From contig NZ_VAUV01000019.1 in NCBI RefSeq assembly GCF_005780165.1, positions 1 through 64,000 of the forward strand: a stretch of DNA of 64,000 bases, read 5' to 3'. This stretch comes from Phragmitibacter flavus. Its GTDB lineage: Bacteria > Verrucomicrobiota > Verrucomicrobiia > Verrucomicrobiales > Verrucomicrobiaceae. The translations under genes and the position numbers were made by a program. The notes beneath the pieces were generated by a model. The model saw nothing but the letters and a program-made list of their open reading frames with translations. It was not told the DNA's origin and did not search any database. Of the stretch, positions 1 through 64,000 are shown piece by piece; the stretch's first letter is position 1; every line of letters begins with the position of its first letter.

Positions 1-2756
1 CGCCATTGGGAGATCCGTTTGCGACGGGAAACACCATTCAGCAGGATGCCTATCTGACCTCCACGGCGGTGACCAGCACGCGCACCACCACGACCAAGAC
101 GACGGTGAAAACCATCACCTCGTTGTTTGAAGAAGGCATGGAAGGCTGGGATATTGAGGCGGCGATGCTGGTTCCCGGGGTGGATCAGTATCTGGATGTT
201 TCGTTGATTGCCGGTTACTACAGTTTTGACAATCAGCCTTTCGGGCCCCAGCGCGGTGGGAGTGGCAACACGGAAGGTTGGAAGCTTGGGATTGAGGTTC
301 GCCCGGTGCCGGCGCTGGTGCTGACAGCAACGTGGTATGATGATGAAGGATTGACCGGCAGCGACTGGGTAGCGGGTGTGGGCTTGCAGATACCGCTTGG
401 CAAGGATTGGAAGGATGCGTTCAAGTCACGGCGGCGTCATTTGGCGGAGAGATTGGCTGAACCAGTGGCGAGGCAGAATGCGGCGATCAAGACATCGCGC
501 AGTGTCGATGTTGATCAAGAGGTCAGCCAGACGAGCAGCACGCGCACGGCGGTGGTTCGGCGGGTGGTGAGTGAAGGTCAGGGACGCATCACGATCAAGG
601 AAGACATCGTTTTTGTGAACAACGGTGGTGATGTGGGCAATGGCATCCAGACAGGGAGTGACATCACGGGGGATGGGACAGCGGAACAACCGTTCGAAAC
701 CATCCAGAAGGGGGCGGATCTGGCAGCGACCAACCACGTGGACAACCAGAAGACTTGGACGGTCTACACCCAGGGCGCAGGTGCTCATGGGGGCATTGGT
801 TATGGAGAGAGCGTGAGCATTGGCAGCAGCACCGCCTTCATCAGTTCGGCCACGTCGATTGTGAGTCCGATCGGGGGAAGCTTTGGAACGGGTGATCGAC
901 CAACGGTGTTTGGTGGCTTTGCCGGAGACGCCTCGTTGTTTGTAGCGGGTTCGTCCCCGTCGACTTTTGTGGGGATTTCAGGTTACGAGATACAGGGTGG
1001 ATACGACGATGACAGCATGTCTCCGCCCCATCCTTCGGTAGTGGCTCAGGCTGCCGGGGATGGCATCCATCTCCGCGATGTGGACCGGGTTGAGATTGTC
1101 GACAACATCATTGCGGAAGCGGAGGACGACGGGGTGCAATTGTATCATCAGGATGTGCTTGAAGCGCTCTTTGAGGACAACAGGATTGTGGACACCGTTG
1201 ATGAAAACGGCATTGAAATTGACACTTATGGTTCCGACATCAATTTCATGAGTTTTGTGAACAACACGATCACCGGCAACGGGGACGACGGAGTGGATCT
1301 TGATATTGAAGGGGGACTGAATGGTTGGTTTGTCGACAATAACGTTTCGGACAACGGGGCCAACGGAATCAATGTTGGTGTCGGTCGCGACTTGATTGCG
1401 AACATTGTTGGAAACACTGTGAGCGACAATGAGGACGATGGTTTCTACAGTTTTGTCGGAGGTGATTTTATTGGGTCTGTAGTAGAGAATTCGGCCAGCA
1501 ACAACGGTGCTTCAGGTCTGAATTTCGAGGTGCTGGGTTCGATGACAGCGGGCGTGATTGGGAATGTGGCGGATTCCAACGATCGGGCAGGAATTCAGGT
1601 GCTGGCCAATCAGTTTACTGGCTCGATGGCATTTAACGAAGTCACGAACAGTGACTTCACGGTGGGCATGTTGGTTTATTTGACAGGAAACTACACGGGA
1701 GACTTTGTTAACAATTCGGGATTGAACAATTATGCAGGGTCATTTTTGCTAACCTTGGGGTCTGACGGTGATTTCATTGGGAACTTGTCATACAACTCGG
1801 CCACTGGAGACGACGTTGGGATCTCGCTGAGTATGGATGCTCTAAATCTTTACGGCAACGTTGTCGGGAACAACATGAGCAACAACGGGAGCACTGGCAT
1901 AGGGCTGAGCCTGGGAGAAAGGTTTCACGGTGATCTTTCCGACAACGTGGTTACTGGGAACGGGGCAGGAGGGGGGCAGGGAATCGTTGTGTCAGCGGCC
2001 GATTTCAAGGGCAACGTGATTAACAACGACACCAGTGACAATGCCTTCCGGGGCCTAAGCATCACCATATTTGACGGTGGAGGGATGTTGTCGGGCGATT
2101 TTGAGGGAAATGTCATCGGAAACCGTTCCAATAACATCTTGTCAGGCGATGGAATTGGTATTGTTGCCCAAGGGTCGTTTAAGGGTGACGTGGTTTCCAA
2201 TATCGCCAACGGAAACAGGGTTGGCGGTATCAGCGTCCTGTCATTCGATGGAATTGAGGGTAACTTTTCCATGAATCAAACCTTGGACAACTCAGATAGT
2301 GTGGGATTGGTAATCAATACAGGCGGCAACGGAATCACGGGAAACATTACGCAAAATACCTCTACCGGGAACGGGATTGCGGGTTTCTTCCTCACTGCAA
2401 ATGTCGGGAGTAATTTTGTCGGGAGCTTTTCGGACAACATTGCGAACAACAACAACACTCAGAACATTAATGGTGGAGGTGGCATTGTTGTTAATATCGA
2501 CGGAATGTGGGCTGGCGACACTCAGAACAACGTCTCCAACAACAACCTTGGTGTTGGGTTTCGGATCAATGTCTCCGGTGGCTTCACGGGAACAGCCAGT
2601 GGAAACTCCTCCAACTTGAATGATGTCGGCTTCAGCACTGGGGCAATACTTGGGTTGGGGGCTGGAGCGGTGACCGGGCCAAATACGGCCACCGGAAACA
2701 CGGTGTTCGATTTCGAATCTCCAGCGGGCTCGGCGATCTTAACCCCTCTGCCGTAA
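1..2756 (+). CDS. Inverse-autotransporter-like surface protein, beta-helix passenger (5' truncated by window)
   Basis: The reading frame is already open at base 3 and lacks the N-terminal signal and first barrel strands seen in the downstream paralogue, so the gene starts outside the window. The TTG at base 6 is not a real start. Residues to about 150 contain alternating strand segments (AGYYSFDNQ, GIEVRPVPALVLTATWYDD, GVGLQIPLG) typical of the beta-barrel of inverse autotransporters (intimin/invasin class). After a linker, the rest is a long run of N- and G-rich repeats of about 25 residues (NNxxxNxxxGxxx...GDFxGxVxxN), as in right-handed parallel beta-helices. I infer an outer-membrane anchored barrel exposing a beta-helix. 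What it binds is unknown. The barrel DNA is nearly identical to the next gene, while the passenger is diverged. Confidence 0.75.
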   Translation, partial: PLGDPFATGNTIQQDAYLTSTAVTSTRTTTTKTTVKTITSLFEEGMEGWDIEAAMLVPGVDQYLDVSLIAGYYSFDNQPFGPQRGGSGNTEGWKLGIEVRPVPALVLTATWYDDEGLTGSDWVAGVGLQIPLGKDWKDAFKSRRRHLAERLAEPVARQNAAIKTSRSVDVDQEVSQTSSTRTAVVRRVVSEGQGRITIKEDIVFVNNGGDVGNGIQTGSDITGDGTAEQPFETIQKGADLAATNHVDNQKTWTVYTQGAGAHGGIGYGESVSIGSSTAFISSATSIVSPIGGSFGTGDRPTVFGGFAGDASLFVAGSSPSTFVGISGYEIQGGYDDDSMSPPHPSVVAQAAGDGIHLRDVDRVEIVDNIIAEAEDDGVQLYHQDVLEALFEDNRIVDTVDENGIEIDTYGSDINFMSFVNNTITGNGDDGVDLDIEGGLNGWFVDNNVSDNGANGINVGVGRDLIANIVGNTVSDNEDDGFYSFVGGDFIGSVVENSASNNGASGLNFEVLGSMTAGVIGNVADSNDRAGIQVLANQFTGSMAFNEVTNSDFTVGMLVYLTGNYTGDFVNNSGLNNYAGSFLLTLGSDGDFIGNLSYNSATGDDVGISLSMDALNLYGNVVGNNMSNNGSTGIGLSLGERFHGDLSDNVVTGNGAGGGQGIVVSAADFKGNVINNDTSDNAFRGLSITIFDGGGMLSGDFEGNVIGNRSNNILSGDGIGIVAQGSFKGDVVSNIANGNRVGGISVLSFDGIEGNFSMNQTLDNSDSVGLVINTGGNGITGNITQNTSTGNGIAGFFLTANVGSNFVGSFSDNIANNNNTQNINGGGGIVVNIDGMWAGDTQNNVSNNNLGVGFRINVSGGFTGTASGNSSNLNDVGFSTGAILGLGAGAVTGPNTATGNTVFDFESPAGSAILTPLP
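3..650 (+). repeat. Direct repeat copy A (barrel-coding segment, 648 bp)
   Basis: Bases 3-650 align without gaps to 3570-4217 (offset 3567), with roughly thirty mismatches by eye. The similarity stops abruptly after the shared string GGCATCCAG. The copies code for the same barrel and linker segment of two tandem surface-protein genes. The sharp end suggests recent duplication or gene conversion limited to the 5' part. Confidence 0.85.
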
Positions 2757-2936
2757 AAAACTTTGTAAGATTGTGCTGAAGGGAGGGAATTCTTGTGAAA
2801 TTCAACTGACAGACCACATGGTTTTCGCTGTTGCTGATCCCCTGGGTGGACGTGGTCACCACGCCCGCTCTCAAGAAACGACTCTTGTCTGGTTGCTCCT
2901 CAATTTCACCTTCAGTTTCCCAAAAACTCTACCATC

Positions 2937-5900
2937 ATGAACCTCACAAAACCTTTGTTTTTTCATCGTTGTGTTGCCGCCCTCAGTGCAGCGGCCATGC
3001 TGTCGGTAACGGGTCCCGTTGGGGCGGGTTCCGTCGCGAAAGCTCCTTTGACGGACCCGGTCAATGAGTATCACCCGATGTATTTTGGCACATTCAATAC
3101 TGGGGTGAAAACCAGTGATGTTTACACGGAGGGCAACATTTCATTTGTGGTGCCGATCTGGAGTTCGATTGGCATGGATGGCACCCTTGGCGGAGGCACG
3201 GTGTTCCTGAGTCCTTATGTTTCGTTGGGTGAACAGGGCGAGCTGGCGACGTCACTTGGGTTGGGTTGGCGCTATCTTTTTAATGATCAGCCGATCGGGG
3301 CATTGAAGTCGAATGATCGTGCCGGATTCCTCACCGAAGGTTTTTATGTGGGTGCCAATGTGTTTGTGGACAACTTGCGCACCCAGTTTGACAACGACTT
3401 CTGGCAATTGGGCATCGGTGCGGAGATCGGCTCGCGCTATCTTGAGTTGCGGGGCAATTATTATCTGCCATTCAGCAGCGGTCAGAAGCTGGCGGAACGC
3501 ACGAGTTCGACGGAGAAATTCACTTCACAAAGCCGTAGCAGCAGCACCCGTATGGAGCAGGACGCCGCGCCATTGGGAGATCCGTTTGCGACGGGAAACA
3601 CCATTCAGCAGGATGCCTATCTGACCTCCACGGCGGTGACCAGCACGCGCACCACCACGACCAAGACGACGGTGAAAACCATCACCTCGTTGTTTGAAGA
3701 AGGCATGGAAGGCTGGGACATTGAGGCGGCCATGCTGGTTCCCGGGGTGGATCAGTATCTGGATGTTTCGTTGATTGCCGGTTACTACAGTTTTGACAAT
3801 CAGCCTTTCGGACCACAGCGCGGTGGGAGCGGCAATACGGAAGGTTGGAAGTTCGGCATTGAGGTGCGCCCGGTGCCGGCGCTGGTGCTGACAGCAACGT
3901 GGTATGATGATGAAGGATTAACCGGCAGCGACTGGGTGGCGGGTGTGGGCTTGCAGATACCGCTTGGCAAGGATTGGAAGGATGCGTTCAAGTCACGGCG
4001 GCGCCATCTGGCGGAGAGATTGGCTGAACCGGTGGCGAGGCAGAATGCGGCGATCAAGACATCGCGCAGCGTTGATGTTGATCAAGAGGTTAGCCAGACG
4101 AGCAGCACGCGCACGGCGGTGGTCCGGCGGGTGGTGAGTGAAGGTGAGGGACGCATCACGATCAAGGAAGACATCATCTTCGTGAACAACGGCGGAGATG
4201 TCGGCAACGGCATCCAGGAAGCTTCCCCTCCCAACGGCGACGGCACGGCGGAGAATCCCTTCTTCGATATCCAATCCGGCGCTGATCTGGCGGCCACTAA
4301 CTCCGCTGTTGACCAGAAAATTTGGACCGTCTACACCCAAGGTGACGGAGCGCATGGGGGCGGCAAATATGATGACCACGTCACCATCAGTTCGAGCATC
4401 AAGTTCACCAGTTCCTTGATTCCCATCGTCAGCCCCATCGGCGGCAGCTTTGGAACTGGCGATACGCCCACTGTTTCCGGTGGCTTCGCAGCAAACGCCG
4501 CTGACTTCATCTCAGCATCGACCACCCCCTCGGTTGAAATCCACGGTTATGAAATCATGGATGGTTACGACAGCAGCCTGACCACTTCCGTGAATATCCC
4601 CGGTGGCTTCAGTGCCGCCGACGGCGATGGCATTCACCTCAACAACATCAATCAAGTCGCCATCACCACCAACAACATCCACGATATTGTTATCGGGAAT
4701 GGCGCCTACCTGGGCGGCAACCTCCCTGGCGGCCACCAGATCCTCGTCGCCGACAATGTCTTCAACCAGACCGGCGGCACCGGCCTGGAGTTGGATTTTT
4801 TCGGCGCCGACGTCAACGCCAACATCATCAACAACTCCGCCAACTCCAACGCCACCGGAATCGACATCGACCTGCAAAATGGCAACTTCACGGTCGTTAT
4901 CGACGATAACATCACCAACTTGAATGGCGGCGACGGTCTTGTTTATTATCAGGACGGAACCGGCGACTTTGTCGGCAGCATCACCAACAACGCCGCCAAC
5001 CTGAACGGCAGATTTGGGCTCAACATTGAACTCGATTCCGGCGACTTCGCGGGCGTGATTGCTTCGAACATCGTGCAGCGAAACGTGAACGATGGCATCT
5101 ACCTCGAAATCGACGCCGGCGACCTCACCGGCTCGATCATCGGCAATACCTCGGCTCAAAACCTGGAGAACGGCATCCAAACCTACATCAGCGGTCTTTA
5201 CCAGGGTTATACTGCCGACAACAACTCCAGCGGCAACAACGGGCACGGCATCTTCATTGAGCAGCGCGGCAATGGCAACTTTGGAGGCTCCATCATCAAC
5301 AACACCGCCATTGGCAACGATTTGAGCGGCATTCAAATGGAGAGCCGCCAGGGTGACTTTACCGGCCTCGTCGCCAACAACACGGTCGAGGACAACAATG
5401 ATGGCATCTTCCTCCGACTCACCGACGGCAACATCAACGGTTCCATCACCGGCAACATGGCTATGAACAACCGGGTGGGTTTAAATATCGCAACGGCTGT
5501 CGGCGACTTCAACGGCACCATCTCTGATAACACTGTCAACGAAAGCGGCGGAATAGGGATCAATCTTGCTTTGTTTGACGGTGACTTCGGTGCCGGAGGT
5601 CGTATCACCAACAACACCGCCAACGGAAATGATACTTTCGGCATCAATGTCTCCCTTTTTGCCGGAGATTTTGCCGGTATCATTTCTGGAAATACCGCCG
5701 GTGCCTCCCTGGCAAATTCGCAGCTTTATGGCATCTACATCACTTCAGTTGGAACCGGGGATTTTTCCGGTGCGATTTCTGACAACATCACCAATCGCAA
5801 CTTGATTGGTGGAACTACACTGCTCCTGCAAAATGGGAACTTTTCCGGGTCCATCATCGGCAACACATCCAATGAAAACGAAGGTTCCGGCATCAATTTG

Positions 5901-6239
5901 AATGTTATCGTGGGGAACAGCACTGGCACCGTGTCCAGCAACACGACCAACTTGAACACCGAAATCGGCCTCAGTGTAAACCTTGGCACTGGCAACCTCT
6001 CCGGGTCCATCACCAGCAACACGGCCAACAACAATGCTGACTCCGGCGTCAGGCTCTCGGTTAATGGCACCTTCTCCGGGGACTTCTCCGGCAATTCTGC
6101 CATGGACAACACCAATTTTGGTTTCGACACGGGTGCCGTGGCCGTCGATCCAGGGGCCATCACCTCCCCTAACACCGCCACCGGCAACGGCATCAATTTT
6201 GGTAACTTAGTCTTCCCCCAGGCAATCGCCCAGCCATGA
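2937..6239 (+). CDS. Inverse-autotransporter-like surface protein, beta-helix passenger (full length)
   Basis: This 1100-residue protein starts MNLTKPLFFHRCVAALSAAA, a signal peptide. Residues about 40-370 match the layout of the inverse-autotransporter barrel: strands such as TSLGLGWRYLF, LGIGAEIGSRYLELRGNYYL, YLDVSLIAGYYSFDN and VAGVGLQIPLGKD, interrupted by a Ser/Thr-rich insertion. Residues about 440-1100 form an N/G-rich repeat passenger (NNTxNxNxxxGIxxxxxxGDFxGxIxxN), predicted to fold as a parallel beta-helix. It probably inserts in the outer membrane with the passenger at the cell surface. The 5' part is nearly identical to the previous gene. From about 4218 the base composition changes to C-rich codons, unlike the G-rich codons upstream. 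Confidence 0.8.
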   Translation: MNLTKPLFFHRCVAALSAAAMLSVTGPVGAGSVAKAPLTDPVNEYHPMYFGTFNTGVKTSDVYTEGNISFVVPIWSSIGMDGTLGGGTVFLSPYVSLGEQGELATSLGLGWRYLFNDQPIGALKSNDRAGFLTEGFYVGANVFVDNLRTQFDNDFWQLGIGAEIGSRYLELRGNYYLPFSSGQKLAERTSSTEKFTSQSRSSSTRMEQDAAPLGDPFATGNTIQQDAYLTSTAVTSTRTTTTKTTVKTITSLFEEGMEGWDIEAAMLVPGVDQYLDVSLIAGYYSFDNQPFGPQRGGSGNTEGWKFGIEVRPVPALVLTATWYDDEGLTGSDWVAGVGLQIPLGKDWKDAFKSRRRHLAERLAEPVARQNAAIKTSRSVDVDQEVSQTSSTRTAVVRRVVSEGEGRITIKEDIIFVNNGGDVGNGIQEASPPNGDGTAENPFFDIQSGADLAATNSAVDQKIWTVYTQGDGAHGGGKYDDHVTISSSIKFTSSLIPIVSPIGGSFGTGDTPTVSGGFAANAADFISASTTPSVEIHGYEIMDGYDSSLTTSVNIPGGFSAADGDGIHLNNINQVAITTNNIHDIVIGNGAYLGGNLPGGHQILVADNVFNQTGGTGLELDFFGADVNANIINNSANSNATGIDIDLQNGNFTVVIDDNITNLNGGDGLVYYQDGTGDFVGSITNNAANLNGRFGLNIELDSGDFAGVIASNIVQRNVNDGIYLEIDAGDLTGSIIGNTSAQNLENGIQTYISGLYQGYTADNNSSGNNGHGIFIEQRGNGNFGGSIINNTAIGNDLSGIQMESRQGDFTGLVANNTVEDNNDGIFLRLTDGNINGSITGNMAMNNRVGLNIATAVGDFNGTISDNTVNESGGIGINLALFDGDFGAGGRITNNTANGNDTFGINVSLFAGDFAGIISGNTAGASLANSQLYGIYITSVGTGDFSGAISDNITNRNLIGGTTLLLQNGNFSGSIIGNTSNENEGSGINLNVIVGNSTGTVSSNTTNLNTEIGLSVNLGTGNLSGSITSNTANNNADSGVRLSVNGTFSGDFSGNSAMDNTNFGFDTGAVAVDPGAITSPNTATGNGINFGNLVFPQAIAQP
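3570..4217 (+). repeat. Direct repeat copy B (barrel-coding segment, 648 bp)
   Basis: Second copy of the 648-bp segment at 3-650, colinear and without indels. Just past its 3' end the two genes diverge in sequence and in codon style, which is what gene conversion or grafting of a new passenger would leave. Confidence 0.85.
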
Positions 6240-6291
6240 TCGAATTGCTGGCATTTTGTAAGATCGATCCATCAGCCCCCAATCCCTGCAT

Positions 6292-7029
6292 ATGAAATCC
6301 AGTTCCCTTTGTGTTGTTTTTACGCTCCTAAGCATGACCTCTCTCGCTCATTCTCAGTCAGTGAATTTGGATGATCCCGTTGCGACGGTTCCGTTTAAAG
6401 AGGAAAAAGTGGGGGATTTTGCGGCGAGCGGTATTCTTGGTTCCGTGAAGGTAGAGGGAGCTTTTTCGGGAAGTCTGTTGACGGTCGATGAGGCGTTCAC
6501 CACCAAGTATGAGAACAATCCACCGAGTGCGCCATTCAAGGTGATCGTTCCGAAGGATAAAGGTTTGCGTTTTCTTCCAGGGGGAAAGAAGTCGGGCGCG
6601 CCAGAGTTGATTCGTATCACGCTGCCGGACGCGGAGGAAAAGAAGGCGGTGGAGATTTTGCGTTTTGGTCCGCTCCGCTTGAAACAGGGGGCAGCCGAGG
6701 AACGGGTCAAGGCGGCGGTGAATTTGCTGAAGAAGGCAGCATTTCCGATGTTCACGAATGGATTCGAGAATGCCCGCGAACTCGAGGTCTATCTCACCAA
6801 AGTGGGTTCTTATGATGCGGCAGTGATGCACATTGAGATGTCAGCCCCCGCTGGAGGCCCGGACTATCTGGTCAAGGCCATCGCCATCCTTCATCCCACC
6901 AAGGATGGCGGCGCGATGGGTTTTCTGATGGCGGACAAGAACTTGAGCGAGGTGAAGTCGGTGGAGGATTTGAGTTCGAAAGGAGTCGGGATGCAGATCA
7001 TTCACTCGCTAAAGTTCGTGGAGGAATAA
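6292..7029 (+). CDS. Secreted protein of unknown function
   Basis: 245 residues with a clear signal peptide (MKSSSLCVVFTLLSMTSLAH, cleavage probably near SLAHSQS) and no further membrane segment, so probably periplasmic or surface-located. The mature part is a mixed alpha/beta domain with no motif I recognise. It opens a long run of + strand genes with short gaps or overlaps, and the next gene starts 8 bases after its stop. No function is proposed. Confidence 0.7.
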   Translation: MKSSSLCVVFTLLSMTSLAHSQSVNLDDPVATVPFKEEKVGDFAASGILGSVKVEGAFSGSLLTVDEAFTTKYENNPPSAPFKVIVPKDKGLRFLPGGKKSGAPELIRITLPDAEEKKAVEILRFGPLRLKQGAAEERVKAAVNLLKKAAFPMFTNGFENARELEVYLTKVGSYDAAVMHIEMSAPAGGPDYLVKAIAILHPTKDGGAMGFLMADKNLSEVKSVEDLSSKGVGMQIIHSLKFVEE

Positions 7030-7037
7030 GCGGACTC

Positions 7038-7421
7038 ATGAGAACGACAATCGCACCAGCTGGACAACGCACGGAGATTTACAAAATCCGTCAGGGAAGC
7101 ATTCCGATGCACTTCGACTTCACAGTAGAGCCGGTTGAGGATGGTGCAAAATTGAGTGGGGTGCTGGAGGTGACGTCTTCGGCGTGGATCATTCCACAAG
7201 CGCCGCAGCGTCTTCCCTTGCAGGCGAGGCATCAGGTGAAGCGGGGCATGTTCAACACGTTTTTCACCCTGGCGGTGATCCCGGATGTGGAGGTGAGGGT
7301 GGCTCCGGTCAGGGACGATGAAGGTGGGGGATCGGGCAAGATCTTTGTGCTGGTGCTGGGGTTGTTGATCGGCTTGATCCTGGCGATGGCGATAGGAATG
7401 TTCTTTCTTGGTGGGAGGTAA
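7038..7421 (+). CDS. Small C-terminally anchored membrane protein, unknown function
   Basis: 127 residues. The first ~95 form a soluble, strand-rich domain (FDFTVEPVEDGAKLSGVLEV). A short DEGGGSG linker leads to one hydrophobic helix near the C-terminus (IFVLVLGLLIGLILAMAIGM). There is no signal peptide, so the topology is tail-anchored. It lies 8 bases after the previous gene and 5 before the next, so probably co-transcribed. Not recognised. Confidence 0.6.
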   Translation: MRTTIAPAGQRTEIYKIRQGSIPMHFDFTVEPVEDGAKLSGVLEVTSSAWIIPQAPQRLPLQARHQVKRGMFNTFFTLAVIPDVEVRVAPVRDDEGGGSGKIFVLVLGLLIGLILAMAIGMFFLGGR

Positions 7422-7426
7422 ATGGT

Positions 7427-8941
7427 ATGAGATATGTGTTTCCTTTTGATCTCCGGGTTTTGTGTCTTGGATGGGGGTTGTTGTCGTTTTGTGCCATGAC
7501 GGTCAGTCAGGCCGCGGAACCGGCCGACATGAGTTCGTTAAACGCCGGGCAAAAAAAGGCGGTTCAGGAATATGTGGCCGAATCGAAGGCCTCGCTGGCG
7601 AAGCTGTTGGTGATTCTCAACCGGGGACAGGGGGCGGGCAACTGGCGCTCGGCATGTCGGGATGCGCAGTCGTTGTTGCAAGGGCTGCGTGATGACAAGC
7701 ACATTACCCCGGCGTTGCAGAAGTGGTGGGATGACGAGGAGATTGCCTGGGAACGCATGGAAGTGGCGGGCGGTGCGGTGGCGGCCGCGAATGAGAAGCT
7801 TCTCGAGTTTTTGGATATTGTGGAGATGGACACGAAGCGCAGCGAGCTGGAGATCGAGACCATGTTTGAGTCGATGAAAAAGAACGTTGACCATCAGATC
7901 AAGCAACTCACGGATGGAGTGAAGGATGTCAACGATGGCGCCAAGGTGATGGAGGAGGTCAGGGAATTCCATGAACTGAGCAAGACGGAACTGAGTGAGG
8001 TGGCGGAGTCCTGGGGACTGATGAACATGGGCACCTCGTTTGTGATGAACTGGATGAACCGGATCACCGCGACCGAGAAGGCGATGTTTCGGATGGCGGA
8101 CAGTCTGTCGCGCAACAAGGTGCGTTATGCGACGGAGCAGGAGCGGGAATTGGAAGCGTATCGCCGCATGCTGGATCGACTGGTGAACGAGAAGATCGAT
8201 CCAGATGGGCGAGGTGCGTTTCATGAGGTGGAGAAAAAGATGGACGCGATGGTAGAAAAAAATCTCGATGCGTATCGGAAGGCGGTGGAGAAGTGGAGGG
8301 CGGTGAATGGTCCGTTATTGGAGAATGCCAAGGTGTATTTTAACGAGGTGGTGATTCCATTTGCGAACTCAGAGGTGGGGACGGCGTTGACCGTGGTGGG
8401 GCCCAAAACGATTGCCAGGGTGATGGTGGGAGTTGGAACCGCCGATGAGGCGTTGAGCGATTTTGCCAAGCGGGTTCATGATGCGTGCCGGGAGTTGACG
8501 GACCGCAGGAGTGGCGAGATTCATCAGAAGCGGTTGGAGGTGATCATGAACAACGAGGAGCGCAGGGACATCCTGACCGAGGCGGAACATCCGGTGCAGG
8601 ACGGCAGGTTGAAGCGGGCGTTGTGGGAGAAGGAGGATGATGTCACGGAGGCCATGGAGAAGGCATTGGAGCCGCTCGAATCGAAGAAAGAGAAACTGCT
8701 GGATCAGATTGCCTCGGCAGATGTGGATCAGAAGCAGCTTGCCCAGTGGCGGTTCGAACTGCAAGGGGTGGAGAAGGAGATGGAGTTCAAAAAGGCGGGT
8801 GCGGCCAGGGAGAAGGCGTCGATCAGGTCCGGCTGGTATGCGCGTGAGAGGGCGGCGCTGGACAAAAAACAGAAGGATGAGCTGGCTGCGATTGATTTAC
8901 AGATCAAGGAGGCGAACGCGCTGAAAAAGGTGGGTGGCTGA
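7427..8941 (+). CDS. Secreted coiled-coil protein of unknown function
   Basis: 504 residues. The hydrophobic N-terminus (FDLRVLCLGWGLLSFCAM, then SQAAEP) reads as a signal peptide. Most of the remainder is rich in E, K, R, M and A with heptad-like patterns and no Gly/Pro breaks over long stretches (for example about 130-300 and 380-500), predicting long alpha-helical coiled coils. It could be a periplasmic scaffold or a filament-like component. No catalytic motif is visible. It sits inside the tight + strand run. Confidence 0.65.
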   Translation: MRYVFPFDLRVLCLGWGLLSFCAMTVSQAAEPADMSSLNAGQKKAVQEYVAESKASLAKLLVILNRGQGAGNWRSACRDAQSLLQGLRDDKHITPALQKWWDDEEIAWERMEVAGGAVAAANEKLLEFLDIVEMDTKRSELEIETMFESMKKNVDHQIKQLTDGVKDVNDGAKVMEEVREFHELSKTELSEVAESWGLMNMGTSFVMNWMNRITATEKAMFRMADSLSRNKVRYATEQERELEAYRRMLDRLVNEKIDPDGRGAFHEVEKKMDAMVEKNLDAYRKAVEKWRAVNGPLLENAKVYFNEVVIPFANSEVGTALTVVGPKTIARVMVGVGTADEALSDFAKRVHDACRELTDRRSGEIHQKRLEVIMNNEERRDILTEAEHPVQDGRLKRALWEKEDDVTEAMEKALEPLESKKEKLLDQIASADVDQKQLAQWRFELQGVEKEMEFKKAGAAREKASIRSGWYARERAALDKKQKDELAAIDLQIKEANALKKVGG

Positions 8942-8968
8942 TGATAGTCTGACGTTGTTGTTGTTGTT

Positions 8969-10282
8969 ATGAAATGGTCCATTGTTATTTTTTGTCTGGC
9001 GGCTTTGATGTCGGGGCTGCCGCTTGGGTTGAATGGTGCTGAGAGTGCGCCGTCTGCGGAGTTATCCCGGGCGAGATACGAACTGGACAAGGTCGTGACG
9101 AAATCGAAGCAGCACGCGGGGCTGCCGTTTGAGCTAAGTGAAGGCGACCAGCGTTCGTTTCGCGAGGTTCAGCAGATTGCGGAGCGTTACCCGGATGATG
9201 TAAAGGTGCAGGAGCTGGTCGCGAAGGCGAAGGAAATTTACCGCAGCGCCAAGGGTGAGCGGTTTCAATTCACGCCCGAGATGCTTGCCTACCGTCAACG
9301 AGGTGCCAAGCTGGCGGAGGTGGTGGCCGCAGCGGGCAAGGCGCGGTGGGAGGTATTGCAAAAGGAACTTGGAGATGACGGGTTGCTGGTGGAGAAAATC
9401 TTTCCGACGGCTGACCCGCTTGAGGAGGGGCCCGATGGATTGTCAGGTCGGCGTGTGGTGCTGGCGGATGTGCCTTATGAGCAGGATTTGTTTGTCAGTG
9501 CAGGGGTGAACTGGGTCGGGGTGGGGTCGGCGGCTCAGGGACATTATTGGGTCAATGGTTCGGGCCCGCGGTTCAATCAGTTGTTTGAAGCACTGGGCCG
9601 CTATCGCGGATTGGTGCAGCAGAACCTTCCGCCCAAGTGGACCTTTGTGGGGAGCGTGGATGGTCCGGAGCTGCTGGCCCCGGGCGGGAGTGCGGCGGAC
9701 ATCAAGGAAGCCTACATGGGATGGGCGGTGAGTCCTGAAGTTATTTATATTCCGGGTGTGGTGCTGGTGGAATGGCGGGCGGATGCAAAAGCCGGGGCGG
9801 TTTTTGCGGGCGAGGAGGACATGGCAAAACGGATCACTTATTCAGTGAATTCGGTGCCGGATGATGTGGAGCCAAAGCAATTGCTGGAAATTTATATCAC
9901 GGCGTTGAAGGAGAAGAACTTTGATCTTCATCTCGAGTGCATTGATCCCGAGCTGCGCAAGGTGGAGCCGCAGATTCATGGGTTGCGTTACAACTGGGAG
10001 GTTCAGCAGAAGGGAATTGAGCAGATTCATGTGCATGCGGAACCTTTCGAGATCGGAGAGGTCAAGGTGATCAAGGGGGGGACGGATGACGGGCTCGAGT
10101 CTTTCTTCGGCGATGCGGAGAAACCATTGAAGACCGCTTTTTCAAAAGAGGAGGAAGTGGTGGTGAACGTGCGGCTCTTTGACAAGGACGGGGTGCAGTC
10201 GGTGAGACCAAGGGTGGTGAAGCTGATCCGGCGTGAGGGAGGCAGATGGTATATCCGTTCGGGTGCGACGCTGACGTTTTGA
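8969..10282 (+). CDS. Secreted protein, unknown function, possible NTF2-like C-terminus
   Basis: 437 residues with an N-terminal signal peptide (MKWSIVIFCLAALMSGLPLG). The middle is a mixed domain I do not recognise. Residues about 300-437 run helix-helix then strands (QLLEIYITALKEKNFDLHLE ... VVNVRLFDKDG ... GGRWYIRSG), as in small SnoaL/NTF2-like or DUF4878-like lipoprotein domains. That assignment is inference only. It lies 27 bases after the coiled-coil gene and shares its direction. Confidence 0.6.
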   Translation: MKWSIVIFCLAALMSGLPLGLNGAESAPSAELSRARYELDKVVTKSKQHAGLPFELSEGDQRSFREVQQIAERYPDDVKVQELVAKAKEIYRSAKGERFQFTPEMLAYRQRGAKLAEVVAAAGKARWEVLQKELGDDGLLVEKIFPTADPLEEGPDGLSGRRVVLADVPYEQDLFVSAGVNWVGVGSAAQGHYWVNGSGPRFNQLFEALGRYRGLVQQNLPPKWTFVGSVDGPELLAPGGSAADIKEAYMGWAVSPEVIYIPGVVLVEWRADAKAGAVFAGEEDMAKRITYSVNSVPDDVEPKQLLEIYITALKEKNFDLHLECIDPELRKVEPQIHGLRYNWEVQQKGIEQIHVHAEPFEIGEVKVIKGGTDDGLESFFGDAEKPLKTAFSKEEEVVVNVRLFDKDGVQSVRPRVVKLIRREGGRWYIRSGATLTF

Positions 10283-10302
10283 GGGCCTAACTTTTGAGTG
10301 TT

Positions 10303-10833
10303 ATGGGATTCTTTTCCAATTTATTCAATCCGGTGCCGGACAATCCGACGCGGGAGTTTCCGCCATTGACCGCGCCTCTGAAGTTGGTGTGGCACACGGA
10401 GCTTGGTCAGGTCAACCGAGTGTCTCCTGGCGCATCGGTGAATGAGCTGGTGGTGTTCGGGCCTTGCGACAATTTCCTGGAGCTGGGCGAGCACGCGTTC
10501 GAGTTTACTTATCCTGAGTTGGGTTTGATCTTGCAATGCTCGCAAGGATCATTGGAGTTTATTACTTTCATGATATCGGAAGACGATCTGGATGATCCTG
10601 AAATGCAGGTCACTTATGCGAGACCGTGGATCGAACCGATTGGCCAGTTATTGACACCGGAAACCGATGCGCGTGCGTTGACCGCAATGTTTGGAGCATT
10701 TGAAGTGGCGAGTGAAGATGAGGAGGAGGTGATTGGGAATTTTCGATTGGGCGGGATGGTTTATGAGGCGTCGTTTGGGGCGGATGCGCTGTTGAAGCGC
10801 CTCATGATTTATCTGGATGACGCCAGAAAATGA
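10303..10833 (+). CDS. Soluble protein of unknown function
   Basis: I place the start at ATG 10303 (MGFFSNLFNPVPDN) rather than the TTG nine bases upstream. The 176-residue product has no signal peptide or membrane segment and is therefore cytoplasmic, unlike most neighbours. It is acidic and strand-rich in the middle (ELGLILQCSQGSLEFITFMI) with a terminal helix (DALLKRLMIYLDDARK). Not recognised. A soluble member among envelope genes could be a regulator, chaperone or accessory factor, but nothing in the sequence shows which. Confidence 0.6.
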   Translation: MGFFSNLFNPVPDNPTREFPPLTAPLKLVWHTELGQVNRVSPGASVNELVVFGPCDNFLELGEHAFEFTYPELGLILQCSQGSLEFITFMISEDDLDDPEMQVTYARPWIEPIGQLLTPETDARALTAMFGAFEVASEDEEEVIGNFRLGGMVYEASFGADALLKRLMIYLDDARK

Positions 10834-10881
10834 CGTGTTGGTCGAGGTAGTTGGCTATCGTTTTTGTATTCAATTTAAGTG

Positions 10882-11025
10882 ATGACTTCCAGAAAAAGCA
10901 AACGTGCTCCTGTTGCGCTGAAGGACTCCAGGGGAGTTCGATGGTTGTATCTGGCGATCATATTGGGGATCTTTGGCCTTGGGTGGTTGGTGGGACGCAG
11001 CGGGGAGGTGCGGAGGTTTCGATGA
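10882..11025 (+). CDS. Small single-span membrane protein (47 aa), unknown function
   Basis: This frame begins MTSRKSKRAPVALKDSRGVR, continues with one hydrophobic span (WLYLAIILGIFGLGWLVG) and ends RSGEVRRFR. Its TGA overlaps the ATG of the next gene (ATGA at 11022-11025), a coupling seen at several other junctions in this cluster. A basic N-terminus, one helix and a basic tail are typical of small membrane subunits. It lies in a different frame from the longer open frame that starts at 10851, whose upstream part I regard as spurious. Confidence 0.6.
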   Translation: MTSRKSKRAPVALKDSRGVRWLYLAIILGIFGLGWLVGRSGEVRRFR

Positions 11026-11492
11026 GCGAAGGGATAGAACATTTGAAAAAGCCGCAGGGTTCTTTGTCCACCGGCACGATCGTGCGGGTCCTGGTGCAAT
11101 TGTGGTTTACCTGGCATGCGGTAATTTTGATGCCGGTGTTGGTTTACATGTCGGTGCGCAATATGATGCAGCCAAGGCCTGCAAACCTGATGGTCTATGC
11201 GTTCATGCTTCTGCCTGTTTGTTGTGTATTTTTGATGGTGAGCATTTTTGCTCCGCAACGTTGGTATCGACGACGGCGGCTGGGGTGGTTCTTGATGCTG
11301 ATGCTGCTGTTGGGATGTGCTTGTGTGGGAGTGCTTGCAAGAATCTTTTTTACTGATGAGGATCTGAAGAGTTACAAGGACTATCACATGCTGTTCGGTC
11401 CGGTGGTGGTGGCATTGTGGAATGTTGTGCGCATTGCGAGGGTGCAATGGAAGACAGCGGTGGACCTTGAACCCCAAGCCATGAATCCATGA
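11022..11492 (+). CDS. Multi-span membrane protein, unknown function
   Basis: The start is set at ATG 11022 (MSEGIEHLKKPQGSLSTG), overlapping the stop of the 47-residue gene by four bases. The frame stays open upstream to 10851, but that part has no credible start. The 156-residue product has four hydrophobic spans (around LWFTWHAVILMPVLVYM, LMVYAFMLLPVCCVFLMVSI, GWFLMLMLLLGCACVGVLAR and MLFGPVVVALWNVV) separated by short basic loops, so it is an inner-membrane protein. It overlaps the next gene by four bases. Not recognised. Confidence 0.65.
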   Translation: MSEGIEHLKKPQGSLSTGTIVRVLVQLWFTWHAVILMPVLVYMSVRNMMQPRPANLMVYAFMLLPVCCVFLMVSIFAPQRWYRRRRLGWFLMLMLLLGCACVGVLARIFFTDEDLKSYKDYHMLFGPVVVALWNVVRIARVQWKTAVDLEPQAMNP

Positions 11493-12196
11493 TGGCATCG
11501 CGATCATCTTCAAAACGATGGGCTGTGTCAATGGCACTGCTGTTGGGACTGGCGGCAAGCGGAACGGCTCAAAGCATGGAAGATCTACGGAGGGACTATG
11601 AAGAGTATCGGTCGGAGTTGAATGAACTTGCGTTGCTTCGTCCCGATGCGGAAACGCCTTTGAGTGCAAAGGTTGAACTGCCTCCGGTCTTCATTCCGGA
11701 CAAACCAGATGAGACCAACTCGGCCGTGGTGTTGCTGGATCATCTTGGCGCAAAAGGAAAAATTCAACCGGTGTATGGTCGGCTTAACCTGAAGTTTCCG
11801 GGGCCCATGCTGGCCTGTCTTGAGCTGGCCGGGCTTTCTGAGGACGAGTGGCTTGGTTTGTCGGAGGATGACGTTCTTGGATTGAAACGGGTGATGAGGC
11901 TACGTTATCTCGCGGTGGTGGAGGTCACTCATTACAAGTCGGGGGTGGCGCTTGCTGCGGGAAAGGTGGATCCGGGGTTGGTGGACATTAGGGCATGGCT
12001 GATCGATCGGAACTTAAACCAAATTATTTGTGTCACAAAGGCAAAGGCATCGAACCAACAATTGGGTAAGCGGATGAATGCAATTTCCAGGCAGCATGAT
12101 CTGGCGGGTGATCTGGTGACGAATGCGAGAAAGTCCGTTTACGAGGTGTTGCAGGGTGCGACCGGAGGAGTGTTTCGAGACAGCGAATCCGAGTAA
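11489..12196 (+). CDS. Secreted protein of unknown function, likely paralogue of the gene at 29716-30426
   Basis: 235 residues. The basic start and hydrophobic stretch (KRWAVSMALLLGLAASGTAQ) form a signal peptide. The C-terminal half shares a recognisable pattern with the minus-strand protein at 29716-30426: RYLAVVEVTHYKSGV versus RYIGIIKPFKHKAPK, then AWLIDRNLNQI versus FWLIDRNTRQI, and a final ATGGVF versus ATGGTF. The two are probably paralogous. The start overlaps the preceding membrane-protein gene by four bases. Biochemical role unknown. Confidence 0.65.
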   Translation: MMASRSSSKRWAVSMALLLGLAASGTAQSMEDLRRDYEEYRSELNELALLRPDAETPLSAKVELPPVFIPDKPDETNSAVVLLDHLGAKGKIQPVYGRLNLKFPGPMLACLELAGLSEDEWLGLSEDDVLGLKRVMRLRYLAVVEVTHYKSGVALAAGKVDPGLVDIRAWLIDRNLNQIICVTKAKASNQQLGKRMNAISRQHDLAGDLVTNARKSVYEVLQGATGGVFRDSESE

Positions 12197-12200
12197 TTGA

Positions 12201-13379
12201 ATGATGCAAAATCGTGATCCAGACATGAATGATTTGGCAGCGCTTCGGGCTCGCTTTGATGCGGCGTTGGGAGCGAAGGAGGCGATTGTCTGGAAGGCGG
12301 GCGCGCCGGAGTATCCTGTGGCGGTGGGAGAGTTTTTTCGGGCGTTGAATTTGCCGCCTTGGAATCATCCGGGCTATGACCCTGCTGCCCATGGAACTTC
12401 GCTGGAAGGTCTAGATGAAGCAAGCCTGAATGAGGTGAAGTCCATTTTGACAGGCTGGGGAAGAAGTGAACGTTTTTCAGATGGTGCCTGGCAGGTGGCC
12501 CTGGAAAAGGCGCCGATCAGCAAGGTGCTGGATCGTGCTGGTGAATTGATCCATGGATCCATCGGCGATCCGAAGCTGAAGATGGTGCCGTTGAATCATC
12601 CGATGGTGACCGTGGCGGGGGGGATGATTTGGGGCTGGCTCGGGTTAAAGGGGTTCTTTGTGGGGCTGGGGCTTGTGGTGGAATTCTTGCGCAGTCAGGG
12701 GTTTATTCCGCGCGGGGAAACGCCCATGCCGCTGTATATGCTGGCCTGTCTGATGATGTTGGGGGTGATCTTCAATCTCGTCGTGGATTGGCGGGCGAAG
12801 CGGGAGTTCGCGGCCATTCGACGCGGAGAGTATTTTGCCAGGTGGACTTATGAAAAGGGTGAAGCGCAGATGATGATCACCATTGATGAGGGACAACGGG
12901 AGGGAAAGGTCAAGTTCCTGTTCTGGTTGCCGGTCATTGGATTGGGATTGGGGGCATTGATTCTTGGGGTGATCGGAGCGGTGGTCAAGGGCGATTGGAT
13001 GCTGCCCTTGAAGGCAGTGGGCATAGGTCTGGGGATTGGTCTTGGGTTGGGGGTGTTGTTGTCGGTGCCCGCCCATTTTATGACCGGAGTGAAGCCCAGG
13101 CTGACACGGGAGATGGTTGCCGAGGTAATTTTTACGCGTGAGGGATTCTACCGGCCCGGGGAGTTCATCCCGGTGATGGCATACGGCAAAGGCATGCGCC
13201 TGTGCATTGACGATTTTGATCGGGGCATCGGTCGTGGTTGGCTGACGTTCCGACTGATCCAGAGTTCTCCAAACAATCCGGCTTCGAAAATGTCATCGAT
13301 TTTTAAATTGCTGGTCCCAGCTGGTGAGGAGGAACAAGCCAAAAGTCTTGCCCATTATTATCAGAACAGCGAAGTTTAA
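12201..13379 (+). CDS. Four-span membrane protein of unknown function
   Basis: 392 residues. A soluble N-terminal ~130 residues rich in short helices is followed by four hydrophobic spans (VTVAGGMIWGWLGLKGFFVG; YMLACLMMLGVIFNLVVDW; FWLPVIGLGLGALILGVIG; VGIGLGIGLGLGVLLSVPA). A cytoplasmic-looking loop separates spans 2 and 3, and a soluble C-terminal ~90-residue domain follows. Several spans are Gly-rich, suggesting tight helix packing. It lies four bases after the previous stop. No family recognised; function not inferred. Confidence 0.65.
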   Translation: MMQNRDPDMNDLAALRARFDAALGAKEAIVWKAGAPEYPVAVGEFFRALNLPPWNHPGYDPAAHGTSLEGLDEASLNEVKSILTGWGRSERFSDGAWQVALEKAPISKVLDRAGELIHGSIGDPKLKMVPLNHPMVTVAGGMIWGWLGLKGFFVGLGLVVEFLRSQGFIPRGETPMPLYMLACLMMLGVIFNLVVDWRAKREFAAIRRGEYFARWTYEKGEAQMMITIDEGQREGKVKFLFWLPVIGLGLGALILGVIGAVVKGDWMLPLKAVGIGLGIGLGLGVLLSVPAHFMTGVKPRLTREMVAEVIFTREGFYRPGEFIPVMAYGKGMRLCIDDFDRGIGRGWLTFRLIQSSPNNPASKMSSIFKLLVPAGEEEQAKSLAHYYQNSEV

Positions 13380-13409
13380 GCATCATCAACATTCATCCCA
13401 ACCATAAAT

Positions 13410-13880
13410 ATGAAAATAAGTCATTTATTACTCGTCCTGCTCCCAGCCTTGTTTCTGACATCCTGTGGAGGTGGATACAAGACGGATGTTCCTCCTCCAT
13501 CCGGCAAGGAGACTTACAAAGAGATTCTGCCTGCCGAGATTGGCGGAGTGGCCGTTGATGGCAAGAAGCTGGAGCTGGATGCTTCACGTTATCAGGGAGT
13601 GGCGGCAAGTTATGGCGCCGGGGCGAAGCTGACGGTGTTGCAGTGCAAGGATCAGGCGGCGTTGGATGAGTATGTGAAGGGAACGGTGGTGCCGGGGTTG
13701 GAGGAGTTTGGCAGTCGTTCGAGCGGCAAATTCAACGGCGTTTGGAGCTTGAAAGGCAGCGGCAAGACAGGGCGCATTTATGGGTGGCAGAACGGCAACT
13801 GGCTGTTTGTGATCCAGGCGTCGAATGATGAGTTGTTTGACGAGGTCGTCGATAAGTTTGCCTACATCAGCAAGGAATAA
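13410..13880 (+). CDS. Lipoprotein of unknown function
   Basis: 156 residues starting MKISHLLLVLLPALFLTSCG: a type II signal peptide with lipobox LTSC, predicting lipid attachment at the cysteine and an envelope location. The mature domain (EILPAEIGGVAVDGKKLELD ... LFVIQASNDELFDEVVDKFA) looks like a compact alpha/beta fold of about 120 residues. Not recognised. It is part of the co-directional cluster, 30 bases after the previous gene. Confidence 0.7.
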   Translation: MKISHLLLVLLPALFLTSCGGGYKTDVPPPSGKETYKEILPAEIGGVAVDGKKLELDASRYQGVAASYGAGAKLTVLQCKDQAALDEYVKGTVVPGLEEFGSRSSGKFNGVWSLKGSGKTGRIYGWQNGNWLFVIQASNDELFDEVVDKFAYISKE

Positions 13881-13905
13881 TTGATTTTCAAAAGAAAAGG
13901 AAAGC

Positions 13906-14442
13906 ATGCCGAATCAACGCAAGCGTCCTCGTTCCTTCCCTTTGGAATATTCAAAGGGAAGGAATTGGTTGATCACGGGATGTATTCTGGCGATTGCTGG
14001 GGTGCCAGTCTTTGGATTGGCGGCTTACGAGTATCTCAACGCCAGTCCTGCGATGGGGTGGCCGACGACCATCGGAATGATTGAGTATTCGAGGGTGGGC
14101 AGCGGAGTGGATGCTTCCGGGAGGCTGGGCATAAGTTCTTCGTATTTTCCTGAAGTGGGTTATCGCTATGAAGTCGATGGGGTGAGTTATTCGGGGAACA
14201 ACGTTTATCTTGGGATAGGTTCGCCATTTAAAAAAGAAACAGCGGCAGTGGTGGCAAAGTATCGACCGGGGCAGCAGACGAAAGTGTATTATGATCCGCT
14301 GCAACCCGACACGGCGGTGTTGGACCCAAAAGTGCAAGGGCAGAATTTTGTGGCGTTGTATCTCAGCGCATTGGCCTCGGGCATGGGGGTGTTGTGTCTT
14401 TCGGTATTTCGCACCATTCGAAGAAAGGAGCTTTGGGGATGA
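13906..14442 (+). CDS. DUF3592 domain membrane protein
   Basis: 178 residues. Two hydrophobic spans (WLITGCILAIAGVPVFGLAA near residue 25 and LYLSALASGMGVLCLSVF near the C-terminus) flank an extracytoplasmic beta domain. That domain has the DUF3592 signature order: a VGYRYEVDGVSYSG strand pair, the FKKETAAVVAKYRPGQ segment, and VYYDPLQPDTAVLDP. The molecular role of DUF3592 proteins is not established. The TGA overlaps the ATG of the next gene (lipoprotein at 14439), pointing to translational coupling. Confidence 0.75.
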   Translation: MPNQRKRPRSFPLEYSKGRNWLITGCILAIAGVPVFGLAAYEYLNASPAMGWPTTIGMIEYSRVGSGVDASGRLGISSSYFPEVGYRYEVDGVSYSGNNVYLGIGSPFKKETAAVVAKYRPGQQTKVYYDPLQPDTAVLDPKVQGQNFVALYLSALASGMGVLCLSVFRTIRRKELWG

Positions 14443-14918
14443 AGATCACGTTGTTGAAATGGATGATATTCACGGCAACATGTCTGGGGTTGATCTCTTG
14501 CAAGGAGAGGCCGGGGGAACGCGTGGAGGAGTATTGGGAGGAGCGCGTGCAGCATAACCTCAATGTGGCTGACCTGTCCCGCAGTCCGTGGAAGCTAATC
14601 GACTGGGGAGATTCGGAGATGCCGGTGACGGGTGATTTGCCCTGCATGTTGAACTTTGTCGGTCCCGACAAGGCGCTGGTGGTGAGCATGGGAGAAGGTC
14701 GATTTCAAGGGATTTGGAAAATTTCAGGATGGCGCATACAAATCCAGGAACTTGCCACCAAACCTTGGATCCCCTTGCCAGGGGAGATTGGTTCGAGAAT
14801 CAGCAACGTAGCTGAGTGGGGTATTGACGCAAATGTTCTTACCCTGAAAGGCCGGGACGGGAAATGGATGAAATTTCAACGTGATACTCAGTCGCCATCA
14901 GGGGGATCGGAATCATGA
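14439..14918 (+). CDS. Lipoprotein of unknown function
   Basis: I choose ATG 14439 (MKITLLKWMIFTATCLGLIS then CK) because it gives a lipoprotein signal with lipobox LISC and overlaps the previous stop by four bases. An upstream in-frame start at 14394 would bury the signal. The 159-residue product carries a strand-rich mature domain (LNFVGPDKALVVSMGEGRF, WKISGWRIQIQEL, VLTLKGRDGKWMKFQRD), compatible with a small beta-barrel or META-like fold. That is inference from pattern only. It overlaps the following gene by four bases. Confidence 0.7.
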   Translation: MKITLLKWMIFTATCLGLISCKERPGERVEEYWEERVQHNLNVADLSRSPWKLIDWGDSEMPVTGDLPCMLNFVGPDKALVVSMGEGRFQGIWKISGWRIQIQELATKPWIPLPGEIGSRISNVAEWGIDANVLTLKGRDGKWMKFQRDTQSPSGGSES

Positions 14919-15553
14919 AGCGACGCATTCAAAGCATGATGAGCGTGGTGGTGCTGATGTTGAGTTGGGACTGCTTGTTGGCGCAGCAACCGGGGGACGA
15001 AGTGATGGCAACCGTGGGGCAGGTCAGGCAGGAGTTGGAGAAGAACCAGGATAATCATGCGAGGCGGTTGATGCTGGCAAGGTTTTTGCATGGGTTCGGA
15101 GAGGTCAAGGAAGCGATGAAGTTTTGCGAGGGGATAACCATTGAAGCCCAGAATTCCTCCCTGCGTTGGAGGGCGCGGTTCGAGATGTTTTTGATGCGCA
15201 GTGAGCTTGGCGATGGGCAGGCGGCAAAAAAAGTTTTGCTGAAAGAGCTTAAGACACCTCCACCTGCCAATGAAAAATATGATCCGTGGATGTTGAAGAT
15301 TGGGAATTATCTGGTGGGCAAAATGGAGGAGGAGGAGTTTGCAAAGCGAAGTTTGCCAAAGTTACAAGACCCGCTCTTTCATGATACCCACTATTACATG
15401 GGGATGAAAATGTGGATTGAAGGGGATCGGGATGGCGCGTTTGCTCAATTTAGGAACGCGATGGAAGTCAGCAAGGAATCGAGCGCGACTTATCAGGCAG
15501 CGAAGCTGAGGTTGGAGATAGATGAAACAGGAAAACCATTGTTGGAACCATGA
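14915..15553 (+). CDS. Secreted helical-repeat (TPR-like) protein
   Basis: 212 residues with a signal peptide (SMMSVVVLMLSWDCLLAQQP). The mature part is almost entirely helical, with paired helices resembling degenerate TPR units (ARRLMLARFLHGFGEVKEAM; DTHYYMGMKMWIEGDRDGAF; YQAAKLRLEIDE). It overlaps both neighbours by four bases, so it is almost certainly translated together with them. A protein-binding role is suggested by the fold. The partner is unknown. Confidence 0.6.
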   Translation: MKRRIQSMMSVVVLMLSWDCLLAQQPGDEVMATVGQVRQELEKNQDNHARRLMLARFLHGFGEVKEAMKFCEGITIEAQNSSLRWRARFEMFLMRSELGDGQAAKKVLLKELKTPPPANEKYDPWMLKIGNYLVGKMEEEEFAKRSLPKLQDPLFHDTHYYMGMKMWIEGDRDGAFAQFRNAMEVSKESSATYQAAKLRLEIDETGKPLLEP

Positions 15554-16164
15554 AAAAGCAGAAGAAAACGTCCAGTCGTCCTTGTTCCGTGTGGATGTCG
15601 ATTTTCATCACCTTGATCATTGGTGTGTTTGTCCTGCTCGGCATGCACCCTTTGTTTGAGATGGTCGCTCTGGCTGCGCCCACCAAGGAGGTGCCGGTGA
15701 AGTTGGTGGATCGGGATTTGGTGGAGACTTGGGGAGCTTCAACCCGGTTTTATACGTCCAAGCAACTGTCGCACCGGGTGACCGTTGAGTTTGAGGACGG
15801 GAGCACACGCCAGCTGGCGTGTGATAAGGAGTTGTTCGCGGCGGCGAGGGGGGCAGGCCGAAATCTCGCTGAGTTGAAACTGAAGATGTCGGTTTTTGGG
15901 GATCGTCCGAGGGCATTGATCATGACAACGAAATCCTTGGTGAGTGTGCCGATGCTCGGAGTGGAGGGCAAAACGAAAACGACTGAGTATCGCCTGGCGT
16001 GGACCAATGCAGCGTTGGTGATCGGATTGTTTTTTTGCTGGAGCATAGTCGGGTGGTTTGTGTGGCGACTTCCTTGTTTGGAGGGGTTTCAATGGAGTGT
16101 GTTTGTGATCGGTATGGCGGTGATTGTGGTGCTGTCGTATCGCTGGTGGGTGGGAAGTGTGTGA
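15550..16164 (+). CDS. Membrane protein, DUF3592-like, unknown function
   Basis: 204 residues. An N-terminal span (WMSIFITLIIGVFVLLGM) is followed by an extracytoplasmic domain (LSHRVTVEFEDGSTRQLACD) and two C-terminal spans (ALVIGLFFCWSIVGWFVW and SVFVIGMAVIVVLSYRWWVG). The layout and the VEFEDGSTR..L.C strand resemble the minus-strand protein at 29138-29701 (IEFTDGTQKIFSC), so the two are likely related. The ATG overlaps the previous TGA. Function unknown. Confidence 0.6.
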   Translation: MKKQKKTSSRPCSVWMSIFITLIIGVFVLLGMHPLFEMVALAAPTKEVPVKLVDRDLVETWGASTRFYTSKQLSHRVTVEFEDGSTRQLACDKELFAAARGAGRNLAELKLKMSVFGDRPRALIMTTKSLVSVPMLGVEGKTKTTEYRLAWTNAALVIGLFFCWSIVGWFVWRLPCLEGFQWSVFVIGMAVIVVLSYRWWVGSV

Positions 16165-16174
16165 GGATTTATTT

Positions 16175-16690
16175 ATGAGCATGATGTTGACGCAGTTGAG
16201 GGAATTGGAGCTGAAGGTCGAAGGCGGTGGCGTCGGCTCCGAGCACAAGAGGGCGCGTGCGCTTCCCTTGGCGATGTGCTTGTCGGTGATACTGTGGTGT
16301 TTGGGTGGTTGCGTGTCAGTAAAGAAAGATTGGGCTTTGGTGGGAAGCGGAGGGCTGGGACGGGTTGAAGTTGCTGTTCTTCACGAACAGGGTAGGGAGC
16401 ATGTGGCGGCGTTGCTAAGTAGCACGCAGGATGACAGGCGGAGAAACCAGTATGCGTTCCTGTTAGGGAAGTGGGAGGCTTCTTATTGTCAGATGATGGT
16501 CTTTGAGCGGGACGGAGGGAAGTGGATCCGTATGCAATTTTTTCCGAAATCGCTGGCGACGCGGCAAGGGTTTCAAGGTTGGCGTTCCAGGCCGCTGTTG
16601 ATTGGGGGTGGGGGGGAAGATTTTTGGGTGATTGAATATGACCCAACCCAGCGGAGGTTCTCCAGGCCGGTAGTGCATGAATCCATTTAA
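16175..16690 (+). CDS. Probable membrane-anchored or lipoprotein, unknown function
   Basis: The start is set at ATG 16175 (MSMMLTQLRELELKVEGG). The frame is open 51 bases further upstream, but that part overlaps the previous gene. The 171-residue product has a delayed hydrophobic segment (ALPLAMCLSVILWCLGGCVS) ending in LGGC, which could be a lipobox or a single anchor. The following ~110 residues are polar with Trp/Arg-rich strands. The long polar region before the hydrophobic segment is unusual for a lipoprotein signal, so the exact start is uncertain. Confidence 0.5.
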   Translation: MSMMLTQLRELELKVEGGGVGSEHKRARALPLAMCLSVILWCLGGCVSVKKDWALVGSGGLGRVEVAVLHEQGREHVAALLSSTQDDRRRNQYAFLLGKWEASYCQMMVFERDGGKWIRMQFFPKSLATRQGFQGWRSRPLLIGGGGEDFWVIEYDPTQRRFSRPVVHESI

Positions 16691-16705
16691 ACTGATATTG
16701 ATGAT

Positions 16706-17161
16706 ATGAACGCTGACGTCTCAAATAATTCGCCGCCTGTTTGGTTGATTGTGTTCATTCCATTTATCGCCATCGGGTGTTTTGGGATGTTTTGGGTGTT
16801 TGTCGTTTGGATGAGCAGCTGGCTAAGTGGCTGGAGGCGGCTGGCGAAGCTATATGGAGGCCATGCGCCGCCACAGGGAAAAGTATGGCCTGGTCTGTCT
16901 GGCAATATCGGTCTGATTTCTTATCGGGGTTCTCTCTGTGCGGTAACAAATGAGGATGGAATGTTCCTTCGTCCGGGGCATTTGTTTGGATTTGGCCATG
17001 AGCCGATCTTTATCCCTTGGTGTGAGTTTTATCAGGCGAGACGGAAGAAGTTCCTCCTTAGTAATTTGGTGTCGGTGAACATTGGTTCGCCGAAAGTGGC
17101 AGAGATCACATTGGCGGCGCAGGTTTTTGAACAATCAGAGGGGGCGAAGGTGCTGAATTAG
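16706..17161 (+). CDS. Small membrane protein, paralogue of the gene at 19768-20337
   Basis: 151 residues. One long hydrophobic segment (VWLIVFIPFIAIGCFGMFWV) is followed by a soluble domain that starts W..LAKLYGG and contains GLISYRGSL.AVTNEDGMFL and PIFIPWCEFYQARRKK. The protein at 19768-20337 repeats this plan (W.RLAANYGA, FLSFTANDEGLRI, PLFIPWKDFHGLRPGK), so the two are clear paralogues separated by three genes. The conserved P.FIPW motif suggests a PH-like small beta domain at the membrane. This is inference. Confidence 0.65.
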   Translation: MNADVSNNSPPVWLIVFIPFIAIGCFGMFWVFVVWMSSWLSGWRRLAKLYGGHAPPQGKVWPGLSGNIGLISYRGSLCAVTNEDGMFLRPGHLFGFGHEPIFIPWCEFYQARRKKFLLSNLVSVNIGSPKVAEITLAAQVFEQSEGAKVLN

Positions 17162-17164
17162 GTT

Positions 17165-17596
17165 ATGAGGCATTCCGGCAATTTCTATCTGTTTCGACTT
17201 GGGCCCGGCTGGCGTGGCCTGGTTACGCTGGCGGATGGGTTGGTGCTGGCGATAGCGTGGATGGGAGTAATTCTCTCGGTGGGCGGGGTGTTTGTTTTGT
17301 GCGTTTGGTGGTTCGGGGAGATGGGGATGTTGATTCCGCCAATGGTTGCGGTAGCCGGGGTGTTTATTTTGCTGCGAAAGGGGAAGTGGGGGGGTATTTC
17401 GAGGATGATGCGTAGATTGGGAGATTGCTTTCCAGGCTGGTTGGTCGTGATGCAAGGCTGTCACGCCAGAGTGAGATATCATGGCGAGATCTGGAAGTTG
17501 TCGGAACCCGGCGTGTATGGACTGAGGCCGGGGTGTCTGGTGTTTTTTAACGGAACAGAAGAACAATGGGATCGGTTTGATCCCATGGCGATGTAA
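17165..17596 (+). CDS. Small two-span membrane protein, unknown function
   Basis: 143 residues starting three bases after the previous stop. Two hydrophobic spans (LVLAIAWMGVILSVGGVFVL and MLIPPMVAVAGVFILL) precede a ~70-residue soluble tail (FPGWLVVMQGCHARVRYHGE ... GVYGLRPGCLVFFNG). Its tail may resemble the soluble domains of neighbouring small membrane proteins, but no family is recognised. Likely the end of a transcription block, since a 77-base gap follows. Confidence 0.55.
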   Translation: MRHSGNFYLFRLGPGWRGLVTLADGLVLAIAWMGVILSVGGVFVLCVWWFGEMGMLIPPMVAVAGVFILLRKGKWGGISRMMRRLGDCFPGWLVVMQGCHARVRYHGEIWKLSEPGVYGLRPGCLVFFNGTEEQWDRFDPMAM

Positions 17597-17673
17597 ATTT
17601 AAGAACCAAGATTTCCCATGATTCACGATATTTTGATAGATACAACGAACCCAATCACCAACCTTATTGTTTT

Positions 17674-19743
17674 ATGAAAACTGTTCTGCTGCTTTGCATT
17701 GCATTCGCCTTTCTGCCCACCTTACTTCCTGCCCAGTCGATTCCTGGTGTGTTAATGGAAATGGACATCATTGAATCCAAGATGTCTACTGGTGATAAAG
17801 GACATCTTGGACGTATTCGTGTTGATTCAGTTGACTCCTCTGACATCCTGCAAGTCACTTGGAATTATGAAGCTGGCGGCGAAAATAAAGGTTATGCATT
17901 GATGCTTGATGGACGGCTTGCCATTTTCACTGGGCCTGCCTTGGAAACGCTTTCTATTTACAAGAGGGATAAGAAGGGGAATCATTTCATTGGTCGCAGA
18001 GCGGAATTTTTTGCCAATCCACCCAAAGTCAAAAAGCTCAAACTTACGCCAGAACCTTTCGTGCCCGAATACAAAAGCAGCGAACTTATGCGCTTTGTGC
18101 TCGACATCAATCTGGAGACTGGCTTCGGGGAGGCCATTGAACTGTTGGGAAACGAGCGAGTTGGACGGCTCATTGAAGATGAAGATTATTTGGTGAGTGC
18201 CACCATCAAGCCCCGCAGTTCCGGTGTGCTTTTGTTGTTAACTCCTTCGCCAGATGGAAAGAGTGCGCGCGTGCAATGGCACATGCTTCACAGCCCTGTC
18301 TCCGGCAGCTATGTATGCAACATCACAAGTTTGCCCGGTGGTGTCGATTCATTGTTCGCAGTCCGTCTTAGTTCCTCTGCGGGAATTTTTATTCCAGATG
18401 ACGTGGCTACTGAAAAAACTGTGCAGACGCCCGAATCTGATATGATTCAAGCGGACCTGATTTTTGAACAATCCCTTAAGCTCGTGCAAGAAGGCAAAGC
18501 GGAGGACGCCATCAAGGGATTTACTCGTGCGCTTAAAGTCTATCCTGATCACATCAAATCTTTGGGCGCGCGAGGCGGGATGAAAGTTGATATGGGCGAT
18601 CATAGTGGCGCGATTGCAGATTTTGAGAAACTGCTTCCCGGAAAACATCTCAACGCTTCCCTGTGGCGGGCACGAGGAATGGCCTACGAACGCGCAGGAT
18701 GCCCGCGCTTCGCCATTCATTGCTATCATCGAGCGATCTCGCAAGATCCGAACTTCGGGAGAGCGTTCGCGAGTTTAGGCTTGATCCACGTCAATCTTGG
18801 ACAGCCAGCCAAAGCCATTGAATACATTGATCGCTATATCGAACTCACGCCCAAAGGGATTGACATTTACCAATATCGCGCGGTTTCTTTGGCCCAATTG
18901 GGGCGTCACAAGGAGGCATTGGCCGACTTTGATCATTATCTCAAAAGCAATCCCGACAACCTGCATTTTCGTTTCAAACGCGGCACCACCCTGATAGATT
19001 TGCAGCAGTGGAATCAAGCCATCGAAGCTTTTCAAGGTATCATTGCAGCCAATCCTGCCGACGCTGCATTCCACGCTGAAGTCTGGCATCATATTGCCTA
19101 TGTTCAACGTCAGCTCAAGCAATGGGAACTCTCCATTGCAGCCTCCACCCAGGCGGCGGCTCTTAACCCACAGGATCCAGTTTTTGTGCGGGAACGCGGT
19201 ATTACCCACTTCATTTCTGGCAATAGTGAGGCAGCTCTAGCAGATGTTGAGCTTGCCCTAAAGTTGAATCCTTCTGACAAGATGGCACTGTCTTATCGCG
19301 GAAAAATTCGTCTTGTTTTAGGTGAGTGGAAAAACGCTGCCACGGATCTTGAACAAGCTCTGGAAAATGGCATTCCCAAAGGTGGAATACCTCATGCTCC
19401 GCTGCATCTGTGGCTATGCAGGCTTCAGTTGCGCGCCGACCGTGCCGCTGCAGATGATGAACTCATCCGTCATTACCGGACCGGCGGTGCCCCGCTTTCG
19501 CCGTGGTTCATTACTCTCATCGACTACATCACGGGGCATGCCAGCGAGGATCGAGTCGATGCCAGCATTGTTGATGCGACAGACGATTATCCCACCGCAG
19601 TGGTCTGGTTCTATGTTGGGATGGTCAAAGTTCAGGCCCAAGATGCCGCTGGTGCAAAAGCCGATTTTGCCAAGTCTGTTGCTACTGGTCGAACTGATTT
19701 AGCGGAGGTGAAGATTGCCAACATGATCTTGCAAAAGCGCTAG
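17674..19743 (+). CDS. Secreted TPR-repeat protein with N-terminal beta domain
   Basis: 689 residues. Signal peptide MKTVLLLCIAFAFLPTLLPA. Residues about 25-230 hold a strand-rich domain in two halves (LQVTWNYEAGGENKGYAL.LDGRLAIF; VLLLLTPSPDGKSARVQW) shared with the next TPR protein and the two proteins at 22434-25469. Residues about 265-560 contain consecutive 34-residue TPRs (AEDAIKGFTRALKVYPDH, PAKAIEYIDRYIELTPKG, HKEALADFDHYLKSNPDN, WELSIAASTQAAALNPQD). It is probably periplasmic or surface-exposed and binds protein partners. Its codons are balanced or C-rich, unlike its G-rich neighbours. Confidence 0.75.
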   Translation: MKTVLLLCIAFAFLPTLLPAQSIPGVLMEMDIIESKMSTGDKGHLGRIRVDSVDSSDILQVTWNYEAGGENKGYALMLDGRLAIFTGPALETLSIYKRDKKGNHFIGRRAEFFANPPKVKKLKLTPEPFVPEYKSSELMRFVLDINLETGFGEAIELLGNERVGRLIEDEDYLVSATIKPRSSGVLLLLTPSPDGKSARVQWHMLHSPVSGSYVCNITSLPGGVDSLFAVRLSSSAGIFIPDDVATEKTVQTPESDMIQADLIFEQSLKLVQEGKAEDAIKGFTRALKVYPDHIKSLGARGGMKVDMGDHSGAIADFEKLLPGKHLNASLWRARGMAYERAGCPRFAIHCYHRAISQDPNFGRAFASLGLIHVNLGQPAKAIEYIDRYIELTPKGIDIYQYRAVSLAQLGRHKEALADFDHYLKSNPDNLHFRFKRGTTLIDLQQWNQAIEAFQGIIAANPADAAFHAEVWHHIAYVQRQLKQWELSIAASTQAAALNPQDPVFVRERGITHFISGNSEAALADVELALKLNPSDKMALSYRGKIRLVLGEWKNAATDLEQALENGIPKGGIPHAPLHLWLCRLQLRADRAAADDELIRHYRTGGAPLSPWFITLIDYITGHASEDRVDASIVDATDDYPTAVVWFYVGMVKVQAQDAAGAKADFAKSVATGRTDLAEVKIANMILQKR

Positions 19744-19767
19744 TTATAGAAGCATCCCAACAACACG

Positions 19768-20337
19768 ATGAATATGAGCTTGATGATGCTTCAGGAAAAT
19801 TGGTTCCAGCCGCTGTTGGCGAGATACTATTTTAGACGATCTGGCGAGTCTTTGGAGTGGTGGGGGTGGCTAGTCGTGTTGGGCATCGTTGCGTTTTTCC
19901 TCCTGGTGTTTTTTCCGCTGTGCCTGTTGTTGTGGCATTGGATGATGCACCGAATTGGAGGATGGGGGCGGTTGGCTGCGAATTACGGTGCGACTGTTGG
20001 CATTGAAGGCAAGCAGTTCAGGGGGTATGGCTCAGTGGGATTGATGCCGCAGAACTTTCTTTCGTTTACTGCCAATGATGAGGGTTTGCGGATCAAGAGG
20101 TTGCAGTTCTTTGATCGTGTCAACAAGCCGTTGTTTATTCCGTGGAAGGACTTTCATGGGTTACGACCAGGGAAGAGTTATACCAAAGAGACCATGGTGG
20201 TTTTGGACATAGGGCGTCCTGTGGTGGGCAGGTTGTTGTTGCCGGTGCGGGTGCTTCAGCAATCGGCTGGGAAGGTTTTGTTGGTTGAGGCTCCACCGGC
20301 AACGGCTGAAGCGGCTTTTAACAAGGAGATTTCATGA
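19768..20337 (+). CDS. Small membrane protein, paralogue of the gene at 16706-17161
   Basis: 189 residues. A strong hydrophobic span (WLVVLGIVAFFLLVFFPLCL) is followed by W.RLAANYGATVG, a strand region FLSFTANDEGLRIKRLQFFD and the conserved PLFIPWKDFHGL, matching the paralogue three genes upstream. It lies between the two TPR proteins and overlaps the second (ATGATG at 20334), so it is probably coupled to it. Likely inner membrane with a small beta domain. Role unknown. Confidence 0.65.
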   Translation: MNMSLMMLQENWFQPLLARYYFRRSGESLEWWGWLVVLGIVAFFLLVFFPLCLLLWHWMMHRIGGWGRLAANYGATVGIEGKQFRGYGSVGLMPQNFLSFTANDEGLRIKRLQFFDRVNKPLFIPWKDFHGLRPGKSYTKETMVVLDIGRPVVGRLLLPVRVLQQSAGKVLLVEAPPATAEAAFNKEIS

Positions 20338-22388
20338 TGATCATCGATATGAAGAATAAAGTTACAGCCGCAGCTTTTTTAGTTACGGTGATCACTTGTG
20401 CGCTGTCGGGGGATCTTTCGGCCCAGGCGGTGATGGTGTTGAATTCCCCCAAGAGTTTTCGATCTGATGGTGGGGAAGGTGGTGCGAGCACGGTGAGGCT
20501 TGAGGTGACGGGAAAGGATGCGTTGTTGGAGGTAAAGGAAGAGTTTGAAGATGGATCTTCGGTTGATGGGCATGCGATGTTTTCTGGTGGGCGGTTGGCG
20601 ATGGTTTTGGGTGAGGGTGCGGAATATTTGTCGGTTTTTTCAACGGATGAGGGGGCGATGTTTGGGCATTCGTCAGTCATTCAAGCAGCTGCAAAGTTGA
20701 AGAGTGACAGGTTGGAGGCGACATCGGTGGACGAGGAGTTTGTGACGAATGATGGGAGCAGGTTTGTGGTGAAAATGAATAAGAATGAGGGGACGGGTTT
20801 GGTGGTGGCGGTGACGGATGATGAGAAGGTGGGCGTGGCTGTGGTTGATCCTGGTTTTCTGGCGATTGCGTTGGCGGGAGAGGAGGCTGAGGTGAGGCTG
20901 GAGTTGTTGAGTTTTCTGTCTGATGGGAAGTCGATGGTGGGTCGAATGGTGGTGTCAGGTTCTTTGGCGGCGGGGGTGCGTGAGTTACAGGTTACCAGTG
21001 GTTCCAAGGAATTTGTGGCATGGCTTGAAGCGCAGGCGGAGGTTCCGAGGGTGGCGGGGAAGACGGCGATCAAACCTGCGGATGCAGCCGCGAGGAAGGC
21101 GGCGGATGCGCTGTTTGATGGGGCGAGTGAAGCGTATGGAAGGGGTGAGCTGAAGAAGGCATTGGAGGGGTTGGATCGTGCGATTCAACTGGATCCGGGG
21201 TTTGGTGCGGCTTACACGAACCGGGGTGTCATCACGGCGAATCAGGGGGCGGTGGATGAGGCGCTGGGTGACTTTGATCAGGCGGTGCGGTTCAATGCTT
21301 ATGATGTGACGGCTTGGGGGATGCGTGGGTTGATTCATTACAAGGCGAAGCATTTGCGTTTTGCGATTCATTGTTATGATCGTGTGCTGTCGTTGCAGCC
21401 GGAGAATGTCAAGTATCTGGGTAATAGGGCAAAGGCTAGGAGTGAAACGGGGGATTTGAAGGGGTCGTTGGAAGATTATGATCAATACATGGAGTTAGAG
21501 AAGGGCAATGCTGTGGCTTACAATAATCGTGGGTTGGTGAGGTTTGAACTTGGGGATGTGGAGGGGGCGTTGGAAGATTATGCGGTGAGTTTGAAGATGG
21601 ATCCGAAGAGTGCGATGGCGTGGTCGAACAAGGCGGGTGCGCTTCTGGATTTGGGTCGGTATGATGAGGCGGTGGAGGCTTATGGGATGGCGTTGGAGAT
21701 TGATCCCAAACGCAAGGTGGATTTGAAGGGGCGGGCTTCTGTTCAGGAGATCCTGAAAAATTGGGAGGGTGCGATTGGAGACTATGACCGGATTTTGGAG
21801 ATTGATCCACGGGACGCGGAAGCTTTCGATGCGAGGGGCTTTGTGAAGGATTTTGCTGGTGATACGAAGGGAGCGGTGGCGGACTTGACGCTTAGTCTGG
21901 AGATCGATCCAGATAACGAACACGCGTGGTTTAACCGGGGGGCAATTCATCAGCGTGAAGGACGTTGGAAGGAGGCGGCGGATGATTTTAGAAATTGTTT
22001 GAAATCGGGGGATGAATATACCAATTATTCTCAACTCTACCTTTGGTTGTGTCAGGGGAAGATGGGAGAGATGGAGGCGGCGACGAAGGATTTTGAAGCT
22101 TTCCTGCTTTCAATTGAGAAGGGTGGGGAGAATCGGTGGTTTCATCATGTCGCGGGGTTTCTTCTGGGGCGTGTGAACGAGGAGGCTTTGTTTGCGGCTG
22201 TCGACAGGACGGGTGATGAGGATGAGGGGGCGCAGGATTGTGAGGCCTGGTATTATGTGGGTCTGAAGAGGATGGAAGCGGGCGATAAGAAGGGAGCGGT
22301 CGATGCATTTGGCCAGTGTGTGGCAACCGATCTTTGGATTCACCTTGAGTATGCTGCGGCCAAAACCCGGCTTGAGGAACTGCGGTGA
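20334..22388 (+). CDS. Secreted TPR-repeat protein with N-terminal beta domain
   Basis: 684 residues. The N-terminus (MKNKVTAAAFLVTVITCALS after a short MMIID lead, then AQAVMV) is a signal peptide. ATG 20349 may be the true start. Residues about 30-230 form the strand-rich domain shared with the previous TPR protein. Residues about 255-600 are TPR units (LKKALEGLDRAIQLDPGFGA, VDEALGDFDQAVRFNAYD, LKGSLEDYDQYMELEKGN, YDEAVEAYGMALEIDPKR, WEGAIGDYDRILEIDPRDAE). Same architecture as the gene at 17674-19743 but with native G-rich codon use, so the pair are diverged paralogues. Confidence 0.78.
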   Translation: MMIIDMKNKVTAAAFLVTVITCALSGDLSAQAVMVLNSPKSFRSDGGEGGASTVRLEVTGKDALLEVKEEFEDGSSVDGHAMFSGGRLAMVLGEGAEYLSVFSTDEGAMFGHSSVIQAAAKLKSDRLEATSVDEEFVTNDGSRFVVKMNKNEGTGLVVAVTDDEKVGVAVVDPGFLAIALAGEEAEVRLELLSFLSDGKSMVGRMVVSGSLAAGVRELQVTSGSKEFVAWLEAQAEVPRVAGKTAIKPADAAARKAADALFDGASEAYGRGELKKALEGLDRAIQLDPGFGAAYTNRGVITANQGAVDEALGDFDQAVRFNAYDVTAWGMRGLIHYKAKHLRFAIHCYDRVLSLQPENVKYLGNRAKARSETGDLKGSLEDYDQYMELEKGNAVAYNNRGLVRFELGDVEGALEDYAVSLKMDPKSAMAWSNKAGALLDLGRYDEAVEAYGMALEIDPKRKVDLKGRASVQEILKNWEGAIGDYDRILEIDPRDAEAFDARGFVKDFAGDTKGAVADLTLSLEIDPDNEHAWFNRGAIHQREGRWKEAADDFRNCLKSGDEYTNYSQLYLWLCQGKMGEMEAATKDFEAFLLSIEKGGENRWFHHVAGFLLGRVNEEALFAAVDRTGDEDEGAQDCEAWYYVGLKRMEAGDKKGAVDAFGQCVATDLWIHLEYAAAKTRLEELR

Positions 22389-22433
22389 ACCAACTTTAGA
22401 AGTAAACAAACAAGTGACCAAATAAATAACCTT

Positions 22434-23924
22434 ATGAATATAGTAACTTATCTGATCATGGGATTAGTGCTGACGTCTTTTGGTTTGCCAATGATGGCGC
22501 AGTCGGAGACTCGCAAGAGTGAGATTATTGGCGCGGTGGGTGAGCAGGCCGACGATGCGTTGTTTTCGGTCCATCAGGCGGTGAATGCGCTGGCGGATGG
22601 CTGGGTGAACAAGACGTTTGAGGAGAAACAGGCGCTGGAATTGGCGACGAGTTATCGGGGGAGTGCGGAGTTGGTGGATGGGTTGGTGAAGGGGAAATCG
22701 GAGGATGTGAAGCGGACGAGTGGTTTGCTGGTGAAGCAGGCGACGGCTTTGGAGGCGTGGATCAAGATCGGGGATGAGGCGTTGGCGGAGACTTATCGGA
22801 AGTTGAAGGAGCAGGCGGATGCAGCGATGGCGGGTGGTGCGGAAATGGGGCCAGAGATGGGAGCGACGGTGGCGCAGGGGGAAACGATTGAGTTGAAGAT
22901 TGTGAAATCGGTGGCACCGGGTGGGAAGGAGGGAGACTTGGGGACGATGACGGTGACGCGGAAGAGCAAGGAACTGCCGCTGGAGGTCAAATGGGCCTAT
23001 GCCGACGGTGGTTCTGATCAGGGGCTCTGCGTGCCATTCCCGAACAGCGGCGAAATGGCGGTCTTCTACGGTGAGGGTGTGAAGAGCGTCCATATCTTCA
23101 AAATCGATGGCAAAAACATCACCGGTTGCTGGGCCTCCGTCGAAGGCAATCCCAAGATCCGCAGCATCAGGCTCACCCAAGCCGACAATGTCAACGACTA
23201 TGACATTGTTGGGGTTGAGGGAGGAAAATTCTCGGTCATGGCTTTCAAAGGTGGCATGGCCAGTGTCACCTGGAAATTTAAAGGCGGTCTAGAAGTCTCC
23301 GGCATTGGCGTGTGGAAGGGCGACTACCTGGCTGCCATCGATGTCGAACCCAAAGCAAAGGCCGGCGTTTTGCTTTACAGCATGGCTCCCGATGGGAAAA
23401 CGGCCACCTGTCGCTGGATCATGAACGACGTAAGTGGCGTAGGCGAAGAAACCCTTGAAGTTACCGCCATGTCGCCGAATTTCCTCACGGGCGGTGGATC
23501 CCCAACTGTCACAGCGACAGCAGGCAACGTCCGGGATGAAGTCCGCCAGATCGCCGAACAGCTGCGTGAAAACCTGGGCAATGCGGTTCAATACCGGCCC
23601 AGCACCTCGCAGATCAACGCGATCTCTGCCACCCTGAATGATGCCGAATTGCTGCGTGCCTACGTCGAGGAAGTTTATACCCAGATCCCGTCTACAGGCC
23701 CCGCCGCCAAACCCGGCCAGAACGAGATCCTTGTTGAAGGCCCCGACCTTAAAGATCTCCCCGGTGGATATACCCAAAAGATCAAACACTTCCGTCCCGG
23801 CACTGACATCTACCGCTTTAAATATGTTGCCCCAGGCCAGGACATTGGCATGTCTTATGACGGACTTATCAAAGTCAAAGACCAATGGATATTCATTCCG
23901 AAAGCCTGGCGGGCTTTCAAGTAA
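22434..23924 (+). CDS. Secreted two-domain protein, tandem paralogue of the next gene
   Basis: 496 residues. Signal peptide ending LPMMAQSE. Residues about 25-125 are helical (IIGAVGEQADDALFSVHQAV; FEEKQALELATSYRGSAELV). Residues about 150-360 are a two-half beta domain (LPLEVKWAYADGGSDQGLCV, MAVFYGEGVKSVHIFKIDGK, ASVTWKFKGGLEVSGIGVWK, GVLLYSMAPDGKTATCRW), also seen in the TPR proteins. The C-terminus (DIYRFKYVAPG, then MSYDGLIKV..QWIFIPKAWRAF) is conserved with the next gene. Codon style changes from G-rich to C-rich at about 22980 inside the gene. Function unknown. Confidence 0.7.
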   Translation: MNIVTYLIMGLVLTSFGLPMMAQSETRKSEIIGAVGEQADDALFSVHQAVNALADGWVNKTFEEKQALELATSYRGSAELVDGLVKGKSEDVKRTSGLLVKQATALEAWIKIGDEALAETYRKLKEQADAAMAGGAEMGPEMGATVAQGETIELKIVKSVAPGGKEGDLGTMTVTRKSKELPLEVKWAYADGGSDQGLCVPFPNSGEMAVFYGEGVKSVHIFKIDGKNITGCWASVEGNPKIRSIRLTQADNVNDYDIVGVEGGKFSVMAFKGGMASVTWKFKGGLEVSGIGVWKGDYLAAIDVEPKAKAGVLLYSMAPDGKTATCRWIMNDVSGVGEETLEVTAMSPNFLTGGGSPTVTATAGNVRDEVRQIAEQLRENLGNAVQYRPSTSQINAISATLNDAELLRAYVEEVYTQIPSTGPAAKPGQNEILVEGPDLKDLPGGYTQKIKHFRPGTDIYRFKYVAPGQDIGMSYDGLIKVKDQWIFIPKAWRAFK

Positions 23925-23960
23925 ACTACCCAACAACAACCGTTAGAGAAGGACGAAGTT

Positions 23961-25469
23961 ATGAAGAAATTATCGACATGGATGGCAGTGGGACTCGCTA
24001 TGGCGGGAACCAGTCTGAATTTGAACGGTCAGACTGATGAGCGCAAACAGGAGATCGTCAGTGCCGTGGGGGAGCAAGCTGGTGATGCTTTGTTTTCGTT
24101 GCATCAGGCGGTGAATGCGGTGGCGGATGGGTGGGTGAACAAGACGTTTGAAGAAAAGCAGGCGCTGGAGCTGGCGGCAAGTTATCGCGACAGTGCGGAG
24201 TTGGTGGAGCGGTTGGTAAAGGGGAAGTCGGATGAGATGGAGAAGGTGACGGGCTTGCTGGTGAAGCAGGTGACGGCGCTGGAAGCGTGGATCACGATTG
24301 GGGATGATGCGTTAGCGGGAACTTATAAAAAATTAAAGGCTGAAGTGGATGCGGGATTGGCTGGAGGAGGGGGCCTAGGGGCGCAAATGGGGGCGGCTGT
24401 GGCGCAAGGGGAGACCATTGAACTGAAGATTGTGAAGTCGGTGGCGCCGAATGGAAAGGCTGGGCAGCCGGGCACGATGACGGTGACGCGGACGAGCAAG
24501 GAGTTGCCTTTGGAGGTGATGTGGAAGTATGCGAATGGAGGATCGGATCGTGGATTGTGTGTGCCGTTTCCAAGGAGCGGAAAGATGGCGGTGTTTTTTG
24601 GTGAGGGGGTGCATTCGGTTTCGATTTACAAACGCGAGGGCAAATCGGTGACGGGGCGTTGGGTTTCAACAAAGCCGGGATCGACGCTCAAAGACATCAA
24701 GCTGACGCAGGGGGCGAGTAAGTCAGAGTATGACATTGAGGGGGGTGGCAGGATGAAGCTGGATCTGCGCGAGGGAATGATTGCGAATGTGACTTGGGAG
24801 TTTCAGGCGGGGAAGGTGCCGGGGATTGCGGTGGGAGATAATGAATATCTGGCTTTGATCTCGATGGATCCAAAAAAGAAGGCAGGGGTGGCGCTTTACA
24901 CTATGGCAGATGATGCGAAGAGCGCGACGAGCCGGTGGACGATGGCGGGTGCGAATGGTGCGGGTGAGGAGGAGTTGGTGGTGACGGCGATGTCGCCAGG
25001 GTTCTTGTCGGGTCCGCCACCGGCTGCTGCGGCAGGGCCTATGGAAGAGGCACCGGGAGCGGAGGAGGGTTCGGTGGAGGATGAGATCAAGGAGGTCGCG
25101 TTGAAGTTATTGGCGGATATGGGGACTTTGGATGAATTGCGTCCGACGGGTGAGCAGTTGGCGGCGATTGCGGTGAGTGCGGAGGATGCGCAGTTGCTTT
25201 CGGTTTATGTGAAGTCGGTGTATGAAGGGCTGGCTCGCGGTAATCGGGTGGCGGGGGCAAAGCAGACGGAAGTCAAGGTGGGCGGACCGGATTGGAAGGA
25301 TCTGGCGGGGGGTTATTCAGATGTTAGGGATCGATTCAAGCCGGAGGTGAAGATTTATGAGTTCAGTTATGTCGAACCTGGGAATGATGTGGGGATGCGT
25401 TATGATGGATTGATCAAGGTGGAGGGCAAATGGGTGTTCATTCCGAAGGCCTGGCGGGCGTTCCGGTGA
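23961..25469 (+). CDS. Secreted two-domain protein, tandem paralogue of the previous gene
   Basis: 502 residues with signal peptide MKKLSTWMAVGLAMAGTSLN. Domain order is as in the preceding gene: helical N-domain (IVSAVGEQAGDALFSLHQAV), two-half beta domain (LPLEVMWKYANGGSDRGLCV, MAVFFGEGVHSVSIYKREGK), an Ala/Gly/Pro/Glu-rich linker near residue 350, and the conserved C-terminus (MRYDGLIKVEGKWVFIPKAW). G-rich codons throughout, matching the local background. The pair arose by tandem duplication. Each beta half (V.W....G.G......L.V......GV..Y....DGK..G.W) recalls domains often labelled fibronectin-binding-like, but that label gives no certain function. Confidence 0.7.
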   Translation: MKKLSTWMAVGLAMAGTSLNLNGQTDERKQEIVSAVGEQAGDALFSLHQAVNAVADGWVNKTFEEKQALELAASYRDSAELVERLVKGKSDEMEKVTGLLVKQVTALEAWITIGDDALAGTYKKLKAEVDAGLAGGGGLGAQMGAAVAQGETIELKIVKSVAPNGKAGQPGTMTVTRTSKELPLEVMWKYANGGSDRGLCVPFPRSGKMAVFFGEGVHSVSIYKREGKSVTGRWVSTKPGSTLKDIKLTQGASKSEYDIEGGGRMKLDLREGMIANVTWEFQAGKVPGIAVGDNEYLALISMDPKKKAGVALYTMADDAKSATSRWTMAGANGAGEEELVVTAMSPGFLSGPPPAAAAGPMEEAPGAEEGSVEDEIKEVALKLLADMGTLDELRPTGEQLAAIAVSAEDAQLLSVYVKSVYEGLARGNRVAGAKQTEVKVGGPDWKDLAGGYSDVRDRFKPEVKIYEFSYVEPGNDVGMRYDGLIKVEGKWVFIPKAWRAFR

Positions 25470-25502
25470 ATATCTGGCCTGGCGTTTTCGTCTTTGTCTG
25501 AC

Positions 25503-25817
25503 ATGAGACGACTTACTAGCATTTTGTGGTTGCTGATGGTGGGGTTGTGCCTGCCATCAAGCATAGGGGCGGCGGACAAGAAGGTGAACCCGGTGCGGGT
25601 TTATGGTCGCATCAAGATCGTCGAGAGCTTTGCTGATTTTAAGGTGAAGTCGGTCAGCAGTTTTTCGGATTTGCAGGTCAAAGTGGTGACGAGTCTGCCG
25701 GGAGTGGGGGAATGGATGATCGTTGATTCGTTCCCCGATTTTACGGTGAAACTGGTGGACTCGTTCCCGGATTTTACGGTGGAGTTCAAGAACGGGGTGC
25801 CGCGTCCGGCGAAGTGA
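25503..25817 (+). CDS. Secreted repeat protein resembling the 7(1) septoil-knot (DUF6150) family
   Basis: 104 residues from ATG 25503; a TTG at 25494 is a less likely start. Signal peptide LWLLMVGLCLPSSIGAAD. The mature part is six or seven short units of about 11 residues with the pattern V(K)xVxSFxDF: IKIVESFADF, KVKSVSSFSDL, QVKVVTSLPG..GEW, MIVDSFPDF, TVKLVDSFPDF, TVEFKNG. As I recall it, this repeat with one longer central turn is the signature of the septoil-knot family, whose backbone is predicted to form a 7(1) knot. The assignment rests on repeat pattern alone. Cellular role unknown. Confidence 0.6.
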   Translation: MRRLTSILWLLMVGLCLPSSIGAADKKVNPVRVYGRIKIVESFADFKVKSVSSFSDLQVKVVTSLPGVGEWMIVDSFPDFTVKLVDSFPDFTVEFKNGVPRPAK

Positions 25818-25825
25818 GGATAGGG

Positions 25826-26200
25826 TTAGATGAAGTAGTCTTCGGTGATGGAGGCCTGCGCGTTTTCGTTGAGGCGTTTGCAGGCGAACTGGCACATTTC
25901 GTAAACGGAGTCTTCGGAGACTTTGTAGAACACCTGGAGGCCTTCGCGTTCGCGGGTGAGGAGGCCGGCCTGATGGAGAAGTTTGAGGTGTTTGGAGATG
26001 TTGGCCTGGGAGGTGCCGAGGTTGGCGACGAGTTCTCCCACACTGAGTCGGCCACCTCGCAGTTCCTGCAGGATGGAGAGCCGGGTGGCATCGGCAAAGG
26101 CGGAAAAAATCCCGGCGACTTTTTCCAAGGCAGGGCGCGACAGTTTTTGCTTTGGAGGGGGGGATGTGACAACGATGGGAGATTTCTTTATTGACCGCAT
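25826..26200 (-). CDS. ArsR-family repressor of the sulfide/persulfide locus
   Basis: Start chosen at ATG 26200 (MRSIKKSPIVVTSPPP), because the open frame further upstream would run through the operator. The 124 residues hold a winged helix typical of ArsR: FSAFADATRLSILQELRGGR, SVGELVANLGTSQANISKHL, LLHQAGLLTREREGLQVFYK. A C103-x3-C107 pair sits in the last helix (YEMCQFACKRL), a place where thiol-sensing relatives carry reactive cysteines. The second sensor cysteine of BigR/SqrR in the N-terminal region is absent. Divergent from three sulfur-metabolism genes, so it probably represses them until persulfide is present. Confidence 0.85.
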   Translation of the reverse strand: MRSIKKSPIVVTSPPPKQKLSRPALEKVAGIFSAFADATRLSILQELRGGRLSVGELVANLGTSQANISKHLKLLHQAGLLTREREGLQVFYKVSEDSVYEMCQFACKRLNENAQASITEDYFI

Positions 26201-26202
26201 AA

Positions 26203-26218
26203 CTATATAGGAATATAG
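26203..26218. promoter_or_regulatory. Candidate ArsR operator, perfect inverted repeat
   Basis: CTATAT-AGGA-ATATAG is a perfect 6-bp inverted repeat with a 4-base spacer. It lies two bases upstream of the arsR start codon and directly against the -35 element of the divergent rhodanese gene, where a bound repressor would block both promoters. A partly similar AT-rich element (ATTATATAG) occurs just before the start codon of the gene at 26864. Confidence 0.6.
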
Positions 26219-26219
26219 G

Positions 26220-26247
26220 TTTACACTGTAATATTGCAAGCTATACT
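26220..26247 (+). promoter_or_regulatory. Candidate sigma-70-type promoter for the sulfur genes
   Basis: TTTACA at 26220-26225 and TATACT at 26242-26247 are separated by 16 bases. The -10 ends nine bases before the ATG at 26257, so the transcript would be nearly leaderless. That agrees with the absence of a Shine-Dalgarno sequence. Confidence 0.5.
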
Positions 26248-26256
26248 ATCACTGCC

Positions 26257-26820
26257 ATGATTGATCAAGTTTCTCCCCAAGTTCTCGCTGCACGACTGAA
26301 TGACGGCTCAAGACAGCCATTGCTGCTGGATGTGCGCACCCCGATTGAACACCAAGAGGTTCATCTTCCGCAGGCGCGTTTGCGTCCGCTGGATGAGCTG
26401 GATGCAGCCCAGCTGGCCAAGCAGGAGGGGCAGGATTGTGAGGTGGTGGTGATTTGTCGAAGTGGGGGTCGGGCGAGCAAGGCAGCGGAAAAACTTGCGG
26501 CGGCGGGGATGAGCAAAGTGAGTGTTTTGGATGGCGGTATGCAGGCGTGGACGGGGGCGGGGCTTCCGGCGAATCGCGGTCAGAAGATGATGTCGCTGGA
26601 GCGGCAGGTGCGCATCGCGGCGGGTTCGATGGTGGTGATTGGAGTGGCGCTGGGCACGTTGGTTCATCCGGGGTTTTACGGGCTGAGTGCTTTTGTGGGA
26701 GCCGGGTTGGTGTTCGCGGGCGTTACCGACTGGTGTGGCATGGGCTTGCTGCTGGCAAAAGCGCCATGGAACCAGACAGGTGGAAGCGGCTCGTGCTGCG
26801 CGACGAAAAGTGCCCGGTGA
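26257..26820 (+). CDS. Rhodanese domain fused to DUF2892 membrane segment (YgaP-like)
   Basis: 187 residues. Residues 1-105 are a rhodanese domain with LLLDVRTPIEH and the active-site loop VVVICRSGGRASKAAEKLAA (catalytic Cys67), which accepts sulfane sulfur as a persulfide. Residues about 110-180 carry two hydrophobic stretches (RIAAGSMVVIGVALGTLVHP, LSAFVGAGLVFAGVTDWCGM), the DUF2892 pattern of YgaP. Thus a membrane-attached sulfurtransferase with its active site in the cytoplasm. First gene of the divergent sulfur operon, regulated by the adjacent operator. Confidence 0.88.
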   Translation: MIDQVSPQVLAARLNDGSRQPLLLDVRTPIEHQEVHLPQARLRPLDELDAAQLAKQEGQDCEVVVICRSGGRASKAAEKLAAAGMSKVSVLDGGMQAWTGAGLPANRGQKMMSLERQVRIAAGSMVVIGVALGTLVHPGFYGLSAFVGAGLVFAGVTDWCGMGLLLAKAPWNQTGGSGSCCATKSAR

Positions 26821-26863
26821 CGGCTCTTTTTTGTCTAAAAATTAACCAATAGATTATATAGTT

Positions 26864-28285
26864 ATGTTTTTACGCCAAGTTTATGATTCGCATTTGGCCC
26901 AGTATGCCTATGTCATTGGGTGTCAGAAGACGGGTGAAGCGGTCGTCATTGATCCATTGCGCGATGTGGCCCAGTATCGGGAGATCGCGGAAGGGGAGGG
27001 ATTAAAACTTTCAGCGGTGGTGGAGACGCACATTCATGCGGATTTTGTGAGTGGGGCGCGGGAGCTTGCAGCACAAGGCGCGGCGGTTTATGTCTCTGCA
27101 GAAGGGGGGGCGGACTGGCAGTCGGAGTGGGCGAAGGATTTGCCGACGCTGCATTTGCTGCGTGATGGAGACAGTTTCTCTATTGGCAAGATCAAGCTGC
27201 AGGCAATGCACACGCCGGGTCATACACCGGAGCATCTCTGTTATCTGGTGACTGATGAAGGTGGTGGAGCGGATGAGGCAATGGCGTTGATCTCAGGGGA
27301 CTTTCTTTTTGTGGGGGATGTGGGTCGGCCAGATTTATTGGAACAGGCGGCGGGGTTTGCGGGAACGCAGGAGGCGGGGGCGAGACAGCTTTACCAAAGT
27401 CTGAGGAAGTTGGAGTTTTTGCCGGATCATTTGCAGGTGCTTCCGGCGCATGGGGCGGGCAGTGCGTGTGGCAAGTCTTTGGGGTCGGTGCCGACATCGA
27501 CGTTGGGGTATGAAAAGCGGTTCAACCGTCCGTTGAGGCTTGCGCTTGAGGGGAAAGAGGAGGATTTCGTGGCTTACATTTTGGATGGTCAGCCGGAGCC
27601 GCCGCTTTATTTCGCCAACATGAAGAAGGTGAACAAGATGGGACCGGCTGTTCTGGGTGAAGTGGCAACGCCAGATGAGTTGCAATTAACTCAGGTGACT
27701 GCGCGCTTGAAGGAGCCGGACTTCGTGGTGGTAGACACGCGATCAGACCGTGAGGCCTTTGCGGCAAGTCACCTGAAAGGTAGTCTGTATGCGCCGGCCA
27801 AAAGCGACTTTTCGGGATTTGCCGGTTCGTATCTGATGCCGGATGAAAAGGTGGTGATGGTGGTGGAAGATGGACAAGAGGCCGATAACTTATCGAAGCA
27901 GTTGCGTCGCATTGGGATTGATCACGTCTTAGGTTGGTTGCCTGCGGAGTCGCTGACAAAGGCTGGCAGTAATGATCTGGCGAGGATTGATACGGTGAAG
28001 TTTGCTGAGGTGGAGGACTATCTCAACACTCATGATGATGCGACCGTGGTTGATGTGCGCCGCGCGGGGGAATATGCGGAGGACCATGTGAAAGGAGCGG
28101 TGAATATGGCACATACACGACTGAGGGCACGTTCAAATGAGCTTCCCGTTGACGTGCCGGTGGTGGTGCATTGTCAAAGTGGCAATCGGGCTGCTGTTGC
28201 AGCGGCGTGGCTAAGTCGTGAAGGTCGGGAGGTGCTTTTGGTCAATGACTCCTTTGCGCATGTTGCCGATGCGATGTTGGCCTGA
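26864..28285 (+). CDS. MBL-fold persulfide dioxygenase fused to two rhodanese domains
   Basis: 473 residues. Residues 1-250 are an ETHE1-like metallo-beta-lactamase domain: THIHADFVSG (metal ligands at 56-60), MHTPGHTPEHLCYLV, ISGDFLFVGDVGRPDLL, LPAHGAGSACG. This family oxidises glutathione persulfide to sulfite with a mononuclear iron. Two rhodanese domains follow. The first (VVDTRSDREAF, then VVMVVEDGQEAD) lacks the active cysteine, while the second has VVHCQSGNRAAVAAAW with a catalytic Cys. Together they would channel persulfide sulfur. It lies 43 bases after the YgaP-like gene, in the same operon. Longer than single-domain ETHE1 because of the C-terminal fusion. Confidence 0.88.
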   Translation: MFLRQVYDSHLAQYAYVIGCQKTGEAVVIDPLRDVAQYREIAEGEGLKLSAVVETHIHADFVSGARELAAQGAAVYVSAEGGADWQSEWAKDLPTLHLLRDGDSFSIGKIKLQAMHTPGHTPEHLCYLVTDEGGGADEAMALISGDFLFVGDVGRPDLLEQAAGFAGTQEAGARQLYQSLRKLEFLPDHLQVLPAHGAGSACGKSLGSVPTSTLGYEKRFNRPLRLALEGKEEDFVAYILDGQPEPPLYFANMKKVNKMGPAVLGEVATPDELQLTQVTARLKEPDFVVVDTRSDREAFAASHLKGSLYAPAKSDFSGFAGSYLMPDEKVVMVVEDGQEADNLSKQLRRIGIDHVLGWLPAESLTKAGSNDLARIDTVKFAEVEDYLNTHDDATVVDVRRAGEYAEDHVKGAVNMAHTRLRARSNELPVDVPVVVHCQSGNRAAVAAAWLSREGREVLLVNDSFAHVADAMLA

Positions 28286-28317
28286 GATAACGTGGAAAGG
28301 TTCAAGCCTTCCTGATC

Positions 28318-29112
28318 ATGGACGCTTTCAATTTGCTTAGTCTGGGGTTCGGTCTTTTGGTAGGTGCTGCGTTGGGACTTACCGGGGGCGGGGGTTCGAT
28401 TTTTGCCGTTCCGCTGTTGCTTTACGGTTTGTCGGTGCCGGTCGGGACGGCGATGGGGTTAAGTTTGGCGACGGTCGGTGTGACGGCTGGATTTGGGGCG
28501 GCGTTGCGCTGGTTGCATGGGGAGGTGGAGTGGAAGGCCGGATTGCTGTTTGCCCTTGGTGGGATGGTTACGGCACCGCTGGGTGCTTGGCTGGGGCGGC
28601 TTTTACCATCGACCTTGTTGTTGACGGCGTTTGCGTTGTTGATGCTGTTTGTAGGCTGGCGAATGTGGCGGGGCCGGGGTGATGATGTGGTGACACCGGG
28701 TCGTTGTGTTTTGCAGGGGGGAGGTCGATTCGGGGTTGAGTGTTACGTCCGGCTGGGGAGCGGCGGTGCGGCGGCTGGTTTGTTGTCGGGGTTGTTTGGC
28801 GTGGGCGGGGGATTTATTGTGGTGCCGGTGTTGTTGTTAGTCACGGGGATGAGCATTCATCGTGCGGTGGCAACTTCGTTGATGGTGATTTTTCTGATTT
28901 CGATTTCCGGTGTGGTGGCGCATGTGCTTCACGGACAACTTTTTCCGATGCCATTGAGTCTTTGGTTTGTTGGTGGCGGATTTCTGGGGATGTTGTTGGG
29001 CAGCGCGGGGCGTTCGCGCCTGAGTGGTGGTGCCCTTCAAAAGATTTTTGCCATTGGCATGTGGGTTACTGCCGGATGGATGTTATGGAGAAACCTGGGT
29101 GCCCTCGGGTAG
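28318..29112 (+). CDS. TauE/SafE-type membrane permease
   Basis: 264 residues, almost all hydrophobic, with about eight spans and the internal duplication typical of TauE/SafE transporters: GLLVGAALGLTGGGGSIFAV near the start and GLLSGLFGVGGGFIVVPVLL in the second half. Members export sulfite, sulfoacetate or other sulfur-containing anions. As the third gene of the operon it probably removes the sulfite or thiosulfate made by the dioxygenase and rhodaneses. Direct substrate evidence is not visible. Confidence 0.85.
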   Translation: MDAFNLLSLGFGLLVGAALGLTGGGGSIFAVPLLLYGLSVPVGTAMGLSLATVGVTAGFGAALRWLHGEVEWKAGLLFALGGMVTAPLGAWLGRLLPSTLLLTAFALLMLFVGWRMWRGRGDDVVTPGRCVLQGGGRFGVECYVRLGSGGAAAGLLSGLFGVGGGFIVVPVLLLVTGMSIHRAVATSLMVIFLISISGVVAHVLHGQLFPMPLSLWFVGGGFLGMLLGSAGRSRLSGGALQKIFAIGMWVTAGWMLWRNLGALG

Positions 29113-29137
29113 TAATGTCGATGGGAAAATTTGGGGT

Positions 29138-29701
29138 TTACCAGCCGGTGGCGATGGTGATGCCGATGGGGATGGACAGGAGGAGCATGATGATCAAGAT
29201 GGGACGGGATACTCTGGGTTCTCTTATAAACCAGAGGGAGATGGCAAGTAGGGCGAGGCCGATTGGGATGGTGAGCCACCAACTCATGGTTCTGGTGTAG
29301 GTGACGGGTTGATGGCCTTCGGAGCGTCGTTGTTCGTCGGGTTCCCACGTGAGGGCGGCGATTTTGTTGTCGAGGGCGGGGAAGTGTCTGGCTTGAACGA
29401 TCATGCCGATGGGCCAGGTCTCGTAGATGGTTGAGGGACAGCTGAAGATTTTTTGAGTTCCATCAGTGAATTCAATGGTCATGTTGTAGGCGGTTTGGCG
29501 AGCGGAGCTGCCGGTTCCTCCGGTGAGGCGGGTTTGACGGTCGATGATGGTGGCGGGTTTGGTTTCGCCTGGTGCGAAGGCGGTGTAGGCTTCAACGAGG
29601 AAGGCGGTGCCGAAGGTGAGCAGGAGGGCCGGGAAGGACGCGAGAAAGAGGCTGGCGATGCAGCCAAACTTTTTGGGTGGGGTGGATTCGGGTGTGGACA
29701 T
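29138..29701 (-). CDS. DUF3592-like membrane protein
   Basis: 187 residues. An N-terminal span (ASLFLASFPALLLTFGTAFL), an extracytoplasmic beta domain (ATIIDRQTR, YNMTIEFTDGTQKIFSCPST, GMIVQARHFPALDNKIAALT) and two C-terminal spans (WWLTIPIGLALLAISLWFI, PILIIMLLLSIPIGITIAT). The plan matches the + strand protein at 15550-16164. It is the last gene of a three-gene minus-strand cluster. Function unknown. Confidence 0.65.
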   Translation of the reverse strand: MSTPESTPPKKFGCIASLFLASFPALLLTFGTAFLVEAYTAFAPGETKPATIIDRQTRLTGGTGSSARQTAYNMTIEFTDGTQKIFSCPSTIYETWPIGMIVQARHFPALDNKIAALTWEPDEQRRSEGHQPVTYTRTMSWWLTIPIGLALLAISLWFIREPRVSRPILIIMLLLSIPIGITIATGW

Positions 29702-29715
29702 GACCGATCAGTTAT

Positions 29716-30426
29716 TTATTGGTAGGTGAAGGTGCCTCCGGTGGCTTCAGCAAATTTTTCGGCGATGAGTTTGCCGGTTTGGTGTTTGAGGTCGACTTCG
29801 AGTTTTCCTTGGTTGTTGATTTCCTTTGGGAGGTATTCGTGGTCTTGGGAAAGCACGGTGCTGTTGTTGCGGGCGATGAAGGCGTCGGAGTAGACAATTT
29901 GACGGGTGTTGCGATCGATGAGCCAGAAGCGACCGGCGGCGTAGCCGGCTTCGAATTGGTTTTCGGCGAGGAGTTTGGGGGCTTTGTGTTTGAAGGGTTT
30001 GATGATGCCGATGTAACGGACGTTGAGGGTTCGCTGGTAGTTTTGTTCGAGGAAAGGTTCGGGAGTGACGGGATGTTCGGCGGGTGATTTCTGGAGGTCG
30101 TTGTAGAGGGTGTCGAATCCGTTGTTCATGAACAGATTGAAGGTGGAGTCGCGATGGGGGGAGGGGTTGGGATCGGTGAGTTGTCCGACGAGAAAGGTGG
30201 CGGTGTTGCAGGGGATGACGGGTCCGCTACGTGAGCTGGATGGAGAGGGATTGAGGGGGGCGCTTGGGATGACGTTTTCGAGGGGGAGGTTTTGGGCGTA
30301 GGATTCGAGCTCCTTGACGAATTGGCTGAAGGGTTCGCGGTGGCGTTCGAGGATGTCGCTGTGGGTTTCACTGCACTGGGTGAGCAGGGTAAGTGCGACA
30401 AGGAGGATGATATAGTAAGTGCGCAT
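29716..30426 (-). CDS. Lipoprotein of unknown function, likely paralogue of the gene at 11489-12196
   Basis: Start set at ATG 30426 (MRTYYIILLVALTLLTQCSE). This gives a lipoprotein signal with lipobox LTQC; the frame stays open far upstream without coding character. The 236-residue product shares the order RYIGIIKPFKHKAPK, FWLIDRNTRQI and a terminal ATGGTF with the + strand protein at 11489. The paralogue there has an ordinary signal peptide rather than a lipobox. Function unknown. Confidence 0.7.
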   Translation of the reverse strand: MRTYYIILLVALTLLTQCSETHSDILERHREPFSQFVKELESYAQNLPLENVIPSAPLNPSPSSSRSGPVIPCNTATFLVGQLTDPNPSPHRDSTFNLFMNNGFDTLYNDLQKSPAEHPVTPEPFLEQNYQRTLNVRYIGIIKPFKHKAPKLLAENQFEAGYAAGRFWLIDRNTRQIVYSDAFIARNNSTVLSQDHEYLPKEINNQGKLEVDLKHQTGKLIAEKFAEATGGTFTYQ

Positions 30427-30437
30427 GATTGACTGAG

Positions 30438-30941
30438 TTAGAGCCGTTGTCTTTTGATGGTGATGCCGCTGCGGGATTGGAGGGTGTCGAGGAAGTGTTG
30501 GAGGGTTGGCGATGGAGGGAGGAAGTGTTCGATGGGGTATTGGTCCTCGTCTTTGGGGGTGACAATGAGGGTGTGGATGCGGATGGGTTGGGGTGGGGTT
30601 TTGCCGTGGGGGCGGAAGTTTTGGACGGAGAGGCCGAGTTTTTCGATCTCGGTGTAGGCGACTTTGTCGCGGGAGAGGAAGCGGTTGAGGATGATGTGGG
30701 TGGGGGTGATGATGGCGACTGGGCGGATGACGTAACGCCAGAGGCTGAGGCCGAAGAGGATGGCGATGATGCCGAAGGTGAAGATCATCCATTCTTCGGG
30801 GCCGCGCATGTTCCGATGGAGGGCGGCGTGGATGGAGAGGATGCCGAGATAGTGGGGGAGGCAGCCGAGGAAAAGGATGTAGACGCGGTGAGGGAGGGGT
30901 TTGTAGTGTCGAAGTTTTGGAGGTGTGCGAGCCGGGTCCAT
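30438..30941 (-). CDS. Two-span membrane protein with possible PH-like domain
   Basis: 167 residues. Two hydrophobic spans (VYILFLGCLPHYLGILSI and WMIFTFGIIAILFGLSLW) are followed by a ~90-residue domain (AIITPTHIILNRFLSRDKVA, YTEIEKLGLSVQN, IRIHTLIVTPKDEDQYPIEH). The order of strands with a conserved start after the second span resembles bacterial PH-type domains. This is inference. It lies 11 bases before the lipoprotein gene, likely in the same operon. Confidence 0.6.
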   Translation of the reverse strand: MDPARTPPKLRHYKPLPHRVYILFLGCLPHYLGILSIHAALHRNMRGPEEWMIFTFGIIAILFGLSLWRYVIRPVAIITPTHIILNRFLSRDKVAYTEIEKLGLSVQNFRPHGKTPPQPIRIHTLIVTPKDEDQYPIEHFLPPSPTLQHFLDTLQSRSGITIKRQRL

Positions 30942-30953
30942 GGCTTGTTTTTT

Positions 30954-33083
30954 TCAGTTCTTGTCGCGACCGAGGGCTTCGATGAGGAAGGTGTATTGGA
31001 GGGCGACGCGTTCGAGGAAGCTGTAGCGACCGGAGGAGCCGCTGTGGCCGGTGTCGAGATCGACCTGGAGGAGAAGGGGGTTTTGATCGGTTTTGGTGGC
31101 GCGGAGTTTTGCGACCCATTTGGCGGCTTCCCAGTAGGGGACGCGGGAGTCGTTGAGGCCGGCGAGGACGAGGAGGGAGGGGTAATTCTGGGGTTTGATG
31201 TTGTCGTAGGGGGAGTAGGCGCGGATGCGGTTGAAGGTTTCGAGGGTGGCGGAGGGGTTGCCCCATTCGTCGTATTCGCTGGTGGTGAGGGGGATGGTGG
31301 GGTCGAGCATGGTGTTGAGGACGTCGACAAAGGGGACGTCGGCGATGAAGGCACGGAAGAGGTCGGGTTGCTGGTTGATGACGGCTCCGACGAGGAGTCC
31401 ACCAGCGCTGCCGCCGTAGCCGCAGAGGTTTTCTTTTGAGGTGTATTTTTGCTGGATGAGGTGTTCGGCGCAGGCGATGAAGTCGTCGAAGGTGGTTTGT
31501 TTGTGGGCGAGTTTGCCGGCCTCATACCAGCGGCGTCCGAGTTCGCCGCCGCCGCGGATTTGGGCGATGGCGAAGCCGATGCCGCGGTCGAGGAGGCTGA
31601 AGAGGTTGCTGTTGAACCACGGATCGTTGGGGCTGCCGTAGGCGCCGTAGCCGTCGATGAGGATGGCACCGGTGCCGTCGGTGGGATGGTTTTTGGGGAG
31701 GAGCAGCCAGATGGGGATGAGGGTTCCGTCTTTGGCGGGGGCGTGGGTTTGTTCGACGCGATATTTGCTCGAATCGTAGCCGGGAGGGCTGGCTTTTTGT
31801 TTGACGGGTTTGATGTTGCCGGTGGTGAGGTCGAGTTCGGAGACGGTGTAGGGTTGGAGGAGGGTTTCGTAGCTGATGCGCTGGAAAGTGGACTGGAAGT
31901 GGGGTGTGTTTTCGGTGCTGAACCAGGAGCCGGGGCTGGGGGCGGTGAACCAGCGGGGTTGAGAGGGATTGGCGGGGTCGAGGATGTAGAGACCGGGGAT
32001 GCCGTCTTTGCGGGCTTCGAGGATGACGTGGTTGGTGAAGGCTTCGACGGAGCCGTAGGAGATGGTTTCGTTGCCGGGGAGGATTTCGGTCCAGTTGGCG
32101 CGGGTGGGTTGGTCGAGGGGGGCGCGGAAGATGCTGCCGTTGATGGCGTTTTCGCTGCTGAGGATGAACCAGTGTTGGTCGGTGTCGGAGAGGGCGTAAC
32201 GGATGCCGGTTCGGCGTGGGGCGACGAGGATGGGTTTGGCGTCGGGTTGGTCGAGGGGGATGAGCGAGGTTTCCATGGTGTCCTTGCTGCGGGAGGTGAG
32301 GCGCATGAAGCGTTCGCTTTTGGTGGCACCGATGGCGACCTGAAAGGTGGTGTCGTGGTCTTCGTAGACGATGGGGTTGTCGGTGGGGTTGGTCCCGAGG
32401 GTGTGGCGTTTGACGCGGCAGGAGCGTTCGGTGGCGTCGGCTTCGGTGTAGAAGAGGGTTTGATTGTCGAGGGCCCAGACAGGGGACTCGGCGAAGGCGG
32501 TGTCGGAGATCTGGTCGGGGAGGATTTTGCCGGTGGTCAGGTCCTTGATGTGGATGGTGTAGCGGTCGGTGCCGTTGGTGTTTTCTTTCCAGGCATAGAG
32601 GTTGCCGTTGGGGGAAATGGCGGCTCCGCCGAAGGTGTAGCCGTCGCTGGTTCCGGCGCGTTCGTTGAGGTCGAGGAGGATGGTTTCGGGTCCTTCGGGA
32701 TAGGGTTTGCGGCAGAGGAGGCTGTGGTCTTTGCCTTCGATGTCGCGGCTGTAGTAGAGCCAGTCGCCTTTGCGGTAAGGGACGGAGATGTCTTCGCCGA
32801 TAACGCGGGTTTTGAGTTCAGCGACGATTTTTCCGCGCAGAGAATTGAGGGGGGCGAGGACGGTATCGGTGTATTGGTTTTCGGCCTTGAGGTGGGTCAG
32901 GACGGAGGGGTCTTCGCGGTTGCGCAGCCAGTGGTAGTCGTCGGTCCAGTTGATGCCGTGTCGGCTCAGGGAGTGGGGGCGTTTTTCGGCGATGGGGGGT
33001 GGGGGTGACTGGGCGTCGATGACCGTGACGCAGAGGCAGATGCAAAGAACGGCGAGGAAGATGAATTTCATGGGCGACGGCAT
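30954..33083 (-). CDS. Oligopeptidase B-like serine peptidase (S9A), exported
   Basis: 709 residues. Residues about 30-420 form the seven-bladed propeller that gates prolyl-oligopeptidase-type enzymes. The C-terminal alpha/beta hydrolase holds the triad: Ser in YGGSAGGLLVG, Asp in LAGLNDSRVPYWEAAKW, His in DTGHSGSSGR. The overall sequence fits protease II (cleavage of peptides after Arg/Lys). Unlike E. coli PtrB, it begins with a signal peptide (MKFIFLAVLCICLCVTVIDA), so it is predicted to act outside the cytoplasm. ATG 33071 may be the real start rather than 33083. Confidence 0.88.
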   Translation of the reverse strand: MPSPMKFIFLAVLCICLCVTVIDAQSPPPPIAEKRPHSLSRHGINWTDDYHWLRNREDPSVLTHLKAENQYTDTVLAPLNSLRGKIVAELKTRVIGEDISVPYRKGDWLYYSRDIEGKDHSLLCRKPYPEGPETILLDLNERAGTSDGYTFGGAAISPNGNLYAWKENTNGTDRYTIHIKDLTTGKILPDQISDTAFAESPVWALDNQTLFYTEADATERSCRVKRHTLGTNPTDNPIVYEDHDTTFQVAIGATKSERFMRLTSRSKDTMETSLIPLDQPDAKPILVAPRRTGIRYALSDTDQHWFILSSENAINGSIFRAPLDQPTRANWTEILPGNETISYGSVEAFTNHVILEARKDGIPGLYILDPANPSQPRWFTAPSPGSWFSTENTPHFQSTFQRISYETLLQPYTVSELDLTTGNIKPVKQKASPPGYDSSKYRVEQTHAPAKDGTLIPIWLLLPKNHPTDGTGAILIDGYGAYGSPNDPWFNSNLFSLLDRGIGFAIAQIRGGGELGRRWYEAGKLAHKQTTFDDFIACAEHLIQQKYTSKENLCGYGGSAGGLLVGAVINQQPDLFRAFIADVPFVDVLNTMLDPTIPLTTSEYDEWGNPSATLETFNRIRAYSPYDNIKPQNYPSLLVLAGLNDSRVPYWEAAKWVAKLRATKTDQNPLLLQVDLDTGHSGSSGRYSFLERVALQYTFLIEALGRDKN

Positions 33084-33203
33084 GGAAGGATTGCACGATG
33101 ACAGGCGTGATCTTACATGGGTGTGTGAAATTTGGGCGCGGATTCCCAGCCTTGATCATCAATGACCAATTTCAAAAGCCGACGAGGGATTTAGGACCGG
33201 TGA

Positions 33204-34457
33204 TCAGTGAAGGGCGATGAGTTCATCGGCGATGATCTCAAGGGCTTCACGAAGGATGGCTTCGGGTTGGGAGAAAGTTAGTCGGATGCACTGTTGGGAG
33301 TGATCCCAAGGTTCGTCGAGGCCATAGAAAAAGTAGTGGCCAGGAATGACGAGGACGTTGCGGGCTTTCAGACGCTGATAGAGTTCGGCGCTGGTGATTT
33401 TGAGTTTGGGGAACCAGAGCCAGAGGAAAAAAGCACCTTCACGGGAGTGAAGTGACCATTCGATTTTGTCCTGGAGGCATTCGTGCAGGACCTGGGTGGC
33501 GAAGTCGGACCGCTGTTTGTAGAACGGCAGGATGATGTCGCGGCTGAGTTTGAGCAGGGTGTCGTCGGCAAGCAGCGGATTGATGATGGCCTGGCCGAAG
33601 TTGCCGTTGGAAAGGGCGGTGCTGGCGTTCATGTTGCTGAGCGCGCGGATGATGGCGGGGTCGGCAACCACGATGGAGGTGCGGGTGCCGGGAAGGCCGA
33701 GTTTGGAGAGGCTGATGGAAAAAATCATGCCGGGCTCCCAGGAAGGCTGGAAGCTGGTATGGATGACGCCGGGGAACGGGTGACCGTAGGCGTTGTCAAT
33801 GATGAGCGGGATGTGGTGTTGTCGCGCCAGATCGCGCAGGCGGTGAAATTCTTCCTGGGTGAGGACGTTGCCGGTGGGGTTGGTGGGGCAGGAGACGCTG
33901 AGGGCGGCGATGTCGGGCGTGATGCGAAGGCGGTCGAAGTCGACGTGATATTTGAATTCGTGGGCGCTGCGTTGCTCGATTTTGGCGGGATTGCCGCTGA
34001 GCATGCCGGCGCAGAGTCCCTGGCTGGCATAGCCGATGTATTCGGGCATCAAGGGAAAAAGGATGCGCTTCTTGGTGTTGCCAGTCTGGCCCGCCAAGAG
34101 ATTGAACAGCAGGAAGAAGGCGGTCTGGCTGCTGGGGAGTATTCCGATGTTCTCGGTTTGCACGTCCCACTGGCATTCGCGTTTGAGGAAGGCGGCGAAG
34201 TTTTGACGGAACAAGGGGTTGCCGCCTGGCGGGTCGTAGTTGAGCAGCGTTTTGTCGAGCGTGGTCTGGTCGTTGACGAGCGACTGCATGCGTTCGCGCC
34301 AGAGGGCCTGGACGGCGGGAATGGCGGCGGGTTGGCCTCCGCCAAGCATGCGCATGTCGGGTTGATTGTTGAGCGCCTGACCGAGGTCATCCATGAGTTC
34401 CTGGATGCCGCTGGTGCCGGCGAGACGTTGGCCGATGTCGGAAAATGAAGTCTGCAA
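33204..34457 (-). CDS. avtA: Valine-pyruvate aminotransferase
   Basis: 417 residues, the usual length for AvtA, a fold-type I PLP enzyme that makes valine from 2-oxoisovalerate with alanine as donor. The start MQTSFSDIGQRLAGTSGIQE and MRMLGGGQPAAIPAVQALWR is characteristic. ALSVSCPTNPTGNVLTQEEF and IDNAYGHPFPG bind the cofactor, and SISLSKLGLPGTRTS carries the PLP lysine. It lies 64 bases downstream of the NAD biosynthesis fusion, on the same strand. Confidence 0.9.
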   Translation of the reverse strand: MQTSFSDIGQRLAGTSGIQELMDDLGQALNNQPDMRMLGGGQPAAIPAVQALWRERMQSLVNDQTTLDKTLLNYDPPGGNPLFRQNFAAFLKRECQWDVQTENIGILPSSQTAFFLLFNLLAGQTGNTKKRILFPLMPEYIGYASQGLCAGMLSGNPAKIEQRSAHEFKYHVDFDRLRITPDIAALSVSCPTNPTGNVLTQEEFHRLRDLARQHHIPLIIDNAYGHPFPGVIHTSFQPSWEPGMIFSISLSKLGLPGTRTSIVVADPAIIRALSNMNASTALSNGNFGQAIINPLLADDTLLKLSRDIILPFYKQRSDFATQVLHECLQDKIEWSLHSREGAFFLWLWFPKLKITSAELYQRLKARNVLVIPGHYFFYGLDEPWDHSQQCIRLTFSQPEAILREALEIIADELIALH

Positions 34458-34521
34458 TGACGGACGGAGTAGGGGTTTAGAGCTTTTTGATTAGTGAATT
34501 TTTAATTGATTATCGAAGATG

Positions 34522-35901
34522 CTAGTTCATGAACTGAATCCCGGCAATTTTTTCCGCCATGTCATGGCTCGCGAGGAAGACAAGTTCAACCGTGGCGGCG
34601 CGGCTGAGCCGGGCGCGCAGGGCGATGGCGGGGCCTTGACTGATGCCGTCGACGTAGGCGGTGATGGGGCGTTTTTCGGGAGACAGGTTGCGCACGGCGA
34701 TGTGACTGTCGGTGGAGAGGAGGGCGCTTTTCCAATGCACGGGTTCCTGCACGTTGGAGCCGACGAGCAACCAGGCGGGGGTGTCGGCGAGCAGCGGGGC
34801 GCTGCCCATGCTGCGGGCGTAGGCGGTGGAACCGGCGGCGGTGGAGACAAGGACACCGTCGCTGACGAGGCGTGGCAGGCGGGGGACATCATTGACCTCA
34901 ACTTCGAGCCAGGCGCTCTGGCTGCTGGAACGTTCCACCCAGGCGTCGTTGAAGGCGTAGACGTGATTGAGGGTGCCGTCCTGGTTTTGGATTTCGAGGT
35001 AGAGAAGGGGGAGTTGCCGGAAGATGACTTCGGTGGGGGGGAAGGTCGATTCAAACACGGCTTCGGGGGCATTCATGAGGAAGCCGAGCGTGCCTGCATT
35101 GACGCCGAAAAAAGGGAGCCGGCGACGCCAGTGTTCACGGATGGCGCGCAGCATGGTGCCGTCGCCGCCGAGGGTGAGGATGAAGTCGGGATTGGTGGAG
35201 TCGGCGTGGCAGACAAGGTCGGGAATCCAGCCCTGGGCTTTGGTGTTGTCGAGGTCGGCCTGGATCTGATGGTTCCAGTCGGAGAGTGAGCCGCGTGACC
35301 AGCTGGCGGGGTTGTTGCCGCGATAGAGGCCGTAGCGGCTGATGTAGCGATGAGCCCGCGAAGTCAGCAGGTGGGAAGCGTTGCCGCCGCGAATGAGGAT
35401 TTCGCGGATTTGGGTGCTGGATCCGTCGATTTCGATGGGCAGCAGTTGGTGATGCGGGGGGAGATCGGCAGGGTTGAGGGGATGTCCGGGACGGGTGAGC
35501 ACGGCGAAGTGGCTGCGGTGCCAAAGTTCCTCGCCTTTCTCCCAACCGGTGTGGATGGCGGATTTGCCGATGGCTCCGCCGGTAAGCCAGTCGGCACCGA
35601 CGACGTGCCAGATTTCGCCACGGTGGGCGAAAAGGGTTTCGAGGGCGTGATTGCGGGTAAAGGTTTCCTGTTCGAGGTCGAAGAGTTCGACGCTGGTGTT
35701 GGGGATGCCTTCGAAAGTGATGTCGCAGAGGGCGGCGCGGCTGACGGACGGGACGTTGGTGACATCGGGCTTGTCGGGGCGTGGTCCGCAGGGGACGACG
35801 AGGACTTCGTCGAAGTGCTTGGAGAGCAGTTCGGCGATCTGACGATGGTGCAGTCCGGGTGGATTGAAGCTGCCTCCGAAAAGGGCGATGCGGCGGGGCA
35901 T
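34522..35901 (-). CDS. NadD-NadK fusion: nicotinate-mononucleotide adenylyltransferase plus NAD kinase
   Basis: 459 residues. Residues 1-200 are a NadD-type nucleotidyltransferase (ALFGGSFNPPGLHHRQIAEL; WHVVGADWLTGGAIGK; IDGSSTQIREILIRGG). The usual HxGH motif reads GLHH, so the first histidine is lost, while the SSTxIR motif is kept. Residues about 225-459 are an NAD kinase (FILTLGGDGTMLRAIREHWR, GVNAGTLGFLMN, DGVLVSTAAGSTAYARSMGS). The product would make deamido-NAD and phosphorylate NAD in one polypeptide. Separate genes are the rule, so the fusion is notable. Assignment of both domains is firm; activity of the first is less certain. Confidence 0.85.
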   Translation of the reverse strand: MPRRIALFGGSFNPPGLHHRQIAELLSKHFDEVLVVPCGPRPDKPDVTNVPSVSRAALCDITFEGIPNTSVELFDLEQETFTRNHALETLFAHRGEIWHVVGADWLTGGAIGKSAIHTGWEKGEELWHRSHFAVLTRPGHPLNPADLPPHHQLLPIEIDGSSTQIREILIRGGNASHLLTSRAHRYISRYGLYRGNNPASWSRGSLSDWNHQIQADLDNTKAQGWIPDLVCHADSTNPDFILTLGGDGTMLRAIREHWRRRLPFFGVNAGTLGFLMNAPEAVFESTFPPTEVIFRQLPLLYLEIQNQDGTLNHVYAFNDAWVERSSSQSAWLEVEVNDVPRLPRLVSDGVLVSTAAGSTAYARSMGSAPLLADTPAWLLVGSNVQEPVHWKSALLSTDSHIAVRNLSPEKRPITAYVDGISQGPAIALRARLSRAATVELVFLASHDMAEKIAGIQFMN

Positions 35902-36061
35902 GGTGGGAGATTACGCAGGATGGGGTTGACGGAAAGAATAAACGCCGTGCTGCTCGGGGTTTCTCTGCGCAGAGGAAAACTTTTTTGCATGAATGTCATT
36001 ACAGGGGTGGCTTGCCATGAGGTGGATGTGTTAGTAGTCTTTGTTTAATAAGCAAAAATAC

Positions 36062-37183
36062 ATGCCGCTGACTGAATTGGTTTGTCCTCATTGTGAATCG
36101 ACTGTGGAAGTGCAGGTGACCAGCGTGACCCGTTCGCGTGAGTGTCCGCACTGCGGAAGGCTGATCGTTTTGCAGTTTGCAACCAAGGTGACGGGTTCCA
36201 AACGCCGGGCCTTGCTGATGCCAACGAAGGAAATTTCGCGCGCGTCGGGTGCGCCTGTGGCAGCCGCAGTGCAGCCGATTTCGCTGGAGAACGACGTGCA
36301 AAAACGTTTGATGCATGATCCTGAAGTGAGGTCGATTGCATCGATTCTACGGGTCGGCATTTTTGTGGTCTTGGGGCTGGTGGTGGTGTTGATGGCGGGT
36401 CACTGGTTGAAGTGGTGGCCGTGGCTGAATGGGGGGGACGAGGCGACGGTGGCGTCGACGAATGTTTCGCGTGAGCCGGTGGGGAAAAGTTCCAGAGCGG
36501 AGTTGGCGAAGGACGGCGTCGTTCAGTTGACGGGCAACGCAGAAATGGATGCGGCGCTGCTTAGGGCGCAGGAGTTTTTGGAGGCGAAGACGGTGGAGGA
36601 TCGGTTGAAGCTGGTGCGTGACCGCGAATTGATGGAGGAAAAAATTCGTGGGTATTATGCGGCCAAGGGAGATGGGCCGATCGCCTATGAACGAGTGCTG
36701 CCTGATCGTGGGGCGGTCGCAGGTTCGACGTCGTTCATCTTCCAAGTGGTGCTTCCCACGGGTGCCGAGAGGCAGATGATGCTGACGACGCCGGCCGGCG
36801 GCAAACCGGTGGTGGATTGGTCGAGTTTCGTGGTCTACAGCGACATGGACTGGGTCGAGTGGATGAAGGAGAAGCCCACCTCACCGCGCGTGTTCAGAGT
36901 GCTGGCGGCGCGCGATGAGTTTTTTGCCGGGAGTTTTTCGGATACTGATACCTTACGCTGCTTGAAGCTGTTTGATCCACTATCGAAAGACTCACCGCCG
37001 ATTTTTGCCTATTATGAGCGGGCATCACCCGTGGGGCGTGAGATGGAATTTGTGATGAGCCAGTCTGGGGGGCAGGCTTTGCCGATGACGCTGGCGCTGC
37101 GGTATCCGCCTTATGGTTCGGCTGAAAATCAGGTCTGGGTGGAAGAGCGGATTGCCGAGGGCTGGGTGGCGCGCGGTCGGTGA
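36062..37183 (+). CDS. Zinc-ribbon single-span membrane protein, unknown function
   Basis: Start at ATG 36062 (MPLTELVCPHCESTVEVQ). The 373-residue product opens with a zinc ribbon of two CPHC pairs (Cys8/11 and Cys28/31). It has one span near residue 105 (ILRVGIFVVLGLVVVLMAGH) and a ~240-residue extracytoplasmic domain with a possible mixed beta core (GSTSFIFQVVLPTGAERQMM ... FVVYSDMDWVEWMKEKPTSP). This plan recurs in Verrucomicrobiota/Planctomycetes-type proteins of unknown function. It faces the ECF sigma gene, ending 11 bases from it. Confidence 0.7.
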   Translation: MPLTELVCPHCESTVEVQVTSVTRSRECPHCGRLIVLQFATKVTGSKRRALLMPTKEISRASGAPVAAAVQPISLENDVQKRLMHDPEVRSIASILRVGIFVVLGLVVVLMAGHWLKWWPWLNGGDEATVASTNVSREPVGKSSRAELAKDGVVQLTGNAEMDAALLRAQEFLEAKTVEDRLKLVRDRELMEEKIRGYYAAKGDGPIAYERVLPDRGAVAGSTSFIFQVVLPTGAERQMMLTTPAGGKPVVDWSSFVVYSDMDWVEWMKEKPTSPRVFRVLAARDEFFAGSFSDTDTLRCLKLFDPLSKDSPPIFAYYERASPVGREMEFVMSQSGGQALPMTLALRYPPYGSAENQVWVEERIAEGWVARGR

Positions 37184-37194
37184 GATGAATCAAT

Positions 37195-37863
37195 CTAAAA
37201 CTCAAGGTGGGAGGCGAGCTTCTCCTTGAGATCGTTGCGGGCGCGGAACAACAGGCTTTTGACGGCGGGCAGGGACATGTTGAGGATGACGCAAATGTCT
37301 TCGTAAGGCATGTCTTCGTGACGGCGAAGGGTCACGGCGAGGCGTTGTTTTTCGGGAAGGCTCTGGATAGCGCGGTCAATGGCGGCTTCGAGTTCTTCGC
37401 GCTCGGCAGTGGCGTCGGGCTGGGCGCGTTGCGGGGAGGCGTGCTCGATGTGGTGCTCCTCCTGGGCGGCTTCGATGGAGACTTCGCGTTTGCGTCCGCG
37501 GCGGCGCATTTCATTGAAGACGAGGTTGCGGGTGATGGTGAACAACCAGGTGGTGAATTTGGCGCTGGGTTCGTAGCGCGGGGCGGAACGCCAGACGCGG
37601 ACAAAGACTTGCTGGGCCACGTCGTGGGCATCGTCGAGGTTGTTGAGCATGCGCATCACCGTTCCAATCACGGCGCGTTGATGGGTCTCCACCAGTTGTT
37701 CAAAGGCGCGGGCATCCCCTTCTTTGACGCGGAGCATCAGGCGCACATCTTCCTCTTCGCGGAGGGGGAGCGGAGTGTCGGCACTGGCGATGGGAGGACT
37801 CCATTCCGACATGTTCCAAGAGGGGAGGGTGGTGATGGTGGGGAACATGCTAAGCGCTGACAT
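37195..37863 (-). CDS. ECF-type RNA polymerase sigma factor
   Basis: Start placed at ATG 37863 (MSALSMFPTITTLPSWNMSE), the frame being open further upstream. 222 residues. Region 2: DARAFEQLVETHQRAVIGTV, DDAHDVAQQVFVRVWRSAPR, FTTWLFTITRNLVFNEMRRR. Region 4: AIQSLPEKQRLAVTLRRHED, then YEDICVILNMSLPAVKSLLF. These belong to the sigma-E/RpoE-like group. No anti-sigma gene is adjacent. The N-terminal ~35 residues before region 2 are poorly structured. Confidence 0.9.
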   Translation of the reverse strand: MSALSMFPTITTLPSWNMSEWSPPIASADTPLPLREEEDVRLMLRVKEGDARAFEQLVETHQRAVIGTVMRMLNNLDDAHDVAQQVFVRVWRSAPRYEPSAKFTTWLFTITRNLVFNEMRRRGRKREVSIEAAQEEHHIEHASPQRAQPDATAEREELEAAIDRAIQSLPEKQRLAVTLRRHEDMPYEDICVILNMSLPAVKSLLFRARNDLKEKLASHLEF

Positions 37864-37934
37864 GGCTCGTGTAAACACCCGAAAAAAAGGCAGGTTGCGC
37901 CGGAATGGGAATTTTTTCGGGGTTCGGCGACAAA

Positions 37935-37972
37935 CAAAAAAAACCGCCATGGACGGGTTCCACAGCGGTTTT
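37935..37972 (-). terminator. Rho-independent terminator of efp
   Basis: On the minus strand AAAACCGC pairs with GCGGTTTT, with an inner TGGA/TCCA stem, and a run of T follows (GGTTTTTTTTG). It sits just downstream of the EF-P gene and upstream of the sigma-factor gene. Confidence 0.75.
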
Positions 37973-38008
37973 AGTGTGAGATTGAAGCAGCTCGGTGATC
38001 GGTGATGA

Positions 38009-38572
38009 TCAGGCTTTGCCGAGATAGGTGCCGTCTTCGGTTTTGATGCTGATTTTCTGGCCAGGTCCGATGAAGAGAGGAACCTGAACGGTGAGGCCTG
38101 TCTCAGTGACGGCGGCTTTGTAGACGTTGTTGGCGGAGTCGCCTTTGACGCCTTCAGGGGCTTCGGCGATGGTCATCACCATGGAGGGGGGCAGTTCGAT
38201 GCCGGCGACTGCGTCATCGGTGAACACGATGAGGTATTTCTGGCCTTCAAGCAGGTAAAGTTTGACGTCTTTGATGAGGTCTTCGTTGAGGGTGACGTCG
38301 TCGTAGGTTTCAGGGTGGAGGAAGTGGTAGCCGTCGCCGTCCTTGTAGCTGTATTCGTGGGCGTCTTTGTTGAGGATGACGGAGTCGAGCGACTCGTTGG
38401 AGGTCATGCGCAGGTTGTGAACCTTGCCGGAGACGAGACTCTTGATGGACATCTGCACGTAGGACGCCATGCGGGGAGGAGTTTTCAACTCGGTTTCGGT
38501 GACGACGCAGACGTCGTTGTTGTAACGGACAGCGTGTCCCTTGCGAAGGTTGATGACGGGTGTGTTGGCCAT
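38009..38572 (-). CDS. efp: Elongation factor P with arginine at the loop tip
   Basis: 187 residues, standard EF-P length with three beta-barrel domains. Starts MANTPVINLRKGHAVRYNND; C-terminal ISIKTEDGTYLGKA matches the third domain. EF-P relieves ribosomes stalled at polyproline. The loop tip reads ELKTPPRMASY: arginine occupies position 34, where E. coli has the modified lysine. The sequence around it somewhat resembles YeiP/EfpL. No earP, epmA or epmB is visible in the window. It lies downstream of the DUF1992 gene and ends in a clear terminator. Confidence 0.92.
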   Translation of the reverse strand: MANTPVINLRKGHAVRYNNDVCVVTETELKTPPRMASYVQMSIKSLVSGKVHNLRMTSNESLDSVILNKDAHEYSYKDGDGYHFLHPETYDDVTLNEDLIKDVKLYLLEGQKYLIVFTDDAVAGIELPPSMVMTIAEAPEGVKGDSANNVYKAAVTETGLTVQVPLFIGPGQKISIKTEDGTYLGKA

Positions 38573-38649
38573 GGGAGGGGGCTACTTAGAGAGCTTTTGT
38601 GCAATTGCAAGGCGGGAAGTGCTTTTCGGAAAGGGCATCCGGGGCAGTC

Positions 38650-38991
38650 TTAGCCCGCGATGTCCTGGCGGATGGAGCGTTTCATCCGTTCCATGGCCAT
38701 GGCGATTTCGGTTTCGCGGGCCTGAAGTTCAAAGTTCATCTGGCGCAGCAGGATCGGGTCGGCGGAGTTTTGAATCGTTTCGCGAAGCTGATGAACCTGT
38801 TTCATGGCTTCGACTTCGGGAGGGACGGCTCCGGCACTTTTGAGCAGGCCAAAACCGGCGCGTAGCGAAGAGGGACTAGCAAAGTAGGCGTCGAGATCCA
38901 GTGGCTTTCCCATGCCGGAGAGGGAGGTGAATTCACCTGACTCGATGGCTTCTTGAATGCGGGATTCGGCGATGTCGGCGAGACCTGACAT
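38650..38991 (-). CDS. DUF1992 (DnaJ-homologue C28-type) protein
   Basis: Start set at ATG 38991 (MSGLADIAESRIQEAIESGE); the frame continues upstream without coding support. 113 residues with the DUF1992 features ADIAESRIQEA, FTSLSGMGKPLDL (glycine-rich turn) and a helical tail (RETIQNSADPILLRQMNFEL). In some families this domain follows a J-domain, but none is present here. Cytoplasmic, function not established. Divergent from the YlbF-like gene. Confidence 0.85.
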   Translation of the reverse strand: MSGLADIAESRIQEAIESGEFTSLSGMGKPLDLDAYFASPSSLRAGFGLLKSAGAVPPEVEAMKQVHQLRETIQNSADPILLRQMNFELQARETEIAMAMERMKRSIRQDIAG

Positions 38992-39090
38992 GGGAAAATT
39001 TTCCACAGATAGCGCGGAAGACGAGAAAATTTGTTGGGCCGTGAAGATGATTTGCGCTCGCCAATGGGACAGGGCGGCGTATTTTAGACT

Positions 39091-39519
39091 ATGACCGCCA
39101 CCGAGACACCGACGATTGACTCCAAGATTCAAGACCTTTGCCAGGCCATTGTGACTGATACCGCTGTGCAGCATGCCCGCGATCAGGCCGAAGCTTTTCT
39201 GGCCGACGAGGCATCGGTGAGCCTTTATCGTGAAGTGATGAACACCGGCAACCGCCTTGACCGCCGTCATCGGGCCGGTGAGGAAATCTCGGATGAAGAA
39301 GTGGCTGCTTATGAAGAGTTGCAGGCGAAGTCGGATGCCAACGAAGGCATTCGTGCTTTCAACAACGCGCAGCAGGTTCTGCAGGAAGTGGCGAACAAAG
39401 TGAACGCGTATGTGATGAAGACCTTGGAAAAGGGTCGCGTTCCTGCTCCTGAGGAAATCGCCGCCGCATCAAGTGGTGGCTGCTGCGGTGGCAGTGGTGG
39501 TGGTGGCTGCGGCTGCTGA
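39091..39519 (+). CDS. YlbF/YmcA-family protein with Cys-rich tail
   Basis: 142 residues. The core (KIQDLCQAIVTDTAVQHARD, YREVMNTGNRLDRRHRAGEE, EGIRAFNNAQQVLQEVANKV) is the helical YlbF/YmcA domain, whose Bacillus members form a complex that binds Fe-S clusters and affects RNA turnover and development. The C-terminus is Gly/Cys-rich (SSGGCCGGSGGGGCGC), a metal or cluster ligand candidate. A terminator follows. Which partners exist here is unknown. Confidence 0.8.
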   Translation: MTATETPTIDSKIQDLCQAIVTDTAVQHARDQAEAFLADEASVSLYREVMNTGNRLDRRHRAGEEISDEEVAAYEELQAKSDANEGIRAFNNAQQVLQEVANKVNAYVMKTLEKGRVPAPEEIAAASSGGCCGGSGGGGCGC

Positions 39520-39548
39520 TGAGTTCGCTGGGAATTGAAGTTTTACTG

Positions 39549-39578
39549 GCCGTGGGCATTATTGCTCACGGCTTTTTC
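39549..39578 (+). terminator. Rho-independent terminator after the YlbF-like gene
   Basis: GCCGTGGGC at 39549-39557 pairs with GCTCACGGC at 39564-39572 (nine base pairs, one G-T) around an ATTATT loop, followed by TTTTTC. Confidence 0.85.
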
Positions 39579-39697
39579 ATTTTTCGTGGTGATGGAAAAA
39601 GTTCGCAGATGGATTTGGTTAGTTGATCCGGCGCATGATACGGCGTGGCATCGGGTTTGGTGATTTTGTGCCCTGACTCTGGTTTGCACCGGCGGGC

Positions 39698-39727
39698 TTG
39701 ACTTCATATCGCCGAACCAATTATTCT
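39698..39727 (+). promoter_or_regulatory. Candidate promoter for the small membrane protein gene
   Basis: TTGACT at 39698-39703 and TATTCT at 39722-39727 are spaced 18 bases apart, 110 bases ahead of the ATG at 39839. Apart from this and the terminator at 39549, I see nothing in the ~320-base gap 39520-39838. Confidence 0.4.
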
Positions 39728-39838
39728 GACTTTTTATGTTCGACGCGTCAGCCCACCCCGCACCCGAGGAGTTGGTGTGATTGGACGACCGGTTTAAGCG
39801 GCCATTTGCCTTTCTTTCAACAAGCGATTTCACTTATT

Positions 39839-40186
39839 ATGCCACCAGAAAAAATTTTGCAGATATCAAAAGCCCATGGGTTCTTGAACAAATGCATCCT
39901 CGCCTACATCATCATCTACATCCTATGTCTTGGATTTAAAGACAGCGAGTCGATACTTTCTCTTGTTTTGCTGATAACTTTGGTGGCGGTCATTTTGTTG
40001 TCCGCAGTAGCCACCGTAAGATTGTCATCGAAGATCAACCATCCTGCCGTGACCGTGATTTATGCATTGTTGGTCCTCATCCCTGTTGTTGGCGGTTTGA
40101 TTTTGCTTCTCACCAGTAACAGCGCCCACAAAATTCTCCGCAAAGAGGGATATAAAATTGGTTTTTTTGGTTCGATAAAGCAGTAA
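39839..40186 (+). CDS. Small membrane protein, unknown function
   Basis: Start at ATG 39839 (MPPEKILQISKAHGFLNKCI); the upstream open frame begins inside a promoter-like element and is not used. 115 residues with three spans (CILAYIIIYILCLGF; LVLLITLVAVILLSAVATV; VIYALLVLIPVVGGLILLL) and a basic tail. Isolated between two other + strand genes. Not recognised. Confidence 0.55.
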   Translation: MPPEKILQISKAHGFLNKCILAYIIIYILCLGFKDSESILSLVLLITLVAVILLSAVATVRLSSKINHPAVTVIYALLVLIPVVGGLILLLTSNSAHKILRKEGYKIGFFGSIKQ

Positions 40187-40304
40187 GCGGGATGCTGAAT
40201 CCAACCCGCGAATGATGTCGCAATGGCGATGTTGTGATGAAGATTTCATGACAAGGTCGGGATGGAAGACTCGTTTTGTCTTTGGTCGTTGAGGGCGTAA
40301 TTTT

Positions 40305-41825
40305 ATGAATTATCGAGCAGTGGCACTGTGGATGGTGATTGGGGGGATTCTTTGCAGCAACGCAGCCATAGTGGCTGCGGATGGTTATTTTGAGATTCAG
40401 GTGGTCGATGAGCAAACGGGGAAAGGGGTGCCGTTGGTGGAGTTGAAGACGGTGAATCATCTTCGTTATGTGACGGACAATGCGGGCAGGGTGGCGTTCT
40501 ATGAGCCGGGTCTGATGAATGAGACGGTGTTCTTTTCCGTTTCATCACATGGGTATGAAATGAAGAAGGACGGATTTGGAATCGCGGGAATTCGGTTGGA
40601 GGTGAAGGAAGGGGGCCGGGCGGAGATCAAGGTGAAGCGGCTCAACATCGCGGAGCGTTTGTATCGGTCGACGGGGCAGGGTCTCTACCGGGACAGCGTG
40701 ATGTTGAAGAAGGAGGTTCCGTTGAAGGAGCCCTTGGGCATGGGCGGGGTGGTGGGACAGGATTCAGTGTCGGGGGTTCCTTATCGAGGGAAGATCTACT
40801 GGTTCTGGGGGGATACTTCGAGAATCTCGTATCCATTGGGTTTGTTTCGAATGGCGGGGGCGACGAGCGAACTACCTGGCGGGGCGGGGTTGCCGTTTTC
40901 AGAGGGGATTGATTACCAGTATTTCACGGGCAAGGACGGATTTTGCCGGGCGATGGTGGAGGTGGCAAATCCAGAGGGTGTTGTGTGGGCTTTTGGTTTT
41001 GCAACAGTGCCGGACAAGGCGGGGAACGAGCGATTGGTCTGTCACTATTCGCGTCGCAAAGGGCTGACGGGCGAGATGGAACATGGGATGATGGTTTACA
41101 ACGATGAGCGGGAGATTTTTGAAGTGGCGACGGTGTTGGATCTTGTGGAGAAGTGGCGGTTTCTGGATGGTCAACCGGTGAAGGTGAGTGTGGATGGCGT
41201 GGACTATTTGTATAGTGGAGTGCCTTTTCCGACGGTGCGGGTGCCGGCGACGCTGGAGGCGGTGTTGGATTCGACCAAATACGAGGCTTTTCGTGCCGAG
41301 GTGAAGGGCGGCGAGACGCGCTGGCAGTGGACGAAAGACGCGGGGCCGAGTTCCGTGAATGAAGTGTGGGATTGGTGGAAGGCGGGTTTGATGAAGGGGG
41401 AGCAGGCGAGGTTCTTGCCGCTGGATGGCGGTGATCCTGAGTCGAAGCGGCGGGTGAGGCCGCATACGGGGTCGGTGCGATGGAATCCGTTTCGGAAAAA
41501 GTGGGTGATGATTGCGGTGGAGCATGCCTATCACGAAGGCAAAGAGTATGCGTCGCCGCTGGGAGAGGTCTGGTATTCGGAAGCCGATGCACCAGAGGGG
41601 CCGTTTGAAAAAGCGGTGAAGATTTTAACGCATCAACGGATGACGTTTTACAATCCGGTGCACCACGATTTCTTCGATGAAGAAGGCGGTCGGGTGATCT
41701 ATTTTGAAGGGACTTACACCAACCAGTTTGTGGAGAGCGAGCCGACGCCTGGGTATGATTACAACCAGATCATGTATCGGTTGGATTTGAATGATCCGAG
41801 ACTGGTGAAGGTGTTTCAGCAGTAA
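40305..41825 (+). CDS. Secreted protein with beta-sandwich and propeller-like domains, unknown function
   Basis: 506 residues, signal peptide ALWMVIGGILCSNAAIVAAD. Residues about 27-115 (EIQVVDEQTGKGVPLVELKT, YVTDNAGRVAFYEPGL) look like a carboxypeptidase-regulatory or fibronectin-type beta-sandwich. The rest has propeller-like strands (GKIYWFWGDTSR, YSGVPFPTVRVPA, GSVRWNPFRKKWVMIAVEHA, RVIYFEGTYTNQF) reminiscent of five-bladed glycosidase-like or DUF4185-type folds. No catalytic residue can be assigned. Probably periplasmic or surface, perhaps carbohydrate-related. Inference only. Confidence 0.6.
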   Translation: MNYRAVALWMVIGGILCSNAAIVAADGYFEIQVVDEQTGKGVPLVELKTVNHLRYVTDNAGRVAFYEPGLMNETVFFSVSSHGYEMKKDGFGIAGIRLEVKEGGRAEIKVKRLNIAERLYRSTGQGLYRDSVMLKKEVPLKEPLGMGGVVGQDSVSGVPYRGKIYWFWGDTSRISYPLGLFRMAGATSELPGGAGLPFSEGIDYQYFTGKDGFCRAMVEVANPEGVVWAFGFATVPDKAGNERLVCHYSRRKGLTGEMEHGMMVYNDEREIFEVATVLDLVEKWRFLDGQPVKVSVDGVDYLYSGVPFPTVRVPATLEAVLDSTKYEAFRAEVKGGETRWQWTKDAGPSSVNEVWDWWKAGLMKGEQARFLPLDGGDPESKRRVRPHTGSVRWNPFRKKWVMIAVEHAYHEGKEYASPLGEVWYSEADAPEGPFEKAVKILTHQRMTFYNPVHHDFFDEEGGRVIYFEGTYTNQFVESEPTPGYDYNQIMYRLDLNDPRLVKVFQQ

Positions 41826-41971
41826 GTCGGCGCGGAGCTGTGAGGCTCGCCAAACGCTCGATTCCCGAAAGGAGTCGATTGTCGAACGGTGATCGTAGTT
41901 TCAAAGCCGCCCCATTTCCCGTGGTGAGAGTTTTCCTTCCGCAGCGACCGGCGAATCACGAGACTTAATTT

Positions 41972-42370
41972 TTAGGAGCATCGTTCTTCGACAAGGCCGG
42001 ACAACAATGCAAAATGACCGTCGTCGTGATAGAGCGGCAGCTGATGACGCTGGGCGGTGGCTGCGATCCAGATGTCGTTGTCAGGAATCGGCGTGCCTTG
42101 GCCGGCCAGATGCGCCCGCAGTTTGGCATAGTGAGCCGCCGTCTGATCGTCGGTCGCAATGATCACCACGTCTCTCAAAAACTTCTCCAGTGGCACCCTG
42201 GCACGTGGATCATCGCCAGACCGCTCCACCCCGAAGAGCAACTCTCCCAGTGCGACGGTTGGCAGGTAAAGTTCCTCCGCTTCGGCGAGTCTCTGGCTGA
42301 TCTGGGGCGAGAGGCCGCGCAGATGTTTCACCACGACACTGGTGTCGAGTGCAAGGGATTCACCAGCCAT
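41972..42370 (-). CDS. vapC: VapC-type PIN-domain toxin
   Basis: Start placed at ATG 42370 (MAGESLALDTSVVVKHLRGL), which overlaps the end of the antitoxin gene. The upstream frame is not coding. 132 residues with PIN acidic residues in LALDTSVVVKHL (Asp9), TVALGELLFGVER (Glu) and GTPIPDNDIWIAATAQRH (Asp pair). VapC proteins are magnesium-dependent RNases that usually cut tRNA or rRNA. Downstream partner in a type II toxin-antitoxin pair. Confidence 0.88.
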   Translation of the reverse strand: MAGESLALDTSVVVKHLRGLSPQISQRLAEAEELYLPTVALGELLFGVERSGDDPRARVPLEKFLRDVVIIATDDQTAAHYAKLRAHLAGQGTPIPDNDIWIAATAQRHQLPLYHDDGHFALLSGLVEERCS

Positions 42371-42575
42371 TTTCGTCAATGCGTTCGCATTCTTCGACCG
42401 CAGCAGCAAAGGCATCTCCCACTGGGCCGCTGATTGCACCGGCGGTTTCGGCGATGCTCTGACTTCGGCGCTGGCGACGTGTTTCGCGCAACTGATGGAT
42501 GTAGCGCGCCGCATCCTCCAAGTCTTGACTCGGCAGATGTTTGAGATCGTCGATGATGTCCACGAGTGCGGTCAT
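42360..42575 (-). CDS. vapB: VapB-type antitoxin
   Basis: 71 residues (MTALVDIIDDLKHLPSQDLE ... ECERIDENGW), encoded just upstream of vapC and overlapping it by about eleven bases. The N-terminal part is a short helical region of the DUF2281/VapB-like kind (LPSQDLEDAARYIHQLRE); the C-terminal part would bind and mask the toxin. It is likely to autoregulate the operon. The operator cannot be defined from the sequence alone. Confidence 0.7.
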   Translation of the reverse strand: MTALVDIIDDLKHLPSQDLEDAARYIHQLRETRRQRRSQSIAETAGAISGPVGDAFAAAVEECERIDENGW

Positions 42576-42768
42576 GAACAGAATGTTACGCTCGCGATGT
42601 GGATTCGTCGAGTGCGGATTAATCTGCGATTGGGTGGTCCTGTTGCCTCAAAAGTGTTGACACCGGTGGCGGGGTGTATGGGTTGAGGGTATTGGTGATG
42701 GAGATTTTGCGATGAGGTTTGGTTGGTCGGGAAGTTTAGAACTCTGGGCTTGAATTGATGGTCGGGGG

Positions 42769-43155
42769 ATGGACATTGGGTGGCTTATGTTTAAGACTGG
42801 CCAGGCCGTTGTGTGCATCAATGATGAGTTTGAACCTTGGGTTTTTGACCTTTACCGGTCGTTGCCGAAGAAGGGGAAGATTTATACGGTGCGCTCGCTG
42901 GGGGTGGGTCGGTCAAAGCCGCAGTTTACGGTGAATGATGATGCGGAGATCAAGATCAAGGGCGCGGAGTTTGACATCATGATTCTGCTGGAGGAGTTGC
43001 TGAATCCGGACGATCCGCATTCAAGCGTGAAGCAGGAGCTGGGGTTTCGTTCGGACCGGTTTGCGCCGCTGGAGGAGATCGAGGAAGAGGAGGAGGTTTA
43101 TGAGATGGTGGGGATCGGCAAACAACAGAAGGAGTATGAGCCGCAGCCACGGTGA
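42769..43155 (+). CDS. Soluble acidic protein of unknown function
   Basis: 128 residues from ATG 42769; ATG 42787 (MFKTGQAVVCINDEFEPWVF) is an equally possible start. The middle (LPKKGKIYTVRSLGVGRSKP) is strand-rich, and the tail is very acidic (LEEIEEEEEVYEMVGI). No signal peptide or membrane segment. The first ~50 residues resemble small phage/bacterial proteins of unknown function with a KxGQxVVCxxDxF start. Not assigned. Confidence 0.6.
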   Translation: MDIGWLMFKTGQAVVCINDEFEPWVFDLYRSLPKKGKIYTVRSLGVGRSKPQFTVNDDAEIKIKGAEFDIMILLEELLNPDDPHSSVKQELGFRSDRFAPLEEIEEEEEVYEMVGIGKQQKEYEPQPR

Positions 43156-43183
43156 GTGGTTGAGGAGGCTTGAAGAGTGACAA

Positions 43184-43216
43184 AAGTAGAGGCGCGAACG
43201 CCGGGCGACTCTACTT
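43184..43216. repeat. Palindromic intergenic element
   Basis: AAGTAGAG and CTCTACTT are perfect complements around a core that contains GGCG-CGAA-CGCC. It lies in the 331-base gap between two convergent genes (43156-43486), where it could act as a terminator. Nothing else in that gap is convincing. A 65-residue open frame at 43299 lacks coding character. Confidence 0.5.
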
Positions 43217-43486
43217 GGGTTCATGGGGTTATCCCAAAAGTGATAGCGTGGACGAGGGTTGACCTGGAGAGGCGAGGGAAGGAAGGCGTTGTCCAGGTGT
43301 GATCGTGGCAAACAGCAAGGTCACCGTCGGGAACTGGCTGCGATCTGATCTTGCCGGAGTTTTTTGGGTCACTATTGGCTGCGGAATCGCGGCAGGTCGA
43401 ACCGAAGCGAAAAGTGTCAATTTCCGCGTTCGGTGGCGGGAGGGATGGTCCGTTGGGTGCGATCCCTATGGTTCCAACGGATTGGG

Positions 43487-46804
<3,318 letters not shown>

Positions 46805-47783
46805 GGTCAGCGTGGCGCGGGCAAAATGGGGGTTCCATCTCGCATCAAGATGCGTGTGAGGAAAGGGGAAAGTGCGGAAGGAGAAGTGAAAAAAGCGTGA
46901 GGTGGGGAAGTTTGGCAGCCTGTTGCACAAGATATGCGGCAAGGAAAAACCCGATTGGTGGAGGCCCGAGGTAGGGACGTCGAACTCGTTGACTCCCAAC
47001 GATGAGCTACAAAAACCAATGAAACCCGGGTTTCCTCATTTGTGGATAACTTCCAGCTTTTTGTGGAAAAGATTTAGTGCCTTAGCAAATTAACCCGGTG
47101 TGGATGCTGGCAGTGGAAATCTAAGACATGTTAGAGGGTGAACGCATGAACACCGATTTTAGTGGAAAGGAGGTGACAAGCGCGTAACTTGGAAAATCGG
47201 GCTAATGAATCGAACAATCCTATTTGCGATGATGAAAGACCAGAAGATCCGCTGACAATTAATAGCATTATCCAAATAGTAAAGAAATGCTAAGTGAAGC
47301 ATAAACAGCTTGTAATGAACGAGTTGAGAGGAAATTTAGGGCGAAAAGCAATTTACCATTGCTTTTAGTTCCCGCATTTTTTGCGATTCAATTTTCCTGA
47401 AAATAATTGGCGCCAATGAGTGTCGTTTTCGTTCCACAGCCTGCTCAGGCGGGTTCCACAGTCAGAAACAGTTTTCCGAATGTCGAATGATTTTTTAATT
47501 GGGCCTTGGCACCTGCACGCCCAAATATCCACCTTCCTCGGATGTGAATAAGTTGTGAACAAGGGGTTAAAAACTCCGCAGTGGCCTTAACGTCAATGAA
47601 TAAGGAATTTCCTGACCACACTAAAATCTTCAGTATGTTTTTCAGATTCACGGCACGGGAAGGTAATTCTGAACGCAAATTAGGGGGAATGCGTTGCATC
47701 GCTGACTCGAGTCCAGCAGAGAGTGGGCGATGAGCGCAGGCAATGCCTGAAATCGATGTCTTCGATCGCCAACATTGACTGCT
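46805..47783. other. AT-rich non-coding gap between dnaB and carB
   Basis: About 980 bases without a convincing gene, much richer in A and T than its surroundings from about 47040 to 47660. It contains TGTGGATAA at 47041 (a perfect DnaA-box-like 9-mer), TGTGGAAAA near 47062, TGTGGATGC near 47099, and GTTCCACAG twice (near 47431 and 47453). It also has a 9-bp hairpin AAAAGCAAT/ATTGCTTTT (47344-47366) and the palindrome ATTGGCGCCAAT near 47406. It must hold the carB promoter. I could not recognise a structural RNA. Confidence 0.5.
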
Positions 47784-49283
47784 TCAATGGTCGCTGCCGG
47801 AATCGGAGTCGCCTTCCCGGGGAACGAAACGCATGATTTCTGCGATGAACTTGAGGGGGACGTCGTCGGTGGGGCCGTTTCGGTTCTTGGCGAGAATGAG
47901 GAGCGCTTCGCCCTTACGGGATTCGTCTTCGTCTTCGTCCTTGTCCTTTTTGTCGTCTTCCTGTTTGGACCCGGCGTAGTCGGCGCGGGTGAGGAGTCCG
48001 ACCATGTCGGCGTCCTGCTCGATGGAGCCGGATTCACGCAGGTCGGAAAGCATGGGGCGCTGGCCCTTGCGTTGTTCGACGGCTCGGTTGAGCTGGGCGA
48101 GAACGATGATGGGGATGTTGAGTTCCTTGGCGACGCCTTTGAGACCGGCGGAGATTTCGGCGATCTCGATCTGGCGGTTTTCCTTGGCGCGCTTGGAGCC
48201 GGAGGTCATCAGCTGGAGATAATCGATGGCGATGAGCTGGATGTTGAACTGCTTTTTGAGTCGGCGGGCCTTGGCGCGGAACTCCATGATGTCGAGGCCG
48301 GGGGTTTCATCGATGTAGAGTTTGGCCTTTTGGAGTTGGCCGCAGGCGGTGGTCACGGCGCGCATCTGTTCGCGGTTGAGCATGCCGCTTTTGAGTTTGC
48401 TCATGTTGACGCCGGCACGGGCGGCGATGAGTCGTTGCACGAGGACGGAGGCGCTCATCTCCAGGCTGAAGAAGGCAACGGGGCGGTCTTCGTTGACGGA
48501 GGCGTGTTCGACGATGTTCATCGCGAACGAGGTTTTCCCCATGGACGGACGGGCGGCGATGATGAACATCTCCCCGCCTTGCAGGCCGGCGCTGAGGTTG
48601 TCGAGTTTGGGGTAGCCGGTAGAGAGTCCGCGCAGCATTCCGGGGTTGCGCAGCAGCTCCTCAATGGCATGCATGGCTTCGTCGACATGCACGTCGAGGG
48701 TTTTGATGGCGTCGCGAGACTGGGTGTCTTCGCGGACGGCGAGGACGCGAGACTCTACTTGGTCGAGGAGATTGGGAACGTCTTCTTGGTATTCGTAGGC
48801 GGCCTGGATGCTGTCGGTGCAGGCCGTGATGATGCGGCGCAGCAGGTGCTTGTCATGCAGGATACTCTTGTAGTAGGAGTAGTGGGCTGAAGTGGGGACG
48901 AAGGAATAGAGTTCGGCGAGGGTGGCAGGGCCGCCGATTTTGTCCATCAACCCTTTGTCAATGAAGTAGGTCGACAGGGAGACGAGGTCGATGGGGCGGT
49001 TGCCATTGTTGAATTCGAGGAGGACTTCGTAGACGAGGCGGTTGGCGGGGTGGTAGAAGGCTTCGAGGGGGATGTTGACCTGGGCGTCGTTGAGGAGGTC
49101 GACGGGGTTTTGCAGAAAGCAGGAGAGAACGCCTTTTTCGGCGTCGTCGCTGCGGGGCATCGAGCGTGCGGAATCGTTGGCATTTGCCTGGTGCTGCGCA
49201 GGGCCATGAAGCTTGACTTCACCTGGATTGGTCCACGCTGTTTTGGGTGCATTGGCAGCTGGTGTCCTAGTTTCGGCGACCAT
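47784..49283 (-). CDS. dnaB: Replicative DNA helicase
   Basis: 499 residues. The N-terminal DnaG-interacting domain (RSDDAEKGVLSCFLQNPVDL, PANRLVYEVLLEFNNG) is followed by the RecA-like motor: Walker A AARPSMGKTSFAMNI, PVAFFSLEMSASVLVQRLIA, Walker B IQLIAIDYLQLM, LAQLNRAVEQR, LRESGSIEQDADMV. A charged insertion (SKQEDDKKDKDEDEDESRKG) lies near residue 445. The ring helicase unwinds DNA at the fork. A 115-residue unknown protein is encoded 12 bases upstream in the same direction. Confidence 0.95.
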   Translation of the reverse strand: MVAETRTPAANAPKTAWTNPGEVKLHGPAQHQANANDSARSMPRSDDAEKGVLSCFLQNPVDLLNDAQVNIPLEAFYHPANRLVYEVLLEFNNGNRPIDLVSLSTYFIDKGLMDKIGGPATLAELYSFVPTSAHYSYYKSILHDKHLLRRIITACTDSIQAAYEYQEDVPNLLDQVESRVLAVREDTQSRDAIKTLDVHVDEAMHAIEELLRNPGMLRGLSTGYPKLDNLSAGLQGGEMFIIAARPSMGKTSFAMNIVEHASVNEDRPVAFFSLEMSASVLVQRLIAARAGVNMSKLKSGMLNREQMRAVTTACGQLQKAKLYIDETPGLDIMEFRAKARRLKKQFNIQLIAIDYLQLMTSGSKRAKENRQIEIAEISAGLKGVAKELNIPIIVLAQLNRAVEQRKGQRPMLSDLRESGSIEQDADMVGLLTRADYAGSKQEDDKKDKDEDEDESRKGEALLILAKNRNGPTDDVPLKFIAEIMRFVPREGDSDSGSDH

Positions 49284-49295
49284 GATGATTCGGGA

Positions 49296-49643
49296 CTATA
49301 ACAATTTTTTGGACATTCTCTTTAGAAATGTCAGCACGGTGGTGGTTTCATGAAACTCGAGACTGCCTTGATGAAGTTCTGAGGCAATTTCTTCGCAGAG
49401 AAAGTAGACCGGCGTGCCAGTAAGTTTGTGGATGCGGTGGGTTGCCTGACTTTGTGGCGGGAAGTGGCTCATGTTGATCTTCTTGGATTGAATCTCATGG
49501 AAATACCAGCCGAGCCATTTCCAGAAAGCCAGTTCGAAGCACTCTGAAGACCGGTAGTTTGCCGCGAACAGCAGGTCTTCGCATAACTGTTTGATTTCGG
49601 GATCGGCGATGTCGGAGACTTTGGTGCGATAGTAGGATGACAT
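49296..49643 (-). CDS. Small protein of unknown function upstream of dnaB
   Basis: Start at ATG 49643 (MSSYYRTKVSDIADPEIKQL). 115 residues, helical and soluble, with aromatic-rich segments (FELAFWKWLGWYFHEIQSK; PVYFLCEEIASELHQG). No family recognised. It starts 26 bases downstream of the rplI terminator and ends 12 bases before dnaB, suggesting a small operon with the helicase. Confidence 0.6.
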   Translation of the reverse strand: MSSYYRTKVSDIADPEIKQLCEDLLFAANYRSSECFELAFWKWLGWYFHEIQSKKINMSHFPPQSQATHRIHKLTGTPVYFLCEEIASELHQGSLEFHETTTVLTFLKRMSKKLL

Positions 49644-49668
49644 AGGGGATTTTTTAGATTGGTGAGCA

Positions 49669-49698
49669 CAAAAAAACCTCGGAAGGAGACTTCCGAGG
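49669..49698 (-). terminator. Rho-independent terminator of rplI
   Basis: On the minus strand CCTCGGAAG (49690-49698) pairs with CTTCCGAGG (49677-49685) around a TCTC loop, followed by TTTTTTT (49670-49676). A textbook intrinsic terminator between rplI and the next gene. Confidence 0.9.
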
Positions 49699-49716
49699 TC
49701 TTCGAAAATGGAAAAC

Positions 49717-50208
49717 CTAGCTGTCGTCTTCGGAGTCGCCTTCAGCACCATCACCAGCGGTGACGGTGATTTTGAGGAAGCAGTTGATGTCGCCGTGGAG
49801 TTTGACGGGGACTTCGAAAACGCCGGTGGTTTTGATGGGTTTTTCGAGTTCGATCTGGTGACGGTCGAGCTGGATGCCTGCGGTGCTGTCGGCAACAGCC
49901 TTGGCAATGTCGCTGGTGGTGATGGAACCGAATGCCTTGCCGCCCTGGCCGGTGGCGAGGGTGAGCTTGAGTTTGAGGCGCTTGAGTTTGGTGGCGAATT
50001 TTTCGGCTTCGGCGAGTTCCTGTGCTTCACGTTCGGCGCGGACTTTTTGCAATTCGTCAAGCTGCTTGAGGTTGCGCTTGTTGGCCAAGAAGGCTTTGCC
50101 CTGGGGGACGAGGAAATTGTGAGCGTAACCGCCTCTGACTTTCACGACGTCGCCTTCGGCGCCGAGGGTGGCGATTTTCTCTTTCAGAATGATGTCTACG
50201 GTGGCCAT
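49717..50208 (-). CDS. rplI: Ribosomal protein bL9
   Basis: Start at ATG 50208 (MATVDIILKEKIATLGAEGD). 163 residues with the bL9 N-domain signature (LGAEGDVVKVRGGYAHNFLV, PQGKAFLANKRNLKQL), the long connecting helix and the C-domain (LATGQGGKAFGSITTSDIAK), then a short acidic tail (GDGAEGDSEDDS). A structural component of the large ribosomal subunit near the L1 stalk. Separated from the SurA-like gene upstream by 186 bases. Confidence 0.95.
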   Translation of the reverse strand: MATVDIILKEKIATLGAEGDVVKVRGGYAHNFLVPQGKAFLANKRNLKQLDELQKVRAEREAQELAEAEKFATKLKRLKLKLTLATGQGGKAFGSITTSDIAKAVADSTAGIQLDRHQIELEKPIKTTGVFEVPVKLHGDINCFLKITVTAGDGAEGDSEDDS

Positions 50209-50394
50209 ATGATTGCGTTCTAAATGGAAATGGGGCGTGGAGAATACCCGGTGGGAATGGGATGTCAAGTGATGGATGTTAAATATCGGGAGGATCTTCG
50301 TCTCCCAGCATTCGACATCGCGTGCCCGGGGACCGAAAACCTCTCGTGCAGCTCAGTGCAGAGAAGGTTGGTTCAGCCACCAGTTACCAGTTGA

Positions 50395-51423
50395 TCAAGG
50401 CTTTTCCTTGATGATCCACTCGAGAAAGCCTTTGCGGACGCTTTCGGGCTGGATGCTGGCGCGTTGGGCGAGGGAGGAAAGCCAGCGGTTGAGGGCCTCG
50501 CGACCCATTTCGGATCTGACCACGCGCTCAATCTGCGGACGGACTTTCTCAAGTGGCTCAAGATTGCCGGGCTGTTTGGCTTCGCAGTAGATGATCATGT
50601 AGTTGGCGCTGATCTCGACCACTTTGCTGACGCTGCCAGCTTTGAGGGTGAAGGCGACTTCGGCGAGCTCCTTGTTAAGGGAGGCGCGCTCTTGCAGGCC
50701 CCAGTCGCCGCCGTCGCTGGCGCGGCTGTCCTGGGAGTAGGTGCGGGCGAGGGTTCCGAAGTCGGAGCCGCTGACGGCTTTTTCGCGAATCTCTTCAGCA
50801 AGCTTGAGCTGGGCCTCAGGGGTGGCGGTGCTGTTGCCGATCGGGTATTTGGGGATGGTGATGGTGCTGAACTTGATGAAGTCTTTCTCGCGGAACTGGG
50901 AGTCGTTTTCGCGGTAGAATTTTTCGACCTGGGCCGGGGTTGGGGGCGGAAGGCTGCGGATTTGTCGGGAACGAAGGACGGAGATGATCATCATGTCCTG
51001 ACGTTGCTGGCGAAATTTGCGCAGGGTCATGCCGTTTTTGGCGAGTTCCTGGAGAAACTTTTGGCGGTCGCCTTCGAAGTTTTCGCGAATGACGGAATTG
51101 ACGTCGTCATCAATGTATTGGGCCTTGATGGTGCCGCCGAGTTTTTCGAATTCGGAGAGGACGAGCTGGCGTTCGATGAGGGTGTAGAGAGCACTTTGGC
51201 GCAGTTCCCCGAGTTTTTGATCGAGTTCGCGAGGATCACGAATGGTCATGCGCAGCAGTTGTTCCTGCGAGTTGACGGCGTCGCGAACTTCGGAACTGAC
51301 GATGGGTTTGCCGTTGATGACTACTTCGACTTTGTAACTGTTCTGACCGAAGGCGCTGCTGATGGAAAAATACAGCGCGAGAAGCAATACAGGAGCCAGG
51401 GAATGGCGGGACAGGAGATTCAT
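50395..51423 (-). CDS. SurA-like periplasmic peptidyl-prolyl isomerase
   Basis: 342 residues. Signal peptide LAPVLLLALYFSISSAFG. A SurA N-terminal-type region (VEVVINGKPIVSSEVRDAVN ... YTLIERQLVLSEFEKLG ... GMTLRKFRQQRQDMMIISVL) is followed by one parvulin domain (FSTITIPKY, DFGTLARTYSQDSRASDGGD, EVAFTLKAGSVSKVVEISAN). Such proteins help fold outer-membrane barrels, which fits the autotransporters nearby. E. coli SurA has two parvulin domains, here only one. It lies three bases after mfd and is likely co-transcribed with it. Confidence 0.82.
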   Translation of the reverse strand: MNLLSRHSLAPVLLLALYFSISSAFGQNSYKVEVVINGKPIVSSEVRDAVNSQEQLLRMTIRDPRELDQKLGELRQSALYTLIERQLVLSEFEKLGGTIKAQYIDDDVNSVIRENFEGDRQKFLQELAKNGMTLRKFRQQRQDMMIISVLRSRQIRSLPPPTPAQVEKFYRENDSQFREKDFIKFSTITIPKYPIGNSTATPEAQLKLAEEIREKAVSGSDFGTLARTYSQDSRASDGGDWGLQERASLNKELAEVAFTLKAGSVSKVVEISANYMIIYCEAKQPGNLEPLEKVRPQIERVVRSEMGREALNRWLSSLAQRASIQPESVRKGFLEWIIKEKP

Positions 51424-51426
51424 GGA

Positions 51427-54400
51427 TTAGATGGTTCGAAGCAGTTGCAAGGCCTCGCGCAATAGTAGGGGGGGGGAATGCGCTGTCAATCGAGGAAACT
51501 TGCCATTGAGCAAGACGTAGCGGCCGTTGCGGGTGAGCATGAGCTTGGTTTCCTGGATTTCGACGGCGCTGAGATTGGCGCTGGCGGCGGCGAGGCGCAG
51601 GGCGGCGCAGAGGAGAAGGTGTTCCACGGCGGGAGGCGGGGGGCCGAACTGGTCGCGCCAGTCGCGCTCAAGGGTGTCGAGCTCCTTGCGGGTCATGGTT
51701 TCGCCGAGCATGCGATACGCGATGATGCGCTGGCGGGTGTCCTCAATGTAGCTGGCGGGAAGGAAGGCGGGAATGCGGTGGTCCGTGTTTTTCACGAGTT
51801 TTTGGCGGTCGGGCGGACGGTGGGCGGTCGCGGCGGTGGCGCGTTTGGTAGGGGCGGCATGATTGTCCTGGAGCCATTGGGCTTCGCTGAGACAGAGGAA
51901 GTCGATGTGAAGGCTGACTTCCATCGGCTGGGGAACGCGGCGGCCCTGAAGTTTGGCGGTGGTGGCCTTGAGCATCTGGCAATACAGGTCAAAGCCGACG
52001 GCGGCGATGTGACCGGATTGCTCGGTGCCGAGGAGGTTGCCGGCGCCGCGGATTTCGAGGTCGCGCATGGCGATTTTGAAGCCGGAGCCGAGTGCCGTGT
52101 ATTGTTTGATGGCGTTGACGCGTTTGCGGGCGTCGCCGCCGGTCATGAGGTCGCGCGGGATCATGAGGTAGGCGTGGGCGCGTTCGCCGCCGCGACCAAC
52201 GCGACCGCGCAACTGGTAGAGGTCGGCGAGGCCGAAGCGGTCGGCGCGGTCGATGATAATGGTGTTGGCGTTGGGGATGTCGACGCCGGATTCGATGATG
52301 GTGGTGCAGACCAGGACGTCGGCTTCGGCGTTGATGAATTTCTGCATGACGCCTTCGAGGACTTCGGCCTCCATCTGGCCGTGACCGTGGAGGATGCGTG
52401 CTTTGGGGCAGAGCTTTTGCAGTTTGGACTGCATGTTCTCGATGCTGGCGACGCGGTTGTGCAGGAAAAAGACCTGCCCGCCGCGGTCGATTTCGTGATC
52501 GATGGCTTCGCGAATGATGCGTTCGTCGTAACCGCAGATGGTGGTGTTGACGGGAGTGCGATTGGGCGGTGGGGTGTCGAGGGTGGACATGTCCCGGGCA
52601 CCGAGCAGGGCGAGATAGAGGGTGCGGGGGATGGGGGTGGCGCTGAGGGTCAGAACGTCGATGAGGCGAAACAACTCCTTGAATTTTTCCTTATGTTTGA
52701 CGCCGAAGCGCTGTTCTTCGTCGACAATGGCGAGGCCGAGATTTTTGAACTGGACGTCTTTGGAGATGACCCGATGGGTGCCGATGACGATATCGACGTT
52801 CCCGGCTTTGAGGGCAGCGATGGTTTCCCGGACTTTTTTGGGCGGGGTGAGACGGCTGAGCATTTCGACTCTCACGGGGTAGTCGGACATCCGCTCGCGG
52901 AAGGTTTGCCAATGTTGCTGGGCGAGGACGGTGGTGGGGACGAGGACGGCGACTTGTTTGCCGCTCATGACGGCTTTGAAGGCGGCGCGAATGGCGACCT
53001 CGGTTTTGCCAAAGCCGACATCGCCGCAGAGGAGTCGGTCCATGGGCTTTTCGAGTTCCATGTCGCGTTTGATTTCCTCGACGGCGCGGATTTGGTCGGG
53101 CGTTTCGCGGTAGACGAAGGATTGCTCGAACTCGACCTGCCACTTGGTGTCGGGAGTGTGGGCGTAGCCTTTGAGGGTTTGGCGTTCGGCGGCGATGGAG
53201 AGCATTCGCGCGGCGAATTCCTCGACGGAACGTTCGGCTTGGGCGCGGGTTTTGTTCCAGCGGGCGTCGCCGAGTTTGTTGAGTTTGGGGGCGTGGCTGC
53301 CGACGCCGACGTAGCGGGAGATGAGATGAGCCTGGGTAGGCGGGACGAAGAGTTTGGCCTGGTCGGCATAACGAATGATGATGACCTCTTCGGGAGGCGG
53401 GCCGGGGCGGATTTCGATGCCGTCGTATTTGCCGATGCCGTAGTCGGTGTGAACGACGAGGTCGCCGGGTTTGAGTTCGCGCAGGTGATCGCGGGCCTGG
53501 CGAAGGACGAGAGCTTCGTCGAGTTTGGAACCCTTGAGACGGCGATGATGCTGGTGGCGACCGAAGATTTCGGCACCGGCGAGAATGGCGAGTTTGGCTC
53601 CGGGGACGGTGAAGCCGCGATGGAGGAGGGCGAGGGGACGGTGGACGTTTTGCTGGTTGAGCCAGGGCGTTCCGATGAGTTCTTCGAAACGTTCGCGTTC
53701 GGCTTCGTTGTGGAAGTAGATGGAGATCTGCCAGCCGTCGCGGTGCCAGTCGGTGATTTGTTGGATGAAGCTGTCGCGGCGGTTTTGTTGAAGCACGAAG
53801 TCACCGGCGTTGAAGGTGCCGAGGGGGCTTTCGTAGATGGCGAGGGTGTGGTCTTCCTTGGCGGAGGTGCCTTGGGGCGTGCTGGAGATGGAAATGCGGA
53901 ATGCGGAATGCGGAAGTGGGAATTGGCTGAGGTCTTCGAGGTGGATCTGGTGATCGTTGGAATGGAGGAGATCGGAAAGGGGAACGGTGGTGGTTTCGGG
54001 AACGGTGAGCAGGAGGGAGTGGCTTTGATGCCGACGGATGGAGGTCTGCGTGTGGATGTCGAAGGTGCGGATGGATTCGATGTCGTCGCCGAAGATTTCG
54101 AGTCGGAGTGGTTCTTCAGCCTGCCAGGGAAAGATGTCGATGATGTCGCCACGACGGGCGAACTGGCCGCGTTCGGCAACGACGGGGACGCGTTCGTAAC
54201 CGGCGGAGTTGAGCTGAGTAAGTAGCGCTTCCGTGTCGAGGGATTCGCCGGTGGTGAGGAGCGTCTGGTGTGAGCTGAGGTCGGTGAGAGTGGGGACGTT
54301 TTCGGTGAGGGAGTCGGCGCTGATCACGATGACCTGGGCGCTGCTGTCATTGCCGGGGGTGCTGAGTTTGGTGAAGACCGTGAGGCGCTCGGCGATTAGG

Positions 54401-54696
54401 TCGGGATCGGTGAGCGTTTCTTTGTCGGAAGGATCGTGGGGAAGTCGGGGAAGAAACAGAGCCTGAATGCCCCAGATCGAGAGTTCGGCATGGATTTGTT
54501 CCTGAGTGCGGGCGTCCGGACAGATGATCCAGGTGCGTGTGCCGGGGCCGGGACGAACGCGGAGGGCGAGGGCGGTGGCGAATGCCCAGCCTTCGTGGGC
54601 GATGGGGGCGATGAAGGGGTGCGCGGATTTGGCGGCTTTTTTTGCCCAGGTGGCGAAGGGTTTCGCGAGCAGGACTTGCTGGACGGGATCGATCAT
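51427..54696 (-). CDS. mfd: Transcription-repair coupling factor
   Basis: 1089 residues, near the usual length. Order: UvrB-homology region with ARRGDIIDIFPWQAEEPLRL, RNA-polymerase-interacting domain (LKPGDLVVHTDYGIGKYDGI), RecG-like translocase (LLCGDVGFGKTEVAIRAAFK; AIVDEEQRFGVKHKEKF; LSATPIPRTLYLALLGARDM; TTIIESGVDIPNANTIIIDR; LYQLRGRVGRGGERAHAYL) and the C-terminal TRCF domain. It removes stalled RNA polymerase and recruits UvrA. First gene of a probable mfd-surA operon. Confidence 0.95.
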   Translation of the reverse strand: MIDPVQQVLLAKPFATWAKKAAKSAHPFIAPIAHEGWAFATALALRVRPGPGTRTWIICPDARTQEQIHAELSIWGIQALFLPRLPHDPSDKETLTDPDLIAERLTVFTKLSTPGNDSSAQVIVISADSLTENVPTLTDLSSHQTLLTTGESLDTEALLTQLNSAGYERVPVVAERGQFARRGDIIDIFPWQAEEPLRLEIFGDDIESIRTFDIHTQTSIRRHQSHSLLLTVPETTTVPLSDLLHSNDHQIHLEDLSQFPLPHSAFRISISSTPQGTSAKEDHTLAIYESPLGTFNAGDFVLQQNRRDSFIQQITDWHRDGWQISIYFHNEAERERFEELIGTPWLNQQNVHRPLALLHRGFTVPGAKLAILAGAEIFGRHQHHRRLKGSKLDEALVLRQARDHLRELKPGDLVVHTDYGIGKYDGIEIRPGPPPEEVIIIRYADQAKLFVPPTQAHLISRYVGVGSHAPKLNKLGDARWNKTRAQAERSVEEFAARMLSIAAERQTLKGYAHTPDTKWQVEFEQSFVYRETPDQIRAVEEIKRDMELEKPMDRLLCGDVGFGKTEVAIRAAFKAVMSGKQVAVLVPTTVLAQQHWQTFRERMSDYPVRVEMLSRLTPPKKVRETIAALKAGNVDIVIGTHRVISKDVQFKNLGLAIVDEEQRFGVKHKEKFKELFRLIDVLTLSATPIPRTLYLALLGARDMSTLDTPPPNRTPVNTTICGYDERIIREAIDHEIDRGGQVFFLHNRVASIENMQSKLQKLCPKARILHGHGQMEAEVLEGVMQKFINAEADVLVCTTIIESGVDIPNANTIIIDRADRFGLADLYQLRGRVGRGGERAHAYLMIPRDLMTGGDARKRVNAIKQYTALGSGFKIAMRDLEIRGAGNLLGTEQSGHIAAVGFDLYCQMLKATTAKLQGRRVPQPMEVSLHIDFLCLSEAQWLQDNHAAPTKRATAATAHRPPDRQKLVKNTDHRIPAFLPASYIEDTRQRIIAYRMLGETMTRKELDTLERDWRDQFGPPPPAVEHLLLCAALRLAAASANLSAVEIQETKLMLTRNGRYVLLNGKFPRLTAHSPPLLLREALQLLRTI

Positions 54697-54739
54697 GGAG
54701 TTTTGGTCATGAGCGAAATGGGGTGTGCAGACATCGGTC

Positions 54740-54782
54740 GACAGGCAAAATGCCTGTCACACCCACAGGCTGCAAGCCTGTG
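54740..54782. repeat. Twin palindromic hairpin element
   Basis: GACAGGC-AAAAT-GCCTGTC at 54740-54758 is followed by CACAGGC-TGCAA-GCCTGTG at 54764-54782, one base before the stop codon of the NtrC-type gene. Both stems share the ACAGGC/GCCTGT core, so they are two copies of the same hairpin, REP-like in appearance. It may terminate the upstream transcript. Confidence 0.6.
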
Positions 54783-56261
54783 TCACGAAGCTTTGCGGGG
54801 GCGTGCGGTTTTGGCGGAGGCGACGCCGACGGCGGGCGCAGGGTCGGCTTTTTCTTCGACTTTGGAGATCGCAGAGCCTAGCAGGCGGGCGGCTTTCTCA
54901 GGGTCTTGATGGCAATGACGCATGGCGGCGCGGTTGAGTTCGCGGTCGAGCCAGGGCTTGAGTTCGAAGTCGGGAATGGAAGAAGCGTATTGGAGAAGGG
55001 TCTCCAGGGCATCCTGCATGCGAACCAGGGTGTTGATGGGGGTGGTGGTGCGCTGGGTGCTGCTGCCGAGGGGAACGTCGCTGGGCAGAAGGACGTCGGT
55101 ATTGCAGAGGGCGCAGGCGCGAAGGATGGTGTTTTCGAGTTCTCGAACGTTGCCGGGCCAGTCGTAGGCTTCCATCATGGAGAGGGCGTCTTCGCTGAAG
55201 CGCATCTGCGGGGTGCGTTTGCGGGCGGCGATGCGTTGCAGGAAGAACTCGGCGAGGATGCGCGTGTCTTCGCGGCGTTCGCGGAGAGGGGGGAGGTGGA
55301 TGCGGACAACGTTCAGGCGGTAGAACAAATCTTCGCGGAAACGGCCTGCTTTGACTTCGGCTTCGAGGTCTTTATTGGTGGCGGCGAGAATGCGGACGTC
55401 GGTGCGCAGGGTGGTGTTGCCGCCCACGCGGGAGAAGTCGCCTTGTTGAAGGACGCGGAGGAGCTTGCTCTGGACGGTGAGGGGCATGTCGCCGATTTCG
55501 TCGAGGAACAGGGTGCCGCCGTCGCATTGTTCGAAGCGGCCCATACGCTGCACGGCTGCACCGGTGAAGGCGCCCTTTTCGTGACCGAACAGTTCGCTTT
55601 CCAGAAGGTTGTCGGGAATCGCGGTAATGTTGATGGCGACAAATTCTTTCTGCGTGCGAGGGCTGAATTTGTGAATGGCACTGGCGACGAGTTCTTTGCC
55701 GCAACCGCTTTCGCCGGTGATCATGACGGCGGCGTCGGAGCGTGACACGCGACCGATCATTTTGAAAACGTCCTGCATGGCCGGGGAGCGACCGATGATG
55801 GTTTCCTGGATGCTGTCGTTGGTGACGGGATTGGTGGTGGCGAGGGCGGTTCGACGGGCGTCAATGGCGCTAAGGGCGCTTTCAACGACAGAGCGAAGGT
55901 CGTAGGGCATTTGTTCCTTGCGCAGGAAGTCGTAGGCACCAAGGCGCATGGATTCGATCACCACGGAGTTGCCAGCGACACCGCTGAACAGGAGCACCAT
56001 GGCGTTAGGGTCGTTTTGGCGAAGACGTTTGAGGAGTTCAATGCCGTTGGTGCCAGGGAGGCGGGCTTCAGTGAGGACGAGGTCGGCGCGATTTTTGCTG
56101 TAAGCGGCGAGCGCGTCTTCGGCGCGTTCGAAACATTCAATGGTAACGTCTTGCGCCTTGAGGTGGGAGGCGGCCCACACGAGAAAGTCGGTGTCCGAAT
56201 CCACGATGATCAATCTCGTGGGTGCGGGTTGGGAGGTGGTGGTGGGCATTGGAACAATCAT
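54783..56261 (-). CDS. NtrC-type sigma-54 activator with altered receiver domain
   Basis: 492 residues. The receiver domain (residues 15-135; LIIVDSDTDFLVWAASHLKA) has Glu65 in LVLTEARLPGTNG where the phosphoacceptor Asp is expected. The AAA+ sigma-54 domain is complete: Walker A TGESGCGKELVASAIH, GAFTGA in EKGAFTGAAVQRMG, Walker B GGTLFLDEIGDMPL, and the C-terminal WPGNVRELENTILR. The Fis-type helix-turn-helix is degenerate (LNRAAMRHCHQDPEKAARLL). It would drive sigma-54 promoters, possibly without phosphorylation. No histidine kinase is encoded next to it. Confidence 0.88.
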   Translation of the reverse strand: MIVPMPTTTSQPAPTRLIIVDSDTDFLVWAASHLKAQDVTIECFERAEDALAAYSKNRADLVLTEARLPGTNGIELLKRLRQNDPNAMVLLFSGVAGNSVVIESMRLGAYDFLRKEQMPYDLRSVVESALSAIDARRTALATTNPVTNDSIQETIIGRSPAMQDVFKMIGRVSRSDAAVMITGESGCGKELVASAIHKFSPRTQKEFVAINITAIPDNLLESELFGHEKGAFTGAAVQRMGRFEQCDGGTLFLDEIGDMPLTVQSKLLRVLQQGDFSRVGGNTTLRTDVRILAATNKDLEAEVKAGRFREDLFYRLNVVRIHLPPLRERREDTRILAEFFLQRIAARKRTPQMRFSEDALSMMEAYDWPGNVRELENTILRACALCNTDVLLPSDVPLGSSTQRTTTPINTLVRMQDALETLLQYASSIPDFELKPWLDRELNRAAMRHCHQDPEKAARLLGSAISKVEEKADPAPAVGVASAKTARPRKAS

Positions 56262-56342
56262 CTTCTCACAAAACTGGCGGGGTGCAATGGTCTAGGCGGC
56301 TTGGGAATCTACGAATTGTCGTTTATGAGTTGAGGTTCTAGA

Positions 56343-57077
56343 TCATACGCCGCCAAACCGGCGTTGGCGCCGGGAGAAGTCTTCGATGGCAGCGGTGAAC
56401 TGCGATTCCCTGAAATCGGGCCAGAGAACGGGGGTGATGTGGATCTCGGTATAACTGAGCTGCCAGAGGAGGAAATTGGAAAGGCGCATCTCTCCGCTGG
56501 TGCGGATGAGGAGATCAGGATCGGGATAATAACGGGTGTATAAATGCTTGCTGAACATGTCGGTGTCGATCATGCCCTTGTCGAGATGGCCTTTTTCGAT
56601 GCTGTCGAGCAGACTCTTGATGCCGTCGACAATCTCTTCGCGAGCGCCGTAGCTGAGCGCGAAGATGAGGGTGAGTCCAGTGTTGTTGGCGGTGGCTTCG
56701 ATGGATTTGTGCAGCTGTCTCTGGCAGCTTTCGGGCAGATCGTGGAGTCGACCAATCGCCTGGAGGCGGACATTTTTCTCCAGCATTTCTTTGGTCTTTT
56801 CACGCAGAAAACGTTCAAGCATCTTCATGAGCGAATCGACTTCGCTTTTGGGGCGCTTCCAGTTCTCGGTGGAGAATGCGTAGAGCGTGAGGTATTCAAC
56901 GCCGAGTTCGCCGCAGCATTTGACGGCTTCACGAACGGATTCCGCGCCGCGACGGTGACCTTCGGTGCGGGCGAGTCCACGTTCCTTGGCCCAGCGTCCG
57001 TTGCCGTCCATGATGATGGCGATGTGCTTGGGGATGGTAAGCGCTTTGGGGGTGAGGGAAGCGGTTGCGGAGGGCAT
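56343..57077 (-). CDS. uppS: Undecaprenyl diphosphate synthase (cis-prenyltransferase)
   Basis: Start at ATG 57077 (MPSATASLTPKALTIPKHIA). 244 residues with the family signature AIIMDGNGRWAKERGLARTE (catalytic Asp24), GHRRGAESVREAVKCCGELG, YLTLYAFSTENWKRP and near the end DLLIRTSGEMRLSNFLLWQL. It adds isopentenyl units to farnesyl diphosphate to make the lipid carrier for cell-wall synthesis. Followed by the NtrC-type gene on the same strand. Confidence 0.95.
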   Translation of the reverse strand: MPSATASLTPKALTIPKHIAIIMDGNGRWAKERGLARTEGHRRGAESVREAVKCCGELGVEYLTLYAFSTENWKRPKSEVDSLMKMLERFLREKTKEMLEKNVRLQAIGRLHDLPESCQRQLHKSIEATANNTGLTLIFALSYGAREEIVDGIKSLLDSIEKGHLDKGMIDTDMFSKHLYTRYYPDPDLLIRTSGEMRLSNFLLWQLSYTEIHITPVLWPDFRESQFTAAIEDFSRRQRRFGGV

Positions 57078-57525
57078 CTGGCGAGGTTGGCAGCGAAAGG
57101 AGTGATCGATAATGTGGTGCGAACCTAGGGCACTCTTTGATTTGGCGATTCTGCCCAAGGAACGCAATGCTTTTTTGACAGCGGACAGTCATTTTGTGAA
57201 TGAAATGGATTAGTCGGAGATTTTTTGGTCGCCAGCATTGCCAAATCATGCCGCTGTGGCTGAGGGCAGGTGCGTCGTTGAAGTGGCATTGATTCGAGGG
57301 CGCGTCGCAAAATTGAGAATATTTGTGTTTTATTGAACATTTTAAAAAAAGTGCTTGAAGGGGCCTTAATAGTTGGATAGCCTTGAATATCAGGGCGAAA
57401 GTTTTGGGTGTAATAATGGCAGTTTTTATGGTTATTGTAAAAAACACCTTGAAATTTAACTGGTGAGTATTTAAAGTTTGTAATTATTAGAATATCAGGT
57501 TTTCAGAACATCAACCAATACTCCT
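57078..57525. other. AT-rich divergent intergenic region
   Basis: About 450 bases between divergent uppS and the MarR gene. The half next to MarR (57300-57520) is AT-rich and must contain its promoter; TTGACA occurs at about 57174 on the + strand, but I find no well-spaced -10. No gene, hairpin or recognisable RNA seen. Confidence 0.4.
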
Positions 57526-57954
57526 ATGTCATCATCCAATACACTCCCCTCCCAGCATCTCAGTGATCCGGCTCAAGTGGCGGATTTCATTTTGTTTAGT
57601 CAGCGCGAGTTCCTGCTGAATCTTTCCAAGGATCTCAGTCGGGGGAACATCTCCTTCGCCCAGTTTTATTTGATGGGCTATCTGAGCACTTCAGGGGAGC
57701 TTACCATGACCGACATCGCCCGCAAAATGGGACACAGCACGGCAGCTGCCACGGGTTTGGTTGATCGTTTGGAAAAGTTGGGTTACGTCGAGCGCATGCA
57801 CGCGGAAGATGATCGCCGCAAAGTTCTGGTGAAGATCACCGAGCAGGGCACGGATTTGGTGGCCAAGCTGCGCGGGGCGTTGCAGGACCGGGTGGCGGAA
57901 GCCATGAGCGGAAATGGTTCCGAAGTCACTGGGTTGGTCGGGCTGGCGAGCTAA
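57526..57954 (+). CDS. MarR-family transcription regulator
   Basis: 142 residues. Winged-helix motif: FYLMGYLSTSGELTMTDIAR, KMGHSTAAATGLVDRLEKLG, YVERMHAEDDRRKVLVKITE. The dimerisation helix at the N-terminus (DFILFSQREFLLNLSKDLSR) and the DDRRKVLV wing are typical. MarR regulators often sense small phenolic or oxidative ligands and act on a neighbouring gene. Here the downstream gene is convergent (an autotransporter) and the upstream one is uppS, so the target is unclear. Ends in a strong terminator. Confidence 0.88.
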   Translation: MSSSNTLPSQHLSDPAQVADFILFSQREFLLNLSKDLSRGNISFAQFYLMGYLSTSGELTMTDIARKMGHSTAAATGLVDRLEKLGYVERMHAEDDRRKVLVKITEQGTDLVAKLRGALQDRVAEAMSGNGSEVTGLVGLAS

Positions 57955-57997
57955 GATTGAGGTTGGGAATGCGGATGGGTTTTTGATATTGATATAT

Positions 57998-58027
57998 AAA
58001 AGCCGGTGAACTTCACCGGCTTTTTTG
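57998..58027 (+). terminator. Rho-independent terminator after the MarR gene
   Basis: AGCCGGTGAA pairs perfectly with TTCACCGGCT with a single-base turn, flanked by AAAA upstream and TTTTTT downstream, so it could work in both directions between the convergent genes. Confidence 0.85.
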
Positions 58028-58044
58028 TTTGGAAAGTGAAACTG

Positions 58045-58101
58045 GAAGGCTCGTCCTGAGCCTTGTTGTGGGAATGAATGAAAGGCTCGGGACGAGCCTT
58101 C
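58045..58101. repeat. Large inverted repeat between MarR and autotransporter genes
   Basis: A 20-base arm at 58045-58064 (GAAGGCTCGTCCTGAGCCTT) is complementary with one mismatch to 58082-58101, and each arm is itself a small hairpin (AAGGCTC/GAGCCTT). It is similar in design to the twin hairpin at 54740. It lies eight bases from the autotransporter stop codon. Confidence 0.6.
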
Positions 58102-58109
58102 TACTTTGA

Positions 58110-61100
58110 CTAAAACCGGATGGTGGCGCTGATGCTGATGTTGTGATTCGGGTCGTTGCGACCGAGGTCGACATTGTAGTAAAGGTTGGCGTAGAACCTC
58201 GGGCCGACCTGCAAACCGAGTCCTGCACCGATGAAGAGGGCGTCTTTGTCGTCTCGTTCGCTCTCGAAGTTGAAGTTGGGTCCGTCTCCGCCATTGAGGC
58301 CGGCGTTGAGGCTGTCGCCGTCGAGGAACTCGTGCTGCCAGAAGGCGCGCAGTTCGGGGATGATGGCGACGCGGTCGGTGGCCTGGATGGTGTAGGCAAC
58401 GCGGGCTCCGAGATGACTGCGTAAGCTGTCGGATTCGGGGTCGTTCAAACGCAGATTGAGGCTGTCGGCTCCGGTCTCGGTGAAGCTGTCGAGGGAGACT
58501 TTGCTGTATTGGACGCTGGCCTGCGGACCGAAGGTCCAGTTGCCGCGACGGAAATCGTAACCGCCGCCGAGCAGGGCGAAGAACTCGTGCCCGTCGGGTT
58601 CGCTGCTGGCGCTGCGGTTGAGCGTGGCGAACTGGATGGGGCGGTTGATGTCATGGTCGACGGTGCCGATCCCGAGGGCGGTGTTGAGATAAAAATTGCC
58701 GATGTCGACGGTGGCGTAGGCACCGAAGAGGATGCGTTCGAGGTCGATCTCGCCGCCGTTGTCGTAGTCGCCCCAACCTTCGCTGTAACCGGCGAAGATG
58801 CCGAGGGCGAAGTGGTCGGAGAGGGCGTAGTCGGCTCCGGCGATGAAGGTGCCGGACTCGAAGTTTTCACCGGGGGCGAGGGAGAGGCCGCCGCTGCTGA
58901 ACAGGCCGCTGCCTTGAAACCAGGTGGACCAGCGGTAATCGTCGGATTCCGGCTGGATTTGGGGGGCGGCGATGGCCTTGACGGATTTGGTGGATTTTCC
59001 GCCTTTGGCGGAGGATTCTGAAACTGCGGGTGGGAATGTCTGCGATCCTCTTTGACTGATGCGTCTTGCGCTCAATTGTTGATGGAGGAGCTGGCCCTGG
59101 CTGTGGGAGAGTTCGATGGCGGTGCTGAGGGCGGCGTCGTGGAAGCCAGGCATGATGGCCTCGAAGGCTTGCGGGTATTGGTCTTCGCGCAGGAGGTCGA
59201 GGGCGAGGGTGACGGCGCCGATGTCGCCGGATTCGATGCCGATCCAGTTGTCCAGGGCGGCGGCAACGCGGGTTTGATTGGGAGTTTCTGCAACTGCGGT
59301 ATAGCTGGCAGGAGCGATGAGGAGGACGCCGGTGTTGCCGAGGTTGAGGAAACGTCCGCGGATGACATCAGAGTCGGGGACTTCGATGGTGTCGAAGGTG
59401 CCGGTGATGCGTCCGGCGCGAAGGAAAGGAATTCGGTCGCCGAATTTGGCTTGGTAACCCAGGGAAGCGATTTCAAGGGTGCCGTCGAGAACCGCGGTGC
59501 CGCTGACGACGAGAACATCGTGGTTGTTGACGCTGCCGACTTCGATTTGCAAGGTGCCCTGGCGGGTTTGGGTGTAGTTGCCGAGGATGGTGAGCAGTCC
59601 GATGGAATTGCCAGGAGCGACGGTGCCGCCGTTGAGCACGTTGCCGATGACGGTGCCATTGCCCATCAAGGTGCCACCGCCGAGGACATGGAGAAGCGGC
59701 GTTTGGAGCGTGCCGTTGAGGGCGAGAATGCCTCCTGAGATGGTCGATTTGCCGGTGATCGAGCTGAAGCCGGTGAGGATGACTTTTCCGCCCTGGAAAT
59801 CGGCGGTGAGGAAGTTGGTAAAGGAATCTGCGTAAACGAAGGTGCCGCCTGAGGCGTTGATGATGAGGGCATTGGTGCCGCCGCCGCCGCTGACGTCGCC
59901 GACGATGGAAGCTTGGGGTCCGAGGACGCGAAGAGTGTCATTGCCAGTGCCGAGGTCGATGGCTTTGCCGTTTTCGCTGATGATGGCACCGCGATTGATG
60001 ACGAGGTCGTCCCCGCCACCAGTTTGCAGGGTCGCTTCGAGTCCGGCTCCGCGGATGGTGCCGGTGCTGTTGTTTTCGATGAGGTCGCTGAAGGTGCCGA
60101 TGATTTTCACGCCGAAACCGCTCTTGCCATGGATGAGACCGCTGTTGTTGATGATGGTTGAGGCGAAGGCGCTGCCGTCGTTGGAGTCGTCGACCAGAAT
60201 GCCGTTGCCGACGGAGCTGTTGCCGGCGTTGTTTTCGCCGCTGATGACGGCTCCGATGTGGTTGATGATGGTGCCGCCGCCGATGGAGATGCCTTCGGAG
60301 TTGTTGAGGGAACCGTCGTTGAGTCCGCCGGCATTGATGCCCTGGATGACGCCGTAGTTTTGGAGATTGACGAGGCCATCGACATCCACGCCATCGCCGT
60401 CGCCGACGTCGTAGACGGTGAAGTCAAAGATGCCGGTGATGGTGCCGTAGTTGGTGATGTTGGCGAAGGAGGTGCTTTCGTCGATGTTGATGCCGGAGCC
60501 GTTGACGCCGGTGATGTTGCCGTCCTCGTAGTTGGTGACGGAGATGGTGAATCCGGAGCCGCCGTCTTCGCCGGTGATGCCATGGCGTCCGGTGATGGTG
60601 TTATAATTGAAGACCTGCACGCCGGTGCGGGTCTGGGCGTCGATGCCGTCGCTGCCGGAGACGACGTTGAGTCCGTCCTCAACTTCTACAACAGGGATGG
60701 CGCTGATGGTGCCCCAGTTGTTGATGATGCCGTTGGTGCCGGGACGGACGGAGTCGGCGGCGTTGGCGATGATGAGGCCCCAGTTGTTGACGATGTTGGT
60801 GCCGGTGGTGATGGCGTTGAAGTCGAGGGCTTGGGAGCCGCCAGCGCTGGCATTGAGGGACCGGATGATGCCGTAGTTGTCGAGGGTGATGTTGCTGTCA
60901 GAGCGGTTGATGCGGATGGTGTCGCCATCGGCAGACTGGATGACGCCGGTGGCGAAGTTCGTGATGAGGCGGGTGCCGGAGTTGCCGCCGCCGGTGTTGT
61001 CGATGGTGCGTCCGGTGCCGGTTTGCAGGATTTCGCCACTGTTGGTGATGATGGCGGTGCCGGTGCCGGTGATGCCGATGGTGGTGGTGCCGCCGCCTAC

Positions 61101-61268
61101 CGAGAGGGTGGCGTCTTCTTCCACGTTACCGGTTTGTCCGCCGCTGACGGTCTTGGCGGTGTTGTCCGTGGTGTTGGCGGGGGCGTTGAAGTCGGCGGCG
61201 GTGATGGGGGCGTTCGGGGGGATGAGAGCCAGCGTGAGGAAGCCGGTGAGTAGTTGGATGCGCTTCAT
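58110..61268 (-). CDS. Classical autotransporter (type Va) with beta-helix passenger
   Basis: 1052 residues. Signal peptide (LLTGFLTLALIPPNAPITAA). The passenger, about 30-700, is a Gly/Asn/Ile-rich repeat region (INNWGTISA, TNYGTITGI, LQNYGVIQGI), typical of parallel beta-helix adhesins. It includes an autotransporter-associated strand region (NGTLQTPLLHVLGGGTLMGN, GGTVAPGNSIGLLTILGNYT). Residues about 780-1052 form the C-terminal beta-barrel (WFQGSGLFSSG, LGIFAGYSEGWGDY, FGPQASVQYSKVSLDSFTET), ending ISATIRF with the terminal aromatic residue used by the BAM machinery. It is exported to the cell surface, role unknown. Confidence 0.9.
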   Translation of the reverse strand: MKRIQLLTGFLTLALIPPNAPITAADFNAPANTTDNTAKTVSGGQTGNVEEDATLSVGGGTTTIGITGTGTAIITNSGEILQTGTGRTIDNTGGGNSGTRLITNFATGVIQSADGDTIRINRSDSNITLDNYGIIRSLNASAGGSQALDFNAITTGTNIVNNWGLIIANAADSVRPGTNGIINNWGTISAIPVVEVEDGLNVVSGSDGIDAQTRTGVQVFNYNTITGRHGITGEDGGSGFTISVTNYEDGNITGVNGSGINIDESTSFANITNYGTITGIFDFTVYDVGDGDGVDVDGLVNLQNYGVIQGINAGGLNDGSLNNSEGISIGGGTIINHIGAVISGENNAGNSSVGNGILVDDSNDGSAFASTIINNSGLIHGKSGFGVKIIGTFSDLIENNSTGTIRGAGLEATLQTGGGDDLVINRGAIISENGKAIDLGTGNDTLRVLGPQASIVGDVSGGGGTNALIINASGGTFVYADSFTNFLTADFQGGKVILTGFSSITGKSTISGGILALNGTLQTPLLHVLGGGTLMGNGTVIGNVLNGGTVAPGNSIGLLTILGNYTQTRQGTLQIEVGSVNNHDVLVVSGTAVLDGTLEIASLGYQAKFGDRIPFLRAGRITGTFDTIEVPDSDVIRGRFLNLGNTGVLLIAPASYTAVAETPNQTRVAAALDNWIGIESGDIGAVTLALDLLREDQYPQAFEAIMPGFHDAALSTAIELSHSQGQLLHQQLSARRISQRGSQTFPPAVSESSAKGGKSTKSVKAIAAPQIQPESDDYRWSTWFQGSGLFSSGGLSLAPGENFESGTFIAGADYALSDHFALGIFAGYSEGWGDYDNGGEIDLERILFGAYATVDIGNFYLNTALGIGTVDHDINRPIQFATLNRSASSEPDGHEFFALLGGGYDFRRGNWTFGPQASVQYSKVSLDSFTETGADSLNLRLNDPESDSLRSHLGARVAYTIQATDRVAIIPELRAFWQHEFLDGDSLNAGLNGGDGPNFNFESERDDKDALFIGAGLGLQVGPRFYANLYYNVDLGRNDPNHNISISATIRF

Positions 61269-61442
61269 GGAGGTAGGACGGTTGATAAGCGCTGTTCATA
61301 GGCGAACGGGATGGCGTGATGAAGGGGCGGTGAGTGACAATTTTGTTGATTGGACCGGGTGATAGCAATTGAGGAGAGAGGTGGCGGTTTTTTTACCTCG
61401 AGTGTATTGAGATTGGTCGAGGCTGTGGAAGTATGTGGCAAT

Positions 61443-62120
61443 ATGGCTGATGAAGGAGTTCGAGAGCTTTGCATGTCGTTTGCTGGCTTGTCTGCGTTGG
61501 AGCGGTTTGTGCATACGTTTACCTTGAGGCATCCGACGGTGGATGTGCAGGCGGACCGTGCGGAGGTGCTCCGTCGGCTCGGGGGCTGGCATGCGGACGT
61601 GGTGGCGAGCCTGGGGTTTGAGCTGGAGCAGGTGGCTTCAGCGGAGCAGGTGCATGGCAACCAGGTGGCGGTGGTGCGGTCGGGAACGACGGAGCCGGTG
61701 CCAGGGGCGGACGGATTGGTCTGTGGCGAAGCTGGGGTGTTGGTGGGGATTTATGTGGCGGATTGTTGTGCGGTTTATGCGGTGGATCCGGTAACGGGGG
61801 CGTTTGGAGTGGCGCACGCAGGGCGCAAGGGGGCGGAGTCGGGCATCACGACGGTGATGATCGAGACGATGAAGCGGGAGTTTGGGGTGCTGCCCGAGAA
61901 TTTGACGGTGCAGCTTTCGCCGTGCATTCGACCGCCGGTGTTTGAGATCGATTTTGCGAAGTTGATCCGGGATCAGGCCGCGAATGCGGGAGTGCCGGAG
62001 GAGCGGATTTTTGATGAGGGGATCAGCACGGCTTCGGATTTGGAACGGTATTATTCGTATCGGGTGGAGAAAGGCAAAACGGGGCGGATGTTTGCGTTGT
62101 TGGGACGAAGACAGGATTGA
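61443..62120 (+). CDS. Laccase-domain protein (YfiH/PgeF family)
   Basis: Start set at ATG 61443 (MADEGVRELCMSFAGLSALE); ATG 61473 is an alternative, and a TTG at 61350 is unlikely. 225 residues. Metal-binding residues: His in ASAEQVHGNQVAVV, Cys in VADCCAVYAVD, His in FGVAHAGRKGAESG. PgeF members act on purine nucleosides or remove D-Ser/L-Ser errors in peptidoglycan precursors. Which applies here is not decided by the sequence. The usual HAGWRG motif reads HAGRKG. Last gene before the CRISPR array. Confidence 0.82.
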   Translation: MADEGVRELCMSFAGLSALERFVHTFTLRHPTVDVQADRAEVLRRLGGWHADVVASLGFELEQVASAEQVHGNQVAVVRSGTTEPVPGADGLVCGEAGVLVGIYVADCCAVYAVDPVTGAFGVAHAGRKGAESGITTVMIETMKREFGVLPENLTVQLSPCIRPPVFEIDFAKLIRDQAANAGVPEERIFDEGISTASDLERYYSYRVEKGKTGRMFALLGRRQD

Positions 62121-62201
62121 GCGGTGTTTGATTCGTCGCTCCTTCATGAGGAATACCTTGAGAAGCAATGGAGATGGAGCAGCAGGAGGGGGCGCAGTTG
62201 C

Positions 62202-62237
62202 AATGCGACGATGCCAGCCTTGGGAGAGGCTGGAGAT
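62202..62237 (-). repeat. Diverged terminal CRISPR repeat
   Basis: This 36-base segment matches the array repeat at 23 positions, keeps the GGGA loop and the AGAT end, and forms an alternative stem CCAGCCTT/GAGGCTGG where the array repeat has CCGCGCTC/GAGCGCGG. The changes are compensatory. It ends 38 bases before the first perfect repeat, exactly one spacer length, so it is the degenerate outermost repeat of the array. Confidence 0.7.
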
Positions 62238-62275
62238 TTCGCCAGCATGCACTACGCGCACCATCAAGACGAATC

Positions 62276-64000
62276 GCTTCAACGGGGCCGCGCTCGGGAG
62301 AGCGCGGAGATCCGGCGCAGCCTACCAATCGCGCATCGCTAAACTCCTCGCTTCAACGGGGCCGCGCTCGGGAGAGCGCGGAGATATGGTCGACTGTGGC
62401 GGCTTATCGTGCCTATGTGGAGCTTCAACGGGGCCGCGCTCGGGAGAGCGCGGAGATCCCGGCACGAAGCCACCGGAGCAGTCGGGAATCGGACGCTTCA
62501 ACGGGGCCGCGCTCGGGAGAGCGCGGAGATCCCACATCGCCTGATTCTCCGCCGTCACCCCCAGCCGCTTCAACGGGGCCGCGCTCGGGAGAGCGCGGAG
62601 ATGGCAGAAAACCACGCGCTCAAGGCGGAATTGCAACGCTTCAACGGGGCCGCGCTCGGGAGAGCGCGGAGATACGGCCAGACCGAGGGAGTAGAGGCCG
62701 ATGAATTTTGCTTCAACGGGGCCGCGCTCGGGAGAGCGCGGAGATGGTCCACGAAACATCGCGGTGACGAACATCGCCGCCGTGCTTCAACGGGGCCGCG
62801 CTCGGGAGAGCGCGGAGATCTGGCGGCTCGCTGTCTTGCGGTGGGTTTGGCACCAGCTTCAACGGGGCCGCGCTCGGGAGAGCGCGGAGATTCAACAACG
62901 CTCACATCATCACCATGCCCATTCACGCTTCAACGGGGCCGCGCTCGGGAGAGCGCGGAGATCCCTCCGAAGTCTGGCACGCTCACACCCACAAGCTCAC
63001 GCTTCAACGGGGCCGCGCTCGGGAGAGCGCGGAGATGAAGGTCTGCCCACACTCGCGGCACTTCACAACGTTGCTTCAACGGGGCCGCGCTCGGGAGAGC
63101 GCGGAGATTTCGGCAACTTGACCTCTTTTTGTTTCGGAGGCTTGCTTCAACGGGGCCGCGCTCGGGAGAGCGCGGAGATTCACAATGGAATTCTCGATAG
63201 GGACGCAGAAGTTTAGCTTCAACGGGGCCGCGCTCGGGAGAGCGCGGAGATGTGCCTGCATCTGTGCGGGAAGGGGGGCTGGAGAAATGCTTCAACGGGG
63301 CCGCGCTCGGGAGAGCGCGGAGATACGAAATTCAAGGTGAAAACGTGGTCGCACGTTGTGTGCTTCAACGGGGCCGCGCTCGGGAGAGCGCGGAGATGGC
63401 TTTGCGCTGGCTATCTTCCTCAACACGTCATTCTGCTTCAACGGGGCCGCGCTCGGGAGAGCGCGGAGATCGAAGGCATGGTTTCCAAATACCTGAACAA
63501 TCGCTTCGCTTCAACGGGGCCGCGCTCGGGAGAGCGCGGAGATCGAGGGCTTTTTTCAAGTCCTCAGCCCGCTTTTTGGCTTCAACGGGGCCGCGCTCGG
63601 GAGAGCGCGGAGATTGCTTATGTGGGGCCGGTGGGGATGGGGAATGGGACGCTTCAACGGGGCCGCGCTCGGGAGAGCGCGGAGATCAGGCAGAAACAAC
63701 CAAGGAACGGTCAAATGGCGCAGCTTCAACGGGGCCGCGCTCGGGAGAGCGCGGAGATGTTGGCGCAACGCTTTGAGATTCCTTTCGGCACGATGCTTCA
63801 ACGGGGCCGCGCTCGGGAGAGCGCGGAGATGGGCGGGAGCCATGCATGTCGATTGCTACAAAAACGCTTCAACGGGGCCGCGCTCGGGAGAGCGCGGAGA
63901 TACGGCAGCCTTGACCGCCTTCTGGGTAACAGGGCCGGGCTTCAACGGGGCCGCGCTCGGGAGAGCGCGGAGATAAATTTCAAGTCTTTGAGGATGGCGG
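62276..64000 (-). CRISPR. CRISPR array, 24 identical 36-nt repeats (continues past window)
   Basis: On the + strand each repeat reads GCTTCAACGGGG, stem CCGCGCTC, loop GGGA, stem GAGCGCGG, AGAT. All 24 copies (first at 62276-62311, last at 63939-63974) are identical. The 23 complete spacers are 35-38 bases and none is repeated. The diverged repeat at 62202 marks the far (oldest) end, and the minus-strand repeat ends GTTGAAGC like the common ATTGAAAC terminus. I therefore infer transcription on the minus strand with the leader beyond 64000. No cas gene is in the window, so the subtype cannot be set; a type I system is plausible from the stem-loop form. Confidence 0.97.

Follow-up and report, generated by a model that had tools for sequence, protein, structure and literature searches.

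A co-directional run of envelope-protein genes in a Verrucomicrobiaceae-type bacterium, with a small gene kernel that recurs in another family of the order

The stretch of DNA analyzed here, referred to as the window, consists of the initial 64 kb of a contig 92.7 kb long in the 5.9 Mb genome of a Verrucomicrobiaceae-type bacterium that is the sole sampled member of its genus. ORF calls and gap measurement identified 22 co-directional genes on the plus strand between 6292 and 25469 (Table 1; genes and products are named by their first coordinate), separated by intergenic distances of -4 to +77 nt, in agreement with the roughly 22 genes counted in a preliminary description of this DNA. The four-base ATGA overlaps that it called many are present and number six, at 11022, 11489, 14439, 14915, 15550 and 20334. 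A signal peptide, lipobox or membrane span was found in 21 of the 22 products using a crude hydropathy and lipobox scan together with reading of the N-termini, which bears out the earlier view that the genes encode almost only secreted, lipid-anchored or membrane proteins; the sole product with neither signal nor span is that of 10303-10833, and the reported single-span protein of 47 residues has its gene at 10882-11025. The positions 6292 and 25469 do not hold as the bounds of a cluster and are arbitrary limits, as same-strand genes continue on both sides. Upstream, 2937-6239 ends 52 nt before 6292 and is itself preceded by 6-2756 at the contig start; downstream, the run ends with 25494-25817, which begins 24 nt past 25469 and is followed by a gene on the opposite strand. 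The start of 11022 is the ATG at that position and not that of a longer TTG ORF, as fixed by the homologue in G332, a genome of the same order and another family, and the start of 16175 is probably the ATG 16175 rather than that of a longer TTG ORF. Scans for consensus promoters and terminators gave little beyond the level of shuffled sequence.

Table 1. Genes of the plus-strand run, its flanking genes and a related minus-strand group
Coordinates	Strand	Product	Remarks
6..2756	+	Paralogue of 2937-6239, truncated by contig start	49% identity over 947 aa
2937..6239	+	Inverse-autotransporter-type surface protein	IAT_beta 53.6 bits
6292..7029	+	Secreted protein, 245 aa	No Pfam match; homologues in 5 other Verrucomicrobiaceae genomes
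7038..7421	+	127-aa protein, C-terminal membrane span	No family in Pfam/NCBIfam
7427..8941	+	Secreted helical/coiled-coil protein, 504 aa, orphan	Weak coiled-coil-type matches only (Pfam, PADLOC)
8969..10282	+	Orphan secreted protein, 437 aa	Own genome only
10303..10833	+	Probably cytosolic, 176 aa; neither signal nor span	ORF reaches TTG 10294
10882..11025	+	47-residue single-span membrane protein, MTSRKSKRAPVALKDSRGVRWLYLAIILGIFGLGWLVGRSGEVRRFR	Overlaps next start by ATGA
11022..11492	+	Multi-span membrane protein, 156 aa, kernel gene	41-42% to L052:11711-12196 (G332) over aligned protein
11489..12196	+	Secreted 235-aa protein, kernel gene	Paralogue of minus-strand lipoprotein 29716-30426
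12201..13379	+	392 aa: DUF6508 segment and four membrane spans	Pfam 27.3 bits, cut-off 23.6
13410..13880	+	Lipoprotein (LTSC lipobox), predicted PsbP/Mog1-like fold, kernel hub	Nearest TM1622/DUF3242
13906..14442	+	DUF3592 membrane protein, kernel gene	Pfam 58 bits; 53% to G332 homologue
14439..14918	+	Kernel lipoprotein (LISC), weakly similar to META domain	27% to G332 homologue, E about 1e-11
14915..15553	+	Secreted small TPR protein	Weak TPR, above Pfam cut-off; weakly resembles 20334 C-terminus
15550..16164	+	DUF3592-like membrane protein	Paralogue of minus-strand 29138-29701
16175..16690	+	Putative lipoprotein (LGGC)	Start uncertain
16706..17161	+	Membrane-anchored protein	Paralogue of 19768
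17165..17596	+	143 aa, two membrane spans	Topology scan
17674..19743	+	Secreted; barrel domain (about residues 23-222), then TPR array	Pfam TPR, paralogy
19768..20337	+	Membrane-anchored protein	Paralogue of 16706
20334..22388	+	Secreted; barrel domain, then TPR array	Paralogue of 17674
22434..23924	+	Secreted; helical N-terminus, barrel domain, C-terminal alpha/beta domain	Paralogue of 23961
23961..25469	+	Secreted; helical N-terminus, double beta-barrel (150-344), C-terminal domain	C-terminal domain stand-alone in Bacteroidota
25494..25817	+	Secreted 107-aa protein, SFPDF repeats (degenerate SFPDFTVKLV)	24 nt beyond 25469
29138..30941	-	Second mini-operon: PH-like two-span 30438-30941, 11489-type lipoprotein 29716-30426, 15550-type DUF3592-like 29138-29701	

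At the far end of the window, a long CRISPR-like repeat array runs from about 62000-64000 into contig 64-67.9 kb (L034), with frames reading FNGAALGRARR, LQRGRARESAEI and ASTGPRSGERGD, and cas-like genes (Cas4-Cas1-like, Csx17-like and Cas3-like) were seen by eye at contig positions 68464-78327. Inspection by eye suggests that array and genes are of type I-G/I-U.

Profile searches assigned few of the 22 products to a family. Above the Pfam cut-offs we obtained TPR (17674, 20334 and, weakly, 14915), DUF3592 (13906) and DUF6508 (12201) and nothing else, and the NCBIfam scan of the same products gave no match. The two TPR proteins described earlier, 17674 and 20334, each have several repeats above the cut-off, and 14915 adds a weak third. 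The proposal of DUF3592-type proteins is confirmed for 13906, which scores well above the 25.3-bit cut-off of PF12158, and holds in part for 15550, which has no match to PF12158 and weak Pfam matches to DUF2500/DUF7489 only, its DUF3592-like character being recognized through its paralogue. The coiled-coil protein corresponds to 7427, whose matches of that type are weak. Further Pfam matches of low score, to DUF4447, COMMD1, KR and fatty-acid desaturase among others, were put down to chance. Alternative identities for the block as a whole were considered and rejected: an anti-phage defence island, for which PADLOC gave coiled-coil/TPR-type matches only (E 0.004-0.009); a prophage or phage tail cluster, for which the PHROGs matches were TPR families only; an integron or cassette array, the genes overlapping by ATGA and spacer sites being absent; and a plasmid-borne block, 13410 having no match in PLSDB. 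No component typical of a transporter or secretion system, such as an ATPase, secretin, pilin or permease, appeared in the Pfam and NCBIfam scans, in which a component below detection is possible, and the earlier impression that enzymes, secretion systems and transporters are absent agrees with the Pfam, NCBIfam, PADLOC and PHROGs results, where none was recognized. Since no catalytic, transport or defence component was recognized, a structural or binding role for the cluster products seems most likely. Literature searches on DUF3592, DUF3242 and Verrucomicrobial inverse autotransporters returned nothing on point.

The genes 6-2756 and 2937-6239 are tandem inverse-autotransporter-like paralogues with a long repetitive passenger. 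The presence of IAT_beta in 2937-6239, on the same strand 52 nt upstream and with a tandem paralogue before it, raises the idea that the run is an accessory operon for these two proteins, with the secreted proteins of TPR, coiled-coil and barrel type assisting the folding, docking or regulation of these adhesins. We regard this as improbable, because no such homologue stands beside 6292-, 13410- or 23961-type genes in the neighborhoods examined and because known inverse autotransporters rely on the general Bam machinery, which suffices without such an operon. The upstream protein shares the IAT_beta domain with the intimin/invasin type, whereas none of the 22 cluster products carries it.

The several paralogous pairs of the preliminary description proved to be three, namely 16706/19768 (30% identity), 17674/20334 (26%, full length) and 22434/23961 (55-57%), and they show that the cluster expanded by tandem duplication. 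The genes 16706-17674 and 19768-20334 resemble two copies of a unit consisting of a membrane-anchored protein and a barrel-TPR protein. Four products, 17674, 20334, 22434 and 23961, have a stretch of about 200 residues in common, and in the AlphaFold2 model of 23961 (pLDDT 79; pTM 0.44 from a shallow alignment, so that the domain arrangement is unsure) the region 150-343 is an all-beta structure of 16 strands that we read as two eight-stranded barrels, apparently interleaved in one domain. The structural matches of this region were designed barrels (Z 12.0), the OmpA barrel (10), factor H binding protein (7.5) and lipocalins (5-6), which indicate a common arrangement and not a function; staphylococcal pore-forming proteins, returned by Foldseek for the whole model with a TM of about 0.1, were discarded as kin. 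Four profiles run against the sequences of solved structures brought up no credible match, and in these searches the barrel domain resembled no solved chain in sequence. As modelled, the domain in the four cluster proteins resembles the eight-stranded up-and-down barrel of lipocalin/avidin-type proteins, factor H binding protein and NHBA in fold only, and unlike those proteins the cluster barrels are followed by either a TPR array or a new C-terminal domain; within the scope of our searches, the barrel-plus-TPR architecture counts as a new combination of domains. The C-terminal domain of 23961 occurs as a stand-alone protein in Bacteroidota (L043:4389-4877 and L044:9848-10357, in Aureispira- and Microscilla-labelled records), one of the two with a lipobox. 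In three of the five other Verrucomicrobiaceae genomes with a 6292 homologue, all of genus g11, a 6292-type domain is fused ahead of a 23961-type C-terminal domain, a fusion that links the first and last genes of 6292-25469.

The lipoprotein 13410 scored 17.6 bits (E 0.004) against DUF3242 (PF11586), under the gathering cut-off of 25 bits. Its structure model, of moderate confidence (pLDDT 72, from a two-sequence alignment), best matched TM1622 (1vr8) with a Z of 9.2 and 3.3 A over 111 residues (Foldseek probability 1.00, TM 0.48-0.53), and 13410 is predicted on this model to belong to the Mog1/PsbP-like fold class, nearest to TM1622/DUF3242. It is a lipoprotein whose fold matches that of the PsbP/Mog1-like proteins (TM1622/DUF3242, LpqN, the RseB C-terminal domain and PsbP), the next-best alignments also being to PsbP/Mog1-like chains, but it differs from them in its sequence score below the Pfam cut-off and in its neighborhood and partners. 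The copy in G332 is 67% to the window copy, compared with 50-56% to its congeners, a closeness in sequence that hints at lateral exchange or old paralogy, between which a six-row tree does not decide. Three further f57 genomes contain 13410 homologues without other cluster genes, and the homologue in G423 (L055:10051-10518) has an in-frame TGA stop, as a pseudogene or an assembly error.

Immunity arrays consist of small, diverse, duplicated membrane proteins and lipoproteins. The cluster has small and diverse membrane proteins and lipoproteins as well as paralogous pairs, the G332 copy of 13410 shows the signs of exchange between lineages described above, and the 13410 fold is shared, at low Z, with some T6SS immunity/chaperone chains (5h7y, 6xrf). 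An array for self-protection against the secreted or contact-dependent toxins of rivals would account for these features; we nevertheless consider it very improbable, given that searches with Pfam, NCBIfam, PADLOC and PHROGs recognized no family of toxins, Rhs proteins, T6SS components or immunity proteins within or beside the cluster, and that long secreted TPR and barrel proteins are atypical of immunity proteins.

Evidence for coupling among the genes comes from distant relatives and from a minus-strand trio in the window. In G332, homologues of 13410 (67%), 14439 (27%), 11022 (41-42%) and 13906 (53%) lie within about 3 kb (L052, 10.06-12.88 kb), together with a two-span protein labelled PH-like from sequence inspection, with no family match behind the label. 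Among 377 genomes of the order, G332 is the only other one with close homologues of 11022 and 13906 (E 1e-87 and 5e-109), and the next-best homologue of 13906 has an E of 2e-20. Genes of the DUF3592 family as such are widespread, occurring in 244 of the 377 genomes of the order, and the host itself has two further copies near which no other type of cluster gene was seen, but 13906 has its one close counterpart in G332. The G332 block also contains an 11489-like N-terminal remnant after the 11022 homologue, in the same succession as in the window (0 of 2000 shuffles), while the order of the kernel, as we call this set, is otherwise rearranged relative to the window. By our estimate, chance alone would place three such genes within 3 kb of 13410 in a genome of 4.4 Mb with a probability of the order of 1e-9. 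In an Akkermansiaceae MAG (L041), a 13410 homologue (56%) stands directly before a 23961 homologue (52%); the latter (L041:9560-11038) has one in-frame stop, as a pseudogene or an assembly error. A minus-strand trio 4 kb from the cluster places paralogues of the 11489 and 15550 types beside a relative of the PH-like protein of the G332 block, with paralogy bit scores of 37-47 that are modest but clear of other comparisons and E-values from tiny databases. The comparisons of the trio and the G332 block show 11489-type and DUF3592-type genes accompanying a PH-like protein in both, and a small kernel appears, from these sequence comparisons, to be coupled across families.

Most of the other genes searched behaved differently. 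The genes were searched singly in samples that cover part of the order, 7038, 10303, 14915, 15550, 16175, 16706/19768 and 17165 being among those outside the other-genome searches. In the family sample of 67-68 genomes, 7427, 8969 and 12201 were found in the host genome only. Homologues of 6292 occur in five further family genomes with the other cluster genes absent nearby, 23961 has a single full-type relative in the family (in G009, 41% identity, standing alone) as well as relatives with the barrel domain only in g11 and G060, and 11489-type genes elsewhere are singletons, those in f57 having no common neighbors. A comparison of gene order with related genomes, proposed earlier as a check, found the full cluster in no other family genome and nothing more than the rearranged kernel of G332 in the family and order genomes searched. 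The claim of one functional unit is supported in part, for the kernel, which recurs together in G332, and not for most genes tested outside it, which are orphans or scattered; homologues scattered without a conserved neighborhood, which the preliminary description took as speaking against such a unit, are what we found for those genes and not for the kernel.

These results can be read as an accretion of fast-evolving, lineage-specific envelope genes piled behind one promoter, with joint function limited to small gene pairs. We take this to be a serious possibility, nearly as likely as the reading as an envelope complex given below: the majority of the searched genes occur nowhere else or as isolated single copies, the gene order of the kernel differs between genomes, paralogues have arisen by tandem duplication, and the G+C of the cluster (about 0.50-0.57) is below that of most of the remaining contig. 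Against accretion stand the co-localization of the kernel in another family and the reappearance of two cluster gene types in the minus-strand trio, both hard to explain without some functional coupling, and the near-zero spacing with ATGA coupling across 19 kb.

Building on gene order, compartment signals, paralogy, kernel recurrence and predicted folds, our tentative reading, to which we give somewhat less than an even chance, is that the region forms an operon-like, lineage-specific array encoding a duplicating, modular, non-enzymatic envelope complex. The run fits neither a conserved operon nor a random accumulation of genes, and combines a coupled kernel with a host-specific periphery derived from duplication and recruitment. 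The kernel would comprise small inner-membrane proteins (the DUF3592 type and a multi-span protein, with a two-span PH-like protein in the sister loci) and the PsbP/Mog1-like and META-like lipoproteins, to which tandem duplication would then have added secreted scaffolds in which TPR arrays or helical segments are joined to a double eight-stranded barrel. If the genes are co-transcribed and their products form a physical complex, the membrane proteins and lipoproteins may build an envelope-spanning platform, the barrel domains may bind a ligand or surface partner, and the TPR proteins may keep the parts together. That the region encodes an undescribed non-enzymatic envelope apparatus of the Verrucomicrobiales, with TPR scaffolds that bear a new double-barrel domain on a membrane and lipoprotein platform that passes between lineages as a cassette, is a more specific proposal that we consider unlikely, if conceivable.

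Should the kernel prove to be one complex, it would offer a way into the many orphan envelope genes of Verrucomicrobiota. Its recurrent partners (13410, 11022, 11489, 13906, the PH-like protein and 23961) constitute a testable set where sequence searches by themselves yield no function.
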